DNA of 64,000 nt from Enterovibrio calviensis DSM 14347. Lineage in GTDB: Bacteria > Pseudomonadota > Gammaproteobacteria > Enterobacterales > Vibrionaceae. The notes below the pieces were generated by a model. The model had not been told where the DNA came from. It was given only the letters and a program-made list of their open reading frames with translations, and ran no database searches. Shown piece after piece: positions 1 to 64,000 of the stretch. Position 1 is the first letter of the stretch; every line of letters starts with the position of its first letter. The position numbers and the translations under genes were made by a program. Location of the stretch: assembly GCF_000621165.1 (NCBI RefSeq), contig NZ_KK211217.1, positions 124,001 to 188,000 of the forward strand. The letters run 5' to 3'.

Positions 1-1
1 A

Positions 2-1804
2 GATTTAGCAAGCGATGCGGCGTTGGCGAAAGGCGATGCTGTCAGTGAGGAAGCCATTAGTGATGTCTTGCTGAAAAGCATGGCAACGGGAGAAGGTGAA
101 ACTGCTGGTGAAGATGCCGATATTTTGGCGCTCGAGGGAGAAAATCTTGACGCTGAAGGTGAGTTGACCGATGCAGTTGACGGTAAGTTAGCAAACAGCA
201 AGGTCAGTGAAGATGCGGCATTGGCGTTAAAAAGTGAACAGCCGAAAGAGAAATCGGATTCCCCCGCGACACAGCAATTTGCTAAGCAAGATGGCGAAGC
301 GCTCTTAGCACGTCTTAACGAATCTAATCAGGCATTGAAAAGCAATGTTAACCCTGAGGCCAAAGGCGCTGAGTTATCCGGTGACGAAGCCAAAACCGTG
401 CTAGAAGGCAAAAGTTTGCCGTCTGATGCTGACGCTGAAGCCGTGGCCAAGCAGGCTGTCTTTGCCCAGCAAGGCATGAAGCAAGTTAACGAACAAAATG
501 CGCTCGTGGAAGAAACGATCGTGAATTCAGAAAAGCCCGTGATGAAAATGGAAAACGGGCAGCCAGTCGCCATGAAATCATTGGTGTCTGATGCAGAGAA
601 AGCGGCGCTAACGGAACACGTCTTGTCTGATGCTGATCTGAAACCAGAGATGCTGAGTGAAGATAGCGTGAATCTACAATCTGGTTTGGGTGTAGCGAAA
701 GCAGCGGTTGATACCGTCACACCTGAGCAACTGGCAGCGTCAGCACCAGACAGTTTGTCTGTCGCGGAACGTGCTGCCTTAGCCGCGGCAATGGCAGCGC
801 CTGGCGCGATAGTGGCTAACAGTGAAGCGAAAGCGACGATACCCACGGTAGAAGGTGATGTTTCACCGGAAATGCTAGCGAAAACCGGCGTGCCGTTTGA
901 GTTGCTGCCAAAAAGTCAGCAAGAGGCAATGATGAGAGCGCAAGCTGCTTCATTGCCCGCGGATGGTGATTCCGCTTCTTTGCTTAATGAACTCGGTCCA
1001 CGCGGTGTCGCCGCTCAATCGCAAGTGAATATGACACAAGCCGCAACAGCGGTGCAGGCGGCAGTTAACCCGATGACGGCGCAAGGGCAGGCCACGACCG
1101 CCATGTCTGCTTTTGCAGCAATTCCATGGACACCAGCAGTGCAGGGCGAGATTCAACCTAAACTCACGTCTGGTAATCCGGCGTTAGATGCAGCGACAGC
1201 AAGTGCCATTTCGGAAACGACGCGCTCTGGCCCAGAAGCGAAAACAGATCAATTGGCACAGCAACTCGCAACAAGTTTTGGTAATCAAGGTTCGACAACA
1301 GCGGCACGTTTAGACACAACCGTTGCACAGAGTCCCCTTCAAATGAGCCAAAACCAAGCAGAAGCGGCTAACGCACTGTCTGAGCGAGTGAATGTGATGC
1401 TGTCTAAAAACCTCAAGCATGTTGATATTCGCCTCGACCCACCGGAACTTGGTCGCATGCAGATCAAGCTCTCGATGAATCAAGATCAAGCCAACGTGCA
1501 ATTTACGGTGGCAAATCAGGCGGCTCGTGAATTGGTGGAGCAATCTATGCCACGCCTTCGTGAAATGATGCAGCAACAAGGTTTGCAGTTGTCGCAATCG
1601 TCTGTACAGCATCAAGATGCGGGTGGTCGACAATCCTTCGCAGGAAGCCAAACCCAGCAGGGTAATGGGCAAGGCGGTTCGGGTGGACAAAGTGATTCAT
1701 CGTCTTTAGGTCGCGGAGAAGGTGATCAAGAGATAGATCGTTCAAGTGTTAACCATGAGCTCTACGTCAACTCATCAAAAGATCGCGTTGACTATTATGC
1801 TTAA
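2..1804 (+). CDS. fliK: Flagellar hook-length control protein FliK (5' end outside window)
   Basis: FliK is secreted through the flagellar export gate, measures hook length and makes FlhB switch from rod/hook to filament substrates. The reading frame is open to the left edge of the window, so the start is missing. The first in-frame start-like codon, TTG at 23, is not a convincing start. The N-terminal two thirds are Ala/Gln/Ser-rich and low in complexity, as expected for the ruler part. The C-terminal domain (about 1370-1610) carries the family signature LDPPELGRMQIKL followed by a helical segment. The tail after it is Gln/Gly/Ser-rich. fliL follows after about 60 bases. The identification rests on the C-terminal domain and on the fliLMN neighbours. 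Confidence 0.93.
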   Translation, partial: DLASDAALAKGDAVSEEAISDVLLKSMATGEGETAGEDADILALEGENLDAEGELTDAVDGKLANSKVSEDAALALKSEQPKEKSDSPATQQFAKQDGEALLARLNESNQALKSNVNPEAKGAELSGDEAKTVLEGKSLPSDADAEAVAKQAVFAQQGMKQVNEQNALVEETIVNSEKPVMKMENGQPVAMKSLVSDAEKAALTEHVLSDADLKPEMLSEDSVNLQSGLGVAKAAVDTVTPEQLAASAPDSLSVAERAALAAAMAAPGAIVANSEAKATIPTVEGDVSPEMLAKTGVPFELLPKSQQEAMMRAQAASLPADGDSASLLNELGPRGVAAQSQVNMTQAATAVQAAVNPMTAQGQATTAMSAFAAIPWTPAVQGEIQPKLTSGNPALDAATASAISETTRSGPEAKTDQLAQQLATSFGNQGSTTAARLDTTVAQSPLQMSQNQAEAANALSERVNVMLSKNLKHVDIRLDPPELGRMQIKLSMNQDQANVQFTVANQAARELVEQSMPRLREMMQQQGLQLSQSSVQHQDAGGRQSFAGSQTQQGNGQGGSGGQSDSSSLGRGEGDQEIDRSSVNHELYVNSSKDRVDYYA

Positions 1805-1863
1805 TGTAGCATTCTCAATGCGTATGTTTTGAAAGTGGAATTCGACTAAATAAAAGGTGAGTC

Positions 1864-2364
1864 ATGGCAGATGAAGATATCGAAGCAGGTGGCGGCGGCG
1901 GTGGTAAAAAGAAACTCATTATTATCATCCTTGCAGCGGTCTTGTTACTGGGTGGTGGTGCGGGCGCCTTTTTCTTCTTGATGGGAGATGATGGCTCAGC
2001 ACAACAAGAAGATATCGTGATTGAAGAAGCCGAACCGGTGAACCTTCAAGCGATTTATGTGACCTTGCCGCAACCGTTTGTCTTTAACGTCACGGGAGAC
2101 TCGCAACAAAGATTGGTACAAGTGAATGTCCAGTTGATGGTGCGTGGCGACAAGAACGAAACATTGGCGAAGCAGAATTTGCCGCTGGTTGAACACAGTT
2201 TGCTAACGACGTTTGGCGCTGCAACCGTGGAACAACTGCGAACGCCGCAGGGACAGGTGGAAGTCCGAAAACAAGCTGTCGATACCGTTCAGGCATCGAT
2301 GGAAAAAGTCACCGGCAAAACAGTGGTTGAGCGGGTGTTGTTTACTGGCTTTGTAATGCAATAG
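1864..2364 (+). CDS. fliL: Flagellar basal body-associated protein FliL
   Basis: FliL is an inner-membrane protein beside the stator that supports torque generation. The 166-residue product has a short acidic and Gly-rich cytoplasmic N-terminus, a Lys-rich stop, one membrane segment at about residues 18-40 and a periplasmic domain ending in VERVLFTGFVMQ, typical of the family. AAGGTGAGTC just before the ATG supplies a ribosome binding site. It lies between fliK and fliM, and only 7 bases separate it from fliM, consistent with co-transcription. Confidence 0.95.
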   Translation: MADEDIEAGGGGGGKKKLIIIILAAVLLLGGGAGAFFFLMGDDGSAQQEDIVIEEAEPVNLQAIYVTLPQPFVFNVTGDSQQRLVQVNVQLMVRGDKNETLAKQNLPLVEHSLLTTFGAATVEQLRTPQGQVEVRKQAVDTVQASMEKVTGKTVVERVLFTGFVMQ

Positions 2365-2371
2365 GTGCGAT

Positions 2372-3412
2372 GTGACCGATCTTCTCAGTCAAGACGAAAT
2401 TGATGCGCTTCTCCATGGTGTGGACGATGTAGAAGATGATGAACCCGATACGGACGGTGGCGATGTCGCTGCCGCCTCCAATTTCGATTTCTCATCACAA
2501 GACCGTATAGTCCGTGGGCGAATGCCCACCCTGGAGCTGATTAACGAGCGTTTCGCACGTCATATGCGGATCAGTTTGTTTAACATGCTGCGCAAAACGG
2601 CTGAAGTGTCGATTAATGGCGTTCAGATGGTGAAATTTGGTGAATACCAAAACACCCTGTTCGTCCCAACCAGTTTGAACATGGTGCGCTTCCGTCCTTT
2701 AAAAGGGACGTCATTGGTGACCATGGAAGCGCGTCTGGTATTTATATTGGTGGAGAACTTCTTCGGTGGCGATGGTCGATTCCATGCGCGTATCGAAGGG
2801 CGCGAGTTTACGCCTACTGAGCGTCGTGTCATTCAAATGCTATTGAAACTGGTCTTTGAAGATTACAAAGATGCTTGGGCGCCGGTCATGAAAGTAGAGT
2901 TTGAGTACCTCGACTCTGAAGTGAACCCTGCGATGGCGAACATCGTGAGCCCAACAGAAGTGATTGTTGTGAGCTCGTTCCACATCGAGTTGGATGGTGG
3001 CGGTGGTGATTTCCACGTGGTCATGCCTTACTCCATGGTGGAGCCTATCCGCGAATTACTTGATGCGGGTATTCAAAGCGACAAGATGGATACCGACCTT
3101 CGTTGGTCAAAAGCGCTACAAGATGAAGTGATGGACGTGGAAGTTGAGTTGACCGCCAAGCTGTTGGAAACACAACTTTCATTGCGTGATTTGATGGAAC
3201 TGGAAGCTGGGGATGTGATTCCAGTGAAAATGCCAGATGCATGCACGATTTACGTTGAAGACTTACCGACGTTCCGTGGGAAAATGGGGCAAGCAAATGA
3301 CAACCTTGCCCTTAAGATCACCGAGAAATTGAAACGCCCTGAAGTGGCGAAAAGCGACATCGTACTGTTGGGTGATGATCTTGACGAATTTGATCGCTCC
3401 GATGATGACTAA
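2372..3412 (+). CDS. fliM: Flagellar motor switch protein FliM
   Basis: FliM forms the C-ring with FliG and FliN and binds phosphorylated CheY to reverse the motor. The 346-residue product starts at GTG 2372 behind AGGTG. The N-terminal CheY-docking segment LLSQDEIDALLHG (residues 4-16) is intact. A central CheC-like domain and a C-terminal SpoA/FliN-like domain (about residues 255-325) follow. The same EIDALL element is known in Shewanella to bind the ATPase FlhG, whose gene is also in this window. Length and domain order are normal. Confidence 0.97.
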   Translation: MTDLLSQDEIDALLHGVDDVEDDEPDTDGGDVAAASNFDFSSQDRIVRGRMPTLELINERFARHMRISLFNMLRKTAEVSINGVQMVKFGEYQNTLFVPTSLNMVRFRPLKGTSLVTMEARLVFILVENFFGGDGRFHARIEGREFTPTERRVIQMLLKLVFEDYKDAWAPVMKVEFEYLDSEVNPAMANIVSPTEVIVVSSFHIELDGGGGDFHVVMPYSMVEPIRELLDAGIQSDKMDTDLRWSKALQDEVMDVEVELTAKLLETQLSLRDLMELEAGDVIPVKMPDACTIYVEDLPTFRGKMGQANDNLALKITEKLKRPEVAKSDIVLLGDDLDEFDRSDDD

Positions 3413-3453
3413 TGCGATGACAAATAATAACAAACACGATGTGGTAGATAATC

Positions 3454-3843
3454 ATGAGTGACGTAGAAGACGATTGGGCTGCAGCACTGGCTGAACAAGC
3501 AGAAGTTGAAGGTGGAGACGACGTTCAAACAGCGCCGCTAGATGAATTGGTTGATGAGGCTCCGCCGATCAACGCCGATGAGGCCCGTAAGCTCGACGCT
3601 ATTCTCGATATTCCGGTGACCATTTCCATGGAAGTGGGTCGTACCAATATTAACATTCGAAACTTACTGCAATTGAACCAAGGTTCGGTGGTTGAGTTGG
3701 ATCGCCTAGCGGGTGAATCGTTGGATGTTTTGGTTAACGGTACCCTTATTGCTCACGGTGAAGTTGTTGTCGTCAATGACAAATTCGGTATTCGATTGAC
3801 GGACGTTATAAGCCAAACAGAGCGTATTAAAAAGCTTCGTTAA
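3454..3843 (+). CDS. fliN: Flagellar motor switch protein FliN
   Basis: FliN is the lower C-ring subunit and also docks the FliH/FliI export ATPase. The 129-residue product has an acidic N-terminal tail (DDWAAALAEQ) and a C-terminal SpoA domain from about residue 50 to the end, including LDIPVTISMEVGRT and GEVVVVNDKFGIRLTD. The gene is followed by two hairpins, the second an apparent intrinsic terminator, so a transcript from fliK may end largely here. Confidence 0.96.
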   Translation: MSDVEDDWAAALAEQAEVEGGDDVQTAPLDELVDEAPPINADEARKLDAILDIPVTISMEVGRTNINIRNLLQLNQGSVVELDRLAGESLDVLVNGTLIAHGEVVVVNDKFGIRLTDVISQTERIKKLR

Positions 3844-3851
3844 ACGGCTAA

Positions 3852-3876
3852 CCCCTTAGATTTTCAAAAAAAGGGG
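3852..3876 (+). other. Small hairpin downstream of fliN
   Basis: CCCCTT and AAGGGG form a 6-bp stem around an AT-rich loop, eight bases after the fliN stop. It has no U-tract of its own and lies 20 bases before the stronger terminator. It may protect the 3' end of the upstream mRNA. Confidence 0.4.
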
Positions 3877-3895
3877 CTCACCAAAATACCTCAAT

Positions 3896-3926
3896 AAAGC
3901 ATGCTCATTTCGGCGTGCTTTTTTTT
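3896..3926 (+). terminator. Intrinsic terminator between fliN and fliO
   Basis: AAAGCATGC pairs with GCGTGCTTT (one G-U wobble) around an 8-base loop and runs into eight T residues. It lies inside what is usually treated as a continuous fliKLMNOPQR-flhB operon and is directly followed by a sigma-54-like element. Confidence 0.75.
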
Positions 3927-3942
3927 CGGCCTGAATTTTGCT
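3927..3942 (+). promoter_or_regulatory. Candidate sigma-54 promoter for fliOPQR-flhB
   Basis: CGGCCTGAATTTTGCT has the invariant GG-N10-GC spacing of a -24/-12 element and a good TTGCT in the -12 half; the -24 half matches TGGCAC less well. It begins at the base after the fliN terminator and lies 45 bases before fliO. RpoN with the regulators FlrA/FlrC drives early and middle flagellar genes in vibrios. The match alone could arise by chance, and the position is what makes it credible. Confidence 0.5.
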
Positions 3943-3986
3943 TAACCCAGTAAATAGCTCAACACTTATCGGGATTAACAGAGAAA

Positions 3987-4376
3987 ATGGCACGCCTGCA
4001 ACTGACGACAATCGGACTCGTGTTTGCGCCTAGCGCATATTCAGCAACGTCTACTGGCGAGAACCTCGCAACGACCTTCGCGGCACTGTTAGCCGTGATC
4101 GGTGTGATCTTTGCGTTGGCGTGGATGTTAAAGCGTATGCAGGTTCCTTCTCTGATGGGCGCGAAAGCAGGGCTCAAAGTCGTTAGCCAGCTCCCACTTG
4201 GGCAAAAAGAGCGAGTGGTGGTACTGGAAGTGAACGGTGAGCAAGTGCTTGTCGGTGTGACATCTCAGCAAATCACGCTACTCAAAACGTTGGATACGCC
4301 GATGGCTGAACCAGAGCAGAGCCCGTCCTTTTCCTCTCAACTTAATAACATTCTGAAGAAAAATGATGCGTCTTAA
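3987..4376 (+). CDS. fliO: Flagellar biosynthesis protein FliO
   Basis: FliO assists assembly of the FliP ring of the flagellar export gate. The 129-residue product has a hydrophobic N-terminus that may act as a signal sequence, a membrane segment at about residues 28-47 followed by the basic stretch LKRM, and a cytoplasmic domain with the family pattern [20 protein letters not shown]. It overlaps fliP by 14 bases, so the two are probably translationally coupled. Confidence 0.92.
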
Positions 4377-5202
4377 ATCTGTCGGCGCCATATTTTTGGC
4401 GCTTTGTTGTTTTCTTGTCACGCCGTTTGCACTGGCGGAAGCAGAGCCTGCACCAGCAGCGGAAACCGTGACCGAGACTTTAATCGATAGCGCTGGCGAA
4501 GCATCAATGATGCAAGCCACGAATGGTGGCGGTGGTATTCCTGCGCTGACCATGACGGTGAACCCTGATGGGGGCGAGGATTACTCAGTAACATTGCAAA
4601 TTCTGGCGCTGATGACGGCACTGGGATTTTTGCCCGCCATTGTGATTCTTATGACGTCGTTCACCCGTATCGTGGTGGTGATGTCGATATTGCGTCAGGC
4701 CATGGGCTTGCAACAAACCCCGTCAAACCAGGTCATCATTGGCATCGCCATGTTCCTCACCTTATTCGTGATGTCACCGGTTATTGACCGAATGAACGTG
4801 TCTGCGGTTCAACCGTATTTGAATGAAGAAATCAGCTCTCGTGAAGCCTTTGACCGTGTGCAGGTGCCTTTGCGTGAATTTATGCTTAAGCAGACCCGCG
4901 TAAAAGACTTAGAAACCTTCGTGAACATGTCAGGTTCAGACGCGACAGAGCCAGAACTGGTGCCAATGACGGTGTTGATCCCAGCGTTCATTACGTCTGA
5001 GCTAAAAACCGCATTCCAAATCGGTTTCATGCTGTTCCTGCCTTTTTTGATTATCGACTTAGTGGTGGCATCGGTATTAATGGCAATGGGTATGATGATG
5101 TTGTCACCCATGATCGTGTCCTTGCCGTTTAAGCTCATGCTATTTGTATTGGTAGACGGGTGGAACCTCATCTTGTCGACTCTCGCTGGCAGTTTTGGGT
5201 AG
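4363..5202 (+). CDS. fliP: Flagellar export gate protein FliP
   Basis: FliP is the main ring subunit of the FliPQR export gate core. The 279-residue product has a cleavable-type signal peptide (about residues 1-25), a variable linker, and the conserved block starting [19 protein letters not shown] with QTPSNQV. A periplasmic loop and two C-terminal hydrophobic segments follow, the last part reading [16 protein letters not shown]. The start overlaps fliO; the alternative Met at codon 2 is equally possible. fliQ begins 9 bases downstream. Confidence 0.97.
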
Positions 5203-5211
5203 GAGTGGGTT

Positions 5212-5481
5212 ATGGGACCTGAAGCGTTCGTTGAACTGTTCCAAGATGCGTTGTACCTCATCCTTGTTATGGTCTGCGCCATTATTATTCCCGGTCTTAT
5301 TGTGGGTTTGATTGTTGCGGTGTTCCAAGCGGCAACCTCTATCAATGAACAAACACTCAGTTTCTTGCCGCGTCTTATCGCCACGCTGGTTGCGTTGATG
5401 TTCTTTGGGCATTCAATGACGAGAATGCTCATGGAGTATTTCATCCGTCTGGTGGAAGAAATTCCAACGCTGCTTTATTGA
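5212..5481 (+). CDS. fliQ: Flagellar export gate protein FliQ
   Basis: FliQ is the small gate subunit that wraps the FliPR core. The 89-residue product has two hydrophobic hairpin segments (about residues 15-40 and 52-72) separated by the conserved QAATSINEQTLSFLPRL. Length and position between fliP and fliR are typical. AGGAGTGGGTT upstream gives a clear ribosome binding site. Confidence 0.96.
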   Translation: MGPEAFVELFQDALYLILVMVCAIIIPGLIVGLIVAVFQAATSINEQTLSFLPRLIATLVALMFFGHSMTRMLMEYFIRLVEEIPTLLY

Positions 5482-5494
5482 CTGAGCAAGACGC

Positions 5495-6292
5495 ATGGAA
5501 TATCCCGCACACATCATTCTCGAGTGGATGGCCCAGTTCTTTTGGCCATTGACGCGCATCTCCGCCATGATGATGACCATGACATTCTTTGGCGCGCGTT
5601 TTGTGCCCGTGCGTGTGCGTTTGTACCTGTCTCTGGCCATCACGTTCGCTGTAATGCCCTCTATCCCCAGCGTGCCAAGCTCGATTGAGTTGGTGTCCTT
5701 TGGTGGTTTTGTGGTGCTCGCTCAGCAACTGTTGATTGGGGTCGCCATGGGGACGATCACCCAGTTTGTCATGCAAACCTTTGTATTGTTAGGTCAAATC
5801 ATTGGTATGCAATCGAGCCTGGGTTTCGCCTCCATGGTTGACCCCGCGAACGGACAGAATACGCCCCTGCTTGGTCAGTTTTATCTGTTTGTCGCGACCA
5901 TGTTGTTCTTGTCGACCGACGGACATTTACAAATGCTGAACCTAGTCGTGCTGAGTTTTAAGAGCTTACCGATTGGTGAAATGCTCCAATCGGCAGACTA
6001 TCGTGCGCTTGCAAATTGGTTTGGCATCATGTTCAGCGTCGCATTGGGCATGGCATTGGCAGGTATTATTGCCTTGCTGACCGTAAACCTCTCGTTTGGT
6101 GTGATGACCCGTGCAGCGCCACAGTTGAACATTTTCTCTTTGGGTTTTTCGTTTGCCTTGCTCGTTGGCTTAATGATTTGTATGTACTTGCTCAATGGGA
6201 TCTTGCCGCATTACTTGAACCACTGGGACACAGGTGTGAATGCCATCTGTGATTTGATTCGCCTCGACTGTAATGTGAGCGGAGGTGCCTAG
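5495..6292 (+). CDS. fliR: Flagellar export gate protein FliR
   Basis: FliR completes the helical FliP5-Q4-R1 export gate in the inner membrane. The 265-residue product is almost entirely hydrophobic, with about six membrane segments and the family patterns PLTRISAMMMTMTFFG near the N-terminus and GMQSSLGFASMVDP centrally. Its TAG stop shares one base with the GTG start of flhB. Confidence 0.95.
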   Translation: MEYPAHIILEWMAQFFWPLTRISAMMMTMTFFGARFVPVRVRLYLSLAITFAVMPSIPSVPSSIELVSFGGFVVLAQQLLIGVAMGTITQFVMQTFVLLGQIIGMQSSLGFASMVDPANGQNTPLLGQFYLFVATMLFLSTDGHLQMLNLVVLSFKSLPIGEMLQSADYRALANWFGIMFSVALGMALAGIIALLTVNLSFGVMTRAAPQLNIFSLGFSFALLVGLMICMYLLNGILPHYLNHWDTGVNAICDLIRLDCNVSGGA

Positions 6293-7425
6293 TGGCAGAG
6301 AATGACGGCCAAGAACGCACAGAAGACGCCACACCCCGAAGGCGACAGCAGGCGCGGGAAAAAGGTCAAGTACCGCGCTCAAGAGAACTGGCATCCGTTG
6401 CGGTATTGGTCATTGGCGCTATCGCATTAATGTGGTTCGGCGGCAGTGTGGGTGAAGCGCTGATGGAAATTATGCGGAAATTCTTCTCCCTCACACGAGA
6501 AGAGATTTTCGATGTTACTACGTTAGGCTTGATTGCCTACGGCGCTATGTTTCACATCGCGTGGCCACTCGCCACGGTGTTATTGATGCTGTTTGTGGCG
6601 GGCTTGCTCGGCGCTTCTGCGCTGGGGGGCGTCTCGTTTTCATGGGAAGCCGCGCGCCCCAAACTGTCTAAAATGAGCCCGCTCCAAGGTATCAAAAGAA
6701 TGTTTGGCATGCAGAGCATGGTCGAACTGATCAAGTCGATTTTAAAAGTCGCGTTGGTCGCTGGTGTTGCGTTCTATTTGATGTTGGTGAGTATTGATGA
6801 CTTCTATCAGCTGAATATCGAAACCTTCCCGACCAATCTGTATCACGCGCTTGATATCTTGATGAACTTTGTCTTGTTGATCTGTTGCTCTTTATTGGTG
6901 GTGGTCGCGATCGATGTGCCATTCCAAATATGGCAACACAATGATCAGCTCAAGATGACCAAACAAGAAATAAAAGACGAATACAAAGACACAGAAGGTA
7001 AACCGGAAGTAAAAGGCCGTATCCGGATGTTGCAGCGTGAAATGGCGCAGCGCCGAATGATGGCTGAAGTCCCAACCGCTGACGTGGTCATCACCAACCC
7101 CGAGCACTACTCGGTGGCTCTGCGTTACGACAGCAAAATTGACCGAGCTCCTGTGGTGGTGGCAAAAGGTTCGGACTTTATGGCGCTGAAAATTCGAGAG
7201 ATTGCGGCTCAACATGACATCAGCATAGTGCCTGCGCCACCACTAGCGCGTGCGGTCTACTATAGCACTGAGCTAGAGCAGCAAATTCCTGACGGTTTGT
7301 TTGCGGCAGTGGCACAATTGCTCGCTTATGTCTTCCAACTTAAGCAGTACCAAAAAGGGCGCGGACGTAAACCGACCTCCTTGGCGGAACAGCAGCTTCC
7401 GATACCGACAGAATTACGTCGCTAA
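6292..7425 (+). CDS. flhB: Flagellar export switch protein FlhB
   Basis: FlhB sits beside the FliPQR gate, and its autocleaving cytoplasmic domain switches substrate specificity when FliK signals that the hook is complete. The 377-residue product begins with the typical DGQERTEDATPRR, has four membrane segments (about residues 30-210) and a cytoplasmic tail. The cleavage site, usually NPTH, reads N269-P270-E271-H272, followed by YSVALRYD. The cleaved Asn-Pro bond is therefore kept while the third residue is Glu. The GTG start overlaps the fliR stop by one base. Confidence 0.96.
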   Translation: MAENDGQERTEDATPRRRQQAREKGQVPRSRELASVAVLVIGAIALMWFGGSVGEALMEIMRKFFSLTREEIFDVTTLGLIAYGAMFHIAWPLATVLLMLFVAGLLGASALGGVSFSWEAARPKLSKMSPLQGIKRMFGMQSMVELIKSILKVALVAGVAFYLMLVSIDDFYQLNIETFPTNLYHALDILMNFVLLICCSLLVVVAIDVPFQIWQHNDQLKMTKQEIKDEYKDTEGKPEVKGRIRMLQREMAQRRMMAEVPTADVVITNPEHYSVALRYDSKIDRAPVVVAKGSDFMALKIREIAAQHDISIVPAPPLARAVYYSTELEQQIPDGLFAAVAQLLAYVFQLKQYQKGRGRKPTSLAEQQLPIPTELRR

Positions 7426-7481
7426 TCGATTGAAATACGCGCAGCTAGCGCCATTTATCTGAAATAAAAGCCAAAAAAACA

Positions 7482-7497
7482 TGGTTCGTTTTTTGCT
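7482..7497 (+). promoter_or_regulatory. Candidate sigma-54 promoter upstream of flhA
   Basis: TGGTTCGTTTTTTGCT has GG-N10-GC spacing, the TGG of the -24 element and TTGCT of the -12 element. It lies 42 bases before flhA in the 113-base gap after flhB, the largest gap in this half of the flagellar cluster. flhA-operon transcription in Vibrio cholerae is reported to depend on RpoN and FlrA, which fits. This is a call from pattern and position only. Confidence 0.5.
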
Positions 7498-7538
7498 AGA
7501 TACAAAAAGTGATTTAGCCCAGAGACGACAGACGACCC

Positions 7539-9641
7539 ATGAAGCTTTCTTTGCCGTTCTACGACAAGGTACAACAAAAACTCCCCGCCAAATTAGGCGT
7601 GATGCCTGCTGTTGGCGCACCTATATTGGTGTTGTCGGCGTTGGCCATGGTGATTTTGCCTGTCCCCGCCTTCTTGCTCGACATGTTTTTCTCGTTCAAT
7701 ATCGCCTTGTCGCTCGTTGTTCTCTTGGTCACCATTTACACCCGTAGACCCCTCGATTTTGCAGCATTTCCTACCGTTCTTCTGATCGCGACCTTGCTTC
7801 GTCTTGCATTGAACGTGGCATCGACACGTGTGGTTTTGCTCCATGGTCATGAAGGGCCGGGCGCTGCGGGTCAGGTTATTGACGCTTTTGGTTCGGTCGT
7901 TATTGGCGGTAACTATGCCGTTGGTCTCGTGGTCTTCCTGATTTTGATGATCATTAACTTTATGGTTGTCACCAAAGGTGCGGGCCGTATTTCTGAGGTG
8001 AGCGCTCGATTTACCTTGGACGCTTTGCCAGGTAAACAAATGGCGATTGATGCGGATTTGAATGCTGGATTGATTGACCAAGACCAAGCACGGACACGTC
8101 GTTCGGAAGTGACGAAAGAAGCTGACTTTTACGGTTCAATGGACGGTGCGTCTAAATTCGTAAAAGGCGATGCCATCGCGGGTATCTTGATTCTGGCAAT
8201 CAACATCATTGGCGGCTTGTCCATTGGTATGGTTCAGCACAATGTGAGCTTCTCTGACGCCATCGAAATTTATACCTTGCTGACCATCGGTGATGGTCTT
8301 GTTGCTCAAATTCCATCGCTTTTGTTATCGATTGGCGCAGCCATCATGGTGACTCGTCAAAATACAGACGAAGACATGGGGCAGCAGCTTGTCTTTCAGC
8401 TGGTGGATAACCCTAAAGCGCTGATCATTGCCACCGGTATTTTAACGGTGATGGGTATTGTTCCTGGTATGCCTCACGTTCCGTTTCTTACGTTGGCCTT
8501 AGTGTGTGGCGGTTTTGCATACTGGAAAACCAAGCAACAAGATAATGCGAGAAAAGCTGCGGAAGAAAAGCCAAAACAAGAGCTTATCAAACCCAAACCG
8601 AAAGATTTGTCATGGGATGACGTACAGCCTGTGGACGTCATTGGTTTGGAAGTGGGTTATCGTCTAATACCAATGGTTGACCGAGACCAAGGTGGCGAGT
8701 TGCTGGATCGCGTTAAAGGCGTGCGTAAGAAGCTGTCGCAGGACTTCGGTTTCCTTATTCCACCTGTTCACATTCGCGATAACCTCGAGCTGCCACCGAA
8801 CAGCTATCGCATTACCTTAATGGGTGTCGCGGTCGGCGAAGCGGATATTCGTTCAGACAAAGAATTGGCGATTAACCCCGGCCAAGTGTTTGGCCCGATT
8901 GACGGCGAACCAACGGTTGATCCCGCGTTCAATCTAGAGGCCGTGTGGATTGAAAAATCTCAGCGTGAACATGCCCAAGCGTTGGGTTACACCGTGGTGG
9001 ATTCCGCCACCGTGCTCGCCACGCACCTCAGCCAAATGTTGACCAACAACGCTGAGCGCTTGCTCGGTCATGAAGAAGCACAGAACCTTATCGACATGCT
9101 TGCCAAGCAAGCGCCACGACTTGTTGAAGGGCTTATCCCTGATCTTGTCTCGTTGGGGGCGGTGGTGAAAGTGATGCAGAATCTGCTTAACGAAGCCATC
9201 CCAATCCGCGATGTCCGCACCATTATTCAGACGCTTTCAGAGTATGCGCCGAAGAGTCAAGATCCTGACATTTTGACTGCCGCTGTACGGATTTCTCTCA
9301 AGCGACTAATCGTACAAGAAATCAATGGTATAGAACCCGAACTTCCTGTGATTACCTTGGTTCCTGAGTTGGAACAGATATTGCATAAAACTATGCAGGC
9401 ATCAGGTGGTGAGTCCACAGGAATTGAACCTGGATTGGCAGAGCGTTTACAGCAAAGTCTTTCCGAAGCAACACAGCAGCAGGAACTTCAGGGTGAACCC
9501 GCTGTATTGCTAACTTCCGGCGTTCTTCGTTCTACCTTGGCCAAGTTTGTTAAGAACACGATTCCGTCTTTGCGCGTACTTTCTTATCAAGAAGTACCGG
9601 ACGAAAAACAAATAAGAATTGTAAGAGCGGTTGGTAACTGA
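7539..9641 (+). CDS. flhA: Flagellar export protein FlhA
   Basis: FlhA forms the nonameric ring that receives chaperone-substrate complexes and couples export to proton flow. The 700-residue product has about eight membrane segments in the first 330 residues, with the conserved loop ISEVSARFTLDALPGKQM (FHIPEP family). A linker leads to the large cytoplasmic docking domain, which contains LIPPVHIRDNL. Length is normal. flhF follows after 31 bases. Confidence 0.97.
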   Translation: MKLSLPFYDKVQQKLPAKLGVMPAVGAPILVLSALAMVILPVPAFLLDMFFSFNIALSLVVLLVTIYTRRPLDFAAFPTVLLIATLLRLALNVASTRVVLLHGHEGPGAAGQVIDAFGSVVIGGNYAVGLVVFLILMIINFMVVTKGAGRISEVSARFTLDALPGKQMAIDADLNAGLIDQDQARTRRSEVTKEADFYGSMDGASKFVKGDAIAGILILAINIIGGLSIGMVQHNVSFSDAIEIYTLLTIGDGLVAQIPSLLLSIGAAIMVTRQNTDEDMGQQLVFQLVDNPKALIIATGILTVMGIVPGMPHVPFLTLALVCGGFAYWKTKQQDNARKAAEEKPKQELIKPKPKDLSWDDVQPVDVIGLEVGYRLIPMVDRDQGGELLDRVKGVRKKLSQDFGFLIPPVHIRDNLELPPNSYRITLMGVAVGEADIRSDKELAINPGQVFGPIDGEPTVDPAFNLEAVWIEKSQREHAQALGYTVVDSATVLATHLSQMLTNNAERLLGHEEAQNLIDMLAKQAPRLVEGLIPDLVSLGAVVKVMQNLLNEAIPIRDVRTIIQTLSEYAPKSQDPDILTAAVRISLKRLIVQEINGIEPELPVITLVPELEQILHKTMQASGGESTGIEPGLAERLQQSLSEATQQQELQGEPAVLLTSGVLRSTLAKFVKNTIPSLRVLSYQEVPDEKQIRIVRAVGN

Positions 9642-9672
9642 TGTCGTGCATCAGTAAATCAGGACAACGATT

Positions 9673-11328
9673 TTGAAAATTAAACGATTTTTTGCCAAAG
9701 ACATGCGAACTGCATTGGCCGAAGTGAAAGAAGCACTCGGCGCCGATGCGGTTATCATGTCCAACAAAAAAGTGACCGGCGGTGTCGAAATCGTGGCGGC
9801 AGTTGATACTGAAACGCCAACCCGTGATGTGCGCAAAGAAGCGGCCAAGACGCAAATGGCGCAAAGCATGGATCGCGCACAGCCACAGCGTCGAATTGCC
9901 GAAGACAAAGTGCACTTGCGTCGCGACATCAATAAAGAAGCGGCAAGAAAACCGCTGGGTGGCGCGCTGGGTAGCAAGTTTTCAAGTTTGCTTGATCGCT
10001 ATCAGTCACAGTTGCCGGATAACGAGCGCGAGGAAGAGCCTGAAGTCGATTCGCTTAGCGCTCTGCTTGCTCGTCAAAATGATGTTCGCCGTCGTGAAAC
10101 TGAAGCGGCATATGGTGGACAGCAGCAATCGCTTCGACCTGCGACAAATGGTCAGCAAAGCACGCATTCAGCTCGCACCGGCGCTAACAATGCCGCGGGT
10201 GGAGTAGCGCAAGGGTATGGATCAGCATCCTCGCGCAGTAGCCAACAAGCGAAAGGTCAGGAACTCGACCGTCTCTACCGTCAAAAACGTGACGAGTTAG
10301 AGCGCCGTGACCCTCGTAGTGCCGCGCGTCAGGAAAATCGTCTTGATGCTACGCGTAAAGAAACACGTAAATCTGCGCCTCGTCAGCCTGATGAAATGGA
10401 AGCGATGCGCAAAGAAATGGCAACGATTCGTAGCCTGCTAGAGCACCAGCTTTCAGGCTTGATGTGGCAAGAAGTGGAGCGTAAAGAACCGCTTCGCGCC
10501 ATGTTGATTAAACGACTAGAAAAAATGGGAATATCTCCCGTGCTAGCAGACCAGTTAGCCGGTTATATTCCAGAAGATACTCCTCCGAACGAAGCCTGGT
10601 CTGAACTGCTAGAACTTGTGGCAGATCAGGTGATTACATCGAGTGAGAATCTGTTAGAAACGGGTGGCGTTATTGCCCTTTTAGGGCCAACAGGCGTAGG
10701 GAAAACCACCACGATCGCGAAACTTGCGGCACGGGCAGCAATGGACTTCGGCCCAGAAGAAATAGCACTGGTGACTACAGATACATTTCGTATCGGTGCG
10801 CATGAGCAATTGGCAACGTACGGCAGAATTTTAGGTTGTCCGGTAAAAGTTGCTAAAGATGCAGACACACTGGCCGATATTCTGTATCAGTTACGTCATC
10901 GTCGATTGATTCTGTTAGATACCGCAGGCATGGGCCAGCGTGATCTTAGGTTATCAGAACAACTTGATACTCTGATCCAAAGCAGTGGTTCACATATCCG
11001 AAGCTTACTTGTTTTACCCGCCACCTCACAGCGTCGCGTGTTACAAGAGACCATTGACCATTTTCGTCGCATTCCCCTGTCAGGGTGTGTGTTAACGAAA
11101 CTGGATGAATCTCTCAGCTTAGGTGAACTACTGAGTGTGACAATTGAAAACGCGCTTCCAGTCACCTATCTCGCTGATGGGCAACGAGTGCCGGAAGACA
11201 TTCGTCATGCCAGCGGAAGATATCTGGTCAACAGAGCGAGTGAACTGATGGATCAAGATTCAGAGCAGCAAAACCATTTCTGGAGTCATGATGTACCAGA
11301 GTCGAATGCGGCGGACTTTTATGATTGA
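9673..11328 (+). CDS. flhF: Polar flagellum placement GTPase FlhF
   Basis: FlhF is an SRP-type GTPase that recruits the first flagellar components to the cell pole. The start is TTG 9673, giving MKIKRFFAKDMRTAL, the family's conserved N-terminus. The 551-residue product has an N-terminal B domain, a long variable Gln/Arg-rich linker (about residues 90-240) and the NG GTPase domain with P-loop GPTGVGKTT at about 338-346. It also has the G2-region TTDTFRIGAHEQL, the G3 motif DTAG and the G4 motif TKLDE. It overlaps flhG by 8 bases. Confidence 0.96.
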   Translation: MKIKRFFAKDMRTALAEVKEALGADAVIMSNKKVTGGVEIVAAVDTETPTRDVRKEAAKTQMAQSMDRAQPQRRIAEDKVHLRRDINKEAARKPLGGALGSKFSSLLDRYQSQLPDNEREEEPEVDSLSALLARQNDVRRRETEAAYGGQQQSLRPATNGQQSTHSARTGANNAAGGVAQGYGSASSRSSQQAKGQELDRLYRQKRDELERRDPRSAARQENRLDATRKETRKSAPRQPDEMEAMRKEMATIRSLLEHQLSGLMWQEVERKEPLRAMLIKRLEKMGISPVLADQLAGYIPEDTPPNEAWSELLELVADQVITSSENLLETGGVIALLGPTGVGKTTTIAKLAARAAMDFGPEEIALVTTDTFRIGAHEQLATYGRILGCPVKVAKDADTLADILYQLRHRRLILLDTAGMGQRDLRLSEQLDTLIQSSGSHIRSLLVLPATSQRRVLQETIDHFRRIPLSGCVLTKLDESLSLGELLSVTIENALPVTYLADGQRVPEDIRHASGRYLVNRASELMDQDSEQQNHFWSHDVPESNAADFYD

Positions 11329-12208
11329 GACAACCATGCATGATCAAGCAAGCGGCCTCCGCCGCCTGACAAACCCGACTCGCACCAAAGTAATCACCGT
11401 AACCGGTGGTAAAGGTGGCGTAGGTAAAACCAACATTACCTTGGGCATGGGCATGTCTATGGCCAAGCAAGGCAAAAAGGTCATGGTGTTGGATGCCGAC
11501 TTAGGTTTGGCGAACATTGATGTGCTGTTGGGATTACGTGTCGGCAAAAACCTAAGTCACGTAATGCAAGGTGTTTGCGACCTTAAAGACATTATTGTCG
11601 AAGGGCCGCATGGCTTAAAGATTATCCCTGCCTCATCAGGCATGCGCGGTATGACTGAATTGTCGACTGCGCAGCACGCCGGTTTGATCAGAGCGTTTGG
11701 CACATTGGACGAAGAAGTGGATGTGTTGCTCGTTGACACCGCTGCGGGTATTTCAGACATGGTGTTAAGCTTTTCTCGTGCAGCACAAGACGTCGTGATT
11801 GTGGTGTGTGATGAGCCGACATCCATCACGGATGCATACGCTTTGATTAAGCTTTTAAGCCGTGAACATGGCGTCACTCGCTTTAAAGTTGTCGCCAATA
11901 TGGTGCGCAGTTATCGCGAAGGTAGAGATTTATTTACAAAATTAACGCGTGTAACAGAAAGATTTTTAAATGCTAATCTAGAATTAGTAGCATGTGTTCC
12001 ATTAGATGAACGTGTGCGTCAGTCTGTTAAAAAGCAAAAAGTGGTTGTTGATGCATTCCCTCAATCACCGGCAGCCTTGGCGTTGAACGCGCTGGCGAAC
12101 AAAGCGTTGACTTGGCCAGTACCTCGTAACCCAGGTGGACATTTAGAGTTTTTTGTAGAGCGGCTGCTCGTTCGAGATGAAGCAGCAGGGGACTATCTCG
12201 GTGAATAG
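11321..12208 (+). CDS. flhG: Flagellar number regulator FlhG (MinD-like ATPase)
   Basis: FlhG limits vibrios to one polar flagellum by antagonising FlhF and the master regulator FlrA. I place the start at ATG 11321 (MIETTMHDQASGL), which overlaps the flhF stop by 8 bases; an in-frame ATG at 11288 would add 11 residues and seems less likely. The P-loop reads GGKGGVGKTN near residues 28-37, and the deviant Walker A lysine is kept. ADLGLANIDVLLG and DTAAGIS are the other nucleotide-site motifs. The product is 295 residues. The N-terminal GLRRL segment resembles the DQAxGLR motif described for FlhG as the FlhF-activating helix. Confidence 0.95.
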   Translation: MIETTMHDQASGLRRLTNPTRTKVITVTGGKGGVGKTNITLGMGMSMAKQGKKVMVLDADLGLANIDVLLGLRVGKNLSHVMQGVCDLKDIIVEGPHGLKIIPASSGMRGMTELSTAQHAGLIRAFGTLDEEVDVLLVDTAAGISDMVLSFSRAAQDVVIVVCDEPTSITDAYALIKLLSREHGVTRFKVVANMVRSYREGRDLFTKLTRVTERFLNANLELVACVPLDERVRQSVKKQKVVVDAFPQSPAALALNALANKALTWPVPRNPGGHLEFFVERLLVRDEAAGDYLGE

Positions 12209-12923
12209 AGCGCTCACCTACAGCAGAACAGGCGCATCAACGGAAACGGTATTTGAGCAATATTCGACGCTGGTTAAGCGCATTGCTCATCATCTGGTTT
12301 CACGTTTGCCCCCCAACGTGCAGGTCGACGATTTAATTCAGGCCGGCATGATTGGTTTGCTGGAAGCGCAACAAAACTATGATGCTTCAAAAGGCGCGAG
12401 TTTTGAAACCTATGCCGGAATACGCATTCGTGGTGCCATGCTAGATGACATCCGCAAAGGCGATTGGGTTCCACGCTCTGTACACAGAAATAACCGCCAA
12501 ATTAGCGATGTAATTGCAAAGCTTGAAGGCGAGTTAGGGCGAGACCCTAGCGACAAAGAAATTGCGAAACGCCTGGGGATGAGCCTTGACCAGTATTATC
12601 AGATACAAAACGATATCAATGCTGGACGTTTAATTGGTATCGAAGATCTGGGCGTTTCAGAAGATGCTTTCGTCACTGAAAGTCATCGAGAAGAAAACCT
12701 TCCCTTTGAGGAAGTCGCGGAAGATAGTTTTAAGGCGCACCTAGCCCAAGCTATTAAAGGACTCCCTGAAAGAGAGGCTTTGGTACTCTCTCTCTATTAC
12801 GACGAGGAACTTAACCTCAAGGAGATTGGTGCCATTATCGGGGTCAGCGAATCCCGAGTTTGCCAGATTCAAAATCAGGCAATGCAGCGGTTACGGACCA
12901 AGCTTACTGCTTGGTCAAAGTAA
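12201..12923 (+). CDS. fliA: Flagellar sigma factor FliA (sigma-28)
   Basis: FliA directs RNA polymerase to late flagellar and chemotaxis promoters. I choose GTG 12201 (MNRALTY), 8 bases before the end of flhG and behind the purine-rich CAGGGGAC; an ATG at 12177 in the same frame is also open. The 240-residue product has sigma region 2 (LVSRLPPNVQVDDLIQAGMI), region 3 (LGRDPSDKEIAKRLG) and region 4 with the HTH LNLKEIGAIIGVSESRVCQ. A sigma-28 promoter that it could serve lies at 21626-21652. Confidence 0.96.
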   Translation: MNRALTYSRTGASTETVFEQYSTLVKRIAHHLVSRLPPNVQVDDLIQAGMIGLLEAQQNYDASKGASFETYAGIRIRGAMLDDIRKGDWVPRSVHRNNRQISDVIAKLEGELGRDPSDKEIAKRLGMSLDQYYQIQNDINAGRLIGIEDLGVSEDAFVTESHREENLPFEEVAEDSFKAHLAQAIKGLPEREALVLSLYYDEELNLKEIGAIIGVSESRVCQIQNQAMQRLRTKLTAWSK

Positions 12924-12960
12924 GTTTTTATAATTATAAGGGACCTCACCGGAGGCAACT

Positions 12961-13341
12961 TTGAACACAAACATGAAAATCCTCGTTGTTGATGACTTCT
13001 CAACAATGCGACGTATCGTTAAGAACCTCCTTCGTGATCTGGGTTTCAACAACACTGTTGAAGCAGATGACGGCCTAACAGCGCTGCCAATTCTCAAGAA
13101 AGGCGGTATTGATTTCGTCGTTACTGACTGGAACATGCCAGGTATGCAGGGTATTGACCTGTTGAAGAACATTCGCTCTGACGCGGATCTTAAGCATCTT
13201 CCTGTGCTGATGATCACTGCAGAAGCGAAGCGTGAGCAAATCGTTGAAGCAGCTCAAGCTGGTGTGAATGGTTACATTGTTAAACCATTCACTGCGGCAA
13301 CCTTGAAAGAGAAGCTGGACAAGATTTTCGAACGCATGTGA
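12961..13341 (+). CDS. cheY: Chemotaxis response regulator CheY
   Basis: Phosphorylated CheY binds FliM and reverses the flagellar motor. The TTG start at 12961 sits five bases after CCGGAGG, a strong ribosome binding site; the in-frame ATG at 12973 would have no such site. The receiver domain is complete: DDFSTMRR with the acidic pocket, phospho-acceptor Asp in TDWNMPG (residue 56 by TTG numbering), MITAEA and the switch lysine in YIVKPFTA. It lies between fliA and cheZ. Confidence 0.96.
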
Positions 13342-13376
13342 TTTGTTTCTTCGCGCAGTGAAGGATTAATAAAACA

Positions 13377-14108
13377 ATGATAACACTCGACCAAGCTAAA
13401 GAATTGGTCAGTTTGCTTGAAGAAGGGAATCAGGAAAGCGCGAATGAGTTGCTGGCCAAATTGGCAAGTGACACGCGTAATCCGCTCTTCAATGAGGTTG
13501 GGAAACTGACCCGGCAACTGCACGATTCGCTGTCTAATTTCCGATTGGATCCGCGTGTCAGTGATCTTGCTAATAGCGAGATCCCTGATGCTAAAGACCG
13601 CCTTAACTTTGTTATGGAAAAAACGGAAATTGCTGCAAACCGAACCATGGATGCAGTGGAAGCGACGTTACCTATCGCCGATAACCTACAAGATTGTCTT
13701 GCTCAGGTTAGACCTCAGTGGAACAACCTGATGGGGGGGCGGATTGACATTGCAAGTTTCAAATTGCTTTGTCATCAGCTAGATGGTTTGTTGACGCAAG
13801 TCGAAGGGGATACCACCAAGTTGCACGGTCAGTTGACCGAAATTTTGATGGCTCAAGACTTCCAAGATTTGACGGGTCAGGTCATTAGACGCGTTATTGA
13901 ATTGGTTCAAGAAGTCGAAAGCCAGCTGGTGGAAATCCTAACGGCATTTGGTTTAGATGACGAACCAAAAGACACAGAATTAGAAACAGAACAACAATCT
14001 GGCATCGAGGCTGAAGGGCCTGTCGTGACTGAAGAGCAGCGTCAAGAGAAACAAGTGATGCAAAGCCAGGACGACGTGGACGATTTACTTTCAAGCCTTG
14101 GCTTTTAG
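13377..14108 (+). CDS. cheZ: CheY-phosphate phosphatase CheZ
   Basis: CheZ removes phosphate from CheY to end the signal. The 243-residue, mostly helical product carries the catalytic helix AQDFQDLTGQVIRR, with the Gln of the DxxxQ motif, at about residues 160-173. An acidic flexible linker leads to the CheY-docking tail SQDDVDDLLSSLGF at the C-terminus. cheA follows after 9 bases. Confidence 0.96.
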   Translation: MITLDQAKELVSLLEEGNQESANELLAKLASDTRNPLFNEVGKLTRQLHDSLSNFRLDPRVSDLANSEIPDAKDRLNFVMEKTEIAANRTMDAVEATLPIADNLQDCLAQVRPQWNNLMGGRIDIASFKLLCHQLDGLLTQVEGDTTKLHGQLTEILMAQDFQDLTGQVIRRVIELVQEVESQLVEILTAFGLDDEPKDTELETEQQSGIEAEGPVVTEEQRQEKQVMQSQDDVDDLLSSLGF

Positions 14109-14117
14109 GGGTGCGTT

Positions 14118-16313
14118 ATGAGCTTTGAAATGGATGAAGAAATCCTGCAGGACTTTTTGATCGAAGCAGGGGAAATTCTAGAACTATTGTCAGAACAACT
14201 CGTGGATCTGGAAAAAACTCCAGATGACCGCGATTTGCTGAATGCAATTTTCCGAGGGTTTCACACGGTTAAAGGTGGCGCAGGCTTTTTGTCACTCACA
14301 GAGCTGGTAGATACTTGCCACGGTGCTGAAAACATTTTTGATAACCTCCGCAACGGTGGCCGCCCTCTCAACGCTGAAGTCATGGATATCATTCTTCAGG
14401 CGCTTGATACGGTGAACGAGCAGTTTGCATGCGTGCAACAAAGCGAACCTTCACCCGCGGCAGACCCTGCATTGTTGGAAGCACTGCACAAGTATGCCAA
14501 ACCTGCCTCAGAAGACGAAGCCGAGCCAGAAGCTGTCGCACCTGAGCCAGAACCGGAACCAGAGCCGGAACCGGAACCTGAAGTTGTGGCTGAAGCCCCT
14601 GCTGAGCAAGGCGAGGCCATTGCGGGCGATTCTGTCGACGAAATCACCGACGATGAATTCGACCGTTTGCTTGATCAGCTTCACGGCAAAGGCCAATCAC
14701 CGACTGCGAATGGCTCACAGCCAAGCGAAGCAGCGTCGTCTGCTCCTGCTGCCGACAGCGGTGATATGACGGACGATGAATTTGACCGTTTGCTAGATGA
14801 GCTTCATGGCTCGGGCAAAGGTCCAGCTCTTGATGGCGATGCCGCTCAAGCGACACCACCACCACAGAATTCATCGGTTGAAAGCCCAAGCAGTGATGAA
14901 ATCACTGATGACGAATTTGAAAAGCTGTTAGATGAGCTGCACGGTAAGGGCAAAAGCCCTATCGAAGCAGAGGCGTCGAACAATGCACCAGCTCCAGCTC
15001 CAGCTCCAGCGGCTGCCGCGCCAAAAGCGGAACCAAAGCCTGCTCCGGCGCCAGCACCTGCTCCCAAAGCAGAAGCTCCTGCACCTAAGCCGCCTGCTGC
15101 TGTTGCTAAACCACCTGCAAAAGTGGAAGAAAAGAAAACACCGGTTGCACAACCAGAGCAAACTGTTCGTGTGAACACGTCAACACTCGACACCATCATG
15201 AATATGGTGGGTGAGCTTGTGTTGGTGCGTAACCGTTTGGTGAGCCTAGGTGCTAACAGTGATGACGAGCACATGGCGAAAGCCGTGACCAACCTCGACG
15301 TTGTGACGGCCGATTTGCAAGGCGCTGTTATGCAAACGCGTATGCAGCCGATCAAGAAAGTCTTTGGTCGTTTCCCTCGCGTTGTACGTGACTTAGCACG
15401 AACCCTTAAGAAAGATATCGTTCTGGAAATGCGCGGCGAAGAAACCGACCTCGATAAAAACTTGGTCGAAGCACTTGCAGACCCAATGGTCCACTTGGTG
15501 CGAAACTCCGTTGACCACGGTATCGAGATGCCGGATGTTCGCGAGCAAAACGGTAAACCTCGTGTAGGTACTGTGACGCTGGCTGCATCACAAGAAGGCG
15601 ATCACATCCTGCTAACTATCGAAGATGATGGTGGCGGTATGGACGCGGAAAAACTGCGCGGAATCGCTATCGATCGCGGTGTGTTGGATGCAGATGCAGC
15701 AGCCCGTTTGACGGATACTGAAGCGTTTAACTTGATTTTTGCGCCAGGCTTTTCAACCAAAGTCGAGATCTCAGATATCTCTGGCCGTGGCGTGGGTATG
15801 GACGTAGTGAAAACTGCGATCACCCAGCTAAACGGTACGATTTCTATCGACTCTGTGTTGGGCCGCGGCACCATTATTTCAATCAAAGTGCCGTTGACGT
15901 TAGCAATACTCCCAACGTTGATGGTGGGTATTGGTAATAATCCATTTGCGTTCCCATTGTCGAACGTAAATGAAATCATCAGCTTGGATCTGTCTCGTAC
16001 CAATACCGTTGACGGTCAATTGACCATCATTGTTCGAGACAAGGCCATTCCATTGTTCTATCTCCAAGATTGGCTATGCAAAACGCGTGCGTCAGTCAGA
16101 GATAGCGGTCACGTCGTGATTGTTCAAATGGGGCATCAACCAATCGCCTTTGTGGTCGACTCGTTGATTGGTCAAGAAGAAGTGGTGATTAAGCCGCTGG
16201 ATGAATTGCTGCAAGGTACGCCGGGTATGGCGGGTGCAACGATCACCAGTGATGGCCATATTGCATTGATTTTGGACGTGCCAAATCTGCTTAAGCGTTA
16301 CGCTGGCCGATAA
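14118..16313 (+). CDS. cheA: Chemotaxis histidine kinase CheA
   Basis: CheA autophosphorylates at the receptor array and passes phosphate to CheY and CheB. The 731-residue product has an Hpt domain (His49 in [13 protein letters not shown]) and then a long Pro/Glu/Ala-rich linker. Dimerisation (about 345-400), ATPase ([30 protein letters not shown]) and CheW-like P5 domains follow. I see no canonical P2 domain. In its place the linker carries three copies of a 15-residue motif of the type [14 protein letters not shown] (residues about 176, 217 and 262). This region probably includes the part through which ParP holds CheA at the pole in vibrios. Confidence 0.97.
14643..14957 (+). repeat. Three protein-level repeats in the CheA linker
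   Basis: [34 protein letters not shown] and [17 protein letters not shown] are encoded from 14643, 14766 and 14901, spaced 41 and 45 codons apart by low-complexity Ala/Ser/Pro-rich sequence. The DNA of the copies has drifted at synonymous sites, so selection appears to act on the peptide. The motif resembles the CheY-docking tail of CheZ and the N-terminus of FliM. Confidence 0.85.
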
Positions 16314-16330
16314 TAATTATAAGGAATGAC

Positions 16331-17482
16331 ATGTCAGTGAAAGTTTTGGTGGTGGACGATTCTAGCTTTTTCCGCCGCCGAGTAAGTGAAATTATTAACG
16401 GGGATCCGCGTCTTGAAGTTATTGACTGTGCAGTCAATGGTAAAGAGGCGGTTGAGAAAGCGGCAAAGCTAAAACCCGATGTAATCACGATGGACATCGA
16501 AATGCCTGTAATGGATGGCATTACGGCGGTGCGCGAGATCATGCGCACCAATCCGACGCCAATTTTGATGTTCTCTTCACTGACACATGACGGTGCAAAA
16601 GCGACGTTGGATGCGTTGGATGCGGGTGCCCTCGATTTCTTACCGAAAAAATTCGAAGACATCGCGCGAAACCGTGATGACGCAGTCAGCCTGCTTCAGC
16701 AGCGTGTGAGTGAAATTGCGCGAAAACGCTCTTTCATGCGCCGTCCAGCAGTTGCACCAGCACCTGCTATGTCAACGCCTGTCTCTGCGGGTGCGACAGT
16801 CACGCGAACCCCTGTTCGCCCAATGGCGGGCAGTGGTTTAGCAACTGGCACCGCAGTGCCAACTCGTCCTGTGTCTTCTATGGGGCGTTTTAAGGCCAGT
16901 GGCAAACGCTATCAATTGACTGCGATTGGCACCTCGACCGGTGGCCCTGTTGCACTGCAAAAAGTGCTCAGTGCGTTACCTGCGAACTACCCAATGCCTA
17001 TTTTGCTGATTCAGCACATGCCTTCTACGTTTACTGCAGCTTTTGCTCAGCGTCTTAACGGCCTTTGCAAAATCTCAGTCAAAGAAGCGCAAGACGGTGA
17101 GCCACTTAAGGCAGGAACCGCCTACCTTGCGCCAGGCGGCATGCAGATGATGATCGATGGACGCCCAGGCGCTACCCGTGTCAAAATCATTGATGGCGGC
17201 GATCGTATGAATTACAAGCCTTGTGTCGATGTGACTTTTGGCTCAGCTGCAAACGTATATGGCGATAAAGTGTTGTCGATGGTACTCACCGGAATGGGTG
17301 CGGACGGTCGAGACGGCGCTAGAATGCTGAAACAACAAGGTTCAACCGTTTGGGCGCAAGACGAAGATAGCTGTGTGGTTTACGGTATGCCGCAAGCGGT
17401 GGCGAAAGCAGGGATTTCTACAGAAGACCTGCCTCTCGATCGTATTGCAGAGCGAATTCTCGTCGAGCTCAATCTGGTATAA
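16331..17482 (+). CDS. cheB: Chemotaxis methylesterase/response regulator CheB
   Basis: CheB demethylates receptors for adaptation when phosphorylated by CheA. The 383-residue product has a receiver domain with Asp55 in [10 protein letters not shown], a Pro/Ala/Thr-rich linker (about residues 137-185) and the esterase domain with active-site Ser202 in GTSTGGP, LIQHMP and [11 protein letters not shown] cheR gene is not in this window. parC begins 9 bases downstream. Confidence 0.97.
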
Positions 17483-17491
17483 GGAGCGGCT

Positions 17492-18271
17492 GTGATAGTC
17501 TGGAGCATTGCAAACCAGAAGGGCGGTGTTGGGAAAACAACCTCAACCATTACTCTTGCTGGGCTTCTCAGTGAAAGAAACAAGCGTGTACTGCTGATCG
17601 ATACCGATCCCCATGCTTCGTTAACCACGTATCTGAATTACGATTCAGAGACGTTGCCACAAACGCTGTTTGATCTTTTTCAACTCCAGACTATAAGCCG
17701 AGATACGGTTAAACCGCTCATTCTCAATACCGAATATAAGAACCTCGATCTACTGCCTTCTCATATGTCGCTAGCGACATTGGACAGAGCGATGGGAAAT
17801 CGAGGGGGCATGGGGCTAATGCTCAAAAAGACATTAGCCTGCCTAGAAGATGAATACGATTATGCGCTCATCGATTGCCCGCCTATTTTGGGGGTCATGA
17901 TGGTGAATGCGTTAGCAGCAAGTAACCGAATTCTCATTCCTGTTCAGACTGAGTTCTTGGCCATGAAAGGCTTGGAACGCATGATCCGCACTTTGCAGAT
18001 CATGCAAAAGTCACGCAGTTCCGCATTTAAAGTCTGTATTGTTCCGACCATGTACGACAAGCGCACTCGCGCGTCGCTAGAAACACTGCAGCAGCTGAAA
18101 GTGCGTTACCCCGATCAGGTTTGGACATCGGCTGTACCTATTGACACGAAATTCCGTGATGCGAGTTTAAAGCATATGCCTCCGTCGTATTACGCGAAGA
18201 ATTGTCGCGGCGTTTTTGCTTATAAAACGCTGCTTTCTTATTTGGAGCGACTGGAACAGGATGAAAGATAG
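17492..18271 (+). CDS. parC: ParA-like polar ATPase ParC of the chemotaxis operon
   Basis: In vibrios ParC is recruited by HubP and brings chemotaxis arrays to the cell pole. The 259-residue product starts at GTG 17492, behind AAGGAG, with the deviant Walker A QKGGVGKTT at residues 9-17. Walker B-type ALIDCPP and PVQTEFLAMKGL follow the Soj/ParA pattern. No ParB gene accompanies it; instead parP follows with an 11-base overlap, which marks it as the chemotaxis-array member and not a chromosome-partition gene. Confidence 0.9.
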   Translation: MIVWSIANQKGGVGKTTSTITLAGLLSERNKRVLLIDTDPHASLTTYLNYDSETLPQTLFDLFQLQTISRDTVKPLILNTEYKNLDLLPSHMSLATLDRAMGNRGGMGLMLKKTLACLEDEYDYALIDCPPILGVMMVNALAASNRILIPVQTEFLAMKGLERMIRTLQIMQKSRSSAFKVCIVPTMYDKRTRASLETLQQLKVRYPDQVWTSAVPIDTKFRDASLKHMPPSYYAKNCRGVFAYKTLLSYLERLEQDER

Positions 18272-19403
18272 CCGTGTGTTATCCAGTGTTCAGGCGCTGG
18301 ACGATTACTTTGATGCGTTGCTGGAAGATGATGACCAGCAGCGTACCCACACGGATGTGAAATCAGACATCGCAGACGTCGCTGAGTTGACATTACAGCC
18401 CGCGAAGGCTGAAGCGATACCGCTATTCTCTGGTGCCACACTCACGAAACAACAGCGCGATTTGTCTTCAGTTGAGAGACTGCTTAGTCAGCTTCAGCTC
18501 GAAGAGGGCTTAGAAGTTGAAGTCGAAGAGGTCGTTGACGTTGACCTTGAAACAGAAGTCGACGCTCTCACAGAGGTTGTTACAGAGGCGGAAGTCGAGA
18601 CCGAGACAGAAACAGAAGCATCTGTTGATGTTGATTTGGATCTCGAAACGCATGTAGATACGGTTTCAGACATCGAAGTACTTGAGCAAACTCAAGTCAC
18701 TGAAGATGTTGTCGTCGACATGCAAACGTACGCTGAAGCCGCTGCGACAGAAGAAGCGATAGCGGAAGTGACTGATGCTGAACCCCAGGTAGATCTTGCC
18801 GTCGATGACTTTGTTATTGAACAGGTAGAAGCCCCAGCGTCAGAAGACTTTTACGTTGAAGACACTGCGTATGTAGAACCAGAGGTCGAGACTGACGTTG
18901 AACCTGAGGTGCAAGCAGACGAAGACATCGCACCGCCATGGCAAAACATTGCGTCAGAATATGCGTTTCAAGTGTTGTTCTTCGAGTCATTTGGTGTGAC
19001 TTATGCAGTGCCACTGGCAGAGCTTGGCGGCATTCATAGACTAGAAGACTGCAATCATTTAATCGGTCGACCAGACTGGTATTTAGGCTTGCAAACCGAG
19101 CGAGATCAACAGCTTGACGTTGTCGATACGGCGAAGTGGGTGATGCCAGAAAAAATAACGGATAACAGCCATCGCGAAGGCTATAGTTATATTGTGCTCT
19201 TGGGTGACAGTAAATGGGGATTGGCATGCAATTCTCTTTTAGGAACAGAGTCCCTCAAGGGAGAGCAAGTGCGATGGCGTGAACAAGCAGGCAAACGGCC
19301 TTGGTTGGCCGGATTAGTAAAAGAAAGAATGTGCGCATTGATTCACGTCAAAGCGCTGATTGCCATGCTAAATCAAGGTATAGATGCCAACGCGTTGGCG
19401 TAA
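18261..19403 (+). CDS. parP: ParP, CheW-domain array-inheritance protein
   Basis: ParP links ParC to CheA and stabilises polar chemotaxis arrays. I place the start at ATG 18261 behind GGAACAGG, inside the end of parC. The 380-residue product has a short N-terminal segment LDDYFDALLED, then a long acidic Glu/Val/Asp/Thr-rich linker (about residues 85-230). A C-terminal CheW-like (AIF) domain from about residue 234 begins FQVLFFESFGVTYAVPL. The linker is unusually repetitive and is probably disordered. Confidence 0.9.
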   Translation: MKDSRVLSSVQALDDYFDALLEDDDQQRTHTDVKSDIADVAELTLQPAKAEAIPLFSGATLTKQQRDLSSVERLLSQLQLEEGLEVEVEEVVDVDLETEVDALTEVVTEAEVETETETEASVDVDLDLETHVDTVSDIEVLEQTQVTEDVVVDMQTYAEAAATEEAIAEVTDAEPQVDLAVDDFVIEQVEAPASEDFYVEDTAYVEPEVETDVEPEVQADEDIAPPWQNIASEYAFQVLFFESFGVTYAVPLAELGGIHRLEDCNHLIGRPDWYLGLQTERDQQLDVVDTAKWVMPEKITDNSHREGYSYIVLLGDSKWGLACNSLLGTESLKGEQVRWREQAGKRPWLAGLVKERMCALIHVKALIAMLNQGIDANALA

Positions 19404-19436
19404 TTGACGCAGCACAGCACGTAAAGAGGAAAACAA

Positions 19437-19925
19437 ATGTCTCAGGTAGCTGAAGTTCAAAAAGATAACGTGAATGACGAGGTCCTACAGTGGGTGACCT
19501 TCCAGCTGGAAGAAGAAACCTATGGCATTAACGTTATGCAGGTTAGAGAAGTATTACGCTATTCCGAAATCGCGCCGGTACCGGGTGCACCAGACTATGT
19601 TCTGGGCATTATTAACCTTCGTGGCAACGTGGTTACGGTTATCGATACACGCTCTCGCTTTGGTTTGATGCAAGGCGATGTGAGCGATAACACTCGCGTG
19701 ATTGTTATCGAGGCCGAATCGCAAGTCATCGGTATTATGGTCGACAGTGTGGCAGAGGTGGTTTACCTCAAGACATCTGAAATCGATACCACACCAAGTG
19801 TGGGTACGGATGAAAGTGCCAAGTTCATTCAGGGCGTGAGCAACCGCAATGGCAGTCTGCTTATCCTTGTTGATTTGAACAAACTGCTCTCTGATGACGA
19901 GTGGTCAGACATGGCCATGCTCTAA
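19437..19925 (+). CDS. cheW: Chemotaxis coupling protein CheW
   Basis: CheW couples receptors to CheA in the signalling array. The 162-residue product is a single CheW domain: WVTFQLEEETYGINVMQVREVLR, the hallmark GIINLRGNVVTVIDTR, and SVAEVVYL. AAAGAGGAAA upstream of the ATG is a good ribosome binding site. Its TAA stop shares one base with the next ATG. Confidence 0.97.
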   Translation: MSQVAEVQKDNVNDEVLQWVTFQLEEETYGINVMQVREVLRYSEIAPVPGAPDYVLGIINLRGNVVTVIDTRSRFGLMQGDVSDNTRVIVIEAESQVIGIMVDSVAEVVYLKTSEIDTTPSVGTDESAKFIQGVSNRNGSLLILVDLNKLLSDDEWSDMAML

Positions 19926-20350
19926 TGCTTGAGGCCGTGTTGCACTGGCTACCGCTCGGTGTGTCTATCATCGTGGCGGTGGTTGCGTTCGTGCTAATAC
20001 GCCGAGAGAAGAAAGCGAGACTGAGCTTGGATGCAAAGTTCCAAGCCATGGAGTTGTTGTTTAAAAACTCTCGCCAGCAGCATGAGAGCTTATCAAAGCA
20101 ATTCAATGAATTGCGTGCAGGCTCAATCGGTATGAGCCAAAAACTTGCCGAGCTATCCCAACGATTCGATGACTTGGTGTATAAGCAAAACGAGTTGGAA
20201 ATGCACGACCCAGACGGGCGACTTTATAGTCGCGCAAGTAAGATGGTTGAGCTAGGTGCTGATATTCATGAGCTAATGGAAGAGTGTGATCTTCCTAAAG
20301 CAGAAGCAGAACTGTTGTTGAGCATCCGAAAGCAACGAATGGTTAGATAG
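19925..20350 (+). CDS. DUF2802 membrane protein
   Basis: The function is unknown. The 141-residue product has one N-terminal membrane segment (about residues 4-24), a helical, probably coiled-coil stretch with NSRQQHESLSKQFNEL, and a C-terminal block ADIHELMEECDLPKAEAELLL that resembles a small helix-turn-helix. It overlaps cheW by one base (TAATG) and is the last gene of the operon, a position it commonly holds in vibrios and pseudomonads. A role in polar array or flagellar organisation is inferred only from context. Confidence 0.8.
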   Translation: MLEAVLHWLPLGVSIIVAVVAFVLIRREKKARLSLDAKFQAMELLFKNSRQQHESLSKQFNELRAGSIGMSQKLAELSQRFDDLVYKQNELEMHDPDGRLYSRASKMVELGADIHELMEECDLPKAEAELLLSIRKQRMVR

Positions 20351-20468
20351 CTTTAACGCAATAGCCTGACTCAATAGATGCCAAGGCTAACACCGTGATT
20401 GACGAAATCTCGGTGTGACAATGTCGGGCTCGATAGCGCTTTTAGGCTTTCTCAAAGCGAACGTGCGC

Positions 20469-20762
20469 TTAAACCGATTGGTTGACGACAGACCCTTCCC
20501 ATCCGGGCGGGGTTTTTCCGTCTAAATACCACGCGAAAGCAATTAATTCAGCAATAACCAGATACACTTGCTCCGGGATTTCATCACCCACTTCTAGTGC
20601 TGAAAGCCAATTCATTAAGGTTTCATCGCTATGTATTAAGCCTCCATTTTTTTCCATTTCATCAATCAGCTTTTCAGCTAATGCTTCATACCCTTTAGCA
20701 CTGACTTGTGGTGCATTAACACCATCATATCGAAGTGCGACAGCTGCTTTTGGCTTTTTCAT
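20469..20762 (-). CDS. Free-standing FlhB C-terminal-domain-like protein
   Basis: The 97-residue product matches the cytoplasmic autocleavage domain of the FlhB/YscU family (KAAVALRYDG, APQVSAKGYEALAEKLIDEM, GDEIPEQVYLVIAELIAFAWYLDGK) but has no membrane segments and no NPxH site. It resembles a post-cleavage FlhB C fragment made as a separate protein. In other bacteria such FlhB-C homologues can partly replace or modulate the switch. It overlaps the upstream FliK-like gene by 4 bases and faces the che operon. The role is inferred. Confidence 0.85.
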   Translation of the reverse strand: MKKPKAAVALRYDGVNAPQVSAKGYEALAEKLIDEMEKNGGLIHSDETLMNWLSALEVGDEIPEQVYLVIAELIAFAWYLDGKTPPGWEGSVVNQSV

Positions 20763-21550
20763 ACTTGAATGTTCACTCCACTTTCTAAGGATGCGGGTTC
20801 GTGGTTTTCACTGACGTTAATCTCGCACTGAGAGACGCAAATATTGTGTTTACTCAATTGTTGCTCTAGCGCTGGAAGCGACTGTTCGAGTAATTTCTCT
20901 AAGCTTGGCGAGTCAGTGGTAAATCGCAGTGCCATAGATTTATCGTTAATATCTGCCGTCGCTGTAAGGTGTCGATTTTTTGACAGTGTCAAATTAACGC
21001 TAATGCTCCATTGCGATTTTTTCCGCTTACCCACGGTCTTCTTCTTGGCGGTAACGTGAACTGGGGTAGGGGAAATCTGACTAAGAGGGAAATACCAGTG
21101 ATACTCATTGGCTTTGTTTCCGTCGAGCACCCTTTGCTCGGTTAATAGCATCAATAGCGCTTTGATTTTCCCACTCGCATCATTGTCAGGCATCAACGTT
21201 GTGGTCTGTCGAAGGGCGTCGAGAAGCGCTTTGTCTGATTGTCTCTCCGCAAGCCATTTTGCGGCAAGCTCTGGCGTGTTTGGCATTATGAGTGTTTTCA
21301 GCAATATGTTCAGTGCGCTAGGGGTGTTGCTCTCGGGCGTTTTTGTTAATGGAGAAAGTGACGGCGAGTGCATGAGCAATGGAAACAGATTGATAAGTCT
21401 TAGCACTTGTGAAAGCTGCGAGGATGCAGGTTGCGGCTGAGAGCCTTGAAGGGTTCTTTCTTGTCCAATATTCAACAGTTTATCTGAAAGATTGTTCTTA
21501 ACGGACTCAAGCGTTAATAGTTTGATGTTGCTGGTGTTATCTATTTTCAT
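20759..21550 (-). CDS. FliK-like C-terminal-domain protein
   Basis: The 263-residue product is Leu/Ser/Thr-rich with no signal peptide. Its C-terminal part (about residues 170-255) has the pattern of a flagellar hook-length control domain: alternating beta strands (WSISVNLTLSKNRHLTATAD, KSMALRFTTDSP) followed by a helix SLEKLLEQSLPALEQQLSK. It lacks the LDPPELG signature of true FliK. It is paired with an FlhB-C-like gene, the same partnership as FliK and FlhB, and is preceded by a sigma-28 promoter. Confidence 0.7.
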   Translation of the reverse strand: MKIDNTSNIKLLTLESVKNNLSDKLLNIGQERTLQGSQPQPASSQLSQVLRLINLFPLLMHSPSLSPLTKTPESNTPSALNILLKTLIMPNTPELAAKWLAERQSDKALLDALRQTTTLMPDNDASGKIKALLMLLTEQRVLDGNKANEYHWYFPLSQISPTPVHVTAKKKTVGKRKKSQWSISVNLTLSKNRHLTATADINDKSMALRFTTDSPSLEKLLEQSLPALEQQLSKHNICVSQCEINVSENHEPASLESGVNIQV

Positions 21551-21625
21551 ATTTACTCACAATTATTAACGCGTGACGAGCAAGAGCGTTATCGCACCGC
21601 TAACGGTCTAAAACCCTCTATGTTA

Positions 21626-21652
21626 TTATCGGGCATAATTTTGAATACTTTA
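21626..21652 (-). promoter_or_regulatory. Sigma-28 (FliA) promoter for the FliK-like/FlhB-C-like pair
   Basis: Read on the minus strand, TAAAG (plus 21648-21652), 14 bases and CCCGATAA (plus 21626-21633) match the FliA consensus TAAAG-N14-GCCGATAA at all but one base. It would start transcription about 65 bases before the FliK-like gene. The site also lies just upstream of the divergent ccmA. Confidence 0.75.
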
Positions 21653-21671
21653 CCGGGAACGCTAATTTCTC

Positions 21672-22286
21672 ATGTTGGAAGTGCATCAACTCAGCAGTAT
21701 TCGTGACGAGCGAGTGCTGTTTGAAGACCTTTGTTTTACCGTATCACCCGGTGAACTTGTGCAAGTTGAAGGCCCCAACGGTGCGGGTAAAACCACTTTG
21801 TTGAGAATCATTGCGGGCTTGGGTTTGGCTGAATCTGGTGAAGTGAGCTGGCAAGGACAACCGGTCTCCAAGGCCAGAGAAGAGTTCTACAGCAATTTGC
21901 TTTTTCTAGGTCATAGCACGGGTGTGAAGCGAGAGCTTACGGCGTTTGAAAACTTGGCGTTTTACCAACAGATGCATGGTAGTGCTGATGAATCTGTATT
22001 GTGGGATGCGCTCGCGCGTGTTGGTTTGGCTGGAAGAGAAGATGTCCCCGCTGCGCAATTGTCAGCAGGGCAAAATCGTCGAGTGGCGTTGGCTCGGCTA
22101 TGGATTAGCCAGTCAAAACTTTGGATTTTAGATGAGCCACTGACCGCCATTGATAAACAAGGTGTAAAAGTATTGGAGAGCCTCTTTCAGCAACATGTGA
22201 ATGGGGGCGGTATGGTGTTGTTTACCACGCACCAAGATATGTTTGAAGGAAATGCATTGTTGCGTCGTATTAGGTTGGGCGAATAA
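21672..22286 (+). CDS. ccmA: Cytochrome c maturation ABC ATPase CcmA
   Basis: CcmA hydrolyses ATP to release haem-loaded CcmE from CcmCD. The 204-residue product has Walker A GPNGAGKTTLLR (about residues 36-47), signature LSAGQNRRVALARL, Walker B LWILDEPL and the switch His in FTTHQ. It begins a nine-gene ccm operon in standard order. The first gene lacks an obvious overlap upstream, so the promoter should lie in 21551-21671. Confidence 0.96.
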   Translation: MLEVHQLSSIRDERVLFEDLCFTVSPGELVQVEGPNGAGKTTLLRIIAGLGLAESGEVSWQGQPVSKAREEFYSNLLFLGHSTGVKRELTAFENLAFYQQMHGSADESVLWDALARVGLAGREDVPAAQLSAGQNRRVALARLWISQSKLWILDEPLTAIDKQGVKVLESLFQQHVNGGGMVLFTTHQDMFEGNALLRRIRLGE

Positions 22287-22954
22287 TGGGCGCTGCCATG
22301 TATCACATGATTCGACGAGAACTGATGATCGCGTTTCGTCGTCAGTCAGACATGCTAAACCCATTGTGGTTTTTCATTATCGTGATCATGTTGTTTCCTT
22401 TGGGGGTGGGTCCTGGGCCTAACTTATTGGCGGACATTGCCCCTGGTATTATTTGGGTAGCTGCATTGCTCGCGGCCGTGTTGTCGCTAGAGCGTCTGTT
22501 TCGTGATGACTTCATTGATGGTTCGCTGGAACAAATGTTACTGATGCCCGAACCGTTATCAGTATTAGCCTTTGCCAAAATAGTGGCGCACTGGTTGCTA
22601 ACAGGTCTGCCGCTTTTGATCATTAGCCCACTTTTAGCAGTATTACTTTCTTTGGATTGGGCAACTTATCAAGCCGTGGTGTTGACCCTGTTGCTGGGTA
22701 CTCCCACGCTGAGTTTTTTGGGTGCGATTGGTGTGGCGTTAACGGTGGGTCTTCGTAAAGGTGGCGTGTTGTTGAGCCTGTTAGTATTGCCGCTTTTCAT
22801 CCCTGTTTTAATTTTTGCAACATCCGCGATTGATATGGCGGCGAATGGTTTCCCTATTAACGGTCAATTGGCGATTTTAGGCGCACTTTTGGTCGGTTCA
22901 GCAACGTTGTCACCGTTTGCAGTGTCTGCTGCTTTGCGGGTGAGCGTTCAATAA
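22286..22954 (+). CDS. ccmB: Haem exporter membrane protein CcmB
   Basis: CcmB is the membrane partner of CcmA. The 222-residue product has about six hydrophobic segments and the family N-terminus RRELMIAFRRQSDMLNPLWFF. The stretch DDFIDGSLEQMLL precedes the second segment. Its ATG 22286 overlaps the ccmA stop by one base; Met codon 5 (22298) is an alternative start. Confidence 0.95.
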   Translation: MGAAMYHMIRRELMIAFRRQSDMLNPLWFFIIVIMLFPLGVGPGPNLLADIAPGIIWVAALLAAVLSLERLFRDDFIDGSLEQMLLMPEPLSVLAFAKIVAHWLLTGLPLLIISPLLAVLLSLDWATYQAVVLTLLLGTPTLSFLGAIGVALTVGLRKGGVLLSLLVLPLFIPVLIFATSAIDMAANGFPINGQLAILGALLVGSATLSPFAVSAALRVSVQ

Positions 22955-22990
22955 CCCCTATTTTTATAATTAATTAAGAGCGATAGAGTA

Positions 22991-23728
22991 ATGTGGAAAT
23001 GGCTTCATCCTTATGCCAAGCCAGAAGCAACCTACAAGCTATGTAATACGCTTCTGCCATGGTTTGCCGTGCTGGCATTGTTGTCCTTGGTCACTGGAAC
23101 GGTGTGGGGGTTGGCTTTTGCGCCGTCCGACTATCAGCAAGGTGATAGCTTCCGTATCATTTATATCCATGTTCCGGCTGCTATTTGGTCAATGGGTGCG
23201 TACATGTCGATGGCGATTGCGGCATTCATTGGCATGGTTTGGCAAATCAAAACCTCGGATTGGGCGGCTGCCGCTATGGCGCCAGTAGGTGCCGTGTTCA
23301 CGTTTATTGCGTTAGTGACTGGCGCAATATGGGGCAAACCCATGTGGGGTGCTTGGTGGGTATGGGATGCTCGCCTAACGTCAGAGTTGATTCTGCTGTT
23401 TCTCTATTTGGGCGTTATCGCTTTGTATAATGCGTTTGATGATGATCGAACCGCAGGTCGTGCTGCAGGTATTCTTGCCATGGTTGGGGTGATCAACTTG
23501 CCGATCATTCACTTCTCTGTGGAGTGGTGGAATACCCTACACCAAGGGGCAACTATCACTAAGTTTGCTAAGCCGTCAATTGCGTCAGACATGCTATGGC
23601 CTCTGTTGTTAAACATTGTAGGTTTTGCTTTGTTCTTTGGTGCAGCGACCTTGATGGCACTAAAAAACAAAATTTTGCAGCGCGAGTCGCATCGTCCTTG
23701 GGCACGTGAATTGGTAGAGAGAGCCTAA
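22991..23728 (+). CDS. ccmC: Haem handling protein CcmC
   Basis: CcmC loads haem on to CcmE at the periplasmic face. The 245-residue product has six membrane segments and the tryptophan-rich WWD motif WGKPMWGAWWVWDARLTSEL (about residues 114-133), flanked by the axial histidines in YIHVPAAIW and IIHFSVEWW. Order and length are typical. Confidence 0.96.
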   Translation: MWKWLHPYAKPEATYKLCNTLLPWFAVLALLSLVTGTVWGLAFAPSDYQQGDSFRIIYIHVPAAIWSMGAYMSMAIAAFIGMVWQIKTSDWAAAAMAPVGAVFTFIALVTGAIWGKPMWGAWWVWDARLTSELILLFLYLGVIALYNAFDDDRTAGRAAGILAMVGVINLPIIHFSVEWWNTLHQGATITKFAKPSIASDMLWPLLLNIVGFALFFGAATLMALKNKILQRESHRPWARELVERA

Positions 23729-23730
23729 CC

Positions 23731-23937
23731 ATGCATTTTAGTTCCTTCTCCGCATTCTTAGACATGGGTGGCTATGCTGGCTATGTGTGGAGTGCATTTG
23801 CGATTACATTTTTAGCTATGTTTTGGGTTGTATTTTCGGCTCATCTCACTCGCCGCAAACTCATTCGTGAAATAAAGAACAGAGTTGCCCGAGAGCAACG
23901 TATCAAGAAAGCCCAAAATATGGAGAACACGTTATGA
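23731..23937 (+). CDS. ccmD: Haem exporter subunit CcmD
   Basis: CcmD is a small membrane protein that helps release holo-CcmE. The 68-residue product has the family pattern [19 protein letters not shown], one membrane segment (about residues 16-37) and a basic cytoplasmic tail. It lies two bases after ccmC and overlaps ccmE by 4 bases (ATGA). Confidence 0.93.
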
Positions 23938-24416
23938 ACCCAAGACGCAAGAAACGCTTAGGGCTAGTTATCGCTCTAGTGTTTGGTGTAGGCGCAACGG
24001 TTGGTTTGGTGGTGTATGCGCTCAATCAAAATATGGACTTGTTCTATACCCCAACCGAAATTGTTCAAGGTAAACCAGACGGTTCTAAACCCTATGTTGG
24101 TCAACGTTTGCGTATCGGCGGCATGGTGGTTGAAGACTCAGTAAGCCGTGACCCTGAGTCGCTTAAAGTGACATTTCAGGTCGCCGATATTGGCCCTGCG
24201 GTAACGGTTGAATTTGAAGGTATTTTGCCTGACTTGTTCCGTGAAGGTCAGGGCATTGTGGCGCAGGGCGAATTGGTTAATGCAACCACGGTTCGTGCGC
24301 AAGAAGTGCTGGCTAAGCATGACGAAGAATACATGCCGCCTGAAATTGCCGAAGCGATGAACAAGAACCATCAACCGCTTGAATACACCGAACAGCAAAA
24401 ACAAGGTACTTACTAA
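23934..24416 (+). CDS. ccmE: Haem chaperone CcmE
   Basis: CcmE carries haem covalently in the periplasm from CcmC to CcmF. The 160-residue product has a basic N-terminus, one membrane anchor (about residues 9-28), an OB-fold domain and the haem-binding His129 in [13 protein letters not shown], with the downstream Tyr. It overlaps ccmF by one base. Confidence 0.96.
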
Positions 24417-26392
24417 TGATTGCTGAACTGGGGCATTTTGCCCTGATTATTTCTTTAGGTTTCTCAGTACTGCTGAGCATCTACCCGTTGTGGGGTGCCC
24501 ACGTCGGAAATCAAGCCATGATGCGTTCGGCGCGACCACTGGCTATTGGCATGTTCCTGATGTTGCTGATGTCTTTTATCGCGTTGAGTTGGGCCTTTTA
24601 TGCCAATGACTTTACGGTCAGCTACGTGGCGAGCAACTCTAACAGCGCATTGCCTTGGTACTACCGCCTGACCGCGGTTTGGGGCGCGCACGAAGGTTCT
24701 TTGTTGCTTTGGGTATTGATCCAAGCCGGTTGGACGCTTGCTGTGGCAGTGTTTAGCCGTGGTATGCCACAAGAATCCGTTGCACGTGTGCTTGCGGTAA
24801 TGGGCATGATTGGCGTTGGCTTCTTGTTGTTCATCATCGTGACATCAAACCCGTTCGAACGCACCTTGCCTTATTTCCCTGTGGATGGACGCGATCTTAA
24901 CCCGCTACTTCAAGATCCGGGTCTGATTGTTCACCCACCGATGCTTTATATGGGTTATGTCGGTTTCTCCGTCGCGTTTGCGTTTGCGATCGCTTCTTTG
25001 ATGGCGGGTCGCCTTGATACAGCGTGGGCGCGTTGGTCTCGTCCTTGGACCACGGCTGCGTGGGTATTTCTGACGCTAGGTATCGCTCTGGGTTCATGGT
25101 GGGCTTACTACGAACTTGGCTGGGGTGGTTGGTGGTTCTGGGATCCGGTCGAAAACGCCTCATTCATGCCTTGGTTGGCTGGTACCGCATTGATGCACTC
25201 GCTAGCGGTAACTGAAAAACGCGGCACGTTTAAAGCGTGGACCGTATTGCTGGCTATTTCTGCTTTCTCGCTCAGTCTACTCGGCACCTTCTTGGTACGT
25301 TCAGGCGTACTGGTATCGGTTCACGCATTTGCGTCCGATCCGGCGCGTGGTTTGTTCATCCTCGCCTTCCTTGTGGCGGTAATCGGTGGCTCACTGTTGC
25401 TTTACGCGCTGCGTGCATCAGAAGTGCGCTCACGCGGCAACTTTGAATTGGTATCACGTGAAAACGTGCTGCTAGCGAACAATATCTTCTTGGTCGCTGC
25501 GCTCATGGTTGTGCTTCTTGGTACGCTATTGCCTTTGGTTCACAAACAGATCGGCTTAGGATCAGTATCCATCGGTGAACCTTTCTTCAATCTCTTGTTT
25601 ACTTGGCTTTCTGTTCCTTTTGTCTTTTTGTTGGGTATTGGTCCGCTGATCCGCTGGAAACGCGACAACCTCAAAAACGTGAAAAAGGAAGTGATCGTCA
25701 GTGGCCTGATTTCCGTCACCTTAGGTATTGGACTGGTTTGGTTCTTTGCTGACGTGTTCAAACCACTTGCAGCGCTGGGTGCAGTGATGGGCCTTTGGGT
25801 CATTATCATGCAATCTGTCGAAGTCTATCAGCGAGCGACGCATCGCCATGACTTTATGACGGGACTTGGCAAGCTGGGTCGCAGTCACTGGGCGATGGTG
25901 CTCGGTCATATCGGTCTTGCGATCTCTGTATTGGGTATCGCTATGGTGCAAAACTATGACATCGAACGTGACGTGAAAATGGCGCCGGGCGATCGCGTAG
26001 AAATCCAAGGTTATGATTTCCACTTCCAAGGTCTTCGTGACAAAGACGGTCCTAACTACGATGGTTACGTGGCTGACTTTGACATCTACAGCGGTGATAA
26101 GCGCATTAACACGCTACACGCTGAGAAGCGTTTCTACACCGTACAGCGCTCAATGATGACGGAAGCTGATATCGATCGCGGCATCACTCGTGACTTGTAT
26201 ATTGCGATGGGTGAGCGTCTTCCTGATGGTGCGTGGGCGATTCGTATTTACTACAAGCCGTTTGTTCGCTGGATCTGGTTCGGTGCTTTGGTGATGTCCA
26301 TTGGTGGCATATTGGCGATGTCTGACAAGCGTTACCGTTTCCGTCAGAAATCGGAATCTACCGTATCCATTGAACCTGCAAAGGAAGCGTAA
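24416..26392 (+). CDS. ccmF: Cytochrome c haem lyase subunit CcmF
   Basis: CcmF receives haem from CcmE and joins it to apocytochrome c with CcmH and CcmI. The 658-residue product has many membrane segments, the WWD motif GWGGWWFWDPVENASFMPWL (about residues 236-255) and conserved histidines in the preceding loops (VHPPMLYMGY). A large periplasmic loop follows near the C-terminus. Confidence 0.97.
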   Translation: MIAELGHFALIISLGFSVLLSIYPLWGAHVGNQAMMRSARPLAIGMFLMLLMSFIALSWAFYANDFTVSYVASNSNSALPWYYRLTAVWGAHEGSLLLWVLIQAGWTLAVAVFSRGMPQESVARVLAVMGMIGVGFLLFIIVTSNPFERTLPYFPVDGRDLNPLLQDPGLIVHPPMLYMGYVGFSVAFAFAIASLMAGRLDTAWARWSRPWTTAAWVFLTLGIALGSWWAYYELGWGGWWFWDPVENASFMPWLAGTALMHSLAVTEKRGTFKAWTVLLAISAFSLSLLGTFLVRSGVLVSVHAFASDPARGLFILAFLVAVIGGSLLLYALRASEVRSRGNFELVSRENVLLANNIFLVAALMVVLLGTLLPLVHKQIGLGSVSIGEPFFNLLFTWLSVPFVFLLGIGPLIRWKRDNLKNVKKEVIVSGLISVTLGIGLVWFFADVFKPLAALGAVMGLWVIIMQSVEVYQRATHRHDFMTGLGKLGRSHWAMVLGHIGLAISVLGIAMVQNYDIERDVKMAPGDRVEIQGYDFHFQGLRDKDGPNYDGYVADFDIYSGDKRINTLHAEKRFYTVQRSMMTEADIDRGITRDLYIAMGERLPDGAWAIRIYYKPFVRWIWFGALVMSIGGILAMSDKRYRFRQKSESTVSIEPAKEA

Positions 26393-26394
26393 GA

Positions 26395-26949
26395 ATGAAA
26401 CGTCCTTTACTCTTTATTCCGCTGGTACTGTTCATGGTGTTGGTGGCAGTGTTTTTCGTCCAACTTGGCAAAAATGCAGACGGCGATGATCCAACGAAGT
26501 TGGAGTCTGTGCTGGTAGGTAAGCCCGTTCCTGAGTTTCGTCTCGAAGATCTGACTCAAGCGGGCAAGCTGTATGACCAAGATATTTTCAAAGGCCAACC
26601 GCTGTTGCTCAACGTCTGGGCAACCTGGTGTCCAACGTGTTATGCCGAGCATACTTACCTTAATGAGTTGGCGGCAAATGGCGTGAAAATCATTGGTCTT
26701 AACTACAAAGATGATCGGGTAAAAGCAATTGGCTGGTTAAACCAATTGGGCAACCCTTACTTGGTCAGCTTGTTTGATGGTAACGGTATGCTAGGCCTTG
26801 ATTTGGGAGTATATGGTGCGCCAGAGACTTTCCTTATTGATGCTAACGGTGTGATTCGTTACCGCCATGTCGGCGATGTGAATTCGCAGAATTGGCAAGA
26901 CAAGCTTGGGCCAATGTATGAGCAGATGCTGGCGGAGGCAAAAGGATGA
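26395..26949 (+). CDS. ccmG: Thiol reductase CcmG/DsbE
   Basis: CcmG reduces the CXXCH disulphide of apocytochrome c before haem attachment. The 184-residue product has an N-terminal membrane anchor (about residues 5-23) and a thioredoxin-fold domain with active site WCPTC (Cys79, Cys82) and the cis-Pro region GVYGAPETFLID. It overlaps ccmH by 4 bases. Confidence 0.96.
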   Translation: MKRPLLFIPLVLFMVLVAVFFVQLGKNADGDDPTKLESVLVGKPVPEFRLEDLTQAGKLYDQDIFKGQPLLLNVWATWCPTCYAEHTYLNELAANGVKIIGLNYKDDRVKAIGWLNQLGNPYLVSLFDGNGMLGLDLGVYGAPETFLIDANGVIRYRHVGDVNSQNWQDKLGPMYEQMLAEAKG

Positions 26950-27455
26950 TCAAGCGCTTTTGGTTGGCACTTGTATTGGCGAGCAGCGTGGTGTTTTCGG
27001 TTTCAGCTGCTATTGAGGTCTATGAGTTTGATGACCCAGCACAAGAGGCCGCTTTTCACCAACTGGGGAAAGAGCTTCGTTGCCCTAAGTGTCAAAACAA
27101 TAACATCGCCGATTCCAACGCAGGCTTGGCTCAAGACCTTCGATTGAAGGTCTACGAGATGCTAAAGCAAGGCAAAAATGAAGATGAGATTGTCGAATAC
27201 ATGGTGGCCCGTTACGGCAACTTTGTGACCTACAATCCACCACTGACGGCGTCGACATTAATCTTGTGGGCAGGCCCTGTCCTGTGCGTGCTGATTGGTT
27301 TTACGGTATTGATTATGCGTAGTCGCAAACCGAAATCAAAAGCTGCGCAAGCTCAACTGGATGGCGATGAACAAGCGCGTCTTGCCGCACTGTTAGGTGA
27401 TGATGCGGCAGGTAAACCGTCCGCCAATAAAAATAACAAGGATACAAACGGATGA
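26946..27455 (+). CDS. ccmH: Cytochrome c maturation protein CcmH (N-terminal type)
   Basis: CcmH is the redox-active partner of the haem lyase. The 169-residue product has a signal peptide (about residues 1-21), the LRCPKCQN motif with Cys46 and Cys49, a three-helix domain and one C-terminal membrane segment (about residues 99-120). The E. coli CcmH TPR part is absent here and is encoded by the next gene, as usual in vibrios. Confidence 0.95.
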   Translation: MIKRFWLALVLASSVVFSVSAAIEVYEFDDPAQEAAFHQLGKELRCPKCQNNNIADSNAGLAQDLRLKVYEMLKQGKNEDEIVEYMVARYGNFVTYNPPLTASTLILWAGPVLCVLIGFTVLIMRSRKPKSKAAQAQLDGDEQARLAALLGDDAAGKPSANKNNKDTNG

Positions 27456-28666
27456 CCGAATTGTGGTTCTGGCTGATCACAGCCTTAATGGTACTTGTCT
27501 CTGTAGCGATCTTTGTTGTGCCAATTTATCGTGGGAAAGATCAAGATGAAGCGGCCAGTCGCGACGAGCTAAATAAAGCATTTTTCCGTGACCGCATGGA
27601 TGAGTTGAATGAGGAAGTTGATGAAGGCTTGGTGGACAACCAAGGTGAGTTAGCTGTTGAACTTCAACAGTCTCTGTTAGATGACGTACCTGAAAAAAAC
27701 CAAGTGCAAACTCAAAGCACAGTCGCACCTTGGATGCTTTTACCGGGTGTATTGATTCTAGTGATATTGAGTTACGCGCTCTATTTAACAACGGGTAACC
27801 AGCAGAAAGTGGTTCATTGGCAAGAAACCGCCGCCAAACTGCCAGAGTTATCAAGCCGACTGATGTCTGACAGCCAAGAGCCAATGACGGATCAGGAAAT
27901 GGCGGATCTGACATTGGCGTTACGCACCAAGCTATCCCAAACCCCTGACGATGCGATGGGCTGGTTATTGCTAGGACGTATCGGTTTAGCGAATCGCGAT
28001 ATTCAAACCGCCGAAGGTGCTATGAGCCGAGCCTATCGATTGATGCCTGAAGACAGTGACGTGAAGCTGGGTTATGCGCAGTCGCTCATGCTTAGCGGTG
28101 ATGAAACCAACGTTAACAAAGCTCGCGATATGCTTCGTGAAGTGGTTAAGGTTGATCATGGCAACCTTCAGGCCTTGTCTTTGCTCGCGTTTGAAGCGTT
28201 TGAACGTGGTGCCTTTGATGAAGCAATTGCCGCGTGGTCAACCATGAAGCAACTGCTACCTGCAAACGACCCTCGTGCCATGATGTTGGATCGCAGTATC
28301 GAACGTGCTGAGGCGCAAGCAGGTGCTGGAAATGGTCAAAGTGTGTCTGTGACTATTTCGTTGGGTGACGAAGTCGGTGTACCTAACGAAGGCGTACTGA
28401 TTGTATCTGTTCACTCTGCTGATGGCGCGCCAATGCCTGTGGCGGCAAAGCGTTTACCACTCACTAACTTTCCAGTGAATGTAGAGCTCACTGACGCGGA
28501 CAGTATGATTCCAGAACGTTTGATGTCTTCTTTGCCAGATGTGTTAGTGAAAGCGCGCATTGATAGTGATGGTAATGTGATGACCAAAGATGGCGATTGG
28601 TATGGTCAGAGCCAGCCATTTGCGCTGGGCGAATCCTCTCAAATCGTCATCAACCAACAGAACTAA
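27452..28666 (+). CDS. ccmI: Cytochrome c maturation protein CcmI
   Basis: CcmI binds apocytochrome c and delivers it to the lyase. The 404-residue product has two N-terminal membrane segments (about residues 4-24 and 94-112), a TPR region (about residues 150-280, including GWLLLGRIGLANRDIQTAEGA) and a C-terminal beta-rich domain. The gene overlaps ccmH by 4 bases and ends the ccm operon. Confidence 0.93.
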   Translation: MTELWFWLITALMVLVSVAIFVVPIYRGKDQDEAASRDELNKAFFRDRMDELNEEVDEGLVDNQGELAVELQQSLLDDVPEKNQVQTQSTVAPWMLLPGVLILVILSYALYLTTGNQQKVVHWQETAAKLPELSSRLMSDSQEPMTDQEMADLTLALRTKLSQTPDDAMGWLLLGRIGLANRDIQTAEGAMSRAYRLMPEDSDVKLGYAQSLMLSGDETNVNKARDMLREVVKVDHGNLQALSLLAFEAFERGAFDEAIAAWSTMKQLLPANDPRAMMLDRSIERAEAQAGAGNGQSVSVTISLGDEVGVPNEGVLIVSVHSADGAPMPVAAKRLPLTNFPVNVELTDADSMIPERLMSSLPDVLVKARIDSDGNVMTKDGDWYGQSQPFALGESSQIVINQQN

Positions 28667-28696
28667 CGGTGTCAAACCCGAGCCAACTCAGCGTAC

Positions 28697-28716
28697 TGCA
28701 TGTATGCAAACATGCA
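28697..28716. other. Palindrome upstream of mlaA
   Basis: TGCATGT and ACATGCA form 7-bp arms around six bases, 18 bases before a TATACT hexamer. It could be an operator, or simply a palindrome in the gap after ccmI. I recognise no specific regulator. Confidence 0.3.
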
Positions 28717-28755
28717 TTTTGAGTTCACTCGGGTATACTTGTGAAAAACGGATAC

Positions 28756-28782
28756 GGCTGGTAAATAACCAGCCTCTTTTTT
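28756..28782 (+). terminator. Terminator-like hairpin just before mlaA
   Basis: GGCTGGT pairs perfectly with ACCAGCC around AAATA, followed by TCTTTTTT. The U-tract ends 16 bases before the mlaA ATG and abuts its AGGA ribosome binding site. It may end the ccm transcript or act as a leader attenuator of mlaA, since a TATACT -10-like hexamer lies upstream of it at 28734-28739. Confidence 0.65.
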
Positions 28783-28798
28783 AGGACAGATAAAAACA

Positions 28799-29587
28799 AT
28801 GTGGAAACGTCTGATATTAGCGGTTGGCGTAATTGTTGGATTGAGTGGTTGTGCTCAGTCACCGGATGATGCCACTGCCGATGCGGAAACAAACGCCGAG
28901 TTTGATGTTTCGCACCCAAATGATCCTTTTGAAGGATTCAACCGCGTCATGTGGTCAATCAACTACGACTATCTTGACCCATACATTGCGCGTCCAGTGT
29001 CTCTGGCGTACGTCAATTATGTGCCAAGCTTTGCAAGAACGGGTCTCTCTAACTTTATCAACAACCTTGAAGAGCCTGCGAGCATGGTAAACAGTCTCGT
29101 CATGCTAGAAGGTGAAGCGGCATTAACACACTTCAATCGCTTTTGGCTTAATACCGTGTTTGGTCTGGGCGGCATCATTGACCTTGCCTCTGCAGCGAAC
29201 ATTCAAAAGCTAGATGATCGTCAGTTTGGCGACGCGATGGGCTATTACGATATTGGTCAAGGCCCATACTTCATGGTGCCTGTTTATGGGCCAATCACGC
29301 TGCGTGAAGGCGCTGGTGATTTAGTTGATGATCTTTATCCGCCACTGTCTTTGTTGACGTTACCGCAGTCAATCATTAAGTGGGCGCTTGATGGGATGGA
29401 AAGTCGAGCAGCCGTTGTGCCGCAAGAGCCTTTACTAGAAAACTCGCCAGATCCGTATGTGTTTGCCCGTGATGCGTACCTACAGCATAAAGACTTCAAG
29501 GCAAGAGGTGGTCGAGCTATTGAAGAGCCTGAGCCTGATGACGAATATTTCGATGAAGATTTGTTAGACGAAATAGATGATTATTGA
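28799..29587 (+). CDS. mlaA: Outer-membrane lipid asymmetry lipoprotein MlaA (VacJ)
   Basis: MlaA removes misplaced phospholipids from the outer leaflet and passes them to MlaC. The 262-residue product has a lipoprotein signal peptide with lipobox LSGC (Cys19) and the family blocks DPFEGFNRVMW, FINNLEEPASMVNSLVMLE and YGPITLREGAGDLVDD. The tail is acidic. The remaining mla genes are not in the window. Confidence 0.95.
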   Translation: MWKRLILAVGVIVGLSGCAQSPDDATADAETNAEFDVSHPNDPFEGFNRVMWSINYDYLDPYIARPVSLAYVNYVPSFARTGLSNFINNLEEPASMVNSLVMLEGEAALTHFNRFWLNTVFGLGGIIDLASAANIQKLDDRQFGDAMGYYDIGQGPYFMVPVYGPITLREGAGDLVDDLYPPLSLLTLPQSIIKWALDGMESRAAVVPQEPLLENSPDPYVFARDAYLQHKDFKARGGRAIEEPEPDDEYFDEDLLDEIDDY

Positions 29588-29606
29588 TACCAATTAGATT
29601 GGGATA

Positions 29607-29639
29607 GAAAAATGGCCACTCATTGAGTGGCCATTTTTC
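29607..29639. terminator. Bidirectional terminator between mlaA and fadL
   Basis: AAAAATGGCCACT and AGTGGCCATTTTT form a long perfect stem around CATTG, with A and T tracts on either side. It serves both convergent genes. Confidence 0.85.
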
Positions 29640-29683
29640 GTTAGAACGACAGGGAATGTGAATTCGCTGCCGTTCAATGCGAA

Positions 29684-30997
29684 TTAGAAGCGGTATGTTG
29701 CCTGTACACCAGCAAGCCATACGCTGCCCGTTGTTTGGCCTTTAAATGTGCCGCCGAATAACGCACCAGCTGCATCAGACTCGATACCTGGACGAGGTTC
29801 AACAACATCGGCTTCTTTTGCGAAGATGTAAGTGAAGCCTGCATCTAACGTCAGATCTTTTGACCATGCATAGCCTGCACCTAGGCTTAGCCATAGACGG
29901 TCAGTTTCTGGAATCGTGATAGTACGGTTTGCATCATCGACGGCTGACGTGTCATAAGCGACACCTGAACGCAGTTGGGTTTTGTCGTTAAGCTCGTAGG
30001 TGGCACCGACTGCGAAGCGATAGTTATCTTTCCAGTTCTCTTGTTTTACGATCTGAGTTGGCTCAGATAGAGACGGAATATTCGCTTCTAATTTTTCAAA
30101 TGTGCTCCAATCTGTCCAGTTTACGCTCGCGTGTACTGCAACTTTATTGGTTAGTTGATGGAAGCTTGCCAATTCAGCAGTTGCCGGAAGGGTTAAGCCC
30201 ATGCTGCCAGCCAGTTGTTTGGTTACTGTGCCGAATGCAAACCCAGTAGCGTGACCTTCAAGGCGTAAATCCACTTCTGAACGGTAGTTAAAACCGACAC
30301 GGTTGTCTGGATTGATCTGCCAAGCTGCACCTGCCTGCCAGCCCCAAGAAGTGTCGTCACCCTCCATATATTTCAATGTAGTACCCGATGGAATCAGTCC
30401 ACCCAATACATCGGCTGAGCTCTTAGCGCCAATACTGCCTTCACCCATGACATAACGCACACCACCGCCAATAGAGAACTGATCGTTAATGCGGTACGCA
30501 ATGTTAGGGTTAATTTCCATGGTCATCACAGAAGCTTCATTACCAAACTGGGTGCCTTTGAAGCCATCATCCAGTTTAGTGTGCATGCCAAAGTTAGAGC
30601 TTAGCGCCAGACCAAGGAACACTTGGTCATTTACTTGGTGTGATGCATAGAAGTTCGGAATAAACGCAGCATCAGCAAAATCTTTTGATGATGTTGCGGT
30701 AGAAGTCGATTGCTGGGTAAATGGATTGGTTTGAGTCGTGGTTCCGTCAACATCTACATTTGGATCTACATAGATAAGACCAGTAGACACTTGAGTGCCT
30801 TCCAAATACGTTAGCATTGCTGGGTTACGGAACTGTGCTGCGGCATTGTCTGCCATTGCAGCTTCGCCTGCGTAAGCGCGGCCTAGGCCTGTTGCAGAGT
30901 ATTCTGCAAGCTGAAAACCAGCAGCCATAACAGAGGTTGAAGAGAGAGAGCCAAGCGCGGCGGCGATCGCCAACGGTAGAATTTTGTTCTTGTTCAT
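29684..30997 (-). CDS. fadL: FadL-family outer-membrane fatty acid transporter (copy 1)
   Basis: FadL proteins let long-chain fatty acids enter through a 14-strand barrel plugged by an N-terminal hatch. The 437-residue product has a signal peptide ending near AGF, the hatch motif YSATGLGRAYAGEAA with NPA, and the typical C-terminal aromatic ending (ATYRF). It is a paralogue of the fadL gene directly upstream. The 320-base upstream region holds FabR-like palindromes and a possible FadR-like element. Confidence 0.93.
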   Translation of the reverse strand: MNKNKILPLAIAAALGSLSSTSVMAAGFQLAEYSATGLGRAYAGEAAMADNAAAQFRNPAMLTYLEGTQVSTGLIYVDPNVDVDGTTTQTNPFTQQSTSTATSSKDFADAAFIPNFYASHQVNDQVFLGLALSSNFGMHTKLDDGFKGTQFGNEASVMTMEINPNIAYRINDQFSIGGGVRYVMGEGSIGAKSSADVLGGLIPSGTTLKYMEGDDTSWGWQAGAAWQINPDNRVGFNYRSEVDLRLEGHATGFAFGTVTKQLAGSMGLTLPATAELASFHQLTNKVAVHASVNWTDWSTFEKLEANIPSLSEPTQIVKQENWKDNYRFAVGATYELNDKTQLRSGVAYDTSAVDDANRTITIPETDRLWLSLGAGYAWSKDLTLDAGFTYIFAKEADVVEPRPGIESDAAGALFGGTFKGQTTGSVWLAGVQATYRF

Positions 30998-31018
30998 TAT
31001 GTATTTCTTGTTTTTGAA

Positions 31019-31039
31019 GGTCGGTATAGGGTACTGACC
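31019..31039. promoter_or_regulatory. Palindromic element upstream of fadL copy 1
   Basis: GGTCGGTA and TACTGACC are near-perfect inverted arms around TAGGG. The minus strand reads TTTGGTCAGTACC, a partial match to the FadR core TGGTCnGACC. The 18-base GGTYGGTATAGSGTACTG part recurs at 31189-31206. The element lies about 22 bases from the start codon, where a repressor could block transcription or translation. Confidence 0.4.
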
Positions 31040-31165
31040 AAAATTTCATATGCAATTTTGATGCGTTGAACAAGATAGTTTTGGATGTAAATATCGTTAA
31101 ATATTTATTTGGTGGATATATTATCTACTTATTTACTGGTTTGGAACACATGTACGCTGAGTTTG

Positions 31166-31183
31166 GGCGAACACGTGTATAGT
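31166..31183. promoter_or_regulatory. Weak FabR-like palindrome
   Basis: GGCGAACACGTGTATAGT keeps the core GNACAnnTGTA of the FabR-type palindrome but has a poor right arm. A second partial copy, with a perfect right half TGTACGCT at 31151-31158, lies just beside it. The value is mainly as part of a cluster with the stronger site at 31198. Confidence 0.3.
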
Positions 31184-31197
31184 GAAATGGTTGGTAT

Positions 31198-31215
31198 AGC
31201 GTACTGGTGTACGCT
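31198..31215. promoter_or_regulatory. FabR-type operator upstream of fadL copy 1
   Basis: AGCGTACTGGTGTACGCT has perfect 7-base inverted arms and differs at one core base from the palindrome AGCGTACAnnTGTACGCT associated with the unsaturated-fatty-acid regulator FabR. It lies about 200 bases upstream of the fadL start, between the two fadL genes. The regulator gene is not in the window, so this is a sequence match only. Confidence 0.5.
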
Positions 31216-31269
31216 GAAAAATCGCTAAAATCTGCAGGTTGTAAGGGGAAGCGACAAATATCAGCGAAC

Positions 31270-31295
31270 AAAAAGGGGAGCGATAGCTCCCCTTT
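31270..31295 (-). terminator. Terminator after fadL copy 2
   Basis: AAAAGGGGAGC and GCTCCCCTTT form a strong stem around GATA, with an A-tract on the plus strand (a U-tract on the minus-strand transcript). It lies 23 bases beyond the stop of the minus-strand fadL copy 2. Confidence 0.75.
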
Positions 31296-31317
31296 CAATT
31301 TTTCAAACTCAGTTGAC

Positions 31318-32586
31318 TTAGAAGCTTCGGCTGTACTGCAGACCCATTAGGATTGCATTTGCTTGAGTCGTTGCGGTGACAGAAGACAGATCTTGGCCTC
31401 CCAATGGGTTTGGCGTAGTTTCAGATACAGAAACTTCTTTGCCCATTAGGTAAGTAAAGCCGAAATCGATCGATGACTTCTGGTCTAGATGGTAGGTCAG
31501 GCCTGCTGACAACCACTGGCGGTCTGAATCAGGTACAGAAATTGACGTACGCTGATCTTGTGCACTGGTGTCGTACATGTAACCTGCGCGCAGCGTCCAG
31601 TCATTGTTCAGGTAGTAGGTACCACCGATGCTGTAGTGCCAGCCATCTTGCCATTCATACTGCTTGTTGTATTCGCCAGTCAGTACGGAATCTTGCAGGT
31701 TGTTAAAGCTTATTTGGTCGAATGCGCCCCAGCCGATGTATTGAACACTGTAGTGAACAGCGAACTTGGTGTCTTCGATTTTGTGGAAGCCAGAGAATTC
31801 TGCAATATCAGGCAAAGGTAGCGTAATTGTCTGACCTTTGTCATCTTCGGCTTCAAACTCTGGGCTATAACGGTACGAGAAGCCGAAACGATTGTTTTCG
31901 TCCAGTTCGTATACGGTACCTACGTTGAAGCCAATAGCAGTGCCCGTTGCGCCATCAACATTTAGAAGGTCTTTACCGCCAACGATTCCAACTTTGTTGC
32001 TCGCGGTGCGCTTCATGGTGCCTTGACCGTAAATCAGATCCAGACCTGCACCAAAGCTCCACTGGTCATTCACGCGGTAAGAACCTGCAAGGCCAAGGTT
32101 GAAGCTCATAACATCAGTCAAACCACCAAATTCAGACGCTACGTAATCATCGCCAAACTCGGTTTTAGTGCCGAAGTTTGAGTATGCATTGATACCCACA
32201 GCAAATTTTTCGTTCAGCGGCATAATAAAGTGAACATTTGGTGCAATGGAGGTGCCGCCGACGTCGTCGGTGTCTGCTACTGAGGTGCTAGGTGCGCCGA
32301 ACCACTCACATGCGGTACCGCAATATTCTGCATCTTTCACATCGATCATTGTGGTGATGCTTTCAAAACCGATTGAGAATGCTTTCTCATCAAACAAAGC
32401 CATCGCAGCAGGGTTACGTGCCATAACAGAGGCGTTATCGGCGATAACTGCATCACCGGCGAATGCACGACCTATACCAGTTGCAGATTGAGCATTTAGC
32501 TGGAAACCAGCCGCGAGAGCTGAAGTAGAACTTGCCGCTACAGCAATTGCCACTGCTGAACGGATAAACAGACGCTTCTTATTCAT
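31318..32586 (-). CDS. fadL: FadL-family outer-membrane fatty acid transporter (copy 2)
   Basis: The 422-residue product has a signal peptide (cleavage near ALA-AGF), the FadL hatch QSATGIGRAFAGDAV with NPAAM, and a barrel ending in SRSF. A pair of cysteines (YCGTACEW) lies in an early extracellular loop and is absent from copy 1, so the two proteins may differ in ligand. A FadR-type site lies about 95 bases upstream, and a terminator follows, so the copies are probably separate transcription units. Confidence 0.93.
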   Translation of the reverse strand: MNKKRLFIRSAVAIAVAASSTSALAAGFQLNAQSATGIGRAFAGDAVIADNASVMARNPAAMALFDEKAFSIGFESITTMIDVKDAEYCGTACEWFGAPSTSVADTDDVGGTSIAPNVHFIMPLNEKFAVGINAYSNFGTKTEFGDDYVASEFGGLTDVMSFNLGLAGSYRVNDQWSFGAGLDLIYGQGTMKRTASNKVGIVGGKDLLNVDGATGTAIGFNVGTVYELDENNRFGFSYRYSPEFEAEDDKGQTITLPLPDIAEFSGFHKIEDTKFAVHYSVQYIGWGAFDQISFNNLQDSVLTGEYNKQYEWQDGWHYSIGGTYYLNNDWTLRAGYMYDTSAQDQRTSISVPDSDRQWLSAGLTYHLDQKSSIDFGFTYLMGKEVSVSETTPNPLGGQDLSSVTATTQANAILMGLQYSRSF

Positions 32587-32678
32587 GGTGTAAATAATCC
32601 AATGAAATTTATAATAGTTTTATGATTTTGGGCTTTTTAAATAAGCTGCGCGGATTCTATTGCGTAGGTTGTTATTTG

Positions 32679-32695
32679 GAAATCTGACCAGTTAC
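32679..32695. promoter_or_regulatory. FadR-type operator upstream of fadL copy 2
   Basis: The minus strand reads GTAACTGGTCAGATTTC, which matches the FadR consensus AACTGGTCnGAC at all but the last base. The site lies about 95 bases upstream of fadL copy 2 and would fit repression of fatty-acid uptake in the absence of long-chain acyl-CoA. Confidence 0.6.
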
Positions 32696-32754
32696 AGGAC
32701 ATTGTTCTTTAACGGTTGCATATGCGTGCAGGTTGTTGTTCTTTATGGAAAACA

Positions 32755-32782
32755 AAAAGGGAGCTTAAAGCTCCCTTTTTAA
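32755..32782 (-). terminator. Terminator after the DUF3379 gene
   Basis: AAAAAGGGAGCTT and AAGCTCCCTTTTT form a perfect inverted repeat with A and T tracts, 19 bases past the stop of the minus-strand DUF3379 gene. Confidence 0.8.
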
Positions 32783-32800
32783 ATGTAATAGAGTGTGTGT

Positions 32801-33523
32801 TTAGGCTTTTTGATTCAAATGCAGCTTCAATTGTTCTGCAATGGGCATAATATCGGCACCCTCTTTACCGACAACAATGACGCTGCTGTTATTGGTAGGT
32901 AGCGAAATCGCCTCCATGTTGCCATCACTGTACGTTTCCATTTCTGGTGTTTGCTGAGGAACCACAAAGACAGTGAAATCATCGCCATTTTCGTCTTTCA
33001 AAACCATATGTACAGCGTGTTTGCTGTTAAAACTACAGTGATTTAGGTACGACACCGTGCCAGGCAAACTTCCACTGAAGCTTTTTCCCAATGGAGACAG
33101 TTTTGCGTTGACTTGCTGAATGCTTGCCCCTTCATTGGCTGCTAAGGCAAAGGGAGCTTCATTGTAATAATGCTGCAGCGCAATCTGCCCCAAGTTCTGT
33201 TGTATTGGTGAAATTGGGAGTGTTTGCCAATTGAATTGACCTAGCATGACACCAAATACAAACGCGATGGAGGCGGCAATGGCCAGATGGAACTTAGGCT
33301 TACGATTCTCTCTGATCACATCGCTGCTTTGCTTAAATAGCACCTTATCAACCAAGTCGTCAGGCACATCAACGCGTAGCGCTTGATCAATCAGCGCATC
33401 CAAATTTTCTAGCTCTGTTGCCAATTTTTGGTTGGCGGGTGAGTCAGCTTTTGCCGCCGATACTTCAGGGTCTTGATCTTGAGGATCGGCCAGAAGGCGG
33501 CGACGAAATTCAAGCTCGTCCAT
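32801..33523 (-). CDS. DUF3379 membrane protein, probable partner of the ECF sigma factor
   Basis: The 240-residue product has an acidic, soluble N-terminal part (MDELEFRRRLLADPQ), one membrane segment (about residues 75-97, HLAIAASIAFVFGVMLGQ) and an extracytoplasmic C-terminal domain. This is the architecture of an anti-sigma factor, although I see no zinc HxxxCxxC motif. It overlaps the sigma gene by 14 bases, which supports stoichiometric production. The anti-sigma role is inferred from architecture and position. Confidence 0.75.
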   Translation of the reverse strand: MDELEFRRRLLADPQDQDPEVSAAKADSPANQKLATELENLDALIDQALRVDVPDDLVDKVLFKQSSDVIRENRKPKFHLAIAASIAFVFGVMLGQFNWQTLPISPIQQNLGQIALQHYYNEAPFALAANEGASIQQVNAKLSPLGKSFSGSLPGTVSYLNHCSFNSKHAVHMVLKDENGDDFTVFVVPQQTPEMETYSDGNMEAISLPTNNSSVIVVGKEGADIMPIAEQLKLHLNQKA

Positions 33524-34085
33524 TCTGCGCTCCTCGTTGCGTATCGTTTTGACTGTCCATGAACTCTTTCAATTGGTTTCTCGCTCTGAACAAACGTGTC
33601 ATTACCGTATTTTTGTTGAGATCCATGATCTCTGCGATTTCTTCGCCACTAAACCCAGCCATGACCTGTAAAACAAGAGGTTCACGGTACTCGGGTGACA
33701 AGCGCATAATCTGTTTATGAAGCCACTGTTGCTCTACCGATGCCTCTTCACTGGGCTGGGTATTATCTGGCACTTGATGGTCATCAATATCAACCAATTC
33801 GAGCTGCTTTCGCTCAAATCGGCGCGCATTCTCTCGGCGAAGTATGGTAATTAGCCATGCTTTCGCAGCGTTATCATCTTGAAGGCTATCGAGCGATCGC
33901 CAAGCACGAAGACAAGTCTCCTGAACAAGATCTTCTGCTACATGTTGGTCTTTCGTCAACCAATATGCGTAACGGTATAGATCTCTGTGCCAAGCTCTCA
34001 CGAGCGCTTCATATCGTCTTTGTTTTTCCATATCAATAGAGACCTTGGATGTTGACGATTTATTTCCGAAAATTTTCAAAACCAT
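33510..34085 (-). CDS. ECF-type RNA polymerase sigma factor
   Basis: The 191-residue product has sigma region 2 (DLYRYAYWLTKDQHVAEDLVQETCLRAW) and region 4 (LSPEYREPLVLQVMAGFSGEEIAEIMDLNKNTVMTRL), with no region 3, as in ECF sigma factors. The ATG at 34085 is supported by AGGGA eight bases upstream; a Met at codon 19 is an alternative. Its partner downstream is probably its anti-sigma factor. The regulon cannot be read from the window, but the fadL and fadIJ genes on both sides suggest an envelope or fatty-acid signal. Confidence 0.88.
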   Translation of the reverse strand: MVLKIFGNKSSTSKVSIDMEKQRRYEALVRAWHRDLYRYAYWLTKDQHVAEDLVQETCLRAWRSLDSLQDDNAAKAWLITILRRENARRFERKQLELVDIDDHQVPDNTQPSEEASVEQQWLHKQIMRLSPEYREPLVLQVMAGFSGEEIAEIMDLNKNTVMTRLFRARNQLKEFMDSQNDTQRGAQNGRA

Positions 34086-34458
34086 TTCGCTTTCCCTGAA
34101 AGTCTCTGTTTTACGTGTAGATACACATGTTACCTCGCTACTTTGTCTTCAGTGATTTTGAAAAACTCAAGGTTCTTCATATCTCAGCATTAAGTCAATA
34201 ATCTCCATAATGCTTGTATGGGTATCGTTGCGCATAGTGGACGAGTCTTGTCTTTAATCCGTTGTTCAAATCAGAGTTGATGAAGAATCAAACATAAAAT
34301 TGATCTGCTTCAAAAAGAGCCTGCTTTCAATGAGTATAGTAGGCACTGTCATCTGGGAGCACGTTGTAGGTTTCGTTGGTTTACCGAACCTTGGCTGCGT
34401 GTGACTGTGTTGAGCAAGATGACAAACTTCCTTTTTGAAGGCTGACTTTACTTTCTCC

Positions 34459-34475
34459 TCAGGTCTTAGACCTGA
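34459..34475. promoter_or_regulatory. Perfect palindrome in the sigma-fadI gap
   Basis: TCAGGTCTTAGACCTGA has perfect 8-base arms around one base. It could be a regulator binding site or the stem of an RNA hairpin. No known consensus comes to mind. Confidence 0.4.
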
Positions 34476-34531
34476 TTTGCAATTGGCTTTACGTTAATTG
34501 ATTTTCATACGTGATTGCTTTCCACATACGT

Positions 34532-34561
34532 TGCCACACCTGATTAGGTGTGGTTTTTTTT
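34532..34561 (+). terminator. Orphan intrinsic terminator
   Basis: CCACACCTGATTAGGTGTGG forms an 8-bp stem with a 4-base loop, followed by eight T residues. No plus-strand gene lies within 5 kb upstream of it, so it ends an unannotated transcript. Confidence 0.75.
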
Positions 34562-34752
34562 GCTTTATTTTCTGAATAAGTCTGTTTTAATCGTATCCCT
34601 TTTTCGTGAATGGCACATGTCGGGGCTAGGACAAGAGAGGGTTTTCGCGGTTGAGACGTCACTTTTCTCGCAAAATTGTCGTCCCTGTCTATATTTGTCA
34701 CGCGGATTTAATTAAACGCCCGTTTTAATCTGATAACAAATTGGTTACACTC

Positions 34753-34769
34753 TTCTGGTCTGACCTCTA
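34753..34769 (+). promoter_or_regulatory. FadR operator of fadIJ
   Basis: TTCTGGTCTGACCTCTA contains the complete FadR core TGGTCTGACC. It ends 19 bases before the fadI ATG. FadR represses beta-oxidation genes and is released by long-chain acyl-CoA, which fits the location. Confidence 0.75.
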
Positions 34770-34788
34770 ATGCTAGCAAGGAGCGGCA

Positions 34789-36099
34789 ATGAACTCTCCC
34801 CAGAACCTGACAACACGTCAGGGAGAACGTATCGCTGTTGTGGCGGGTCTTCGTACCCCGTTTGCACGACAATCTACCGCATATGCTGATGTGCCTGCCG
34901 TCGATCTTGGCAAAATGGTTGTTAGCGAAATGCTAAATCGCACTGCGATCGATCCCAAGTTGATTGACCAGCTTGTATTTGGTCAAGTCGTGCAAATGCC
35001 AGAAGCCCCCAACATTGCGCGTGAAATCGTACTCGGTACGGGTATGAATATTCATACTGATGCCTACAGCGTCAGCCGCGCTTGTGCCACCAGCTTCCAG
35101 TCTGTGGTGAATGTCACCGAAAGCATCATGTCTGGCACTGTCGATATTGGTATCGCGGGTGGAGCGGATTCTTCTTCCGTTCTTCCTATCGGCGTATCGA
35201 AGAAAATGGCAGCAACCTTGCTCGCACTCAGCAAGGCAAAAACGCTCAGCAAACGTTTGAAGCTATTAAGCAAACTTTCGCTTAAAGATCTTGCGCCTGT
35301 GCCGCCTGCGGTTGCTGAGTACTCAACGGGCTTGAGCATGGGGCAGACGGCAGAACAGATGGCGAAGAGCCACCATATTAGCCGTCAAGATCAAGATGCA
35401 CTCGCGCATCGTTCGCACACTTTGGCCGCAAAAGCATGGGCTGATGGCCTAGTGCGTGATGAGGTGATGACAGCCTTTCCAGAACCTTACCGAGCGTGGA
35501 TAGATAAAGACAACAATATCCGTGAAGACTCTAGCGTAGAGACCTACGCTAAGTTACGTCCGGCGTTTGATCGTAAACACGGCTCAGTCACTGCTGCTAA
35601 CAGTACGCCACTGACCGACGGAGCAGCGGCCGTCATGCTGATGCGAGAAGGACGAGCGAAAGAGTTGGGCTTAGTGCCGTTAGGGTACATACGCTCTTAC
35701 GCGTTTGCTGCGATTCAAGTTGAACATGACATGCTGATGGGGCCGTCCTATGCGACGCCGATGGCGCTTGATCGCGCTGGCATCACATTGGCGGATCTAA
35801 CCTTGATCGATATGCACGAGGCATTTGCCGCTCAAGCATTGGCGAACGTGAAAATGTTTGGCTCCAAAACGTTTGCACAACAAAAGCTCGGTCGCGCTCA
35901 GGCGATTGGCGATATTGATATGGATAAATTCAACGTACTTGGCGGCTCTTTGGCTTATGGCCATCCTTTTGCTGCAACAGGTGCGCGAATGATCACCCAA
36001 ACATTGAATGAACTGCGTCGTCGCGGTGGTGGTTTGGCCTTGAATACTGCCTGTGCTGCGGGTGGCTTAGGCGCGGCAATGATCTTGGAGGCCGAATAA
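34789..36099 (+). CDS. fadI: 3-ketoacyl-CoA thiolase FadI
   Basis: FadI cleaves 3-ketoacyl-CoA in the last step of beta-oxidation, as the small subunit of the FadIJ complex. The 436-residue product has catalytic Cys99 in [10 protein letters not shown], the base region [16 protein letters not shown] and the C-terminal NTACAAGG. AAGGAGCGG gives a strong ribosome binding site. Its TAA overlaps the fadJ ATG by one base. Confidence 0.96.
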
Positions 36100-38213
36100 T
36101 GAGTGAATCAATGACCCCAAATGCATTCTCACTGCGCCATGGCGAAGACGGCGTTGCTTGGCTGAGTATCGATGTGCCCGGCGAAACCATGAACACATTG
36201 CAAGCTACGTTTGTTGATGAAATTAGCGCAATTTTGAGCGAGCTGGAAAGCAACAGTGCAATCAAAGGCTTGGTGATGTATTCCGCCAAGCCAGATAACT
36301 TTGTTGCCGGCGCCGACGTTCGTATGCTGGATGCCTGTGAAACCGCAGAAGATGCACAAGCGATCGCAGAGCAGGGGCAAAAACTGTTCTCTCGTATCGA
36401 AAAGCTGCCGTTTCATGTGGTGGCTGCTATTCACGGCCCTTGTTTGGGCGGTGGCCTTGAGTTGGCGCTGGCGTGTCACAGCCGTGTTGCGACTGACGAT
36501 GACAAAACGCGTCTAGGTTTGCCTGAAGTGCAATTAGGTTTGCTGCCAGGTTCGGGCGGTACACAACGCCTCCCTCGCCTGATTGGCGTGGCGGGCGCGC
36601 TTGATATGATCCTTACGGGCAAGCAACTTCGTGCGAAAAAAGCCAAGAAAATGGGTGTGGTTGACGATGTCGTGCCGCATTCCGTATTGCTTCGCGTGGC
36701 TGAAGAACTGGCGCTAAAAGGAAAACCAAAGCGCACAAATACGTGGCAAAGCTGGGCGATGGGCGGTAACGCGCTAGGGCGCTCAGTCGTATTTGACCAA
36801 GCCGGTAAAAAAACGCGTGAGAAAACCCGTGGTAACTACCCAGCCACTGAAGCCATTCTTGAAGTCATAAAGCATGGTCTAGACAAAGGTGTTGAGAAAG
36901 GGCTGGCGCTTGAAGCTAAACGCTTTGGCGAGTTGGTGATGACCGATGAATCGGCATCCCTTCGCAGCATTTTCTTTGCCACGACAGCCATGAAAAAAGA
37001 AACAGGCGCAGACGCAGAACCTGATCTGGTGACGGGCGTTGCCGTCCTTGGTGGTGGTCTCATGGGGGCAGGCATCGCAAACGTGTCAGCCACGAAAGCG
37101 AATCTTCCTGTTCGTATCAAAGATGTGAGCAACGATGGTTTGCTTAACGCGATGAATTACAGCTTTAAGTTGCTGGATAAAAAGCGTAAGCGCCGCATTA
37201 TTTCTAAGGCTGAAATGCAATCCCAGATGGCACGGATCAGCGGCACCACAGATTACAACGGCATGGACCGTTGCAATGTGGTGGTTGAAGCGGTATTCGA
37301 AGATTTGGATCTGAAGCATAAGATGATCGCAGAAGTTGAAGAGGCACTCAGCGACACAACTTTGTTTGCTACTAATACGTCATCGCTACCAATTCATCAA
37401 ATCGCTGCCGGTGCCAAGCGCCCTGAAAATGTCGTGGGTCTGCATTACTTTAGCCCCGTCGATAAGATGCCTTTGGTCGAAGTTATCCCCCATGCGGGTA
37501 CGTCAGAAAAAGCGGTCGCGACCGTGGTGAAACTGGCGAAAAAGCAGGGCAAAACGCCTATTGTGGTGGCAGACAAAGCGGGTTTCTATGTGAACCGCAT
37601 TCTTGCTCCCTACATGAATGAAGCGGCGATGAATCTGCTGGCAGGCGAGTCTGTGGAGCATATTGACACCGCACTGCTTGATTTCGGTTTCCCTGTGGGT
37701 CCAGTAACTTTGCTCGACGAAGTGGGTATTGATATTGGCGCTAAGATCAGTCCTATCTTGCTCAATGAGCTTGGTGAGCGATTCCGCGCACCAGACGTAT
37801 TTGACGTGATGCTGCAAGACGGCCGTAAAGGGCGTAAGAGTGGTAAAGGATTCTTCGTTTACAACGGCAAGAAAAAAGAAGTTGATAAACGCGTTTATGG
37901 TTTATTAGGTGTTGAGCTGAAAAGTCAGCTTTCAGCCCATGAACTGTCGATGCGCTGTGTGCTAATGATGCTCAACGAAGCAGCTCGCTGTTTGGACGAA
38001 GGTGTGGTGAAATCTGCGCGTGATGGAGACATTGGTGCGGTGTTCGGTATCGGTTTCCCGCCGTTTTTAGGTGGCCCATTCCGTTACATGGACCATATCG
38101 GTATCAAGCGTCTCGTTGAAATGCTTGAAGAGCATGAAGCGAAATATGGCGAGCGATTCGCGCCGTGTGAATTGCTAAAAGCCATGGCTTCGGAAGACAA
38201 ACACTTCTTTTGA
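36099..38213 (+). CDS. fadJ: Fatty acid oxidation complex alpha subunit FadJ
   Basis: FadJ combines enoyl-CoA hydratase and 3-hydroxyacyl-CoA dehydrogenase activities. The 704-residue product has an N-terminal crotonase domain ([46 protein letters not shown]), then the NAD-binding site [12 protein letters not shown] (about residues 315-326). A C-terminal dehydrogenase domain follows with [17 protein letters not shown] and [16 protein letters not shown]. Length is normal. Confidence 0.96.
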
Positions 38214-38264
38214 ATTCAGTGACTACAACCAACGTGGGTGAAATGAAGTAACCCCGTTGAATAA

Positions 38265-38300
38265 CAATCCCCGACCTTGAAACAAGGGCGGGGATTTTTT
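38265..38300. terminator. Terminator between fadJ and the M16 peptidase gene
   Basis: AATCCCCG and CGGGGATT pair around a loop that itself contains CCTTG/CAAGG, followed by TTTTTT. The T-tract overlaps the stop codon of the convergent peptidase gene. Confidence 0.75.
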
Positions 38301-41073
38301 ACCCTTTCTCTAATCGACCTTGTCGAAACTGGTCAATTGACTCAATCTCTCGGGTGTTCTCAGGGTTGCATTGATCAGGATGCGCACCACCGCAGCTGTG
38401 CATGATCAGCCGGTCGGCTGTGCGAGGTTTTAGCTGTTCGACAACAAATTTCACCATATCTGCACGCGCCATGCCTTTTATTGCCTCAGCGACTTTCTGA
38501 CGCTGTGCAAATTCATGATCTTTATTGCCAATACTGACCCAGAATCGCTGTCCCCGCGCTCTTAAATTGGCATCCGGCTCGTCAATCTGAGCCATCAGCC
38601 CCTCTTTACTGGCATTCCACTGCGCTTCATTAAGCTCTAGCAGCACCAAGAAAAACGCATTCAAAAAATCGTCAATCGCTTCAATCAGTTTGGTTGGGCC
38701 TGCAAGTGGGGATTGCACATAAAAAACGAGCCCAGGGTGGCGGTTGAGCGGCATATTCCCTGAACCAACCATGTAACCCAGTTGCTGCTTTGTGCGCAAT
38801 TCATTGAAGAAAGTGGCGGACATTAGGTGATTAGCAAACGTAAACAAAGCCGCGTCATTAGCGGTTGTTCCGTGGCTTTGGTAATACACCAGTACAGCTG
38901 AATCTTGGTTGTTGCAGTCCAAGTGGTAAGAGGCATTCCCTGCATTTTCTAATAAGACCAATGGCCGTATTGATTCTTGATAGCGCTGGTTATGAACCCG
39001 AAGGGCATCTTTGACTTTCTCTGCCAATTCAAGCGTTTGATGTTTCTGCCAATTACCATACACAAACATTTCAACATGCAATTCGGACATCACTCGATGA
39101 ACAAATTCAGGAAGGCTTTCTACTGTCAAAGGCTCGAGTACATCAATTAAAGCCTCATACGGCGGATTGTTGGGCTGCAAAATGCCTGTCATCGCGTTGT
39201 ACAAACGGCTGATGGGTTTGTTTTGGGTGGCGTTTTTCCAGCTGCGTAAGAGCTGAGTTTTTATAATGTTAAAGCGCTCAGGGTCAAAATCGCGATTGGC
39301 AAATTTGTCCAATACCAGATCGAGCAAAATCGGGAGTTTTTCATTGAAGCCGCTAAGTTTTAGCGTCACACCGCCTTGGTGTGCGTAAAGGTTATAACTG
39401 AGCCCCGCGACTTCCGCTGGATAGGCGGCTTCATTAATGGCTTCGAGTAGCATCTCCACGCTCACGCGTGTTTTGACAATGTTCTCAACAGACTCAACGG
39501 CATGAGGGCTATCAATAGCGATGTAGACCACGCCTTTTGGTACGCGAAAATCCGTGTCTTGCAGATGCCAGAGGCTAAAGCCGGGTAGCTCTTGGATTTT
39601 CTCCGGCAAAATTGTCGTTGGCGATGCCAACTGTGCAGGGTCGAGCTCGTAACTGATAAATGGATTCTCGCCGGGAAGGGCCAGTTCGGGAGAGATTTCC
39701 TTAACGTCCCATTTTTCTCGTTGCGACGCGGTAAATGGAATAACTCGATACGGGGTGTCATACCACTTGGCTTGCTTGTCGTATTCGCCGCCCTTGGCTA
39801 TCAAGGTTAAACGCATGTGTGCGGGTGTTAAATAACTCAGCATTTCGCGGATCAATGCTTCGTCATATCCCGCCATCACGTAGTCACCATAAAGAACATC
39901 GTCCGCTTCATAGTGCTGAACGTTCAGTACCATATGGCTTACGGTGTCGAGAGGGCGAGAAGGTTCTTGATAGCGAAAGGCTTTCTCTTGTACGGCGCGT
40001 TTTTCTTTATAACGCCATTCATCAAGACCTTGTTCACGCACAAGGCGAATCGCTTGAAACAAGTAGGCGACAATGTCATCGATGTGCTCAAGACCCACTT
40101 CGGTCAAGCTGACGCTGATGGTGAATTCACGAAAATTGGAACCGCTGATCCCGCCGCCCGCAGAAAGGTTATTAATGAGACCTTTCTTTTTCAGCAACGA
40201 CATCACACTGCCAGTGCCCTCGTAGCCAAGCAAGTTGGCAATATAAGACAAAGGCTTAATGCGATAGTGTTGGTCAGTCGCAGGCATGGAGAAGGCGAGC
40301 GTAAGTTTGCGAACATCTTTTAATGGCTCGATGGTAATAAACTGCTGCTCTTGAGCAGTGTCAACGAACGGCACATCAGGGATCATTGGCGGTAAATCGA
40401 GATTCGGGACTTGCTCGAAAGTATCATGCGCCAGCATCTCGAGAGAATCGAGTGTGAATGGGCCTGTGATTGATGCAGCCATGAGGTTGGCACTGTAATG
40501 GCTCTTATAAAAGGCAATCAGTTCATCACGGATAGAACTGCCTTCTCGATCCGCCAGAGTGTCTGTACTGCCGACTGAAAATTTAGAGAAAGGGTGGTCA
40601 GGGTTAATGGTCTCTTTCTGCACTTGATAGATGCGACGAACGTCATCTTGTAGTTTCAGACGATATTCTGAATCCACCGCATTACGCTCTTTATCGACCG
40701 CCTCTGCGTTAAACAATGGCGCTGAAAAGAATTGGCCAAACCGATCTAATGCTTCTTCAAAATAATCGTGTTGAATATCAAAGAAATAAGTAGTGTTTTC
40801 AGTGCCTGTCCACGCATTGTTGCTGCCGCCATGACGACTAGTGAAGGACTGAAACTCGCCAACCTTGGGATATTCCTCAGTGCCCAGAAACAGCATGTGC
40901 TCAAGAAAATGGGCTAACCCTTCACGATCAGCGGGGTCACAGAAATGGCCCACGTTCACAGTGAGTGCGGCGGCACTGCGGGGTGCATGCGCGTCTTCGA
41001 TCAGCAAAACTCGTAAACTGTTATCGAGTGTAATCAGTCGATAGCCGCGGTGATCATTAGGACTTATTTGCAC
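38299..41073 (-). CDS. Insulinase-family (M16) zinc metallopeptidase
   Basis: The 924-residue product has the inverted zinc motif HFLEH (His55, Glu58, His59) and the downstream Glu region ERNAVDSEYRLKLQDD. The R/Y substrate-binding block near the C-terminus reads QQLGYMV. Size and four-domain layout match protease III/insulin-degrading enzymes. Unlike E. coli Ptr it has no signal peptide (it begins MQISPNDHRGYR), so it is probably cytoplasmic. It is transcribed divergently from sixA. Confidence 0.9.
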   Translation of the reverse strand: MQISPNDHRGYRLITLDNSLRVLLIEDAHAPRSAAALTVNVGHFCDPADREGLAHFLEHMLFLGTEEYPKVGEFQSFTSRHGGSNNAWTGTENTTYFFDIQHDYFEEALDRFGQFFSAPLFNAEAVDKERNAVDSEYRLKLQDDVRRIYQVQKETINPDHPFSKFSVGSTDTLADREGSSIRDELIAFYKSHYSANLMAASITGPFTLDSLEMLAHDTFEQVPNLDLPPMIPDVPFVDTAQEQQFITIEPLKDVRKLTLAFSMPATDQHYRIKPLSYIANLLGYEGTGSVMSLLKKKGLINNLSAGGGISGSNFREFTISVSLTEVGLEHIDDIVAYLFQAIRLVREQGLDEWRYKEKRAVQEKAFRYQEPSRPLDTVSHMVLNVQHYEADDVLYGDYVMAGYDEALIREMLSYLTPAHMRLTLIAKGGEYDKQAKWYDTPYRVIPFTASQREKWDVKEISPELALPGENPFISYELDPAQLASPTTILPEKIQELPGFSLWHLQDTDFRVPKGVVYIAIDSPHAVESVENIVKTRVSVEMLLEAINEAAYPAEVAGLSYNLYAHQGGVTLKLSGFNEKLPILLDLVLDKFANRDFDPERFNIIKTQLLRSWKNATQNKPISRLYNAMTGILQPNNPPYEALIDVLEPLTVESLPEFVHRVMSELHVEMFVYGNWQKHQTLELAEKVKDALRVHNQRYQESIRPLVLLENAGNASYHLDCNNQDSAVLVYYQSHGTTANDAALFTFANHLMSATFFNELRTKQQLGYMVGSGNMPLNRHPGLVFYVQSPLAGPTKLIEAIDDFLNAFFLVLLELNEAQWNASKEGLMAQIDEPDANLRARGQRFWVSIGNKDHEFAQRQKVAEAIKGMARADMVKFVVEQLKPRTADRLIMHSCGGAHPDQCNPENTREIESIDQFRQGRLEKG

Positions 41074-41214
41074 AAAGCACCTTCACTGGTAGTGGCAAGG
41101 TCTTAATTATGACTACCTAAGCAAATTGAGGCAAACATCTGTGCGCTTTATCGTTCCAGAATCAACGATTGACTGGTAGCATTATCTGGAATTTAAGAAA
41201 TCAGCAGTAGTGAT

Positions 41215-41706
41215 ATGCGAATTTATATTATGCGCCACGGCGAGGCACAGACATTTGCCGCCAGCGACGAAGAAAGACCGTTGAATGAACGTGGCGAGCA
41301 ACAGTCTGTTGAAATGGCACGTTGGTTATCGCAAGAATTGCCAGATGGGAATCTCGATTTGGTGCTTGTGAGTCCGTACTTGCGCGCCCAACAAACGTGG
41401 ACGGCATGTCAAACCGTGATGCCAACGGCGAATAAAGTGCTGACTGACGAAGGGATTACCCCTTATGGCGACAGCGAACAAGTGGCATCTTACCTGCGTG
41501 CGTTGATTGCCGTAGAGAAACCGTCGAGCGTTATGTTGGTTTCTCATTTGCCGCTTGTTGGGTACCTCACTGCTGAATTCGATGCGGATAGCCAAGCGCC
41601 AATGTTCCCAACATCTGCAGTATCTTGTATCGAATACGATCCTGTTAGTGAGAAAAGTGACGTGCTTTGGTTGAAAAGCCCCGCACAACTGATGGGATAC
41701 GCGTAA
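41215..41706 (+). CDS. sixA: Phosphohistidine phosphatase SixA
   Basis: SixA dephosphorylates histidine phosphocarrier domains, in E. coli ArcB and the nitrogen PTS protein NPr. The 163-residue product starts MRIYIMRHGEA, with the catalytic RHG (His8), and has the family patterns LVLVSPYLRAQQTW and VSHLPLVGYL, which contains the second His. The length is typical of SixA. Confidence 0.93.
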   Translation: MRIYIMRHGEAQTFAASDEERPLNERGEQQSVEMARWLSQELPDGNLDLVLVSPYLRAQQTWTACQTVMPTANKVLTDEGITPYGDSEQVASYLRALIAVEKPSSVMLVSHLPLVGYLTAEFDADSQAPMFPTSAVSCIEYDPVSEKSDVLWLKSPAQLMGYA

Positions 41707-41769
41707 GTATCATCGTTTGTATTAACGAACTACCAGTATATTCAATGGCCAGTGACTCGATCTCAATAT

Positions 41770-41793
41770 AAACGCCCAACAGGGCGTTTTTTT
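41770..41793 (+). terminator. Terminator after sixA
   Basis: AAACGCCC and GGGCGTTT form a stem around AACA, followed by a run of T residues. Confidence 0.8.
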
Positions 41794-41822
41794 GTATGCG
41801 GAGACTATTGGCTAGATACCTA

Positions 41823-41853
41823 ATACCCAAGCATCTTTAGGTGGCTTGGGTAT
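41823..41853. repeat. Dispersed palindromic repeat, copy 1
   Basis: ATACCCAAGC at the left and GCTTGGGTAT at the right are perfect inverted ends around CATCTTTAGGTG. It belongs to the same family as the elements at 46685 and 57371 but is a shortened form. It lies between the convergent sixA and smrB, three bases from the smrB stop. Confidence 0.75.
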
Positions 41854-41855
41854 CG

Positions 41856-42386
41856 CTACTTTTCGGGTATTTCTATAAGCACCAACAAAGAACCCGCGCC
41901 GCCAAATTCCAGCGGGGCTTGGTGAAACGCGAGCACGTCAGGGTGCTGCGCAAGCCACAGTGGGGTTTTCTGTTTTAGTATGTGCTTGCCAATGCCATGC
42001 ATGACACAAGCACAGCTTACGTTTTCTTTAATGCACTCTGCGATTAGTGCGCCCAGCTCACGTTTGGCTTCCAACTGCGTCATTCCGTGAAGGTCCAGAA
42101 ACATATCCGGCACGTAAACGCCGCGACGCAGGCGCTTCACTTCGTATTTTGACACACCGGTGCGCGCATATTGCGTTGGGCCATCTTCTTTCAGCAAGGG
42201 TTCAAACTCGTCTGAAAAATAGAAACTGTGGTCGCGTGCGGTCGATTCAGTCCGCTTTTTCCTCGTTTGTTCCACTGTCTGGCGTCTTGGCGGGTTTATG
42301 GTATCCTGCTGCAGTTTTTTAACGCCTTTCACCGCATCGCGGAACAATGAAAAGTCATCGTCTGAGATCGGGGTTTTCTTACTCAT
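41856..42386 (-). CDS. smrB: Ribosome rescue endonuclease SmrB
   Basis: SmrB cleaves mRNA between collided ribosomes. The 176-residue product has a basic N-terminal arm (residues 1-60, with [17 protein letters not shown]) and a C-terminal Smr domain with [15 protein letters not shown] and [12 protein letters not shown], the DxH and H-G-x-G patterns of the active site. It is divergent from prmB. Confidence 0.93.
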
Positions 42387-42518
42387 AAGTCAATTCCAAA
42401 TGCCGATAGGCGCATTGTACCCAAAATAGATGCAATGTCTCGTTGTCGAATTTGGAATTGCCCAACTAACAGCGATGAATGCGATGCGTTGGAGTGAATC
42501 AGGCTAGTGGAGGCCATT

Positions 42519-43451
42519 TTGGATAAAATTATTGTTGATGAAGTTGTCAACGAACTACGTACGCTACAGGACATGCTACGTTGGACGGTAAGCCGCTTTA
42601 ATGCAGCCGGCTTGTTTTACGGTCACGGAACGGATAATGCATGGGATGAAGCAGTACAGTTAGTGTTGCCAACCTTGTATTTGCCTTTGGATGTACCGGC
42701 AGATACACGTCACTCCCGCCTGACAACCAGTGAGCGTCATCGTATTGTTGAGCGTGTTATTCGCCGCATTAACGATCGCACGCCTGTGTCTTACCTAACC
42801 AACAAAGCGTATTTCTGTGGCTTAGAGTTCTTTGTTGATGAACGTGTGCTGGTGCCACGTTCACCGATTGGTGAGCTGATCCAAAACCGTTTTAGCCCAA
42901 TGCTAGATGTTGAACCAACACGAATCATGGATTTGTGTACGGGTAGCGGCTGTATTGGTATCGCCTGTGCTTACGCGTTTCCTGATGCTGAGGTGGATTT
43001 GGTCGATATTTCGACGGATGCACTCGCAGTGGCTGAAATCAATGTGCAAGATCACGGCATGGAACAGCAAGTGTTCCCGATCCGTTCGGATTTGTTCCGC
43101 GATCTGCCACAGGACAAATATGACCTGATTGTCTCTAACCCACCGTATGTGGATGAAGAAGACATGGACAGCCTGCCAGAAGAGTTCCGTCATGAACCCG
43201 AGTTAGGGCTGGCGGCTGGTTCTGATGGTTTGAAACTGATGCGCCGCATTATTGCTAATGCGCCTAACTACTTGACCGAGCAGGGTGTGTTGATCTGTGA
43301 AGTGGGTAATTCAATGGTACACGTGGACGAGCAGTACCCTGAGCTTCCGCTGACTTGGCTTGAGTTTGAAAACGGTGGTCATGGTGTTTTCATGATGACT
43401 TATCAAGATCTCATGAGTGTTGCAGACGAGTTTTCTATCTACAAAGATTAA
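42519..43451 (+). CDS. prmB: Ribosomal protein uL3 glutamine methyltransferase PrmB
   Basis: PrmB methylates a glutamine of ribosomal protein L3. I choose TTG 42519, giving [22 protein letters not shown], which matches the family N-terminus and lies five bases after GGAGG; a GTG at 42507 would add four residues. The SAM-binding motif is [12 protein letters not shown] and the glutamine-binding motif is SNPPYVD. The product has 310 residues. Confidence 0.94.
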
Positions 43452-43480
43452 TCACTCAAAGCGGTACCGTTGTACCTATT

Positions 43481-43514
43481 AAAAGGCTGAAAACATCTGT
43501 TTCAGCCTTTTTTC
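43481..43514 (+). terminator. Terminator after prmB
   Basis: AAAAGGCTGAAA and TTTCAGCCTTTT pair around ACATCTG, followed by further T residues. Confidence 0.85.
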
Positions 43515-43683
43515 GTTCTCACATTGTATGTTTTGTCGTGTTTATTGAAATGAGCCCCGTTCTACAGTGTGTTGCTTGTAGGGGCTGCAAAAAGCTTTTG
43601 CTTCTCACGCTTGGTTATGTTTCATTAACAAGCATGCAGTGAAGCCTTGAAAAAAGGCAGCCAGAAAAAAGACAGAGGAAGTA

Positions 43684-44769
43684 ATGGCAGGCAATTCTAT
43701 TGGTCAAATTTTTCGAGTCACCACCTTCGGTGAAAGTCATGGATTGGCACTAGGGTGTATCGTTGACGGTTGCCCACCAGGTCTCGAAATTTCTGAAGCT
43801 GATCTACAAGTTGACTTGGACCGTCGTCGTCCAGGCACATCAAAATACACCACTCAGCGTCGTGAAGCCGACGAAGTGAAGTTTTTGTCAGGCGTATTTG
43901 AAGGCAAAACCACAGGTACTTCTATCGGTTTGCTGATTGAAAACACCGATCAGCGCTCGCAAGATTACTCGAAAATTTCAGATCGCTTCCGCCCGGGTCA
44001 TGCAGATTATACTTACCACCAAAAATACGGCATCCGTGATTATCGTGGTGGTGGTCGTTCTTCAGCGCGTGAAACCGCCATGCGCGTTGCCGCTGGCGCA
44101 ATCGCGAAGAAATACCTTAAGCAAGAATACGGCATTGAAGTGCGTTGTTACTTATCTCAAATGGGCGATGTGAAAATTGACCAAGTCGATTGGGATCAAG
44201 TTGAGCAAAACCCATTCTTCTGCCCAGATGTTAACAAGCTGGAAGCGCTGGATGAATTGATCCGCCAACTGAAAAAAGAAGGCGACTCTATTGGCGCTAA
44301 GCTGACGGTTGTGGCAAACAATGTCCCTGTTGGCTTGGGCGAACCTGTGTTTGATCGTCTTGATGCTGATATTGCTTACGCGTTGATGGGCATTAATGCC
44401 GTGAAAGGTGTGGAAGTGGGCGATGGGTTTGATGTTATCAACCAGCGTGGTAGCCAGCACCGTGATGAACTCACGCCTGAAGGCTTTAAAACCAACCATG
44501 CAGGTGGTGTTCTTGGTGGTATTTCATCAGGACAAGAAATTGTCGCGCACATGGCGCTGAAGCCAACTTCAAGCATTACCGTGCCGGGCGAAACCATTAA
44601 CGTTGACGGTGAAACCGTGGATGTGGTGACTCGTGGTCGTCACGATCCATGTGTTGGTATTCGTGCTGTACCCATCGCGGAAGCCATGGTCGCTATTGTG
44701 TTGATGGACCACTTGCTAAGACACCGTGCTCAAAATTCAGGTGTGACAACCACCACCCCGAAGATTTAA
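43684..44769 (+). CDS. aroC: Chorismate synthase
   Basis: AroC converts EPSP to chorismate with reduced FMN, the last common step of aromatic biosynthesis. The 361-residue product has the three family signatures: [38 protein letters not shown] with the following GGRSSARET, and [17 protein letters not shown]. Length is normal. It has its own 230-base upstream region. Confidence 0.97.
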
Positions 44770-44775
44770 GTGAAA

Positions 44776-44912
44776 GATCCTAGGGCCTAGGAAAAGAAGG
44801 TCCTAGAAACATTAAAAGCTAAGACAAGAGAAAAGGGCTGACGGTTTAGCACCACCAGCCCTTCTTTTTTGTTCTTTGCCCTTCTTAGGATCTAGGTCCT
44901 TCTTTTTCTAAG
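44776..44912. repeat. CTAGG-rich inverted repeat flanking a terminator hairpin
   Basis: The left arm contains TAGGAAAAGAAGGTCCTAG (44789-44807) and the right arm CTAGGTCCTTCTTTTTCTA (44892-44910), inverted copies with two mismatches. Further CTAGG palindromes (CCTAGGGCCTAGG) lie at the left end. The right arm encodes the last residues of the TRIC-family protein. The element surrounds the aroC terminator and may be a small palindromic mobile repeat. Confidence 0.5.
44833..44871. terminator. Terminator between aroC and the TRIC-family gene
   Basis: AAGGGCTG and CAGCCCTT form the stem around an 18-base loop that contains a further short inverted repeat, followed by CTTTTTT. It lies between convergent genes. 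Confidence 0.7.
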
Positions 44913-45544
44913 ATATTTTGCTCTTCTTCCGCAAAGCTAAACACAGGTAAACTCCAGCCGAATTTGACGGCCGACATACGAAAGGTAAAACCGAGGATCA
45001 GCGTTGATAGCGTGGCGTAGGTTTCGTTAATTCCGTAAGGCTCGCCATAGGTCAAAAGCGCCCAATACATCCCGCCAGAGAAAAACGCGATAGAGGCATA
45101 GAGTTCTTTGTGCAATACCATCGGCTGACGACGACACAGCAGGTCGCGCAGTAAGCCACCAAACACACCCGTCACTAAGGCTGAAACCACGGCGATCAAT
45201 GGCGACAAGCCCATATCGATACCCACGCGACAACCTATAATGCTAAACGCAATCAATCCCAGAGAATCGAGCCAAACAAATAGCTTGTGGTTTCGAGCAA
45301 CCCAAGACGCCATCCAAGTGGTGACGATACCCGCGATACACACAATGATCAGATAGTGTGGATTGGCCACCCAACCTAACGGATAGTGCCCAAGCAAAAT
45401 GTCCCGTACTGTGCCACCACCGATTGCGGTGCAACTGGCTACGAGCATGACGCCAAACCAATCCATATTTCTTCTGCCAGCAGCAAGTGCGCCAGTCATG
45501 GCTTCGGCAGTAATGCCAATAATGTACAAAGTAGACAACAACAT
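44885..45544 (-). CDS. TRIC-family (UPF0126) membrane protein
   Basis: The 219-residue product has about seven hydrophobic segments and two internally similar halves (GGGTVRDILLGHYPLGW and GGLLRDLLCRRQPMVLHKELYA), the signature of the trimeric intracellular cation channel/YadS-YicG family. In bacteria the transported solute is mostly unknown. The C-terminal tail is charged and ends inside the CTAGG repeat, so its last residues may have been added by the repeat. Confidence 0.88.
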   Translation of the reverse strand: MLLSTLYIIGITAEAMTGALAAGRRNMDWFGVMLVASCTAIGGGTVRDILLGHYPLGWVANPHYLIIVCIAGIVTTWMASWVARNHKLFVWLDSLGLIAFSIIGCRVGIDMGLSPLIAVVSALVTGVFGGLLRDLLCRRQPMVLHKELYASIAFFSGGMYWALLTYGEPYGINETYATLSTLILGFTFRMSAVKFGWSLPVFSFAEEEQNILEKEGPRS

Positions 45545-45778
45545 TATTATTCAGTCGGTTGCATTAAAAAAGGAAGATGGGCGGGATTTTATATGTGATG
45601 TTCGTCACCTTCCAATGAAAAGCGATGAGGCTAGGCATGAATCAAATTCATGCTTAAACAGGGGCAAGGACCCTAAAAAGTGGGGGAATAGGCAATTATC
45701 ACGGCGACAATGGGGGTTGGGCTAGGTAAAATGCCGCCTGTTTGATTTTAGCTGTAACTAGATATTTACAAATTACGC

Positions 45779-46300
45779 ATGCATCACGATTACAACGACT
45801 TAATTTATGTTTTCAATCAGAGTTTTATTGAATCATTTAACACTGAGCTACTGCTTGGTGGGGATGAACCTATCTATTTTCCTGCGGATGAAAGCCATTC
45901 AACGCATCGGATTATTTTCGCTCGTGGATTTTTTGCATCGGCGCTACATGAAGTGGCTCACTGGTGTATCGCTGGCCCAGAGCGTCGATTGCTCGAAGAC
46001 TATGGCTACTGGTATCATCCTGACGGACGTGACGAACAGACACAGGCCGCATTTGAACAAGTTGAAGTGAAACCTCAAGCCGTTGAGTGGATTCTTTCCG
46101 CCAGCTGTGGCTTTCGCTTTCAAGTGAGCTGTGACAACCTCAGCGGTGTAGAGCCTGATCGCGACGCGTTTACGGCAAAAGTGCGTGACCAAGTGCTGGC
46201 TTATCTTGAGCAAGGTATGCCTGAACGCGCAAAAAGCTACTCAGATGCGCTTATTGCTTTCTATGGTCGTTCGCCGTTAACGGCTGCTGACTTTACCTAA
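45779..46300 (+). CDS. epmC: Elongation factor P hydroxylase EpmC
   Basis: EpmC hydroxylates the beta-lysylated lysine of elongation factor P. The 173-residue product has the metal-binding pattern LHEVAHWCIAGPERR and the family blocks DEPIYFPADE and GYWYHPDGRDEQTQAAFE. The modification enzymes EpmA and EpmB and EF-P itself are not in the window. Its stop shares a base with the next start. Confidence 0.92.
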   Translation: MHHDYNDLIYVFNQSFIESFNTELLLGGDEPIYFPADESHSTHRIIFARGFFASALHEVAHWCIAGPERRLLEDYGYWYHPDGRDEQTQAAFEQVEVKPQAVEWILSASCGFRFQVSCDNLSGVEPDRDAFTAKVRDQVLAYLEQGMPERAKSYSDALIAFYGRSPLTAADFT

Positions 46301-46578
46301 TGAGAGAGAACATGATCCAAGACTACGAAGAAAAGATCCTTGATTTGATTGATGCCATGGTAGAGACAGCATCAGACGACGAGTTGTTTGCTAGCGGCTA
46401 TTTGCGTGGTCATATCTCATTGGCAGCGGCAGATTGCGAACAAGCTGAGGTTGATTGCATCGATATGTTGAAGCAGCGTGTGGATGGCAGTTTGAAAGAT
46501 AATGCCAATGAACTCACTCCTGCGGATCAAGTGCTGGTGGCCAACCTTTGGTCCAACTTGCAAAAGCATGCTAGCTAG
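46300..46578 (+). CDS. YfcL family protein
   Basis: The function is unknown. The 92-residue acidic, helical product (MIQDYEEKILDLIDAM, ASDDELFASGYLRGHISLAAA) matches the YfcL family, whose gene commonly follows epmC in enterobacteria and vibrios. It is translationally coupled to epmC. ATG 46300 gives MRENMIQ; the Met at codon 5 is the usual family start. Confidence 0.85.
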   Translation: MRENMIQDYEEKILDLIDAMVETASDDELFASGYLRGHISLAAADCEQAEVDCIDMLKQRVDGSLKDNANELTPADQVLVANLWSNLQKHAS

Positions 46579-46630
46579 TCGGCTCAAGACGTTAAGCTAA
46601 GCCCATTTGGCTGCAAATAACAGATAAAAG

Positions 46631-46656
46631 AAAGGCGCTGAATTCAGCGCCTTTTT
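46631..46656. terminator. Terminator between yfcL and mnmC
   Basis: AAAGGCGCTGA and TCAGCGCCTTT pair almost perfectly around ATT with a T-tract after. A and T runs on both sides suit convergent genes. Confidence 0.85.
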
Positions 46657-46684
46657 GCTTTCTATGGTTGGATAATCAATCACT

Positions 46685-46731
46685 TATACCCAAGCAACCT
46701 GAATCCTGCATCTTCAGGTTACTTAGGTTTA
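46685..46731. repeat. Dispersed palindromic repeat, copy 2
   Basis: It starts TATACCCAAGCAACCTGAA and ends TTCAGGTTACTTAGGTTTA, with CTGCATC near the centre. It is an imperfect palindrome of the same family as the elements at 41823 and 57371. Its right end supplies the stop codon of mnmC. Confidence 0.8.
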
Positions 46732-48747
46732 CAATGCTTTGCCCTTGAGCAATTTTCTCACCCACATACGGCCTGGATGCAGCGCATCCAGTACATCAGT
46801 TGGCAAAGGCAAGGGATGACCGCAAATCTGTGAGGCCATCAATTCACCCAGTAGCGGTGCAGAGGTTAACCCTCTGGAGCCCAGCGCCAATATACTGAAC
46901 AAGTTCGGATAAACCGGAACATCAACGGCACTGTCTTTGTTGTCGCGAAGATTGCTATAGCTTTCGGTTAACTGCGCGTAATCACAGACGTCGCCAACAT
47001 AGGGGAGATGGTCGCGACTGGCGCAACGAACACCGACACGTCCTGCGCCATGATCGGTATTGACATCTTTTGGCCAGGAAGACGGCACACAGTCAACCAA
47101 GCGTTGCTTGTTATCGACTTGGTCGTCCATTCGGAAATCTAGAGACTCGTCATTTCGGCTGTAACTGGCGCCAATACAATGTGTGCCGTTCTTTGTGTTA
47201 ACTGGGGTGAGGTAGCCATCATAACAAAGCACTGTCTTGAGGTTTTCCAGCACAGGCGTGGTATTGATATGGCTCACTTGACCACGCACCGAATAAGCTG
47301 GGATCGAAGCGGTTTGTTCGAACTGTGTAAAGCGATGCCCGTTGGCGATCACAACGGCGTGATGGCAAAACGCATTGTCGTTGTCAGTCGATAACGTCCA
47401 TTGATCGTTTTCATGCGTTAAGCGCGTGATGTCAGTGTTGTAATGACACGTCAGTAAACCAGTTGCCTGCGCTTGTTCAATCAACCCTTGGGTGAGTTGC
47501 TGCGGGCATAACCAACCGCCTAGCGGATAACTAACGCCGCCATGTCTGGTTTCAATATTGGTGAGGGTCGCGGTGTCTTCTGCTGTTAACGCGTGAATAA
47601 CCTCATCAGGAAATCCGCCCTTGAGCATTTTTGCCAATTTGTCGGCACTTTTCTCATCCCAGCCCAGCTGTGTGACGCCACACCAATCGTGATCGAATCG
47701 CACGGTTTCAGCAGCTTGTTCAACAAACTGACGAGAGAACAAAAATGCGGGTGCAAAGAAGCGAGATAACGCGTCATTACTGCCATTGAGTAGCGGGTAC
47801 ACGGCCCCTTGACGGTTTCCTGATGCGCCGTGTCCCGGTTTATCGTGCTCGCAATAAAGGGTGACGTGTTTACCTCGGCGAACCAATGAAATGGCCAATG
47901 TGGCACTGGCAACACCCCCGCCAACAATCGCGACATCCAGACTTTCATTACCGCTAACTGTCGGCGCATTTCGTTTGTACCAAGGCGCTTGCTGTCGAGG
48001 TTGGTGGCGCTTAGTGATGTGCCCGACAATCATGTCGCGCTTTGTGCCAAACCCCTTGGTTTTCTTCATGTCGAAGCCAGCGTCAATCAGGCCACGACGC
48101 ACAAAGCCTGCCGCAGTAAATGTCGCCACCGTACAAGACTCACGGGCAAGACGAGCCATGCCGTCAAATAAGCTTTGGCTCCACATTTCAGGGTTTTTGC
48201 TTGGCGCGAAACCGTCGAGGAACCAGCAGTCCACAATTCCTTCATCAGATGTCCACACTTGAGGCATACAATCTTTGATGTCACCAAACCATAGGTCGAG
48301 CGTCACCATGCCGTCAGCAAGAACGATGCGGTGGCAGCCTGATACCGCTGCGGGGTAGTGTTTTCGCAGCGCTTTTGCGTATTCCGCCAGTTCGGGCCAC
48401 GCAGCGTGAGCTTTTTCAAGATCACTTTGCGTTACAGGAAATTTCTCAAAGCTGATAAAGTGCAGCTGTTGGTTTTTCGCGTCAGGGTTTTGGTCGCGAA
48501 ATGCTTCAAACTCTTGCCAAACGGCAAGAAAATTTAAGCCTGTACCAAAGCCCGTCTCTGCAATAACAAAGCGATCTCGATCAAATTGTTGCCAGCGAGC
48601 TGGAAGATGATTTTGATGTAGGAAGACATAGCGTGTTTCTTCTAAGCCATTAGCGTTAGAGAAGTACACGTCATCGAAATTATCAGACACTGGCGTGCCG
48701 GCGTCATTCCAGTGGATTTGGGCATGTTCAATACGGGGTTGGGTCAC
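46729..48747 (-). CDS. mnmC: Bifunctional tRNA mnm5s2U biosynthesis protein MnmC
   Basis: MnmC completes 5-methylaminomethyl-2-thiouridine at the tRNA wobble position. The 672-residue product has an N-terminal methyltransferase domain (about 1-245, with [11 protein letters not shown] and [15 protein letters not shown]). A C-terminal FAD-dependent oxidoreductase domain (about 270-665) has the dinucleotide site [14 protein letters not shown]. Both halves appear intact. It is divergent from fabB. Confidence 0.95.
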
Positions 48748-48854
48748 AGGCCTTACCTTAATTAAAACTCTGTTTGCACTCAGGTCGCGGATTCTATCGC
48801 CAATCCTTCCGAATATACAGATTCGCGGAACAGGCTATGCGAGAATGAAATTTC

Positions 48855-48872
48855 AGCTTACACGCGTACTCT
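48855..48872. promoter_or_regulatory. FabR-type operator upstream of fabB
   Basis: AGCTTACACGCGTACTCT matches the FabR-type palindrome AGCGTACAnnTGTACGCT at 13 of 16 positions. It lies 71-88 bases before fabB. FabR represses fabB in E. coli, which supports the call. Confidence 0.6.
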
Positions 48873-48875
48873 AGG

Positions 48876-48891
48876 AAAGCTGACCACTTTA
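48876..48891. promoter_or_regulatory. Possible FadR activation site upstream of fabB
   Basis: The minus strand reads TAAAGTGGTCAGCTTT, keeping TGGTCnG of the FadR core but with GC in place of AC. FadR activates fabB in E. coli from a site near -40. The match is partial. Confidence 0.35.
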
Positions 48892-48942
48892 GATGAGCAA
48901 AACCGCTATCATCGGTGCGAACTCGAATTGTAGGAACAAAAA

Positions 48943-50154
48943 ATGAAACGAGCCGTAATTACAGGTATGGGAATTGTTTCCAGCATCGGTAACAACGTTA
49001 AAGAAGTGCTGGAGTCATTGAAAGCGGGTAAATCAGGGATTAGTTTTTCCCAACAGTTCGCAGACATGAAACTACGCAGCAATGTTTGGGGCGACCTTAA
49101 ACTCAAGCCTGTCGATCACATTGATCGCAAGAAATTTCGTTTTATGGGCGATGCCGCTGGCTTCGCTTATCTGTCAATGGAACAAGCCATCGAAGATGCT
49201 GGCCTAACCGAAGACATGGTTTCCAATGACCGTACGGGTCTGGTTGCCGGTTCTGGTGGCGCATCATCAATTAACCAAGTGCTCGCAACAGATACATTGC
49301 GCGAGAAAGGCGTGAAACGTGTTGGTCCTTACATGGTGCCTCGTACCATGTCTTCAACCGTGTCGGCGTGCTTGGCTACACCATTTAAAATTCGTGGTGT
49401 TAACTACACCATGAGCTCTGCGTGTGCGACGTCTGCGCACTGTATTGGCCACGCGGTTGAACTGATTCAACTGGGTAAGCAAGACGTTGTGTTTGCGGGT
49501 GGCGGTGAAGAACTTGATTGGTCATTGACCATGATGTTTGACGCAATGGGCGCATTGTCGACCAAATACAACGATGACCCATCAAAAGCATCTCGTACCT
49601 ATGATGCAGACCGTGACGGTTTTGTTATCTCTGGTGGCGGCGGCATGGTTGTTATCGAAGAGCTTGAGCATGCGCTAGCGCGTGGTGCGAAAATCTACGG
49701 TGAAGTGGTTGGCTACGGCGCAACATCTGATGGCTACGACATGGTTGCTCCTTCAGGTGAAGGCGCTATCCGTTGTATGAAGATGGCGATGCAAGATGTG
49801 GACAGCATTGACTACATCAACACGCACGGCACTTCAACGCCAGTGGGCGATGTGAAAGAGCTGGGCGCGATTCAAGAAGTGTTTGGTCACAACAGCCCTG
49901 CAATTTCAGCAACTAAAGCGATGACAGGTCACGCATTGGGTGCGGCAGGCGTACATGAAGCCATTTACTCAACACTGATGCTGGACAACAACTTTGTTGC
50001 GCCAAGCATCAATATCGACAACCTAGATGCTGCGGCAGAAGGTCTAGATATTGTGACTGAAATGCGTGAGCAGGAACTGAAGACAGTGATGTCGAACAGC
50101 TTCGGCTTCGGCGGTACTAACGCCACGCTAGTCATTAAGAAATACGAAGCTTAA
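48943..50154 (+). CDS. fabB: 3-oxoacyl-ACP synthase I
   Basis: FabB elongates acyl-ACP and is needed for unsaturated fatty acid synthesis. The 403-residue product has the catalytic triad: Cys161 in [16 protein letters not shown], His in [16 protein letters not shown] and His in [24 protein letters not shown] precedes the ATG. The 3' untranslated region ends in a strong terminator and probably gives rise to a small RNA. Confidence 0.97.
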
Positions 50155-50164
50155 GAGGCGTTAT

Positions 50165-50305
50165 CGCCACTTTAAATTTTCAAGTTATTTGAAAATTTTC
50201 CGGGAAGTTGGCTTCTCGCCTACAACAGACGCAGGTATTGACCGTTGAGAGCCGGTCTCTATCTTTCAGATCCTGGATTTTGCCCGGCCATTGGCCGGGT
50301 TTTTT
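50165..50305 (+). ncRNA. Candidate FarS-type small RNA from the fabB 3'UTR
   Basis: In Vibrio cholerae the Hfq-bound RNA FarS is cut by RNase E from the fabB 3'UTR and represses fadE. The same location here has an AU-rich hairpin (50174-50199) just after fabB, about 80 bases of apparently non-coding sequence, and a strong terminator. The exact 5' end cannot be read from sequence, so the start given is approximate. The call rests on synteny and RNA-like structure. Confidence 0.5.
50283..50305 (+). terminator. Terminator of fabB and its 3'UTR RNA
   Basis: CCCGGCC pairs perfectly with GGCCGGG around ATT, followed by six T residues. A terminal hairpin with a U-tail of this kind is what Hfq-binding RNAs usually carry. 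Confidence 0.9.
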
Positions 50306-50368
50306 CGTTTTCAGTCGTCGCAAAAAACGTCACAATACAGACATGTTGCTTGGAGCAAGAGAAAACAC

Positions 50369-51508
50369 GTGAATATTCTGATTGATGAAAACATGCCGTA
50401 TGCGGCAGAACTGTTTAGCAAACTGGGTACGGTCACCGCCAAGGCGGGGAGAACACTGACAGCCGATGATCTGATTGATATTGATGCGTTGATGATCCGC
50501 TCTGTGACCAAGGTCGATGAAGCGCTTTTGGAAAAAGCCAATCGCCTTCGTTTTGTCGGTACCGCAACCGCGGGCACCGATCATGTTGATGCAACTCTCT
50601 TGGCTGATCGTGGCATCTATTTCACTGCTGCTCCTGGCTGCAATAAAGTCGGGGTTGCCGAGTACGTGATCAGCGCGCTTTTGGTGCTTAGCCAGCAGCA
50701 AGATTTCATATTAACTGATCGTAAAGTGGGTATTGTCGGCGCAGGTCAAGTGGGCAGTTACTTGTCGAATTGTCTTGCCGCGCTCAATATCCCTTATCTT
50801 TTGTGCGATCCGCTAAAAGAAGCCGAAGGCGATGAGCGCGAGTTCCATTCACTAGACGCACTGATCGCAGAGTGCGATGTGATCACCACACACACGCCGC
50901 TTACTCGTTCGGGAGAACACCCAACTCATCATTTAATGGGTGCGAAAGAGCTGGCTGCACTCAAGCCTAACAGTATTTTGATTAACGCGGCGCGTGGCCC
51001 CGTTGTTGACAATGCAGCCCTAAAAGCGGCGTTGAAAGCAGACAAGCTGACCGCAGTGCTGGATGTGTTCGAGTTCGAACCTGAAGTAGACCTCGAACTA
51101 CTGCCGTTTTTAGCCTTTGCCACCCCTCACGTGGCAGGCTATGGCTTAGAAGGTAAAGCGCGTGGCACAACCATGATCTTTAACGCCTACTGTGAATTTC
51201 TTGGTAATGCCGAGGAAAGCGTCGAAGCTTCTTCCTTGTTGCCTGTCGCCCCTATTCCCCATGTGGCATTGAGTAAGGCATGGGACGCGTCAGATTTGAT
51301 GGCCTTGTGCCAGCTAATTTATGATATTCGCCGTGATGACAGCGAGTTTCGCCGCGCCATGGCTGATGCCAGTGAGCAGCGCTCAAGCTTTGACCGCTTG
51401 CGGAAGAATTATTGGGACAGACGTGAGTACAGTGCGATTACAGTAGCGGGCAAGGCCGAGTTTGGGTTAGAGTCGCTCGCTAAATTAGGTTTTACCGTAG
51501 AGGAATAA
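50369..51508 (+). CDS. pdxB: Erythronate-4-phosphate dehydrogenase
   Basis: PdxB oxidises 4-phosphoerythronate in pyridoxal phosphate synthesis. I choose GTG 50369 ([12 protein letters not shown]), the family's conserved start; the frame is open to 50291, but that part is the fabB terminator. The 379-residue product has the NAD site [13 protein letters not shown], the catalytic Arg/Glu/His blocks ([33 protein letters not shown]) and a C-terminal dimerisation domain. Confidence 0.95.
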
Positions 51509-51510
51509 AC

Positions 51511-52536
51511 ATGACACAAGAATTTGATGTTGCATACGACGTCGCTGTATTAGGTGCAACTGGCGCTGTAGGTCGTACCATTATTGAGGTGTTGGAAGAG
51601 CGTAAATTCCCTGTGCGCAATCTTTACTTGCTAGCCAGCGAGCGAAGCGCCGGTGAAACCATTCGCTTCAATGGCAAAAGCCATCTGGTCCGTAACGTCG
51701 AAGATTTCGACTGGAGTCAGGTACAAATCGCGTTGTTCTCAGCGGGTGCGGATCTGTCTGACCGCTATGCGCCTATGGCCGCCGATGAAGGTGTTGTTGT
51801 TATCGATAATACCTCGCGCTTCCGTTATGAGTACGATGTACCGTTGGTTGTGCCTGAGGTTAACCCAGAAGCCATCGCGGACTTCCGTAACCGCAACATT
51901 ATCGCGAACCCTAATTGTTCAACGATTCAAATGCTGGTGGCGTTGAAGCCGATTTATGATGCAGCAGGCATTGAGCGCATCAACGTAGCGACATACCAAT
52001 CGGTATCAGGCTCAGGCAAAAAAGGGGTGGATGAGCTAGCAGGTCAAACCGTTAAGCTACTCAACAGCCAAGACGCAGAGCCAAGCTTGTACAAAAAGCA
52101 GATCGCGTTTAACTGCTTGCCACACATCGACGAGTTCATGGACAACGGCTACACCAAAGAAGAAATGAAAATGGTGTGGGAAACCCAGAAAATTTTGGGT
52201 GATGATACCGTCGCGGTTAACCCAACTTGCGTCCGTGTACCTGTATTCTACGGTCACGCAGAAGCCGTACACATTGAATGTCGACAGCCACTTGATGCGA
52301 CTGAAGCGATGGATCTACTTTCACGTAGTGAAGGGATTGAAGTGTTTGCTAATGAAGACTACCCAACGCAAGTGAAAGATGCGACGGGTAAAGACCATGT
52401 GATGGTAGGTCGTGTTCGCAATGACATCAGCCACCCGAACGGTCTGAATCTGTGGATTGTTGCTGATAACGTTCGCAAAGGCGCAGCTACCAATTCTGTT
52501 CAAATTGCAGAAGTCCTGATCCGCGACTACCTGTAA
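51511..52536 (+). CDS. asd: Aspartate-semialdehyde dehydrogenase
   Basis: This enzyme reduces aspartyl phosphate to the semialdehyde for lysine, threonine, methionine and cell-wall synthesis. The 341-residue product has the NADP site VLGATGAVGRTI, catalytic Cys136 in NPNCST, and the substrate-binding Arg and His blocks. E. coli carries the paralogue Usg at the same place after pdxB; here the active-site Cys is present, so the enzyme is probably active. A second asd elsewhere in the genome is possible. It starts two bases after pdxB. Confidence 0.9.
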   Translation: MTQEFDVAYDVAVLGATGAVGRTIIEVLEERKFPVRNLYLLASERSAGETIRFNGKSHLVRNVEDFDWSQVQIALFSAGADLSDRYAPMAADEGVVVIDNTSRFRYEYDVPLVVPEVNPEAIADFRNRNIIANPNCSTIQMLVALKPIYDAAGIERINVATYQSVSGSGKKGVDELAGQTVKLLNSQDAEPSLYKKQIAFNCLPHIDEFMDNGYTKEEMKMVWETQKILGDDTVAVNPTCVRVPVFYGHAEAVHIECRQPLDATEAMDLLSRSEGIEVFANEDYPTQVKDATGKDHVMVGRVRNDISHPNGLNLWIVADNVRKGAATNSVQIAEVLIRDYL

Positions 52537-52577
52537 CCCTCAAACAATCATGAATTGTTTGGCAGTAAAATGCCGCG

Positions 52578-52615
52578 CAAACAACCGGCACCAGTGATCT
52601 GGTGCCGGTTGTTTG
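52578..52615. terminator. Long perfect hairpin after asd
   Basis: CAAACAACCGGCACCA and TGGTGCCGGTTGTTTG are perfect 16-base arms around GTGATC. There is no long T-tract, so termination may depend on the stem strength, or the element may stabilise the mRNA end. Confidence 0.65.
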
Positions 52616-52716
52616 ATCACAAAACACAGTTTTATCTTCTCACACTACAGTTTTCAGCCAGCCTTCCGATATAGTTAGGGAAATGACCATTTAGGCTATT
52701 ATTCTGCCATAGGGGA

Positions 52717-55700
52717 ATGCGGGCAGTGTCTGACGCAGATTTTTATAACACCATGAAGCAAACGCTTTTTTCATCACAAGCAAGCCGTCGATTTGGCAAA
52801 CTACTTGCTGTCTCAACGTTGCTGCTGAGTCTTGCGGCCACGTTTTCTGTGCATTCGGCCATTCGAATTCTTGGTCCTGTCGATGAATCGCCAGCGCCCA
52901 GCACTGTCACGCCTTTATCACAAGCCACACAGACCGCTTCGACCGTTAATCGTCGACAAACTGTTGGGCCAACGCGCGACAATGATACCCTCTGGTCGAT
53001 CGCGACGCGTAATCAACCTAATTCCGCAGTCTCTGTTTATCAAACAGTGGGCGCGATTTTTCGCTTAAATCCCAATGCATTTGAAGACCAAAACATCCAC
53101 GGATTGATCCCCGGTAGTACGTTACTCATGCCAACGCTGACGGAAATTCGCCGCGAAAGTACGGATGACGTCGCACAACGCCTTCAAATTGATCAAAGAC
53201 GTAAAGATGCGCAGCGAGGCATCAATCGTCAGCCATTGAGCCAACAGGTCGCAGCAACCCCAGAGAAGCCCGCTCAACCTGAAATGATGGCGCCTGCCGA
53301 AAAAGCGAAACCTGTTACTGCCCCTGAAAAGATGGCCAAGCCTGACGTGCCTAAAAAGCCAGAAATGGCGGACATGGACGCTTCTTCTCAGTCTGAAATG
53401 GCAATGAAAGATGGCGATAAAATGGGCGCCGACATGACGCCTCCTAAGCCGGACATGGGCTCAGTGCAAGAGCAGATCGATGAATCTGATTTGCAAATGG
53501 GTAAGCTCGTTGAAAGTAACCACATCTTGAAGATTCGTTTAGCAGAAGTGCAGAACGAGTTGTCTGTTTTAAAAGAACAAATGACGGGTGACGAAGCGCT
53601 GACGGAAGAAATTAAATCCTTCCTAGAAGCACAAAAAATGCGTCAGGCTCAGATGGAAATGAAAGAGCCATCTTTCATTGAATCGCTGATGGCGAGCCCA
53701 TTGATGTTAGCCACGGTCGCGATTATTCCCGCGCTATTAGTTATCGGTATTGCCGCGTTTATCATCATGCGTAGACGCAAGAAAGATGATGATATCGAAG
53801 AACCAGAAGGGCTCGACGGTGAAGAGCCAGACCTGCCTGTCATTATGGTGCCTGATGTTGACGATGATGAATTGGTGCTGGAAGACGATGAACTCGAAGT
53901 TACTGACGACACCGATGCGGATGACCTGTTTGGCGATGAAGGTATTTTTGATTCTGAACTCGATGACATTAACTTGTCAGACAGCTTGGAACTATCCGAT
54001 GAGCCGACAGAGTCTGGATTAGACATTGACGGTGATTCTGACTTTAGTACTGATACCGATCTCGACTCAATGTCGGATGATGACTTCAGCGCAAGCACCG
54101 AGCTGAATGTCGAAGCGAGCACCGAAGGCGCTATCGGCTTAGAAGACATGGAGCGCGCATTAGATGAAATGGCGTCTCAACCTGAAGAGTCGGAATTGAG
54201 CCCAGATGAAGCGCTTGCCGCGATGTGGGAGCAATCGCTCAGTGGCGGCGATGACGCGGATGTTGATGACATTGATGCGTTACTGAATGCGACCCAAACC
54301 GCTGACGAAGAACCTGCAGCAGATGAGCCTGCTGGCGATGATCAGTCTGCAGCGGATGCAGCCATCGCAGAGGCAGAAGCCGCATTTGCAGCAGCGGCAG
54401 CTGAAGACGATGATGACATCACCAATGAAGCCCTTTTTGACAAAGTGTTGGATGACGAGCCAGAAGTCGACTTGTCTCAAGACATTAACCTGTCCGACGA
54501 TGATCTTGATGACATTCTGAATGAGGCACAAGCCGAGCAAACACCAAGCGAGATCAGCGAGGACGACCCTTTCGAGGAAGATAACACCGCCATGCTCGAT
54601 GAGTTCTTGGATGATGTTATTAGTATCGACGATGTCGAAGACAGCCTCACCGAGGGTGATAGCGACAACGATGTACAGCTTGATGGCACCGATGCTCTTC
54701 TTGATGAACTTCTTGACGATGAAGCGTTGGATGACGATGGAAATCCAATTGCTCCGCAAGACGTCGATGATACCGATTCGCTATCGATTGCTGCAGAAAG
54801 AGATACCGATGACATTTCAGATACTGATGCGCTGTTAGACGAGTTTGTTGGTGATGACGACGATCTGCTGGATGAAACTGCATTACTTGATGAAGCCATT
54901 GATGACGATGATCTGCTTGCAGAACTTGTAGGTGAACCTAGCGATGACGAAAATGTTGATCTGGGTGATACAGACGCATTGCTGGATGAACTTGTCGGTG
55001 ACGATGATGACCTTGAAGATGAAAGTGCATTACTGGATGAAGTTCCAGAGGATGACTTACTCAACGACGAACTCATCTCGCTGGATGATGACCTAGTTCT
55101 TGATGATGTTGACGTTCAAGCAACAGAACCGTTAGACGCCATTGATGCCGATGACGACCTACTACCAGCTTCAATCGAGGAAGAGCCTCTCGACGCATTA
55201 GCGGAAAGCATGGTTGATGAGGCCATTGATGATGTCACCATCGAAGCTGAACAAGCTGAACAAGCTGAACAAGCTGAACAAGCTGAACAAGCTGAAGAGG
55301 CAGAACTTGACCCTTCAGAGTCAGACATGGATCTGCTTGATAGCTTACTGGATGAAGGTGAACCAACACCTGACACAGAGCCAATGCCTGCGTTCGATGC
55401 ATCACCTGACAGCTTAGAAGCACTTGATGCTGAAAAGAAAGAAACGCCAGAGGCATCACAAGACGACATTGACCTGCTCGATAGCTTATTGGGTCAAGAT
55501 GATGACGCAGCAGCAAGTGCAGATTTGGATGCGGAAGAGTCGACAGAAATGTCTTCATCCGATGAAACCGCGCTGGATCGGGAAGATGATCTTGTCGGTG
55601 ATATCGAAGAGTCAATTGAAGAAGAGCCATTTGTGTCTTCTGCAGACGAGATCGATCTTGACGATGCTTTTGCAGCGATTGATGCCGCATCTGATGATCA

Positions 55701-57291
55701 GGATACCGCTTCGAACCTCGTCGACGTCGATATAGCGTCCGACGCCATTGCCCATGAAGAGTTAGCTGGTGGTGAGACAGACGTTGAAAGCGTTGAACAA
55801 CAAGACTCTGACGCAGAACTAGACGCTGAACAAGAACACGAGGCTGAAACTCAAGAGGTTGAATCACAACCTGTTGAAGAACGAGCAATAGAAGAACAGG
55901 CAATAGAAGAGCTAGTGCAGGACGACGCTCCTGAACAAGCTAATGAAGGTAATGATGCTGAAAAAGATACGACTGAAGACGACGCGCCTTTAGATCTGTC
56001 GTCTCTTCCAGAGTATGACGAAGAAGCCGCGCTTGCGGACAGCGATTTTGAAGAAGTTGAATCAGGCGATCCTGTTGAAGCAGACAAAGACGACTCATCG
56101 TTTGATTTAAACGATCTGCCTGAATACACCGAAGAAGACGCAGCGGTCGATTTTGACACCACCTCTGATTTTGAGCCTGAAGCGAATGAAGTCGCAACAG
56201 CCTCTCTCGCCGACGAGGTTTCTGTCGAAAGTGAGCCTGTTGACTCTGCGAGCGTGACAGAATCACCTGAAACAGAAGAACCTGAGTCACAAGAACCTGA
56301 GTCAGAAGAAACGGCTGAACAGCCAAGCGAGAGCGCAGAATCGACCTTCACAGCAACAGAAAGTAATACGCTAGCATTTCCACCGGTAGACCCTATCAGT
56401 CTTGATGACTTGGGTGAGTTCGATGAGGATGATGCATTAGGTGCAGCGCTTGATGAACAACGAGAGCTGGACGAAGCGGTACCAGAAAGCGAACGTAGCC
56501 AGTTCTCGCAAGCTTCAGCAGCAGCGTCGCAAGCACCGTATCGAGCAACAGAGCTTAATGACATCGCTGAATTGGAAGACGATGCACATCAAGTTGCTGG
56601 CCTCAATATGGAAGCCTTACTTTCTGAGCCTCTTGATGATGATCAAATGGGGTTGGGCGATTTCCAAACCGTAACGTCGGAAACGGCAGAAGCGGATGAA
56701 GCGAAAGACGTCCTGCATTCATTGGAAGACGCGGACTACTCTGAAAGCGGAGACGAAGATGAGTCCTTCCATCTCTCTGAAGGGCTAGAGGAGTCAGACG
56801 ATCTCGATATCCCCGATGACGAGAGTGGTATCTGGCACGCAGAGCAAACTCCAGAGCCTGAGCTTGAAAGTGAAGATTGGTCTCAACAGCCTGAAATCCT
56901 TGGCGATGAAATCAAATCGATGGATTTGGATGCCGATCTTGAAGGGCTACTTGATGAAGCTGAGAGTGAATTGGTCGAGTCCTCATCCAACGGTGATGGC
57001 TTCATCAGCATTGATGAACTGATGAAAGATGACGGCTTGCCACAAGATGACCCTGATTCAGCGACGATGGATCTTGATGTTGGGCTCGATGATTTCCCTG
57101 ACGTACTGAGCGATATTCAACCAGTGGACGTCGACAGTAGCGGTGAAGCCGCAACCAACATGGATTTGGCAAAAGCCTATCTGGAAATGAATGATATTGA
57201 TGGTGCAATTCAATTGCTTGAACAAGTCATGCAAGGCGATGATTCAACGCTAAAAGAAGAAGCCCGCATGATGATTGAAAAGCTGCACTAA
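52717..57291 (+). CDS. hubP: Polar organiser HubP / FimV-family protein
   Basis: HubP is the polar landmark of vibrios; it recruits ParA1 (chromosome origin), ParC (chemotaxis) and FlhG (flagellum). The 1524-residue product has an N-terminal hydrophobic segment (about residues 30-47), a LysM domain (about 87-145) for cell-wall binding, a Met/Lys/Pro-rich linker and a coiled coil (about 250-310). A membrane segment (about 326-350) is followed by a very acidic cytoplasmic part of about 1000 residues, and a C-terminal FimV/TPR domain ends the protein (LAKAYLEMNDIDGAIQLLEQVM). The start is uncertain: ATG 52717 abuts AGGGG, and GTG 52726 has better spacing. Repeated DTDALLDEL-type motifs lie at 54270-55500. 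Confidence 0.92.
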   Translation: MRAVSDADFYNTMKQTLFSSQASRRFGKLLAVSTLLLSLAATFSVHSAIRILGPVDESPAPSTVTPLSQATQTASTVNRRQTVGPTRDNDTLWSIATRNQPNSAVSVYQTVGAIFRLNPNAFEDQNIHGLIPGSTLLMPTLTEIRRESTDDVAQRLQIDQRRKDAQRGINRQPLSQQVAATPEKPAQPEMMAPAEKAKPVTAPEKMAKPDVPKKPEMADMDASSQSEMAMKDGDKMGADMTPPKPDMGSVQEQIDESDLQMGKLVESNHILKIRLAEVQNELSVLKEQMTGDEALTEEIKSFLEAQKMRQAQMEMKEPSFIESLMASPLMLATVAIIPALLVIGIAAFIIMRRRKKDDDIEEPEGLDGEEPDLPVIMVPDVDDDELVLEDDELEVTDDTDADDLFGDEGIFDSELDDINLSDSLELSDEPTESGLDIDGDSDFSTDTDLDSMSDDDFSASTELNVEASTEGAIGLEDMERALDEMASQPEESELSPDEALAAMWEQSLSGGDDADVDDIDALLNATQTADEEPAADEPAGDDQSAADAAIAEAEAAFAAAAAEDDDDITNEALFDKVLDDEPEVDLSQDINLSDDDLDDILNEAQAEQTPSEISEDDPFEEDNTAMLDEFLDDVISIDDVEDSLTEGDSDNDVQLDGTDALLDELLDDEALDDDGNPIAPQDVDDTDSLSIAAERDTDDISDTDALLDEFVGDDDDLLDETALLDEAIDDDDLLAELVGEPSDDENVDLGDTDALLDELVGDDDDLEDESALLDEVPEDDLLNDELISLDDDLVLDDVDVQATEPLDAIDADDDLLPASIEEEPLDALAESMVDEAIDDVTIEAEQAEQAEQAEQAEQAEEAELDPSESDMDLLDSLLDEGEPTPDTEPMPAFDASPDSLEALDAEKKETPEASQDDIDLLDSLLGQDDDAAASADLDAEESTEMSSSDETALDREDDLVGDIEESIEEEPFVSSADEIDLDDAFAAIDAASDDQDTASNLVDVDIASDAIAHEELAGGETDVESVEQQDSDAELDAEQEHEAETQEVESQPVEERAIEEQAIEELVQDDAPEQANEGNDAEKDTTEDDAPLDLSSLPEYDEEAALADSDFEEVESGDPVEADKDDSSFDLNDLPEYTEEDAAVDFDTTSDFEPEANEVATASLADEVSVESEPVDSASVTESPETEEPESQEPESEETAEQPSESAESTFTATESNTLAFPPVDPISLDDLGEFDEDDALGAALDEQRELDEAVPESERSQFSQASAAASQAPYRATELNDIAELEDDAHQVAGLNMEALLSEPLDDDQMGLGDFQTVTSETAEADEAKDVLHSLEDADYSESGDEDESFHLSEGLEESDDLDIPDDESGIWHAEQTPEPELESEDWSQQPEILGDEIKSMDLDADLEGLLDEAESELVESSSNGDGFISIDELMKDDGLPQDDPDSATMDLDVGLDDFPDVLSDIQPVDVDSSGEAATNMDLAKAYLEMNDIDGAIQLLEQVMQGDDSTLKEEARMMIEKLH
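54680..55012 (+). repeat. Degenerate acidic repeats in the HubP cytoplasmic domain
   Basis: GTDALLDELLDDE, DTDALLDEFVGDDDD and DTDALLDELVGDDDD are encoded at about 54680, 54815 and 54964, each followed by a second [ED][TS]ALLDE unit or similar. Related forms (DDIDALLNAT, DMDLLDSLLDE, DDIDLLDSLLGQDDD) lie at 54265, 55325 and 55462. DNA identity is low. Vibrio cholerae HubP has long, nearly identical acidic repeats at the same place. Confidence 0.7.
55244..55296 (+). repeat. Nine-base tandem repeat in hubP
   Basis: GCTGAACAA is repeated five times in perfect tandem, with partial units on both sides, encoding (AEQ)n within the acidic domain. A nine-base unit keeps the frame, so copy-number change would lengthen or shorten the protein by three residues. 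Confidence 0.9.
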
Positions 57292-57331
57292 GCGTGAGAT
57301 TCGAATAAGCGCAGCAAGGCAATCACGACAA

Positions 57332-57363
57332 TAAAAAACGGCAGGGGAGACCCTGCCGTTTTT
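57332..57363 (+). terminator. Terminator after hubP
   Basis: AAAAAACGGCAGGG and CCCTGCCGTTTTT form a strong stem around GAGA, with A and T tracts. Confidence 0.9.
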
Positions 57364-57370
57364 GTATCTC

Positions 57371-57430
57371 TATACCCCTATAACCTTGCGAAGTTCCCTG
57401 AAACCTGCATCTTCAACTTGCTTGGGTATA
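57371..57430. repeat. Dispersed palindromic repeat, copy 3
   Basis: It begins TATACCCCTATAACCTTGC and ends TTCAACTTGCTTGGGTATA, with CCTGAAACCTGCATCTTC in the middle. The central GCATCTTC and the terminal CTTGGGTATA match the repeat family of copies 1 and 2. It is the longest and least symmetrical copy. Confidence 0.75.
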
Positions 57431-57508
57431 CTCATCGCTGCATTTTACGATGAGACAGGTATAATGCGCGGCTTCATATCTTCGAATGATGGCATTGGGC
57501 GGCACTGG

Positions 57509-57536
57509 ATCTTGCTGGGGACAACACCCGCAAGAT
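57509..57536 (+). other. Bulged hairpin in the truA leader
   Basis: ATCTTGC pairs with GCAAGAT; after a single bulged T, GGG pairs with CCC around a short loop (GACAACA). It lies about 107 bases before the truA ATG. It has no U-tract of terminator strength. Confidence 0.35.
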
Positions 57537-57643
57537 AAAGGTTGGCCAGACAAAAACGCACTCAGGGCCATTATGGCCAGGTTTGTATGTCGTCATTGTT
57601 GTTCGAAGATCAGGTTATAAATAGCAAAGACAGAGACAAAAGA

Positions 57644-58438
57644 ATGAGAATTGCCCTGGGCGTTGAATATGATGGTGCAAAATACTTTGGCTGGCAGAGA
57701 CAGCGAGAAGTGCCCAGTGTGCAGGAGCATTTAGAAAAGGCCCTGTCTAAGATTGCGAATCAGCCAATTGAAGTTCAATGCGCAGGTCGCACCGATGCTG
57801 GCGTTCATGGCACAGGTCAGGTTGTTCACTTTGATGTGGATGTCAATCGCCCCCTTCGAGCATGGACCATGGGAGTTAACACCCATTTACCTGATGCCAT
57901 CGCCGTGCGTTGGGCTAAGGAAGTGCCAGAAGAGTTTCATGCGCGCTTCACTGCCACGGCGCGTCGCTATCGCTATATCATTTACAACCATGCGCTGCGA
58001 CCAGGTATTCTTCGTCATGGCGTGACGCACTGCCATGATGAGCTAGATGAAACACTGATGCATGAAGCGGGACAATACTTGCTCGGTGAGAACGACTTTA
58101 CGTCGTTCCGCGCTATTCATTGTCAGTCAAAAACACCGTGGCGGAACATCCATCATTTAAATGTGACTCGACAGGGGCGTTTCGTGATCATAGATATCAA
58201 GGCCAATGCGTTTGTGCACCACATGGTACGCAACATTGCAGGTAGCTTGATTGAAGTAGGACGAAAACAGCAGAAACCAGAATGGGTTGAATGGTTGCTA
58301 GGTGTCAAAGACCGCAATTTGGCTGCTGCAACCGGAAAGGCGGGGGGCTTATATCTGGTAGATGTTGAATACCCAGAACGATTTGAGCTGCCTGAAGCGC
58401 CAATTGGTCCCCTATTTTTGCCAGATACGCAGTGCTAG
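57644..58438 (+). CDS. truA: tRNA pseudouridine(38-40) synthase TruA
   Basis: TruA makes pseudouridine at positions 38-40 of many tRNAs. I choose ATG 57644 ([11 protein letters not shown]), where family similarity begins; the open frame extends to 57542 and includes an ATG at 57587. The 264-residue product has catalytic Asp51 in [16 protein letters not shown] and the family blocks [12 protein letters not shown] and [14 protein letters not shown]. The position between hubP/fimV and accD is the usual one in vibrios and enterobacteria. Confidence 0.95.
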
Positions 58439-58691
58439 TCACTGACAGTTGGCAAAAAAATCGACATATTGATTAAAACGTGTGCAAGTAATTTGCAGGC
58501 ACGCGTACGCAAGGCTAGGCAAAAAATAGGTAGTACCAGTTTTTTGTCCAAAGTCTTAACAAGTTGTGTTTTAATTCCTTGTTGAATTTGCAAATATCCA
58601 GGCCACTTGTCACCGTTCACATTGAGACAGCTCGATAACATAGAGCCTCAGGTGGTCAAAATGACAGGTGCTCCATTAGAAAAGGTCGTTC

Positions 58692-59618
58692 ATGAGCTGG
58701 CTTGAAAAAATACTGACAAAAAGCAATATTGGTTCTTCACGTAAAGTCTCAATTCCTGAAGGCGTATGGACCAAATGTGGGTCTTGTGAGCAGGTGCTTT
58801 ATCACGCAGAGCTTGAGCGTAACCTGCACGTGTGTCCGAAGTGTGACCATCACATGCGTATGACAGCACGTAAGCGTCTAGAGACTTTCCTAGATGAAGG
58901 AAAAGGCACTGAACTCGGTCAAGAGCTAGAGCCAAAAGATCTGCTCAAGTTCCGTGATTCTAAAAAGTACAAAGATCGTCTGTCTGCGGCGCAAAAGGCG
59001 AGCGGCGAGAAAGACGCATTGGTTGTCATGAAAGGCGAAATCCTTGGTATGCCTGTTGTTGCCGCTTCCTTTGAATTTGCATTCATGGGTGGCTCAATGG
59101 GTGCTGTCGTTGGTGCGCGTTTTGTGCGTGCCGTAGAGCAAGCGATTGAAGACAAATGTGGATTTGTGTGTTTCTCTGCCAGTGGTGGTGCACGCATGCA
59201 AGAAGCATTGACGTCGCTGATGCAAATGGCAAAAACCAGTGCTGCACTAGAACGTCTTTCTGCAAAAGGTCTTCCGTTTATTTCGGTACTGACAGACCCA
59301 ACCTTTGGTGGTGTGACAGCAAGCTTTGCGATGCTGGGTGACATTAACATTGGTGAGCCTAAGGCACTGATTGGCTTTGCTGGACAGCGAGTGATTGAGC
59401 AAACCGTACGTGAGAAGCTGCCAGAAGGCTTCCAGCGCAGCGAGTTCTTGCTAGAACACGGTGCCATCGACATGATTGTGGACCGCCGCGAAATGCGTCA
59501 GCGCATTGGTGGCTTGTTGGCAAAAATGACCAACCATGAATCACCGCTTGTTGTGCCTGTGGAACAACCTTTAGTCGGTGAGGTTATCGAAGCCGAACCG
59601 ACAAAAGATACAGAATAA
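58692..59618 (+). CDS. accD: Acetyl-CoA carboxylase carboxyltransferase beta subunit
   Basis: AccD, with AccA, transfers the carboxyl group from biotin to acetyl-CoA to give malonyl-CoA. The 308-residue product has a zinc ribbon with Cys29, Cys32, Cys48 and Cys51 and the crotonase-fold carboxyltransferase domain. That domain contains [19 protein letters not shown] and [15 protein letters not shown] sequences. A 250-base upstream region should hold its promoter, and a terminator follows. Confidence 0.97.
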
Positions 59619-59639
59619 ACGTCCCACAAATGAACATCG

Positions 59640-59670
59640 AAAGAGCGCCTTATGGCGCTCTTTGTCTTTT
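59640..59670 (+). terminator. Terminator after accD
   Basis: AAAGAGCGCC and GGCGCTCTTT form a perfect stem around TTAT, followed by GTCTTTT. Confidence 0.85.
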
Positions 59671-59712
59671 AGCTGATATGATTGAAGTATTGAAAGCCCA
59701 AATAGAATACTG

Positions 59713-60981
59713 ATGTCAGAACATATTTCTCCCAGCGCGACTGCGCCATTGTCTGAGTGGTTGTCTTATCTTGAATCACTCCATACCAGTGCCATCGATC
59801 TTGGACTGGATCGCGTCGCACTTGTCGGTCAAAAAGGCCAACTAACGAAGCCTGCGCCAAAAGTCATCACAGTCGCTGGTACTAACGGCAAAGGATCTAC
59901 CTGTGCCATTATTGAAGCGATTCTTCAAAAGGCTGGTTATAAAACCGGTGTATACAGCTCTCCTCATCTCATTCGTTACAACGAACGTGTCCGTATCAAC
60001 GGAAAAGAACTTGATGATGAACGTCATTCAGAAGCTTTTGCGGCGGTTGAATCACTCAGGGGCGATACCAGCTTAAGCTTGTTTGAATTCGGAACATTGG
60101 CAGCTCTTTGGTTGTTTATGGATAACCAGATTGACGTTGCTATTATCGAAGTGGGCTTAGGCGGTCGCTTGGACGCAACAAACATTGTTGATCATGATGT
60201 ATCGGTGATTACCAGCTTGGCCATTGACCATGTTGATTGGCTAGGCGATGACATAGAAGTGATTGGCTTCGAGAAAGCCGGTATTTTCCGTTCTGGAAAA
60301 CCAGCTGTTTGTGGCCAGCCAGAGCCACCTGCCAGCGTCGCCGCTCATGCCGATGATATTGGTTCGGAGCTTCATCAGGTTGGTTATCAATTTACCTATG
60401 AGCAACAAGATAATACGTGGCATTGGCAATGTGGTGCATTTGATTTACGCGATTTACCTGTTCCGAACCTTCCGCTCCCAAATGCCGCCACGGCGTTGAT
60501 GGCGTTGGGGTTGTCAGAGCTTGATGTGACTGACGAGCAAATTGTTGAAGGGTTGCGTACTGTAACGTTGGCGGGTCGCATGCAAACGGTGTCTCAGTCA
60601 CCGCTGATCATTTTGGATGTGGCGCACAACCCGCATTCTGCTGCGTATTTAGCGAATCAAATATCATCTCTTAAGCAAGATGCTGATGCTAAGATTCATG
60701 CTGTTGTGGCAATGCTGCATGACAAGGACATCTCGGCAACGCTCGATGTCATGAAGTCGGTCGTCGATGTTTGGTATCCGGCTTCGTTAACGGGGCCAAG
60801 AGCAGCCGATTGGCAGCAACTTGTTCATTTCCTGCCTGACCATGTTGAAGGTTACGCATCTCCTGTTGAAGCATTTGAAGCCGCGAAAGCTGCTTTGACG
60901 TGGAAAGGTGATGTGCTCATTGTCTTTGGTTCATTCCACACAGTCGGCGAAATCGCTGATCATCTCGCTCAAACGGAGTAA
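59713..60981 (+). CDS. folC: Dihydrofolate/folylpolyglutamate synthase
   Basis: FolC makes dihydrofolate and adds glutamates to folates. The 422-residue product has the P-loop GTNGKGST (about residues 56-63), the dihydropteroate/folate region YSSPHLIRYNERV, GLGGRLDATN and the C-terminal domain motif ILDVAHNPHSA. dedD follows after two bases and cvpA-purF after it, the common accD-folC-dedD-cvpA-purF order. Confidence 0.96.
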   Translation: MSEHISPSATAPLSEWLSYLESLHTSAIDLGLDRVALVGQKGQLTKPAPKVITVAGTNGKGSTCAIIEAILQKAGYKTGVYSSPHLIRYNERVRINGKELDDERHSEAFAAVESLRGDTSLSLFEFGTLAALWLFMDNQIDVAIIEVGLGGRLDATNIVDHDVSVITSLAIDHVDWLGDDIEVIGFEKAGIFRSGKPAVCGQPEPPASVAAHADDIGSELHQVGYQFTYEQQDNTWHWQCGAFDLRDLPVPNLPLPNAATALMALGLSELDVTDEQIVEGLRTVTLAGRMQTVSQSPLIILDVAHNPHSAAYLANQISSLKQDADAKIHAVVAMLHDKDISATLDVMKSVVDVWYPASLTGPRAADWQQLVHFLPDHVEGYASPVEAFEAAKAALTWKGDVLIVFGSFHTVGEIADHLAQTE

Positions 60982-60983
60982 AT

Positions 60984-61556
60984 GTGGCAACTCAGTTTCA
61001 AAATCGCTTAGTCGGCACGCTTATTTTGGTTTCGCTCGGCGTCATTTTCCTACCTGACGTATTTGATGGTGAAAAAGCGCATTATCAAGAGAGTTTTCAA
61101 GCAATTCCTCTCCAAGAGGACTTTGATGAATCACTACTTGAAGCGTCGGTTTTGCCACCTGAAGAAGTGGAATCGTTTCTTCCCCCTGAAGACCCTGTGC
61201 TCGTCACCATTGATGACGAAGGGACATCAGTAAGCCAGGATACTGTTTCGGAAGAGGTTAACTCTCAGGTTGCCGTTGCAAACTCTCAGCCGAAAGCAGG
61301 GTATGAAGATTCAGCGTGGATCATTCGTCTTGGTACGTTCCGCAATATTGATAACGCCAAAAGTTTGGTGTCAAAGTTGCGTAAAAAGGGCTACCCAGCA
61401 CAGTTGATGCCGCGTGATGTTAAAGAAGGCGAGTTGGCGCGTGTTGAAATTGGACCTAACGTCTCCAAAGACAAATTGGCTTCAATGACAGCAGATTTAG
61501 AGTCTTTGACCGGATTGAAAGGTCAACTGCTCAGATTTAACCCACTCAACCCATAA
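60984..61556 (+). CDS. dedD: SPOR-domain cell division protein DedD
   Basis: DedD localises to the septum through its SPOR domain, which binds denuded glycan strands. The 190-residue product starts at GTG 60984 (behind GGAG), with a membrane segment at about residues 9-25, a Glu/Pro-rich periplasmic linker and a C-terminal SPOR domain. That domain begins at about residue 110 (AWIIRLGTFRNIDNAKSLVSKL, ARVEIGP). Confidence 0.92.
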   Translation: MATQFQNRLVGTLILVSLGVIFLPDVFDGEKAHYQESFQAIPLQEDFDESLLEASVLPPEEVESFLPPEDPVLVTIDDEGTSVSQDTVSEEVNSQVAVANSQPKAGYEDSAWIIRLGTFRNIDNAKSLVSKLRKKGYPAQLMPRDVKEGELARVEIGPNVSKDKLASMTADLESLTGLKGQLLRFNPLNP

Positions 61557-61619
61557 GAAAACGTTTGCGTCGTCATTTTTTCTGTTAAAATGCGCGCGAA
61601 TCGCTCAGATGATTAAAAG

Positions 61620-62111
61620 ATGAATTGGATAGATTACATCATAATTGGAGTGATCAGCTTTTCAGCATTGATAAGCTTGGTCCGTGGATTTGTGAAAGAA
61701 GCCCTATCGCTGGTGATATGGTTTGGTGCCTTCTTTGTCGCCAGTAACTTTTACCCGCAATTGGCGGCTTACTTCACTAATATTCATGACGAAATGATTC
61801 GAAATGGCGCGGCAATAGCGGCGCTGTTTGTTGCCACCTTAATCGTTGGCGCTGTGGTGAACTACGTGATTGGACAGTTAGTCCAAAAAACAGGCTTATC
61901 TGGAACGGATAGAGTGCTAGGTGTGGTTTTTGGCGGTATTCGCGGCGTACTGATTGTTGCCGCAGTATTGTTCTTTCTCGACGCATTCACTAATTTTTCC
62001 AGCGCTATCGAGTGGAAACAATCACAATTGATCCCTAGATTTGGGGTAGTGATTGAATGGTTTTTCTCGTATTTGGAGCAGAGCTCCAGCTTTTTGCCCA
62101 AGGTGATCTAG
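61620..62111 (+). CDS. cvpA: CvpA family membrane protein
   Basis: CvpA is an inner-membrane protein first linked to colicin V production; its molecular role is not settled. The 163-residue product has four hydrophobic segments and the family N-terminus [29 protein letters not shown]. It has its own short upstream gap (63 bases) after dedD and precedes purF. Confidence 0.93.
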
Positions 62112-62195
62112 CGTCGACCTGCTTTTAGCAGTAAAGGCAGGAAAACGTAAAAACAGTTCCCTGGGCTCACTCTTGCGTTACAAGGAACAGCATAC

Positions 62196-63710
62196 ATGTG
62201 TGGGATTGTTGGAATCGTGGGTGAAACCCCGGTTAATCAGTCAATTTACGATGCGTTGACAGTACTTCAGCACCGTGGTCAGGATGCCGCCGGCATTGTT
62301 ACCATTGACAACAACCGCTTTCGCTTGAGAAAAGCGAACGGTTTGGTAAAAGATGTATTCCAACTCAAGCATATGCAACGCTTGCAGGGAACGGTTGGGA
62401 TAGGGCATGCGCGCTATCCTACCGCAGGTAGCTCGAGCGTGTCAGAAGCACAGCCGTTTTACGTTAACTCACCTTATGGTATTACGTTGGCACACAACGG
62501 CAACCTGACGAATGCGAATGAACTTCGTGAGTCACTGTTTGCTCAAGATCGCCGCCACCTTAACACCACCTCTGATTCTGAAGTTCTTCTCAATGTTCTA
62601 GCACACCAAATTGATGAAGCGACGTCGTTCCCATTGTCAGAAAACGACGTGTTTAAAGCTGTTCGTGCTGTTCACCAACAGATTCGCGGTGCCTACGCTG
62701 TTGTCGCGATGATCATTGGTCATGGTTTGATTGCCTTTCGTGACCCGCATGGCATCCGTCCATTATGTTTGGGCAAGCGCACCGTTAACAACCGTGAAGA
62801 GTACATGGTCGCATCAGAATCTGTCGCGCTAGATGCAGTTGGCTTTGATTTCGTGCGTGATGTTGCGCCGGGTGAAGCTGTCTACATCACTTTTGATGGT
62901 CAGCTATTTACTCGCCAATGTTCAGATACGCCTTCACTGTCACCTTGTATCTTTGAATTCGTGTACTTCGCACGTCCAGATTCTTTTATTGATAAGATTT
63001 CTGTTTACGCAGCACGTATTAATATGGGCAAGAAACTCGGTGCGAAGATCCGTCGCGAATGGGATGACTTAGACATTGATGTTGTTATCCCTATTCCTGA
63101 AACATCGTGCGATATCGCCTTAGAAATTGCGCAAGAGCTCAATAAGCCGTATCGCCAAGGCTTCGTGAAGAACCGCTATGTTGGCCGTACATTTATCATG
63201 CCGGGTCAGCAGCAACGTCGTAAATCTGTTCGTCGCAAACTTAATGCCATCCGTTCAGAGTTTAAAGGCAAGTCTGTACTGCTGGTGGATGACTCCATCG
63301 TACGTGGTACAACGTCTGAGCAGATCATCGAAATGGCACGTGAAGCTGGTGCAAAACGTGTTTACATGGCATCTGCTGCTCCTGAAATCCGCTTCCCTAA
63401 CGTTTATGGTATTGATATGCCTAGTGCAAATGAATTGATTGCACACGGACGTGAAGTGGATGAAATCGGCAGCATTATCGGAGCAGATGGTTTGATTTTC
63501 CAAGATTTGACGGATTTGGAAGATGCCGTACGTGAAGGTAATCCTGACGTGAAATTATTTGAAAGCTCAGTCTTTAGCGGGCAATACATTACACAAGACA
63601 TCAATCAAGCCTATCTTGAGTACATCGATAGCCTACGAAATGATGAAACCAAAGAGCTACGCGAACAACAGCAAGAGCTAGCAAACCTCGAAATCTATAA
63701 CGAGAACTAA
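62196..63710 (+). CDS. purF: Amidophosphoribosyltransferase
   Basis: PurF makes phosphoribosylamine from PRPP and glutamine, the first committed step of purine synthesis. The 504-residue product begins MCGIVGIVG, so Cys2 becomes the N-terminal nucleophile with no propeptide. The glutaminase domain has [16 protein letters not shown] and HNGNLTN, and the transferase domain has the PRPP loop [13 protein letters not shown]. The 85-base gap after cvpA is where a PurR site would be expected, but I could not identify one with confidence. Confidence 0.97.
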
Positions 63711-63809
63711 GGCGACTTCCACTCGCGTTTAGCCAAGCTAATGGCTTTGGTAGATAGATAGCTGCCAATAGCTAACTGCAAAACGTGGTGAGCATCTACA
63801 TATAAAAAG

Positions 63810-63844
63810 CGCGGTCATCATTGTGATGACCGCGTTTTTTTTTT
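63810..63844. terminator. Bidirectional terminator after purF
   Basis: CGCGGTCATCA and TGATGACCGCG form a perfect 11-bp stem around TTG, with ten T residues on the right and AAAAA on the left. This suits purF and the convergent minus-strand gene at the window end. Confidence 0.92.
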
Positions 63845-63882
63845 GCCAATGTAAGTCAGTCGCGCTAGAGCAATAATCAGAT

Positions 63883-63999
63883 TTAGTCTAATTCATAAAC
63901 ATAGGGCCAAAACCCACGTTCCACATAATTACCGTGCTTGCCAAAATCGCCACGAGCAATACCAGTCCACACGTCACTACTGAGCTGGCATAAATGAAC
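63883..63999 (-). CDS. 3' end of an unidentified minus-strand gene
   Basis: The last 38 codons of a frame are open to the right edge and end in TAA at 63885-63883. The tail reads ARGDFGKHGNYVERG followed by FWPYVYELD. I do not recognise the family. Support comes from the uninterrupted frame, the plausible composition and the bidirectional terminator that separates it from purF. Confidence 0.5.
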   Translation of the reverse strand, partial: VHLCQLSSDVWTGIARGDFGKHGNYVERGFWPYVYELD

Positions 64000-64000
64000 C

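Follow-up and report, generated by a model that had tools for sequence, protein, structure and literature searches.

Many marine bacteria seem, from the sequences compared here, to possess a CheA that lacks the usual docking domain and carries instead a row of peptides resembling those of FliM and CheZ. In the window (the whole 64,000-nt stretch of DNA that was analyzed; all features given below lie on its forward strand), the CheA protein (14118–16313) has Hpt (P1), P3, ATPase and CheW-like domains without a P2 match, and its P1–P3 linker contains three close variants of [DE]-[IM]-[TS]-[DE]-[DE]-E-F-[DE]-x-L-L-D-x-L-H-G. The preferred reading, to which a probability of about 0.48 (slightly below even odds) is given, is that the linker peptides of the orthologous, F6-type CheAs are a linear-motif substitute for P2 that would dock CheY.

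The three CheA copies, each a 20-residue unit, are located at 14640–14699, 14763–14822 and 14898–14957 (repeat profile E 2.7e-12, 9.1e-12 and 2.8e-12, respectively). The preliminary description had given one peptide occurring three times in CheA; three copies are present, but they are not identical. Among the class loci parsed, copies were found in 61 of 64 F6-type CheAs, the remaining three having cut-off linkers, and among the named loci they were found in 80 of 80 CheA linkers. Elsewhere in the phylum, where 13 of 26 loci were readable, copies were present in 8/8 F6-like CheA linkers and in 0/5 others. Seven CheAs of other types whose linkers could be read, among them this genome's paralogue, had no repeat copies. 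The copy number per F6-type linker ranged from one to several and was usually two or three, and the repeats were the main, and nearly the only, conserved blocks of the P1–P3 linker, the rest of which was unconserved. In total, 411 repeat-like segments were collected from the CheA linkers of up to 155 loci, loci without a readable P1 being skipped; several loci are near-identical, and the repeat and protein counts are therefore not independent. The search pattern imposed [DE][FIVYLM][DENQ]x[LIVM][LIMV]. Within this imposed pattern, F was present in 409 of the 411 segments, and the leucines of L-L in 383 (first) and 407 (second). At the positions left free of selection, 357 segments had T or S as the cap, and 391 had I or M in front of it. 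No solved structure covering the repeat was found. Among the named loci, F6-type CheAs were observed in Vibrio, Photobacterium, Shewanella, Idiomarina and Alteromonas.

The repeats were compared with the FliM N-terminal CheY/FlhG-docking peptide LSQDEIDALLHG (aa 5–16; 2384–2419) and the CheZ C-terminal CheY-docking peptide SQDDVDDLLSSLGF (14064–14105); the positions given earlier for the latter and for FliM SQDEIDALLHG (2387–2419) were exact. The FliM matrix was trained on 20 parsable loci of 30 class loci, which yielded only three distinct 10-mers, and the CheZ set comprised 82 distinct tails, selected by their endings out of 140 CheZ matches, with QD[DE]VDDLLSSLGF nearly invariant. The positions of the CheA repeat correspond to FliM L6, S7, E10, I11, D12, L14 and L15, and the part of PMC3774744 that was available includes L6, I11, D12, L14 and L15 in its CheY–FliM contact table. 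In this contact register, the CheA repeats conform to hydrophobic-[ST]-x-x-E-hydrophobic-[DE]-x-L-L, a pattern that was partly imposed. When 32 picked CheA repeats were aligned with FliM LSQDEIDALL by hhalign, the contact register was correct, with a probability of 55 and P 1.2e-4; the profile match to the CheZ peptide was weaker (P 0.0018). Against FliM and CheZ together, the CheA repeats scored 14.0 bits, a value attained in 0.7% of 300 column permutations and in none of 88 decoy blocks.

The FliM EIDAL peptide and the CheA repeat share an acidic capped helix and, aligned in a single register, [LIM]-[ST]-x-x-E-hydrophobic-[DE]-x-L-L. They differ in that the CheA repeat has F for I, an extra D-x-L-H-G turn and, at the position of the CheY-contacting FliM Q8, D or E in 392/411 copies and Q in 17, and in that FliM has one N-terminal copy whereas CheA usually has two or three in a mid-protein linker. 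The CheZ peptide likewise has an acidic helix in which L-L is followed, three positions later, by another leucine, but it has V at the hydrophobic position, mostly lacks a hydrophobic residue ahead of the cap and is present as a single copy at the extreme C-terminus. Among 135,999 10-mers, CheA copies 1 and 2 ranked 8th and copy 3 ranked 60th with the FliM matrix, and the copies ranked 26th, 28th and 165th with the FliM+CheZ matrix; unrelated proteins scored as high as the CheA copies. The FliM–CheA match covers few residues and might reflect convergence.

Two chance controls were performed. The preliminary description had proposed that FliM, CheZ, CheA, ParP and HubP share [DE]-x-[IVFT]-D-x-L-L; this consensus was recovered at two sites in the CheA linker, two in HubP and one in ParP, but CheA copy 3 has E, and HubP SQDDIDLLDSLL does not fit the spacing. 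Compared with 1000 shuffles, the consensus count gave P 0.000 for CheA, P 0.010 (global) or 0.025 (local) for HubP, and P 0.020 or 0.015 for ParP. In the second control, the best-site mean of each protein set with the FliM-trained matrix was compared with that of column-permuted matrices. The means were 11.98 vs 1.35 permuted (sd 2.08; P 0.002) for 58 CheA linkers, 13.06 vs 8.52 (sd 1.18; P 0.004) for 17 HubPs, with L227, L229, L230 and L234 left out, and 1.43 vs 0.68 (P 0.185) for 116 ParPs. Since 396 background proteins also slightly exceeded the permuted matrices (2.06 vs 1.35, P 0.010), a small part of the signal is attributable to ordinary helix pattern. FliM-likeness is well above chance in CheA and moderately above it in HubP, and ParP is not FliM-like. 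Over the whole genome, the check proposed in the preliminary description, a strict FliM+CheZ profile HMM (E up to 10; 55 candidates scored), returned only CheZ, FliM and six chance matches, with no CheA, HubP or ParP among them. Although the peptides themselves exist, a single motif common to all five proteins was ruled out by the failure of ParP and of the genome profile.

The P2/CheY-binding domain of CheA corresponds to Pfam PF07194 and PF09078. No P2 was detected by Pfam scan in the window CheA or in 60/60 F6-type CheAs, although the scan also misses P2-looking regions in L105, L109 and L110. The CheA paralogue of this genome has a P2-like region in its linker, for which no PDB sequence match was found. 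The repeats occupy the same place between P1 and P3 as P2 and would have the same job, but P2 is a folded domain, and the F6-type linker has no Pfam match to it. As far as the available text of PMC10782961 goes, P2 is missing in over half of the CheAs surveyed, with an unstructured region in its place, P2 of E. coli CheA affects the speed of phosphotransfer and is not essential for the transfer itself, and CheY capture by P2-less CheAs is unexplained beyond the dispensability of P2; its main text never uses the word "motif". A linker motif array would be a concrete answer to how F6-type CheAs capture CheY. No description of the CheA repeats as CheY ligands was found in the literature searched, a search that most subscription papers lay beyond.

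The window CheY (12961–13341) retains most FliM-contact residues. Among 142 CheYs, contacts I95, A99, Y106, V108, K119 and K122 (E. coli numbers) were the same in at least 137, and A90 in 106; the mean top frequency of the contacts was 0.930 vs 0.874 for the whole protein, which is a weak test. The earlier suggestion that CheA holds CheY by a FliM/CheZ-like peptide gains support from the register, the absent P2, the conservation and the persistence of the repeats where a ParC orthologue is absent, binding itself being putative. From the observed match, register, conservation and repetition, the lack of repeats in the other CheA types read and their persistence without a ParC orthologue, we infer CheY binding, a shared face and a release step. 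The folded P2 of F6-type CheAs would have been swapped for a flexible linker with one to several short helical docking peptides, and every copy would bind CheY at its alpha4-beta5-alpha5 face and concentrate it near phospho-P1. CheY-P would then be released to FliM and CheZ, the users of the same CheY face, and the F at the key hydrophobic position (I in FliM, V in CheZ) may set a preference for unphosphorylated CheY. If true, copy number and the choice of F, I or V would be linked to signalling speed.

A different partner, ParP, has to be weighed. The repeats might be the CheA LID, which would dock the CheW-like AIF domain of ParP and tie the arrays to polar ParC (MinD/ParA-like ATPase; 17492–18271), the FliM likeness being convergence on a capped amphipathic helix. 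In the parts of PMC5706961 and PMC7534058 that were available, the AIF domain of ParP is described as binding the CheA LID of Vibrio between P2 and P3, and the LID as being confined to systems with ParC/ParP. The LID lies in the same linker and the same kind of systems as the repeats, and it probably overlaps them because they are nearly the only conserved blocks there; a ParC match was also present near cheA in 130/155 loci. However, a ParC orthologue (threshold ∼42% identity, the analyst's own choice) was absent in 8/12 genomes, which were chosen for cheA loci showing none and were accompanied by one positive control, and the six of these eight with a parsed linker each keep one to four CheA copies. 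The FliM register and the missing P2 are also left unexplained by the LID. The LID account is considered unlikely, if worth serious consideration. Should docking of CheY prove true, the linker may serve both CheY and the ParP polar anchor. Among the loci without a ParC orthologue, the CheA repeats of L101 are degenerate, and the linker of L099 is cut.

The N-terminal peptide of ParP, ALDDYFDALL (18294–18323), forms a separate conserved motif with Y-[LF]-x-x-L-L at its centre, and LDDYFDALLED, noted previously, is present at 18297–18329. It is probably the ParC contact and fits the published ParC-binding region. With a loose ParP pattern ([YF][LFM]xx[LMTI][LMTF]), its hhalign match to the CheA repeat (probability 33, P 4.5e-4) was nearly as good as that of FliM; as an EIDAL-type ligand, its FliM-like site was not beyond chance in the 116 ParPs.

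A wider version of the preferred reading, which is judged improbable, adds to the trade of P2 for a tandem FliM/CheZ-like array two further elements: kinase, phosphatase and motor would all hold CheY by versions of one peptide, with F, V or I at one position telling the users apart, and a FliM mimic of the DDIDALL type in HubP would store FlhG at the pole. HubP (52717–57291; TIGR03505, TIGR03504) is a HubP/FimV-family polar landmark with an acidic cytoplasmic region, and FlhG (11288–12208) is a known partner of the FliM N-terminus according to the available part of PMC12826062. The HubP segments first noted (54265–55503) exist, and ADVDDIDALL (54256–54285), located after the MERALDE block, could tentatively be regarded as a possible hold for FlhG. 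FliM-like segments exceeded composition in 17/35 HubPs (P<0.05; L229 and L278 left out), in varying places, and the window HubP itself gave P 0.062 with the FliM matrix. MSADDIEALL-type blocks of HubP reached hhalign probabilities of 92 with FliM and 93 with the CheA repeats, scores that are biased upward by the choice of blocks by pattern.

The CheA repeats might also be generic SHOCT-like capped helices that space CheA or let it self-associate weakly, with no specific partner. SHOCT has an I-T-x-E-E-F helix start, and its match in the window CheA falls on a repeat. With Pfam SHOCT (PF09851), 47/60 F6-type CheAs gave a match of E 0.01 or better, the strongest of which (E 2.3e-10) may pass the curated cut-off of 27 bits, but the window CheA (23.9 and 26.2 bits) and L077 (26 bits) are below it. 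Moreover, F, L-L and L-H-G are strict across the 411 copies while the rest of the linker is not conserved, which suggests a specific partner, and the seven CheAs of other types have no repeats; the SHOCT account is considered quite improbable. The GemA and Trypan_PARP matches in Pfam were rejected as real domains.

The competition network first proposed, in which motor, kinase, phosphatase, ParP and landmark would compete by one peptide code for CheY, FlhG and ParC, is very unlikely and is unsupported beyond CheA: the HubP excess over composition and over column permutation, the hhalign matches of the pattern-chosen HubP blocks and the ParP match to the CheA repeat favour it, but ParP is not FliM-like, the window HubP does not go beyond P 0.062, the HubP sites shift in position and are frequently without the S/T cap, neither HubP nor ParP is picked up by the genome-wide profile, and the recruitment of ParC by HubP, on which sources differ, is denied as a direct interaction in the available part of PMC7534058.

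As for the HubP segments themselves, DTDALLDE was rejected as a conserved element, being lineage-specific (8/21 Vibrionaceae HubPs), and so was an origin of the HubP repeats by tandem duplication of DNA, of which only four short arrays were found. LSDDDLDDIL (54490–54519), the top-scoring FliM+CheZ-like 10-mer in the window HubP, and ASQDDIDLLDSLLG (55453–55494), which is CheZ-like with altered spacing, are both restricted to near relatives. Elements resembling ADVDDIDALL, such as MSADDIEALL and LSQDDFDSLL, lie at comparable positions in some other HubPs of Vibrionaceae; of the 15 HubPs with a MERALDE block, 9 carry an element of this type behind it.

The CheA of the window (14118-16313, forward strand) was 96% identical to the CheA of Enterovibrio sp. 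ZSDZ42. P1, P3, ATPase and CheW domains were assigned to it by Pfam, and no Pfam match was obtained for P2, the folded CheY-docking domain of CheA. The cheA sample consisted of 75 loci taken class-wide and 80 loci from named genomes. The F6 label used for this chemotaxis class was borrowed from PMC7534058 and rests on gene order as well, not on a classifier. Most of the P1-P3 linker was of low complexity; the exceptions were copies of [DE]-[IM]-[TS]-[DE]-[DE]-E-F-[DE]-x-L-L-D-x-L-H-G. As shown by the pattern count, one to six of these repeats were present per linker in 61 of the 64 parsed class loci, and the three loci without copies (L082, L085 and L099) all had linkers that were cut off. Two to four repeats per CheA were found in all 80 named loci, Shewanella among them. 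In an alignment of 60 sequences, near-invariance deep in the linker was confined to the repeat columns and one proline. The CheA of locus L078 (genome G033) was an open frame of 1073 aa in which the motif occurs about seven times, along with a long tract of proline and alanine.

Repeats were absent from all seven CheAs of other types whose linker could be read (L104, L105 and L107-L111). One of these, the second CheA of the same genome (L111:6830-8965, contig C6), has a P2-like stretch and no repeats, and it is a built-in control inside the same cell. P2-like stretches in L105, L109 and L110 were also overlooked by the Pfam P2 models, so the Pfam negative is weak on its own. A stronger point is that, in F6-type CheAs, the linker holds no conserved block besides the repeats. 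Independently, P2 is reported to be absent from over half of CheAs, with an unstructured region in its place (PMC10782961); the main text of that paper nowhere uses the word "motif".

The FliM, CheZ, CheA, ParP and HubP of the window were translated for a check of the preliminary description, in which one peptide motif had been proposed for all five. The FliM and CheZ segments were as described. Three motif copies were indeed present in CheA, but they were similar and not identical, and the proposed consensus fitted two of them and not the third. In the alignment, I-T-D-D-E-F-E-A-L-L of CheA corresponds to L-S-Q-D-E-I-D-A-L-L of FliM, whose CheY contacts include L6, Q8, I11, D12, L14 and L15 (PMC3774744). 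Of these contacts, Q8 is not retained in the CheA repeat: among 411 copies, 392 have D or E there and 17 have Q. The repeats nearest to FliM were the first copies (E-I-S-Q-D-E-F or E-I-T-Q-D-E-F) in two Vibrionaceae genomes (L290 and L291). With hhalign, the CheA repeat matched the FliM profile (probability 55, P 1.2e-4) and the CheZ profile (P 0.0018). Its score against FliM and CheZ together was 14.0; 0.7% of 300 column permutations reached this value, and none of 88 decoy blocks did. The best FliM-matrix site per linker averaged 11.98 bits over 58 linkers, versus 1.35 (sd 2.08) for permuted matrices. For the best site of the window linker, the FliM matrix gave P 0.002 under global and P 0.0055 under local shuffling, and the FliM+CheZ matrix gave P 0.0175 and P 0.031, respectively.

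Genome-wide, a strict FliM+CheZ HMM recovered FliM and CheZ alone above chance and not CheA, which speaks against the resemblance; the CheA-repeat HMM returned, besides its three copies in CheA, a single chance match. The likeness is therefore that of a short helical motif, and it is possibly convergent. The Pfam domain SHOCT likewise matched 47 of 60 F6-type CheAs and GemA 17 of 60 (E up to 0.01); in the window CheA both matches sit on the repeats, and they are an annotation trap. SDQDEVDDVI, in a 499-aa frame of the same genome (L258:18502), ranked second of 399 frames by its FliM+CheZ-like score.

CheY is a docking partner of the CheZ tail. It is also bound by the N-terminal motif of FliM (PMC6946799), and the FliM N-terminus is a ligand of FlhG (PMC12826062). 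The CheA repeats may be a P2 substitute built of putative docking peptides, a reading to which we give slightly less than an even chance (about 0.48). Most FliM-contact residues of CheY were highly conserved, but so was CheY as a whole. The next reading is that the repeats are the LID, the CheA linker region bound by the AIF domain of ParP, whose N-terminus binds ParC (PMC5706961). The LID is reported solely alongside ParC/ParP, while the repeats persist in genomes without a ParC orthologue. ParC was searched for in 12 genomes with none at the cheA locus and in a positive control (G162), which gave a match at 50% identity. Four of the 12 had a ParC match of 42-52% away from the cheA locus; the other eight had distant ParA relatives only (best match 30-35% identity). 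Six of these eight, those with a parsed linker, retain one to four repeat copies; L101 has two degenerate copies, and the linker of L099 is cut. The repeats therefore outlive ParC, the protein for which these genomes were searched, as expected if their role were CheY docking. A double role, with both CheY and ParP as partners, is quite possible.

Near the N-terminus of 109 of 116 ParPs, a [YF][LFM]xx[LMTI][LMTF] peptide was found with a loose pattern; in the window it lies around Y-[LF]-x-x-L-L at 18294-18323. Of the 103 distinct peptides, 97 have Y, 102 have L or F at the following position, and the two leucines of L-L occur in 99 and 97; A is used in 70, and L, M or V precedes the variable pair in 98. 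This peptide, a conserved element of ParP's own, probably corresponds to the region known from published work to contact ParC. By hhalign it gave P 0.022 against FliM, P 0.002 against CheZ, and probability 33 (P 4.5e-4) against the CheA repeat, so too sharp a separation of ParP from the CheA repeat is unwarranted. With the FliM matrix, the best site of the 116 ParPs was within chance (P 0.185), and the claim that ParP is FliM-like was not borne out. L187, on a contig titled Endozoicomonas sp. G2_1, has the same linker in CheA, the same tail of CheZ and the same start of ParP as L036, whose genome belongs to the window's own order; the Endozoicomonas title may be wrong.

Copies of the DTDALLDE type were present in 8 of 21 HubPs. 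FliM-like segments exceeded shuffled composition in 17 of 35 HubPs, but not clearly in the window HubP (P 0.062); the HubP set also scored above the column permutation and reversal controls. The likeness is weakened by an acidic composition of about 30% and by general helical character. The elements vary in place, being of the DVDDIDALL type in Enterovibrio relatives and MSADDIEALL or LSQDDFDSLL in others, and of the 15 HubPs with a MERALDE block, nine have a FliM-like element at a similar distance after it and six lack it. A role of this element in FlhG recruitment is a lead, not a finding. The wider competition network proposed among these proteins found no support. At 55244-55296, within HubP, a 9-base unit (AAGCTGAAC) is repeated 5.9 times; the encoded run is of the EQA type, and the tract may vary in length.
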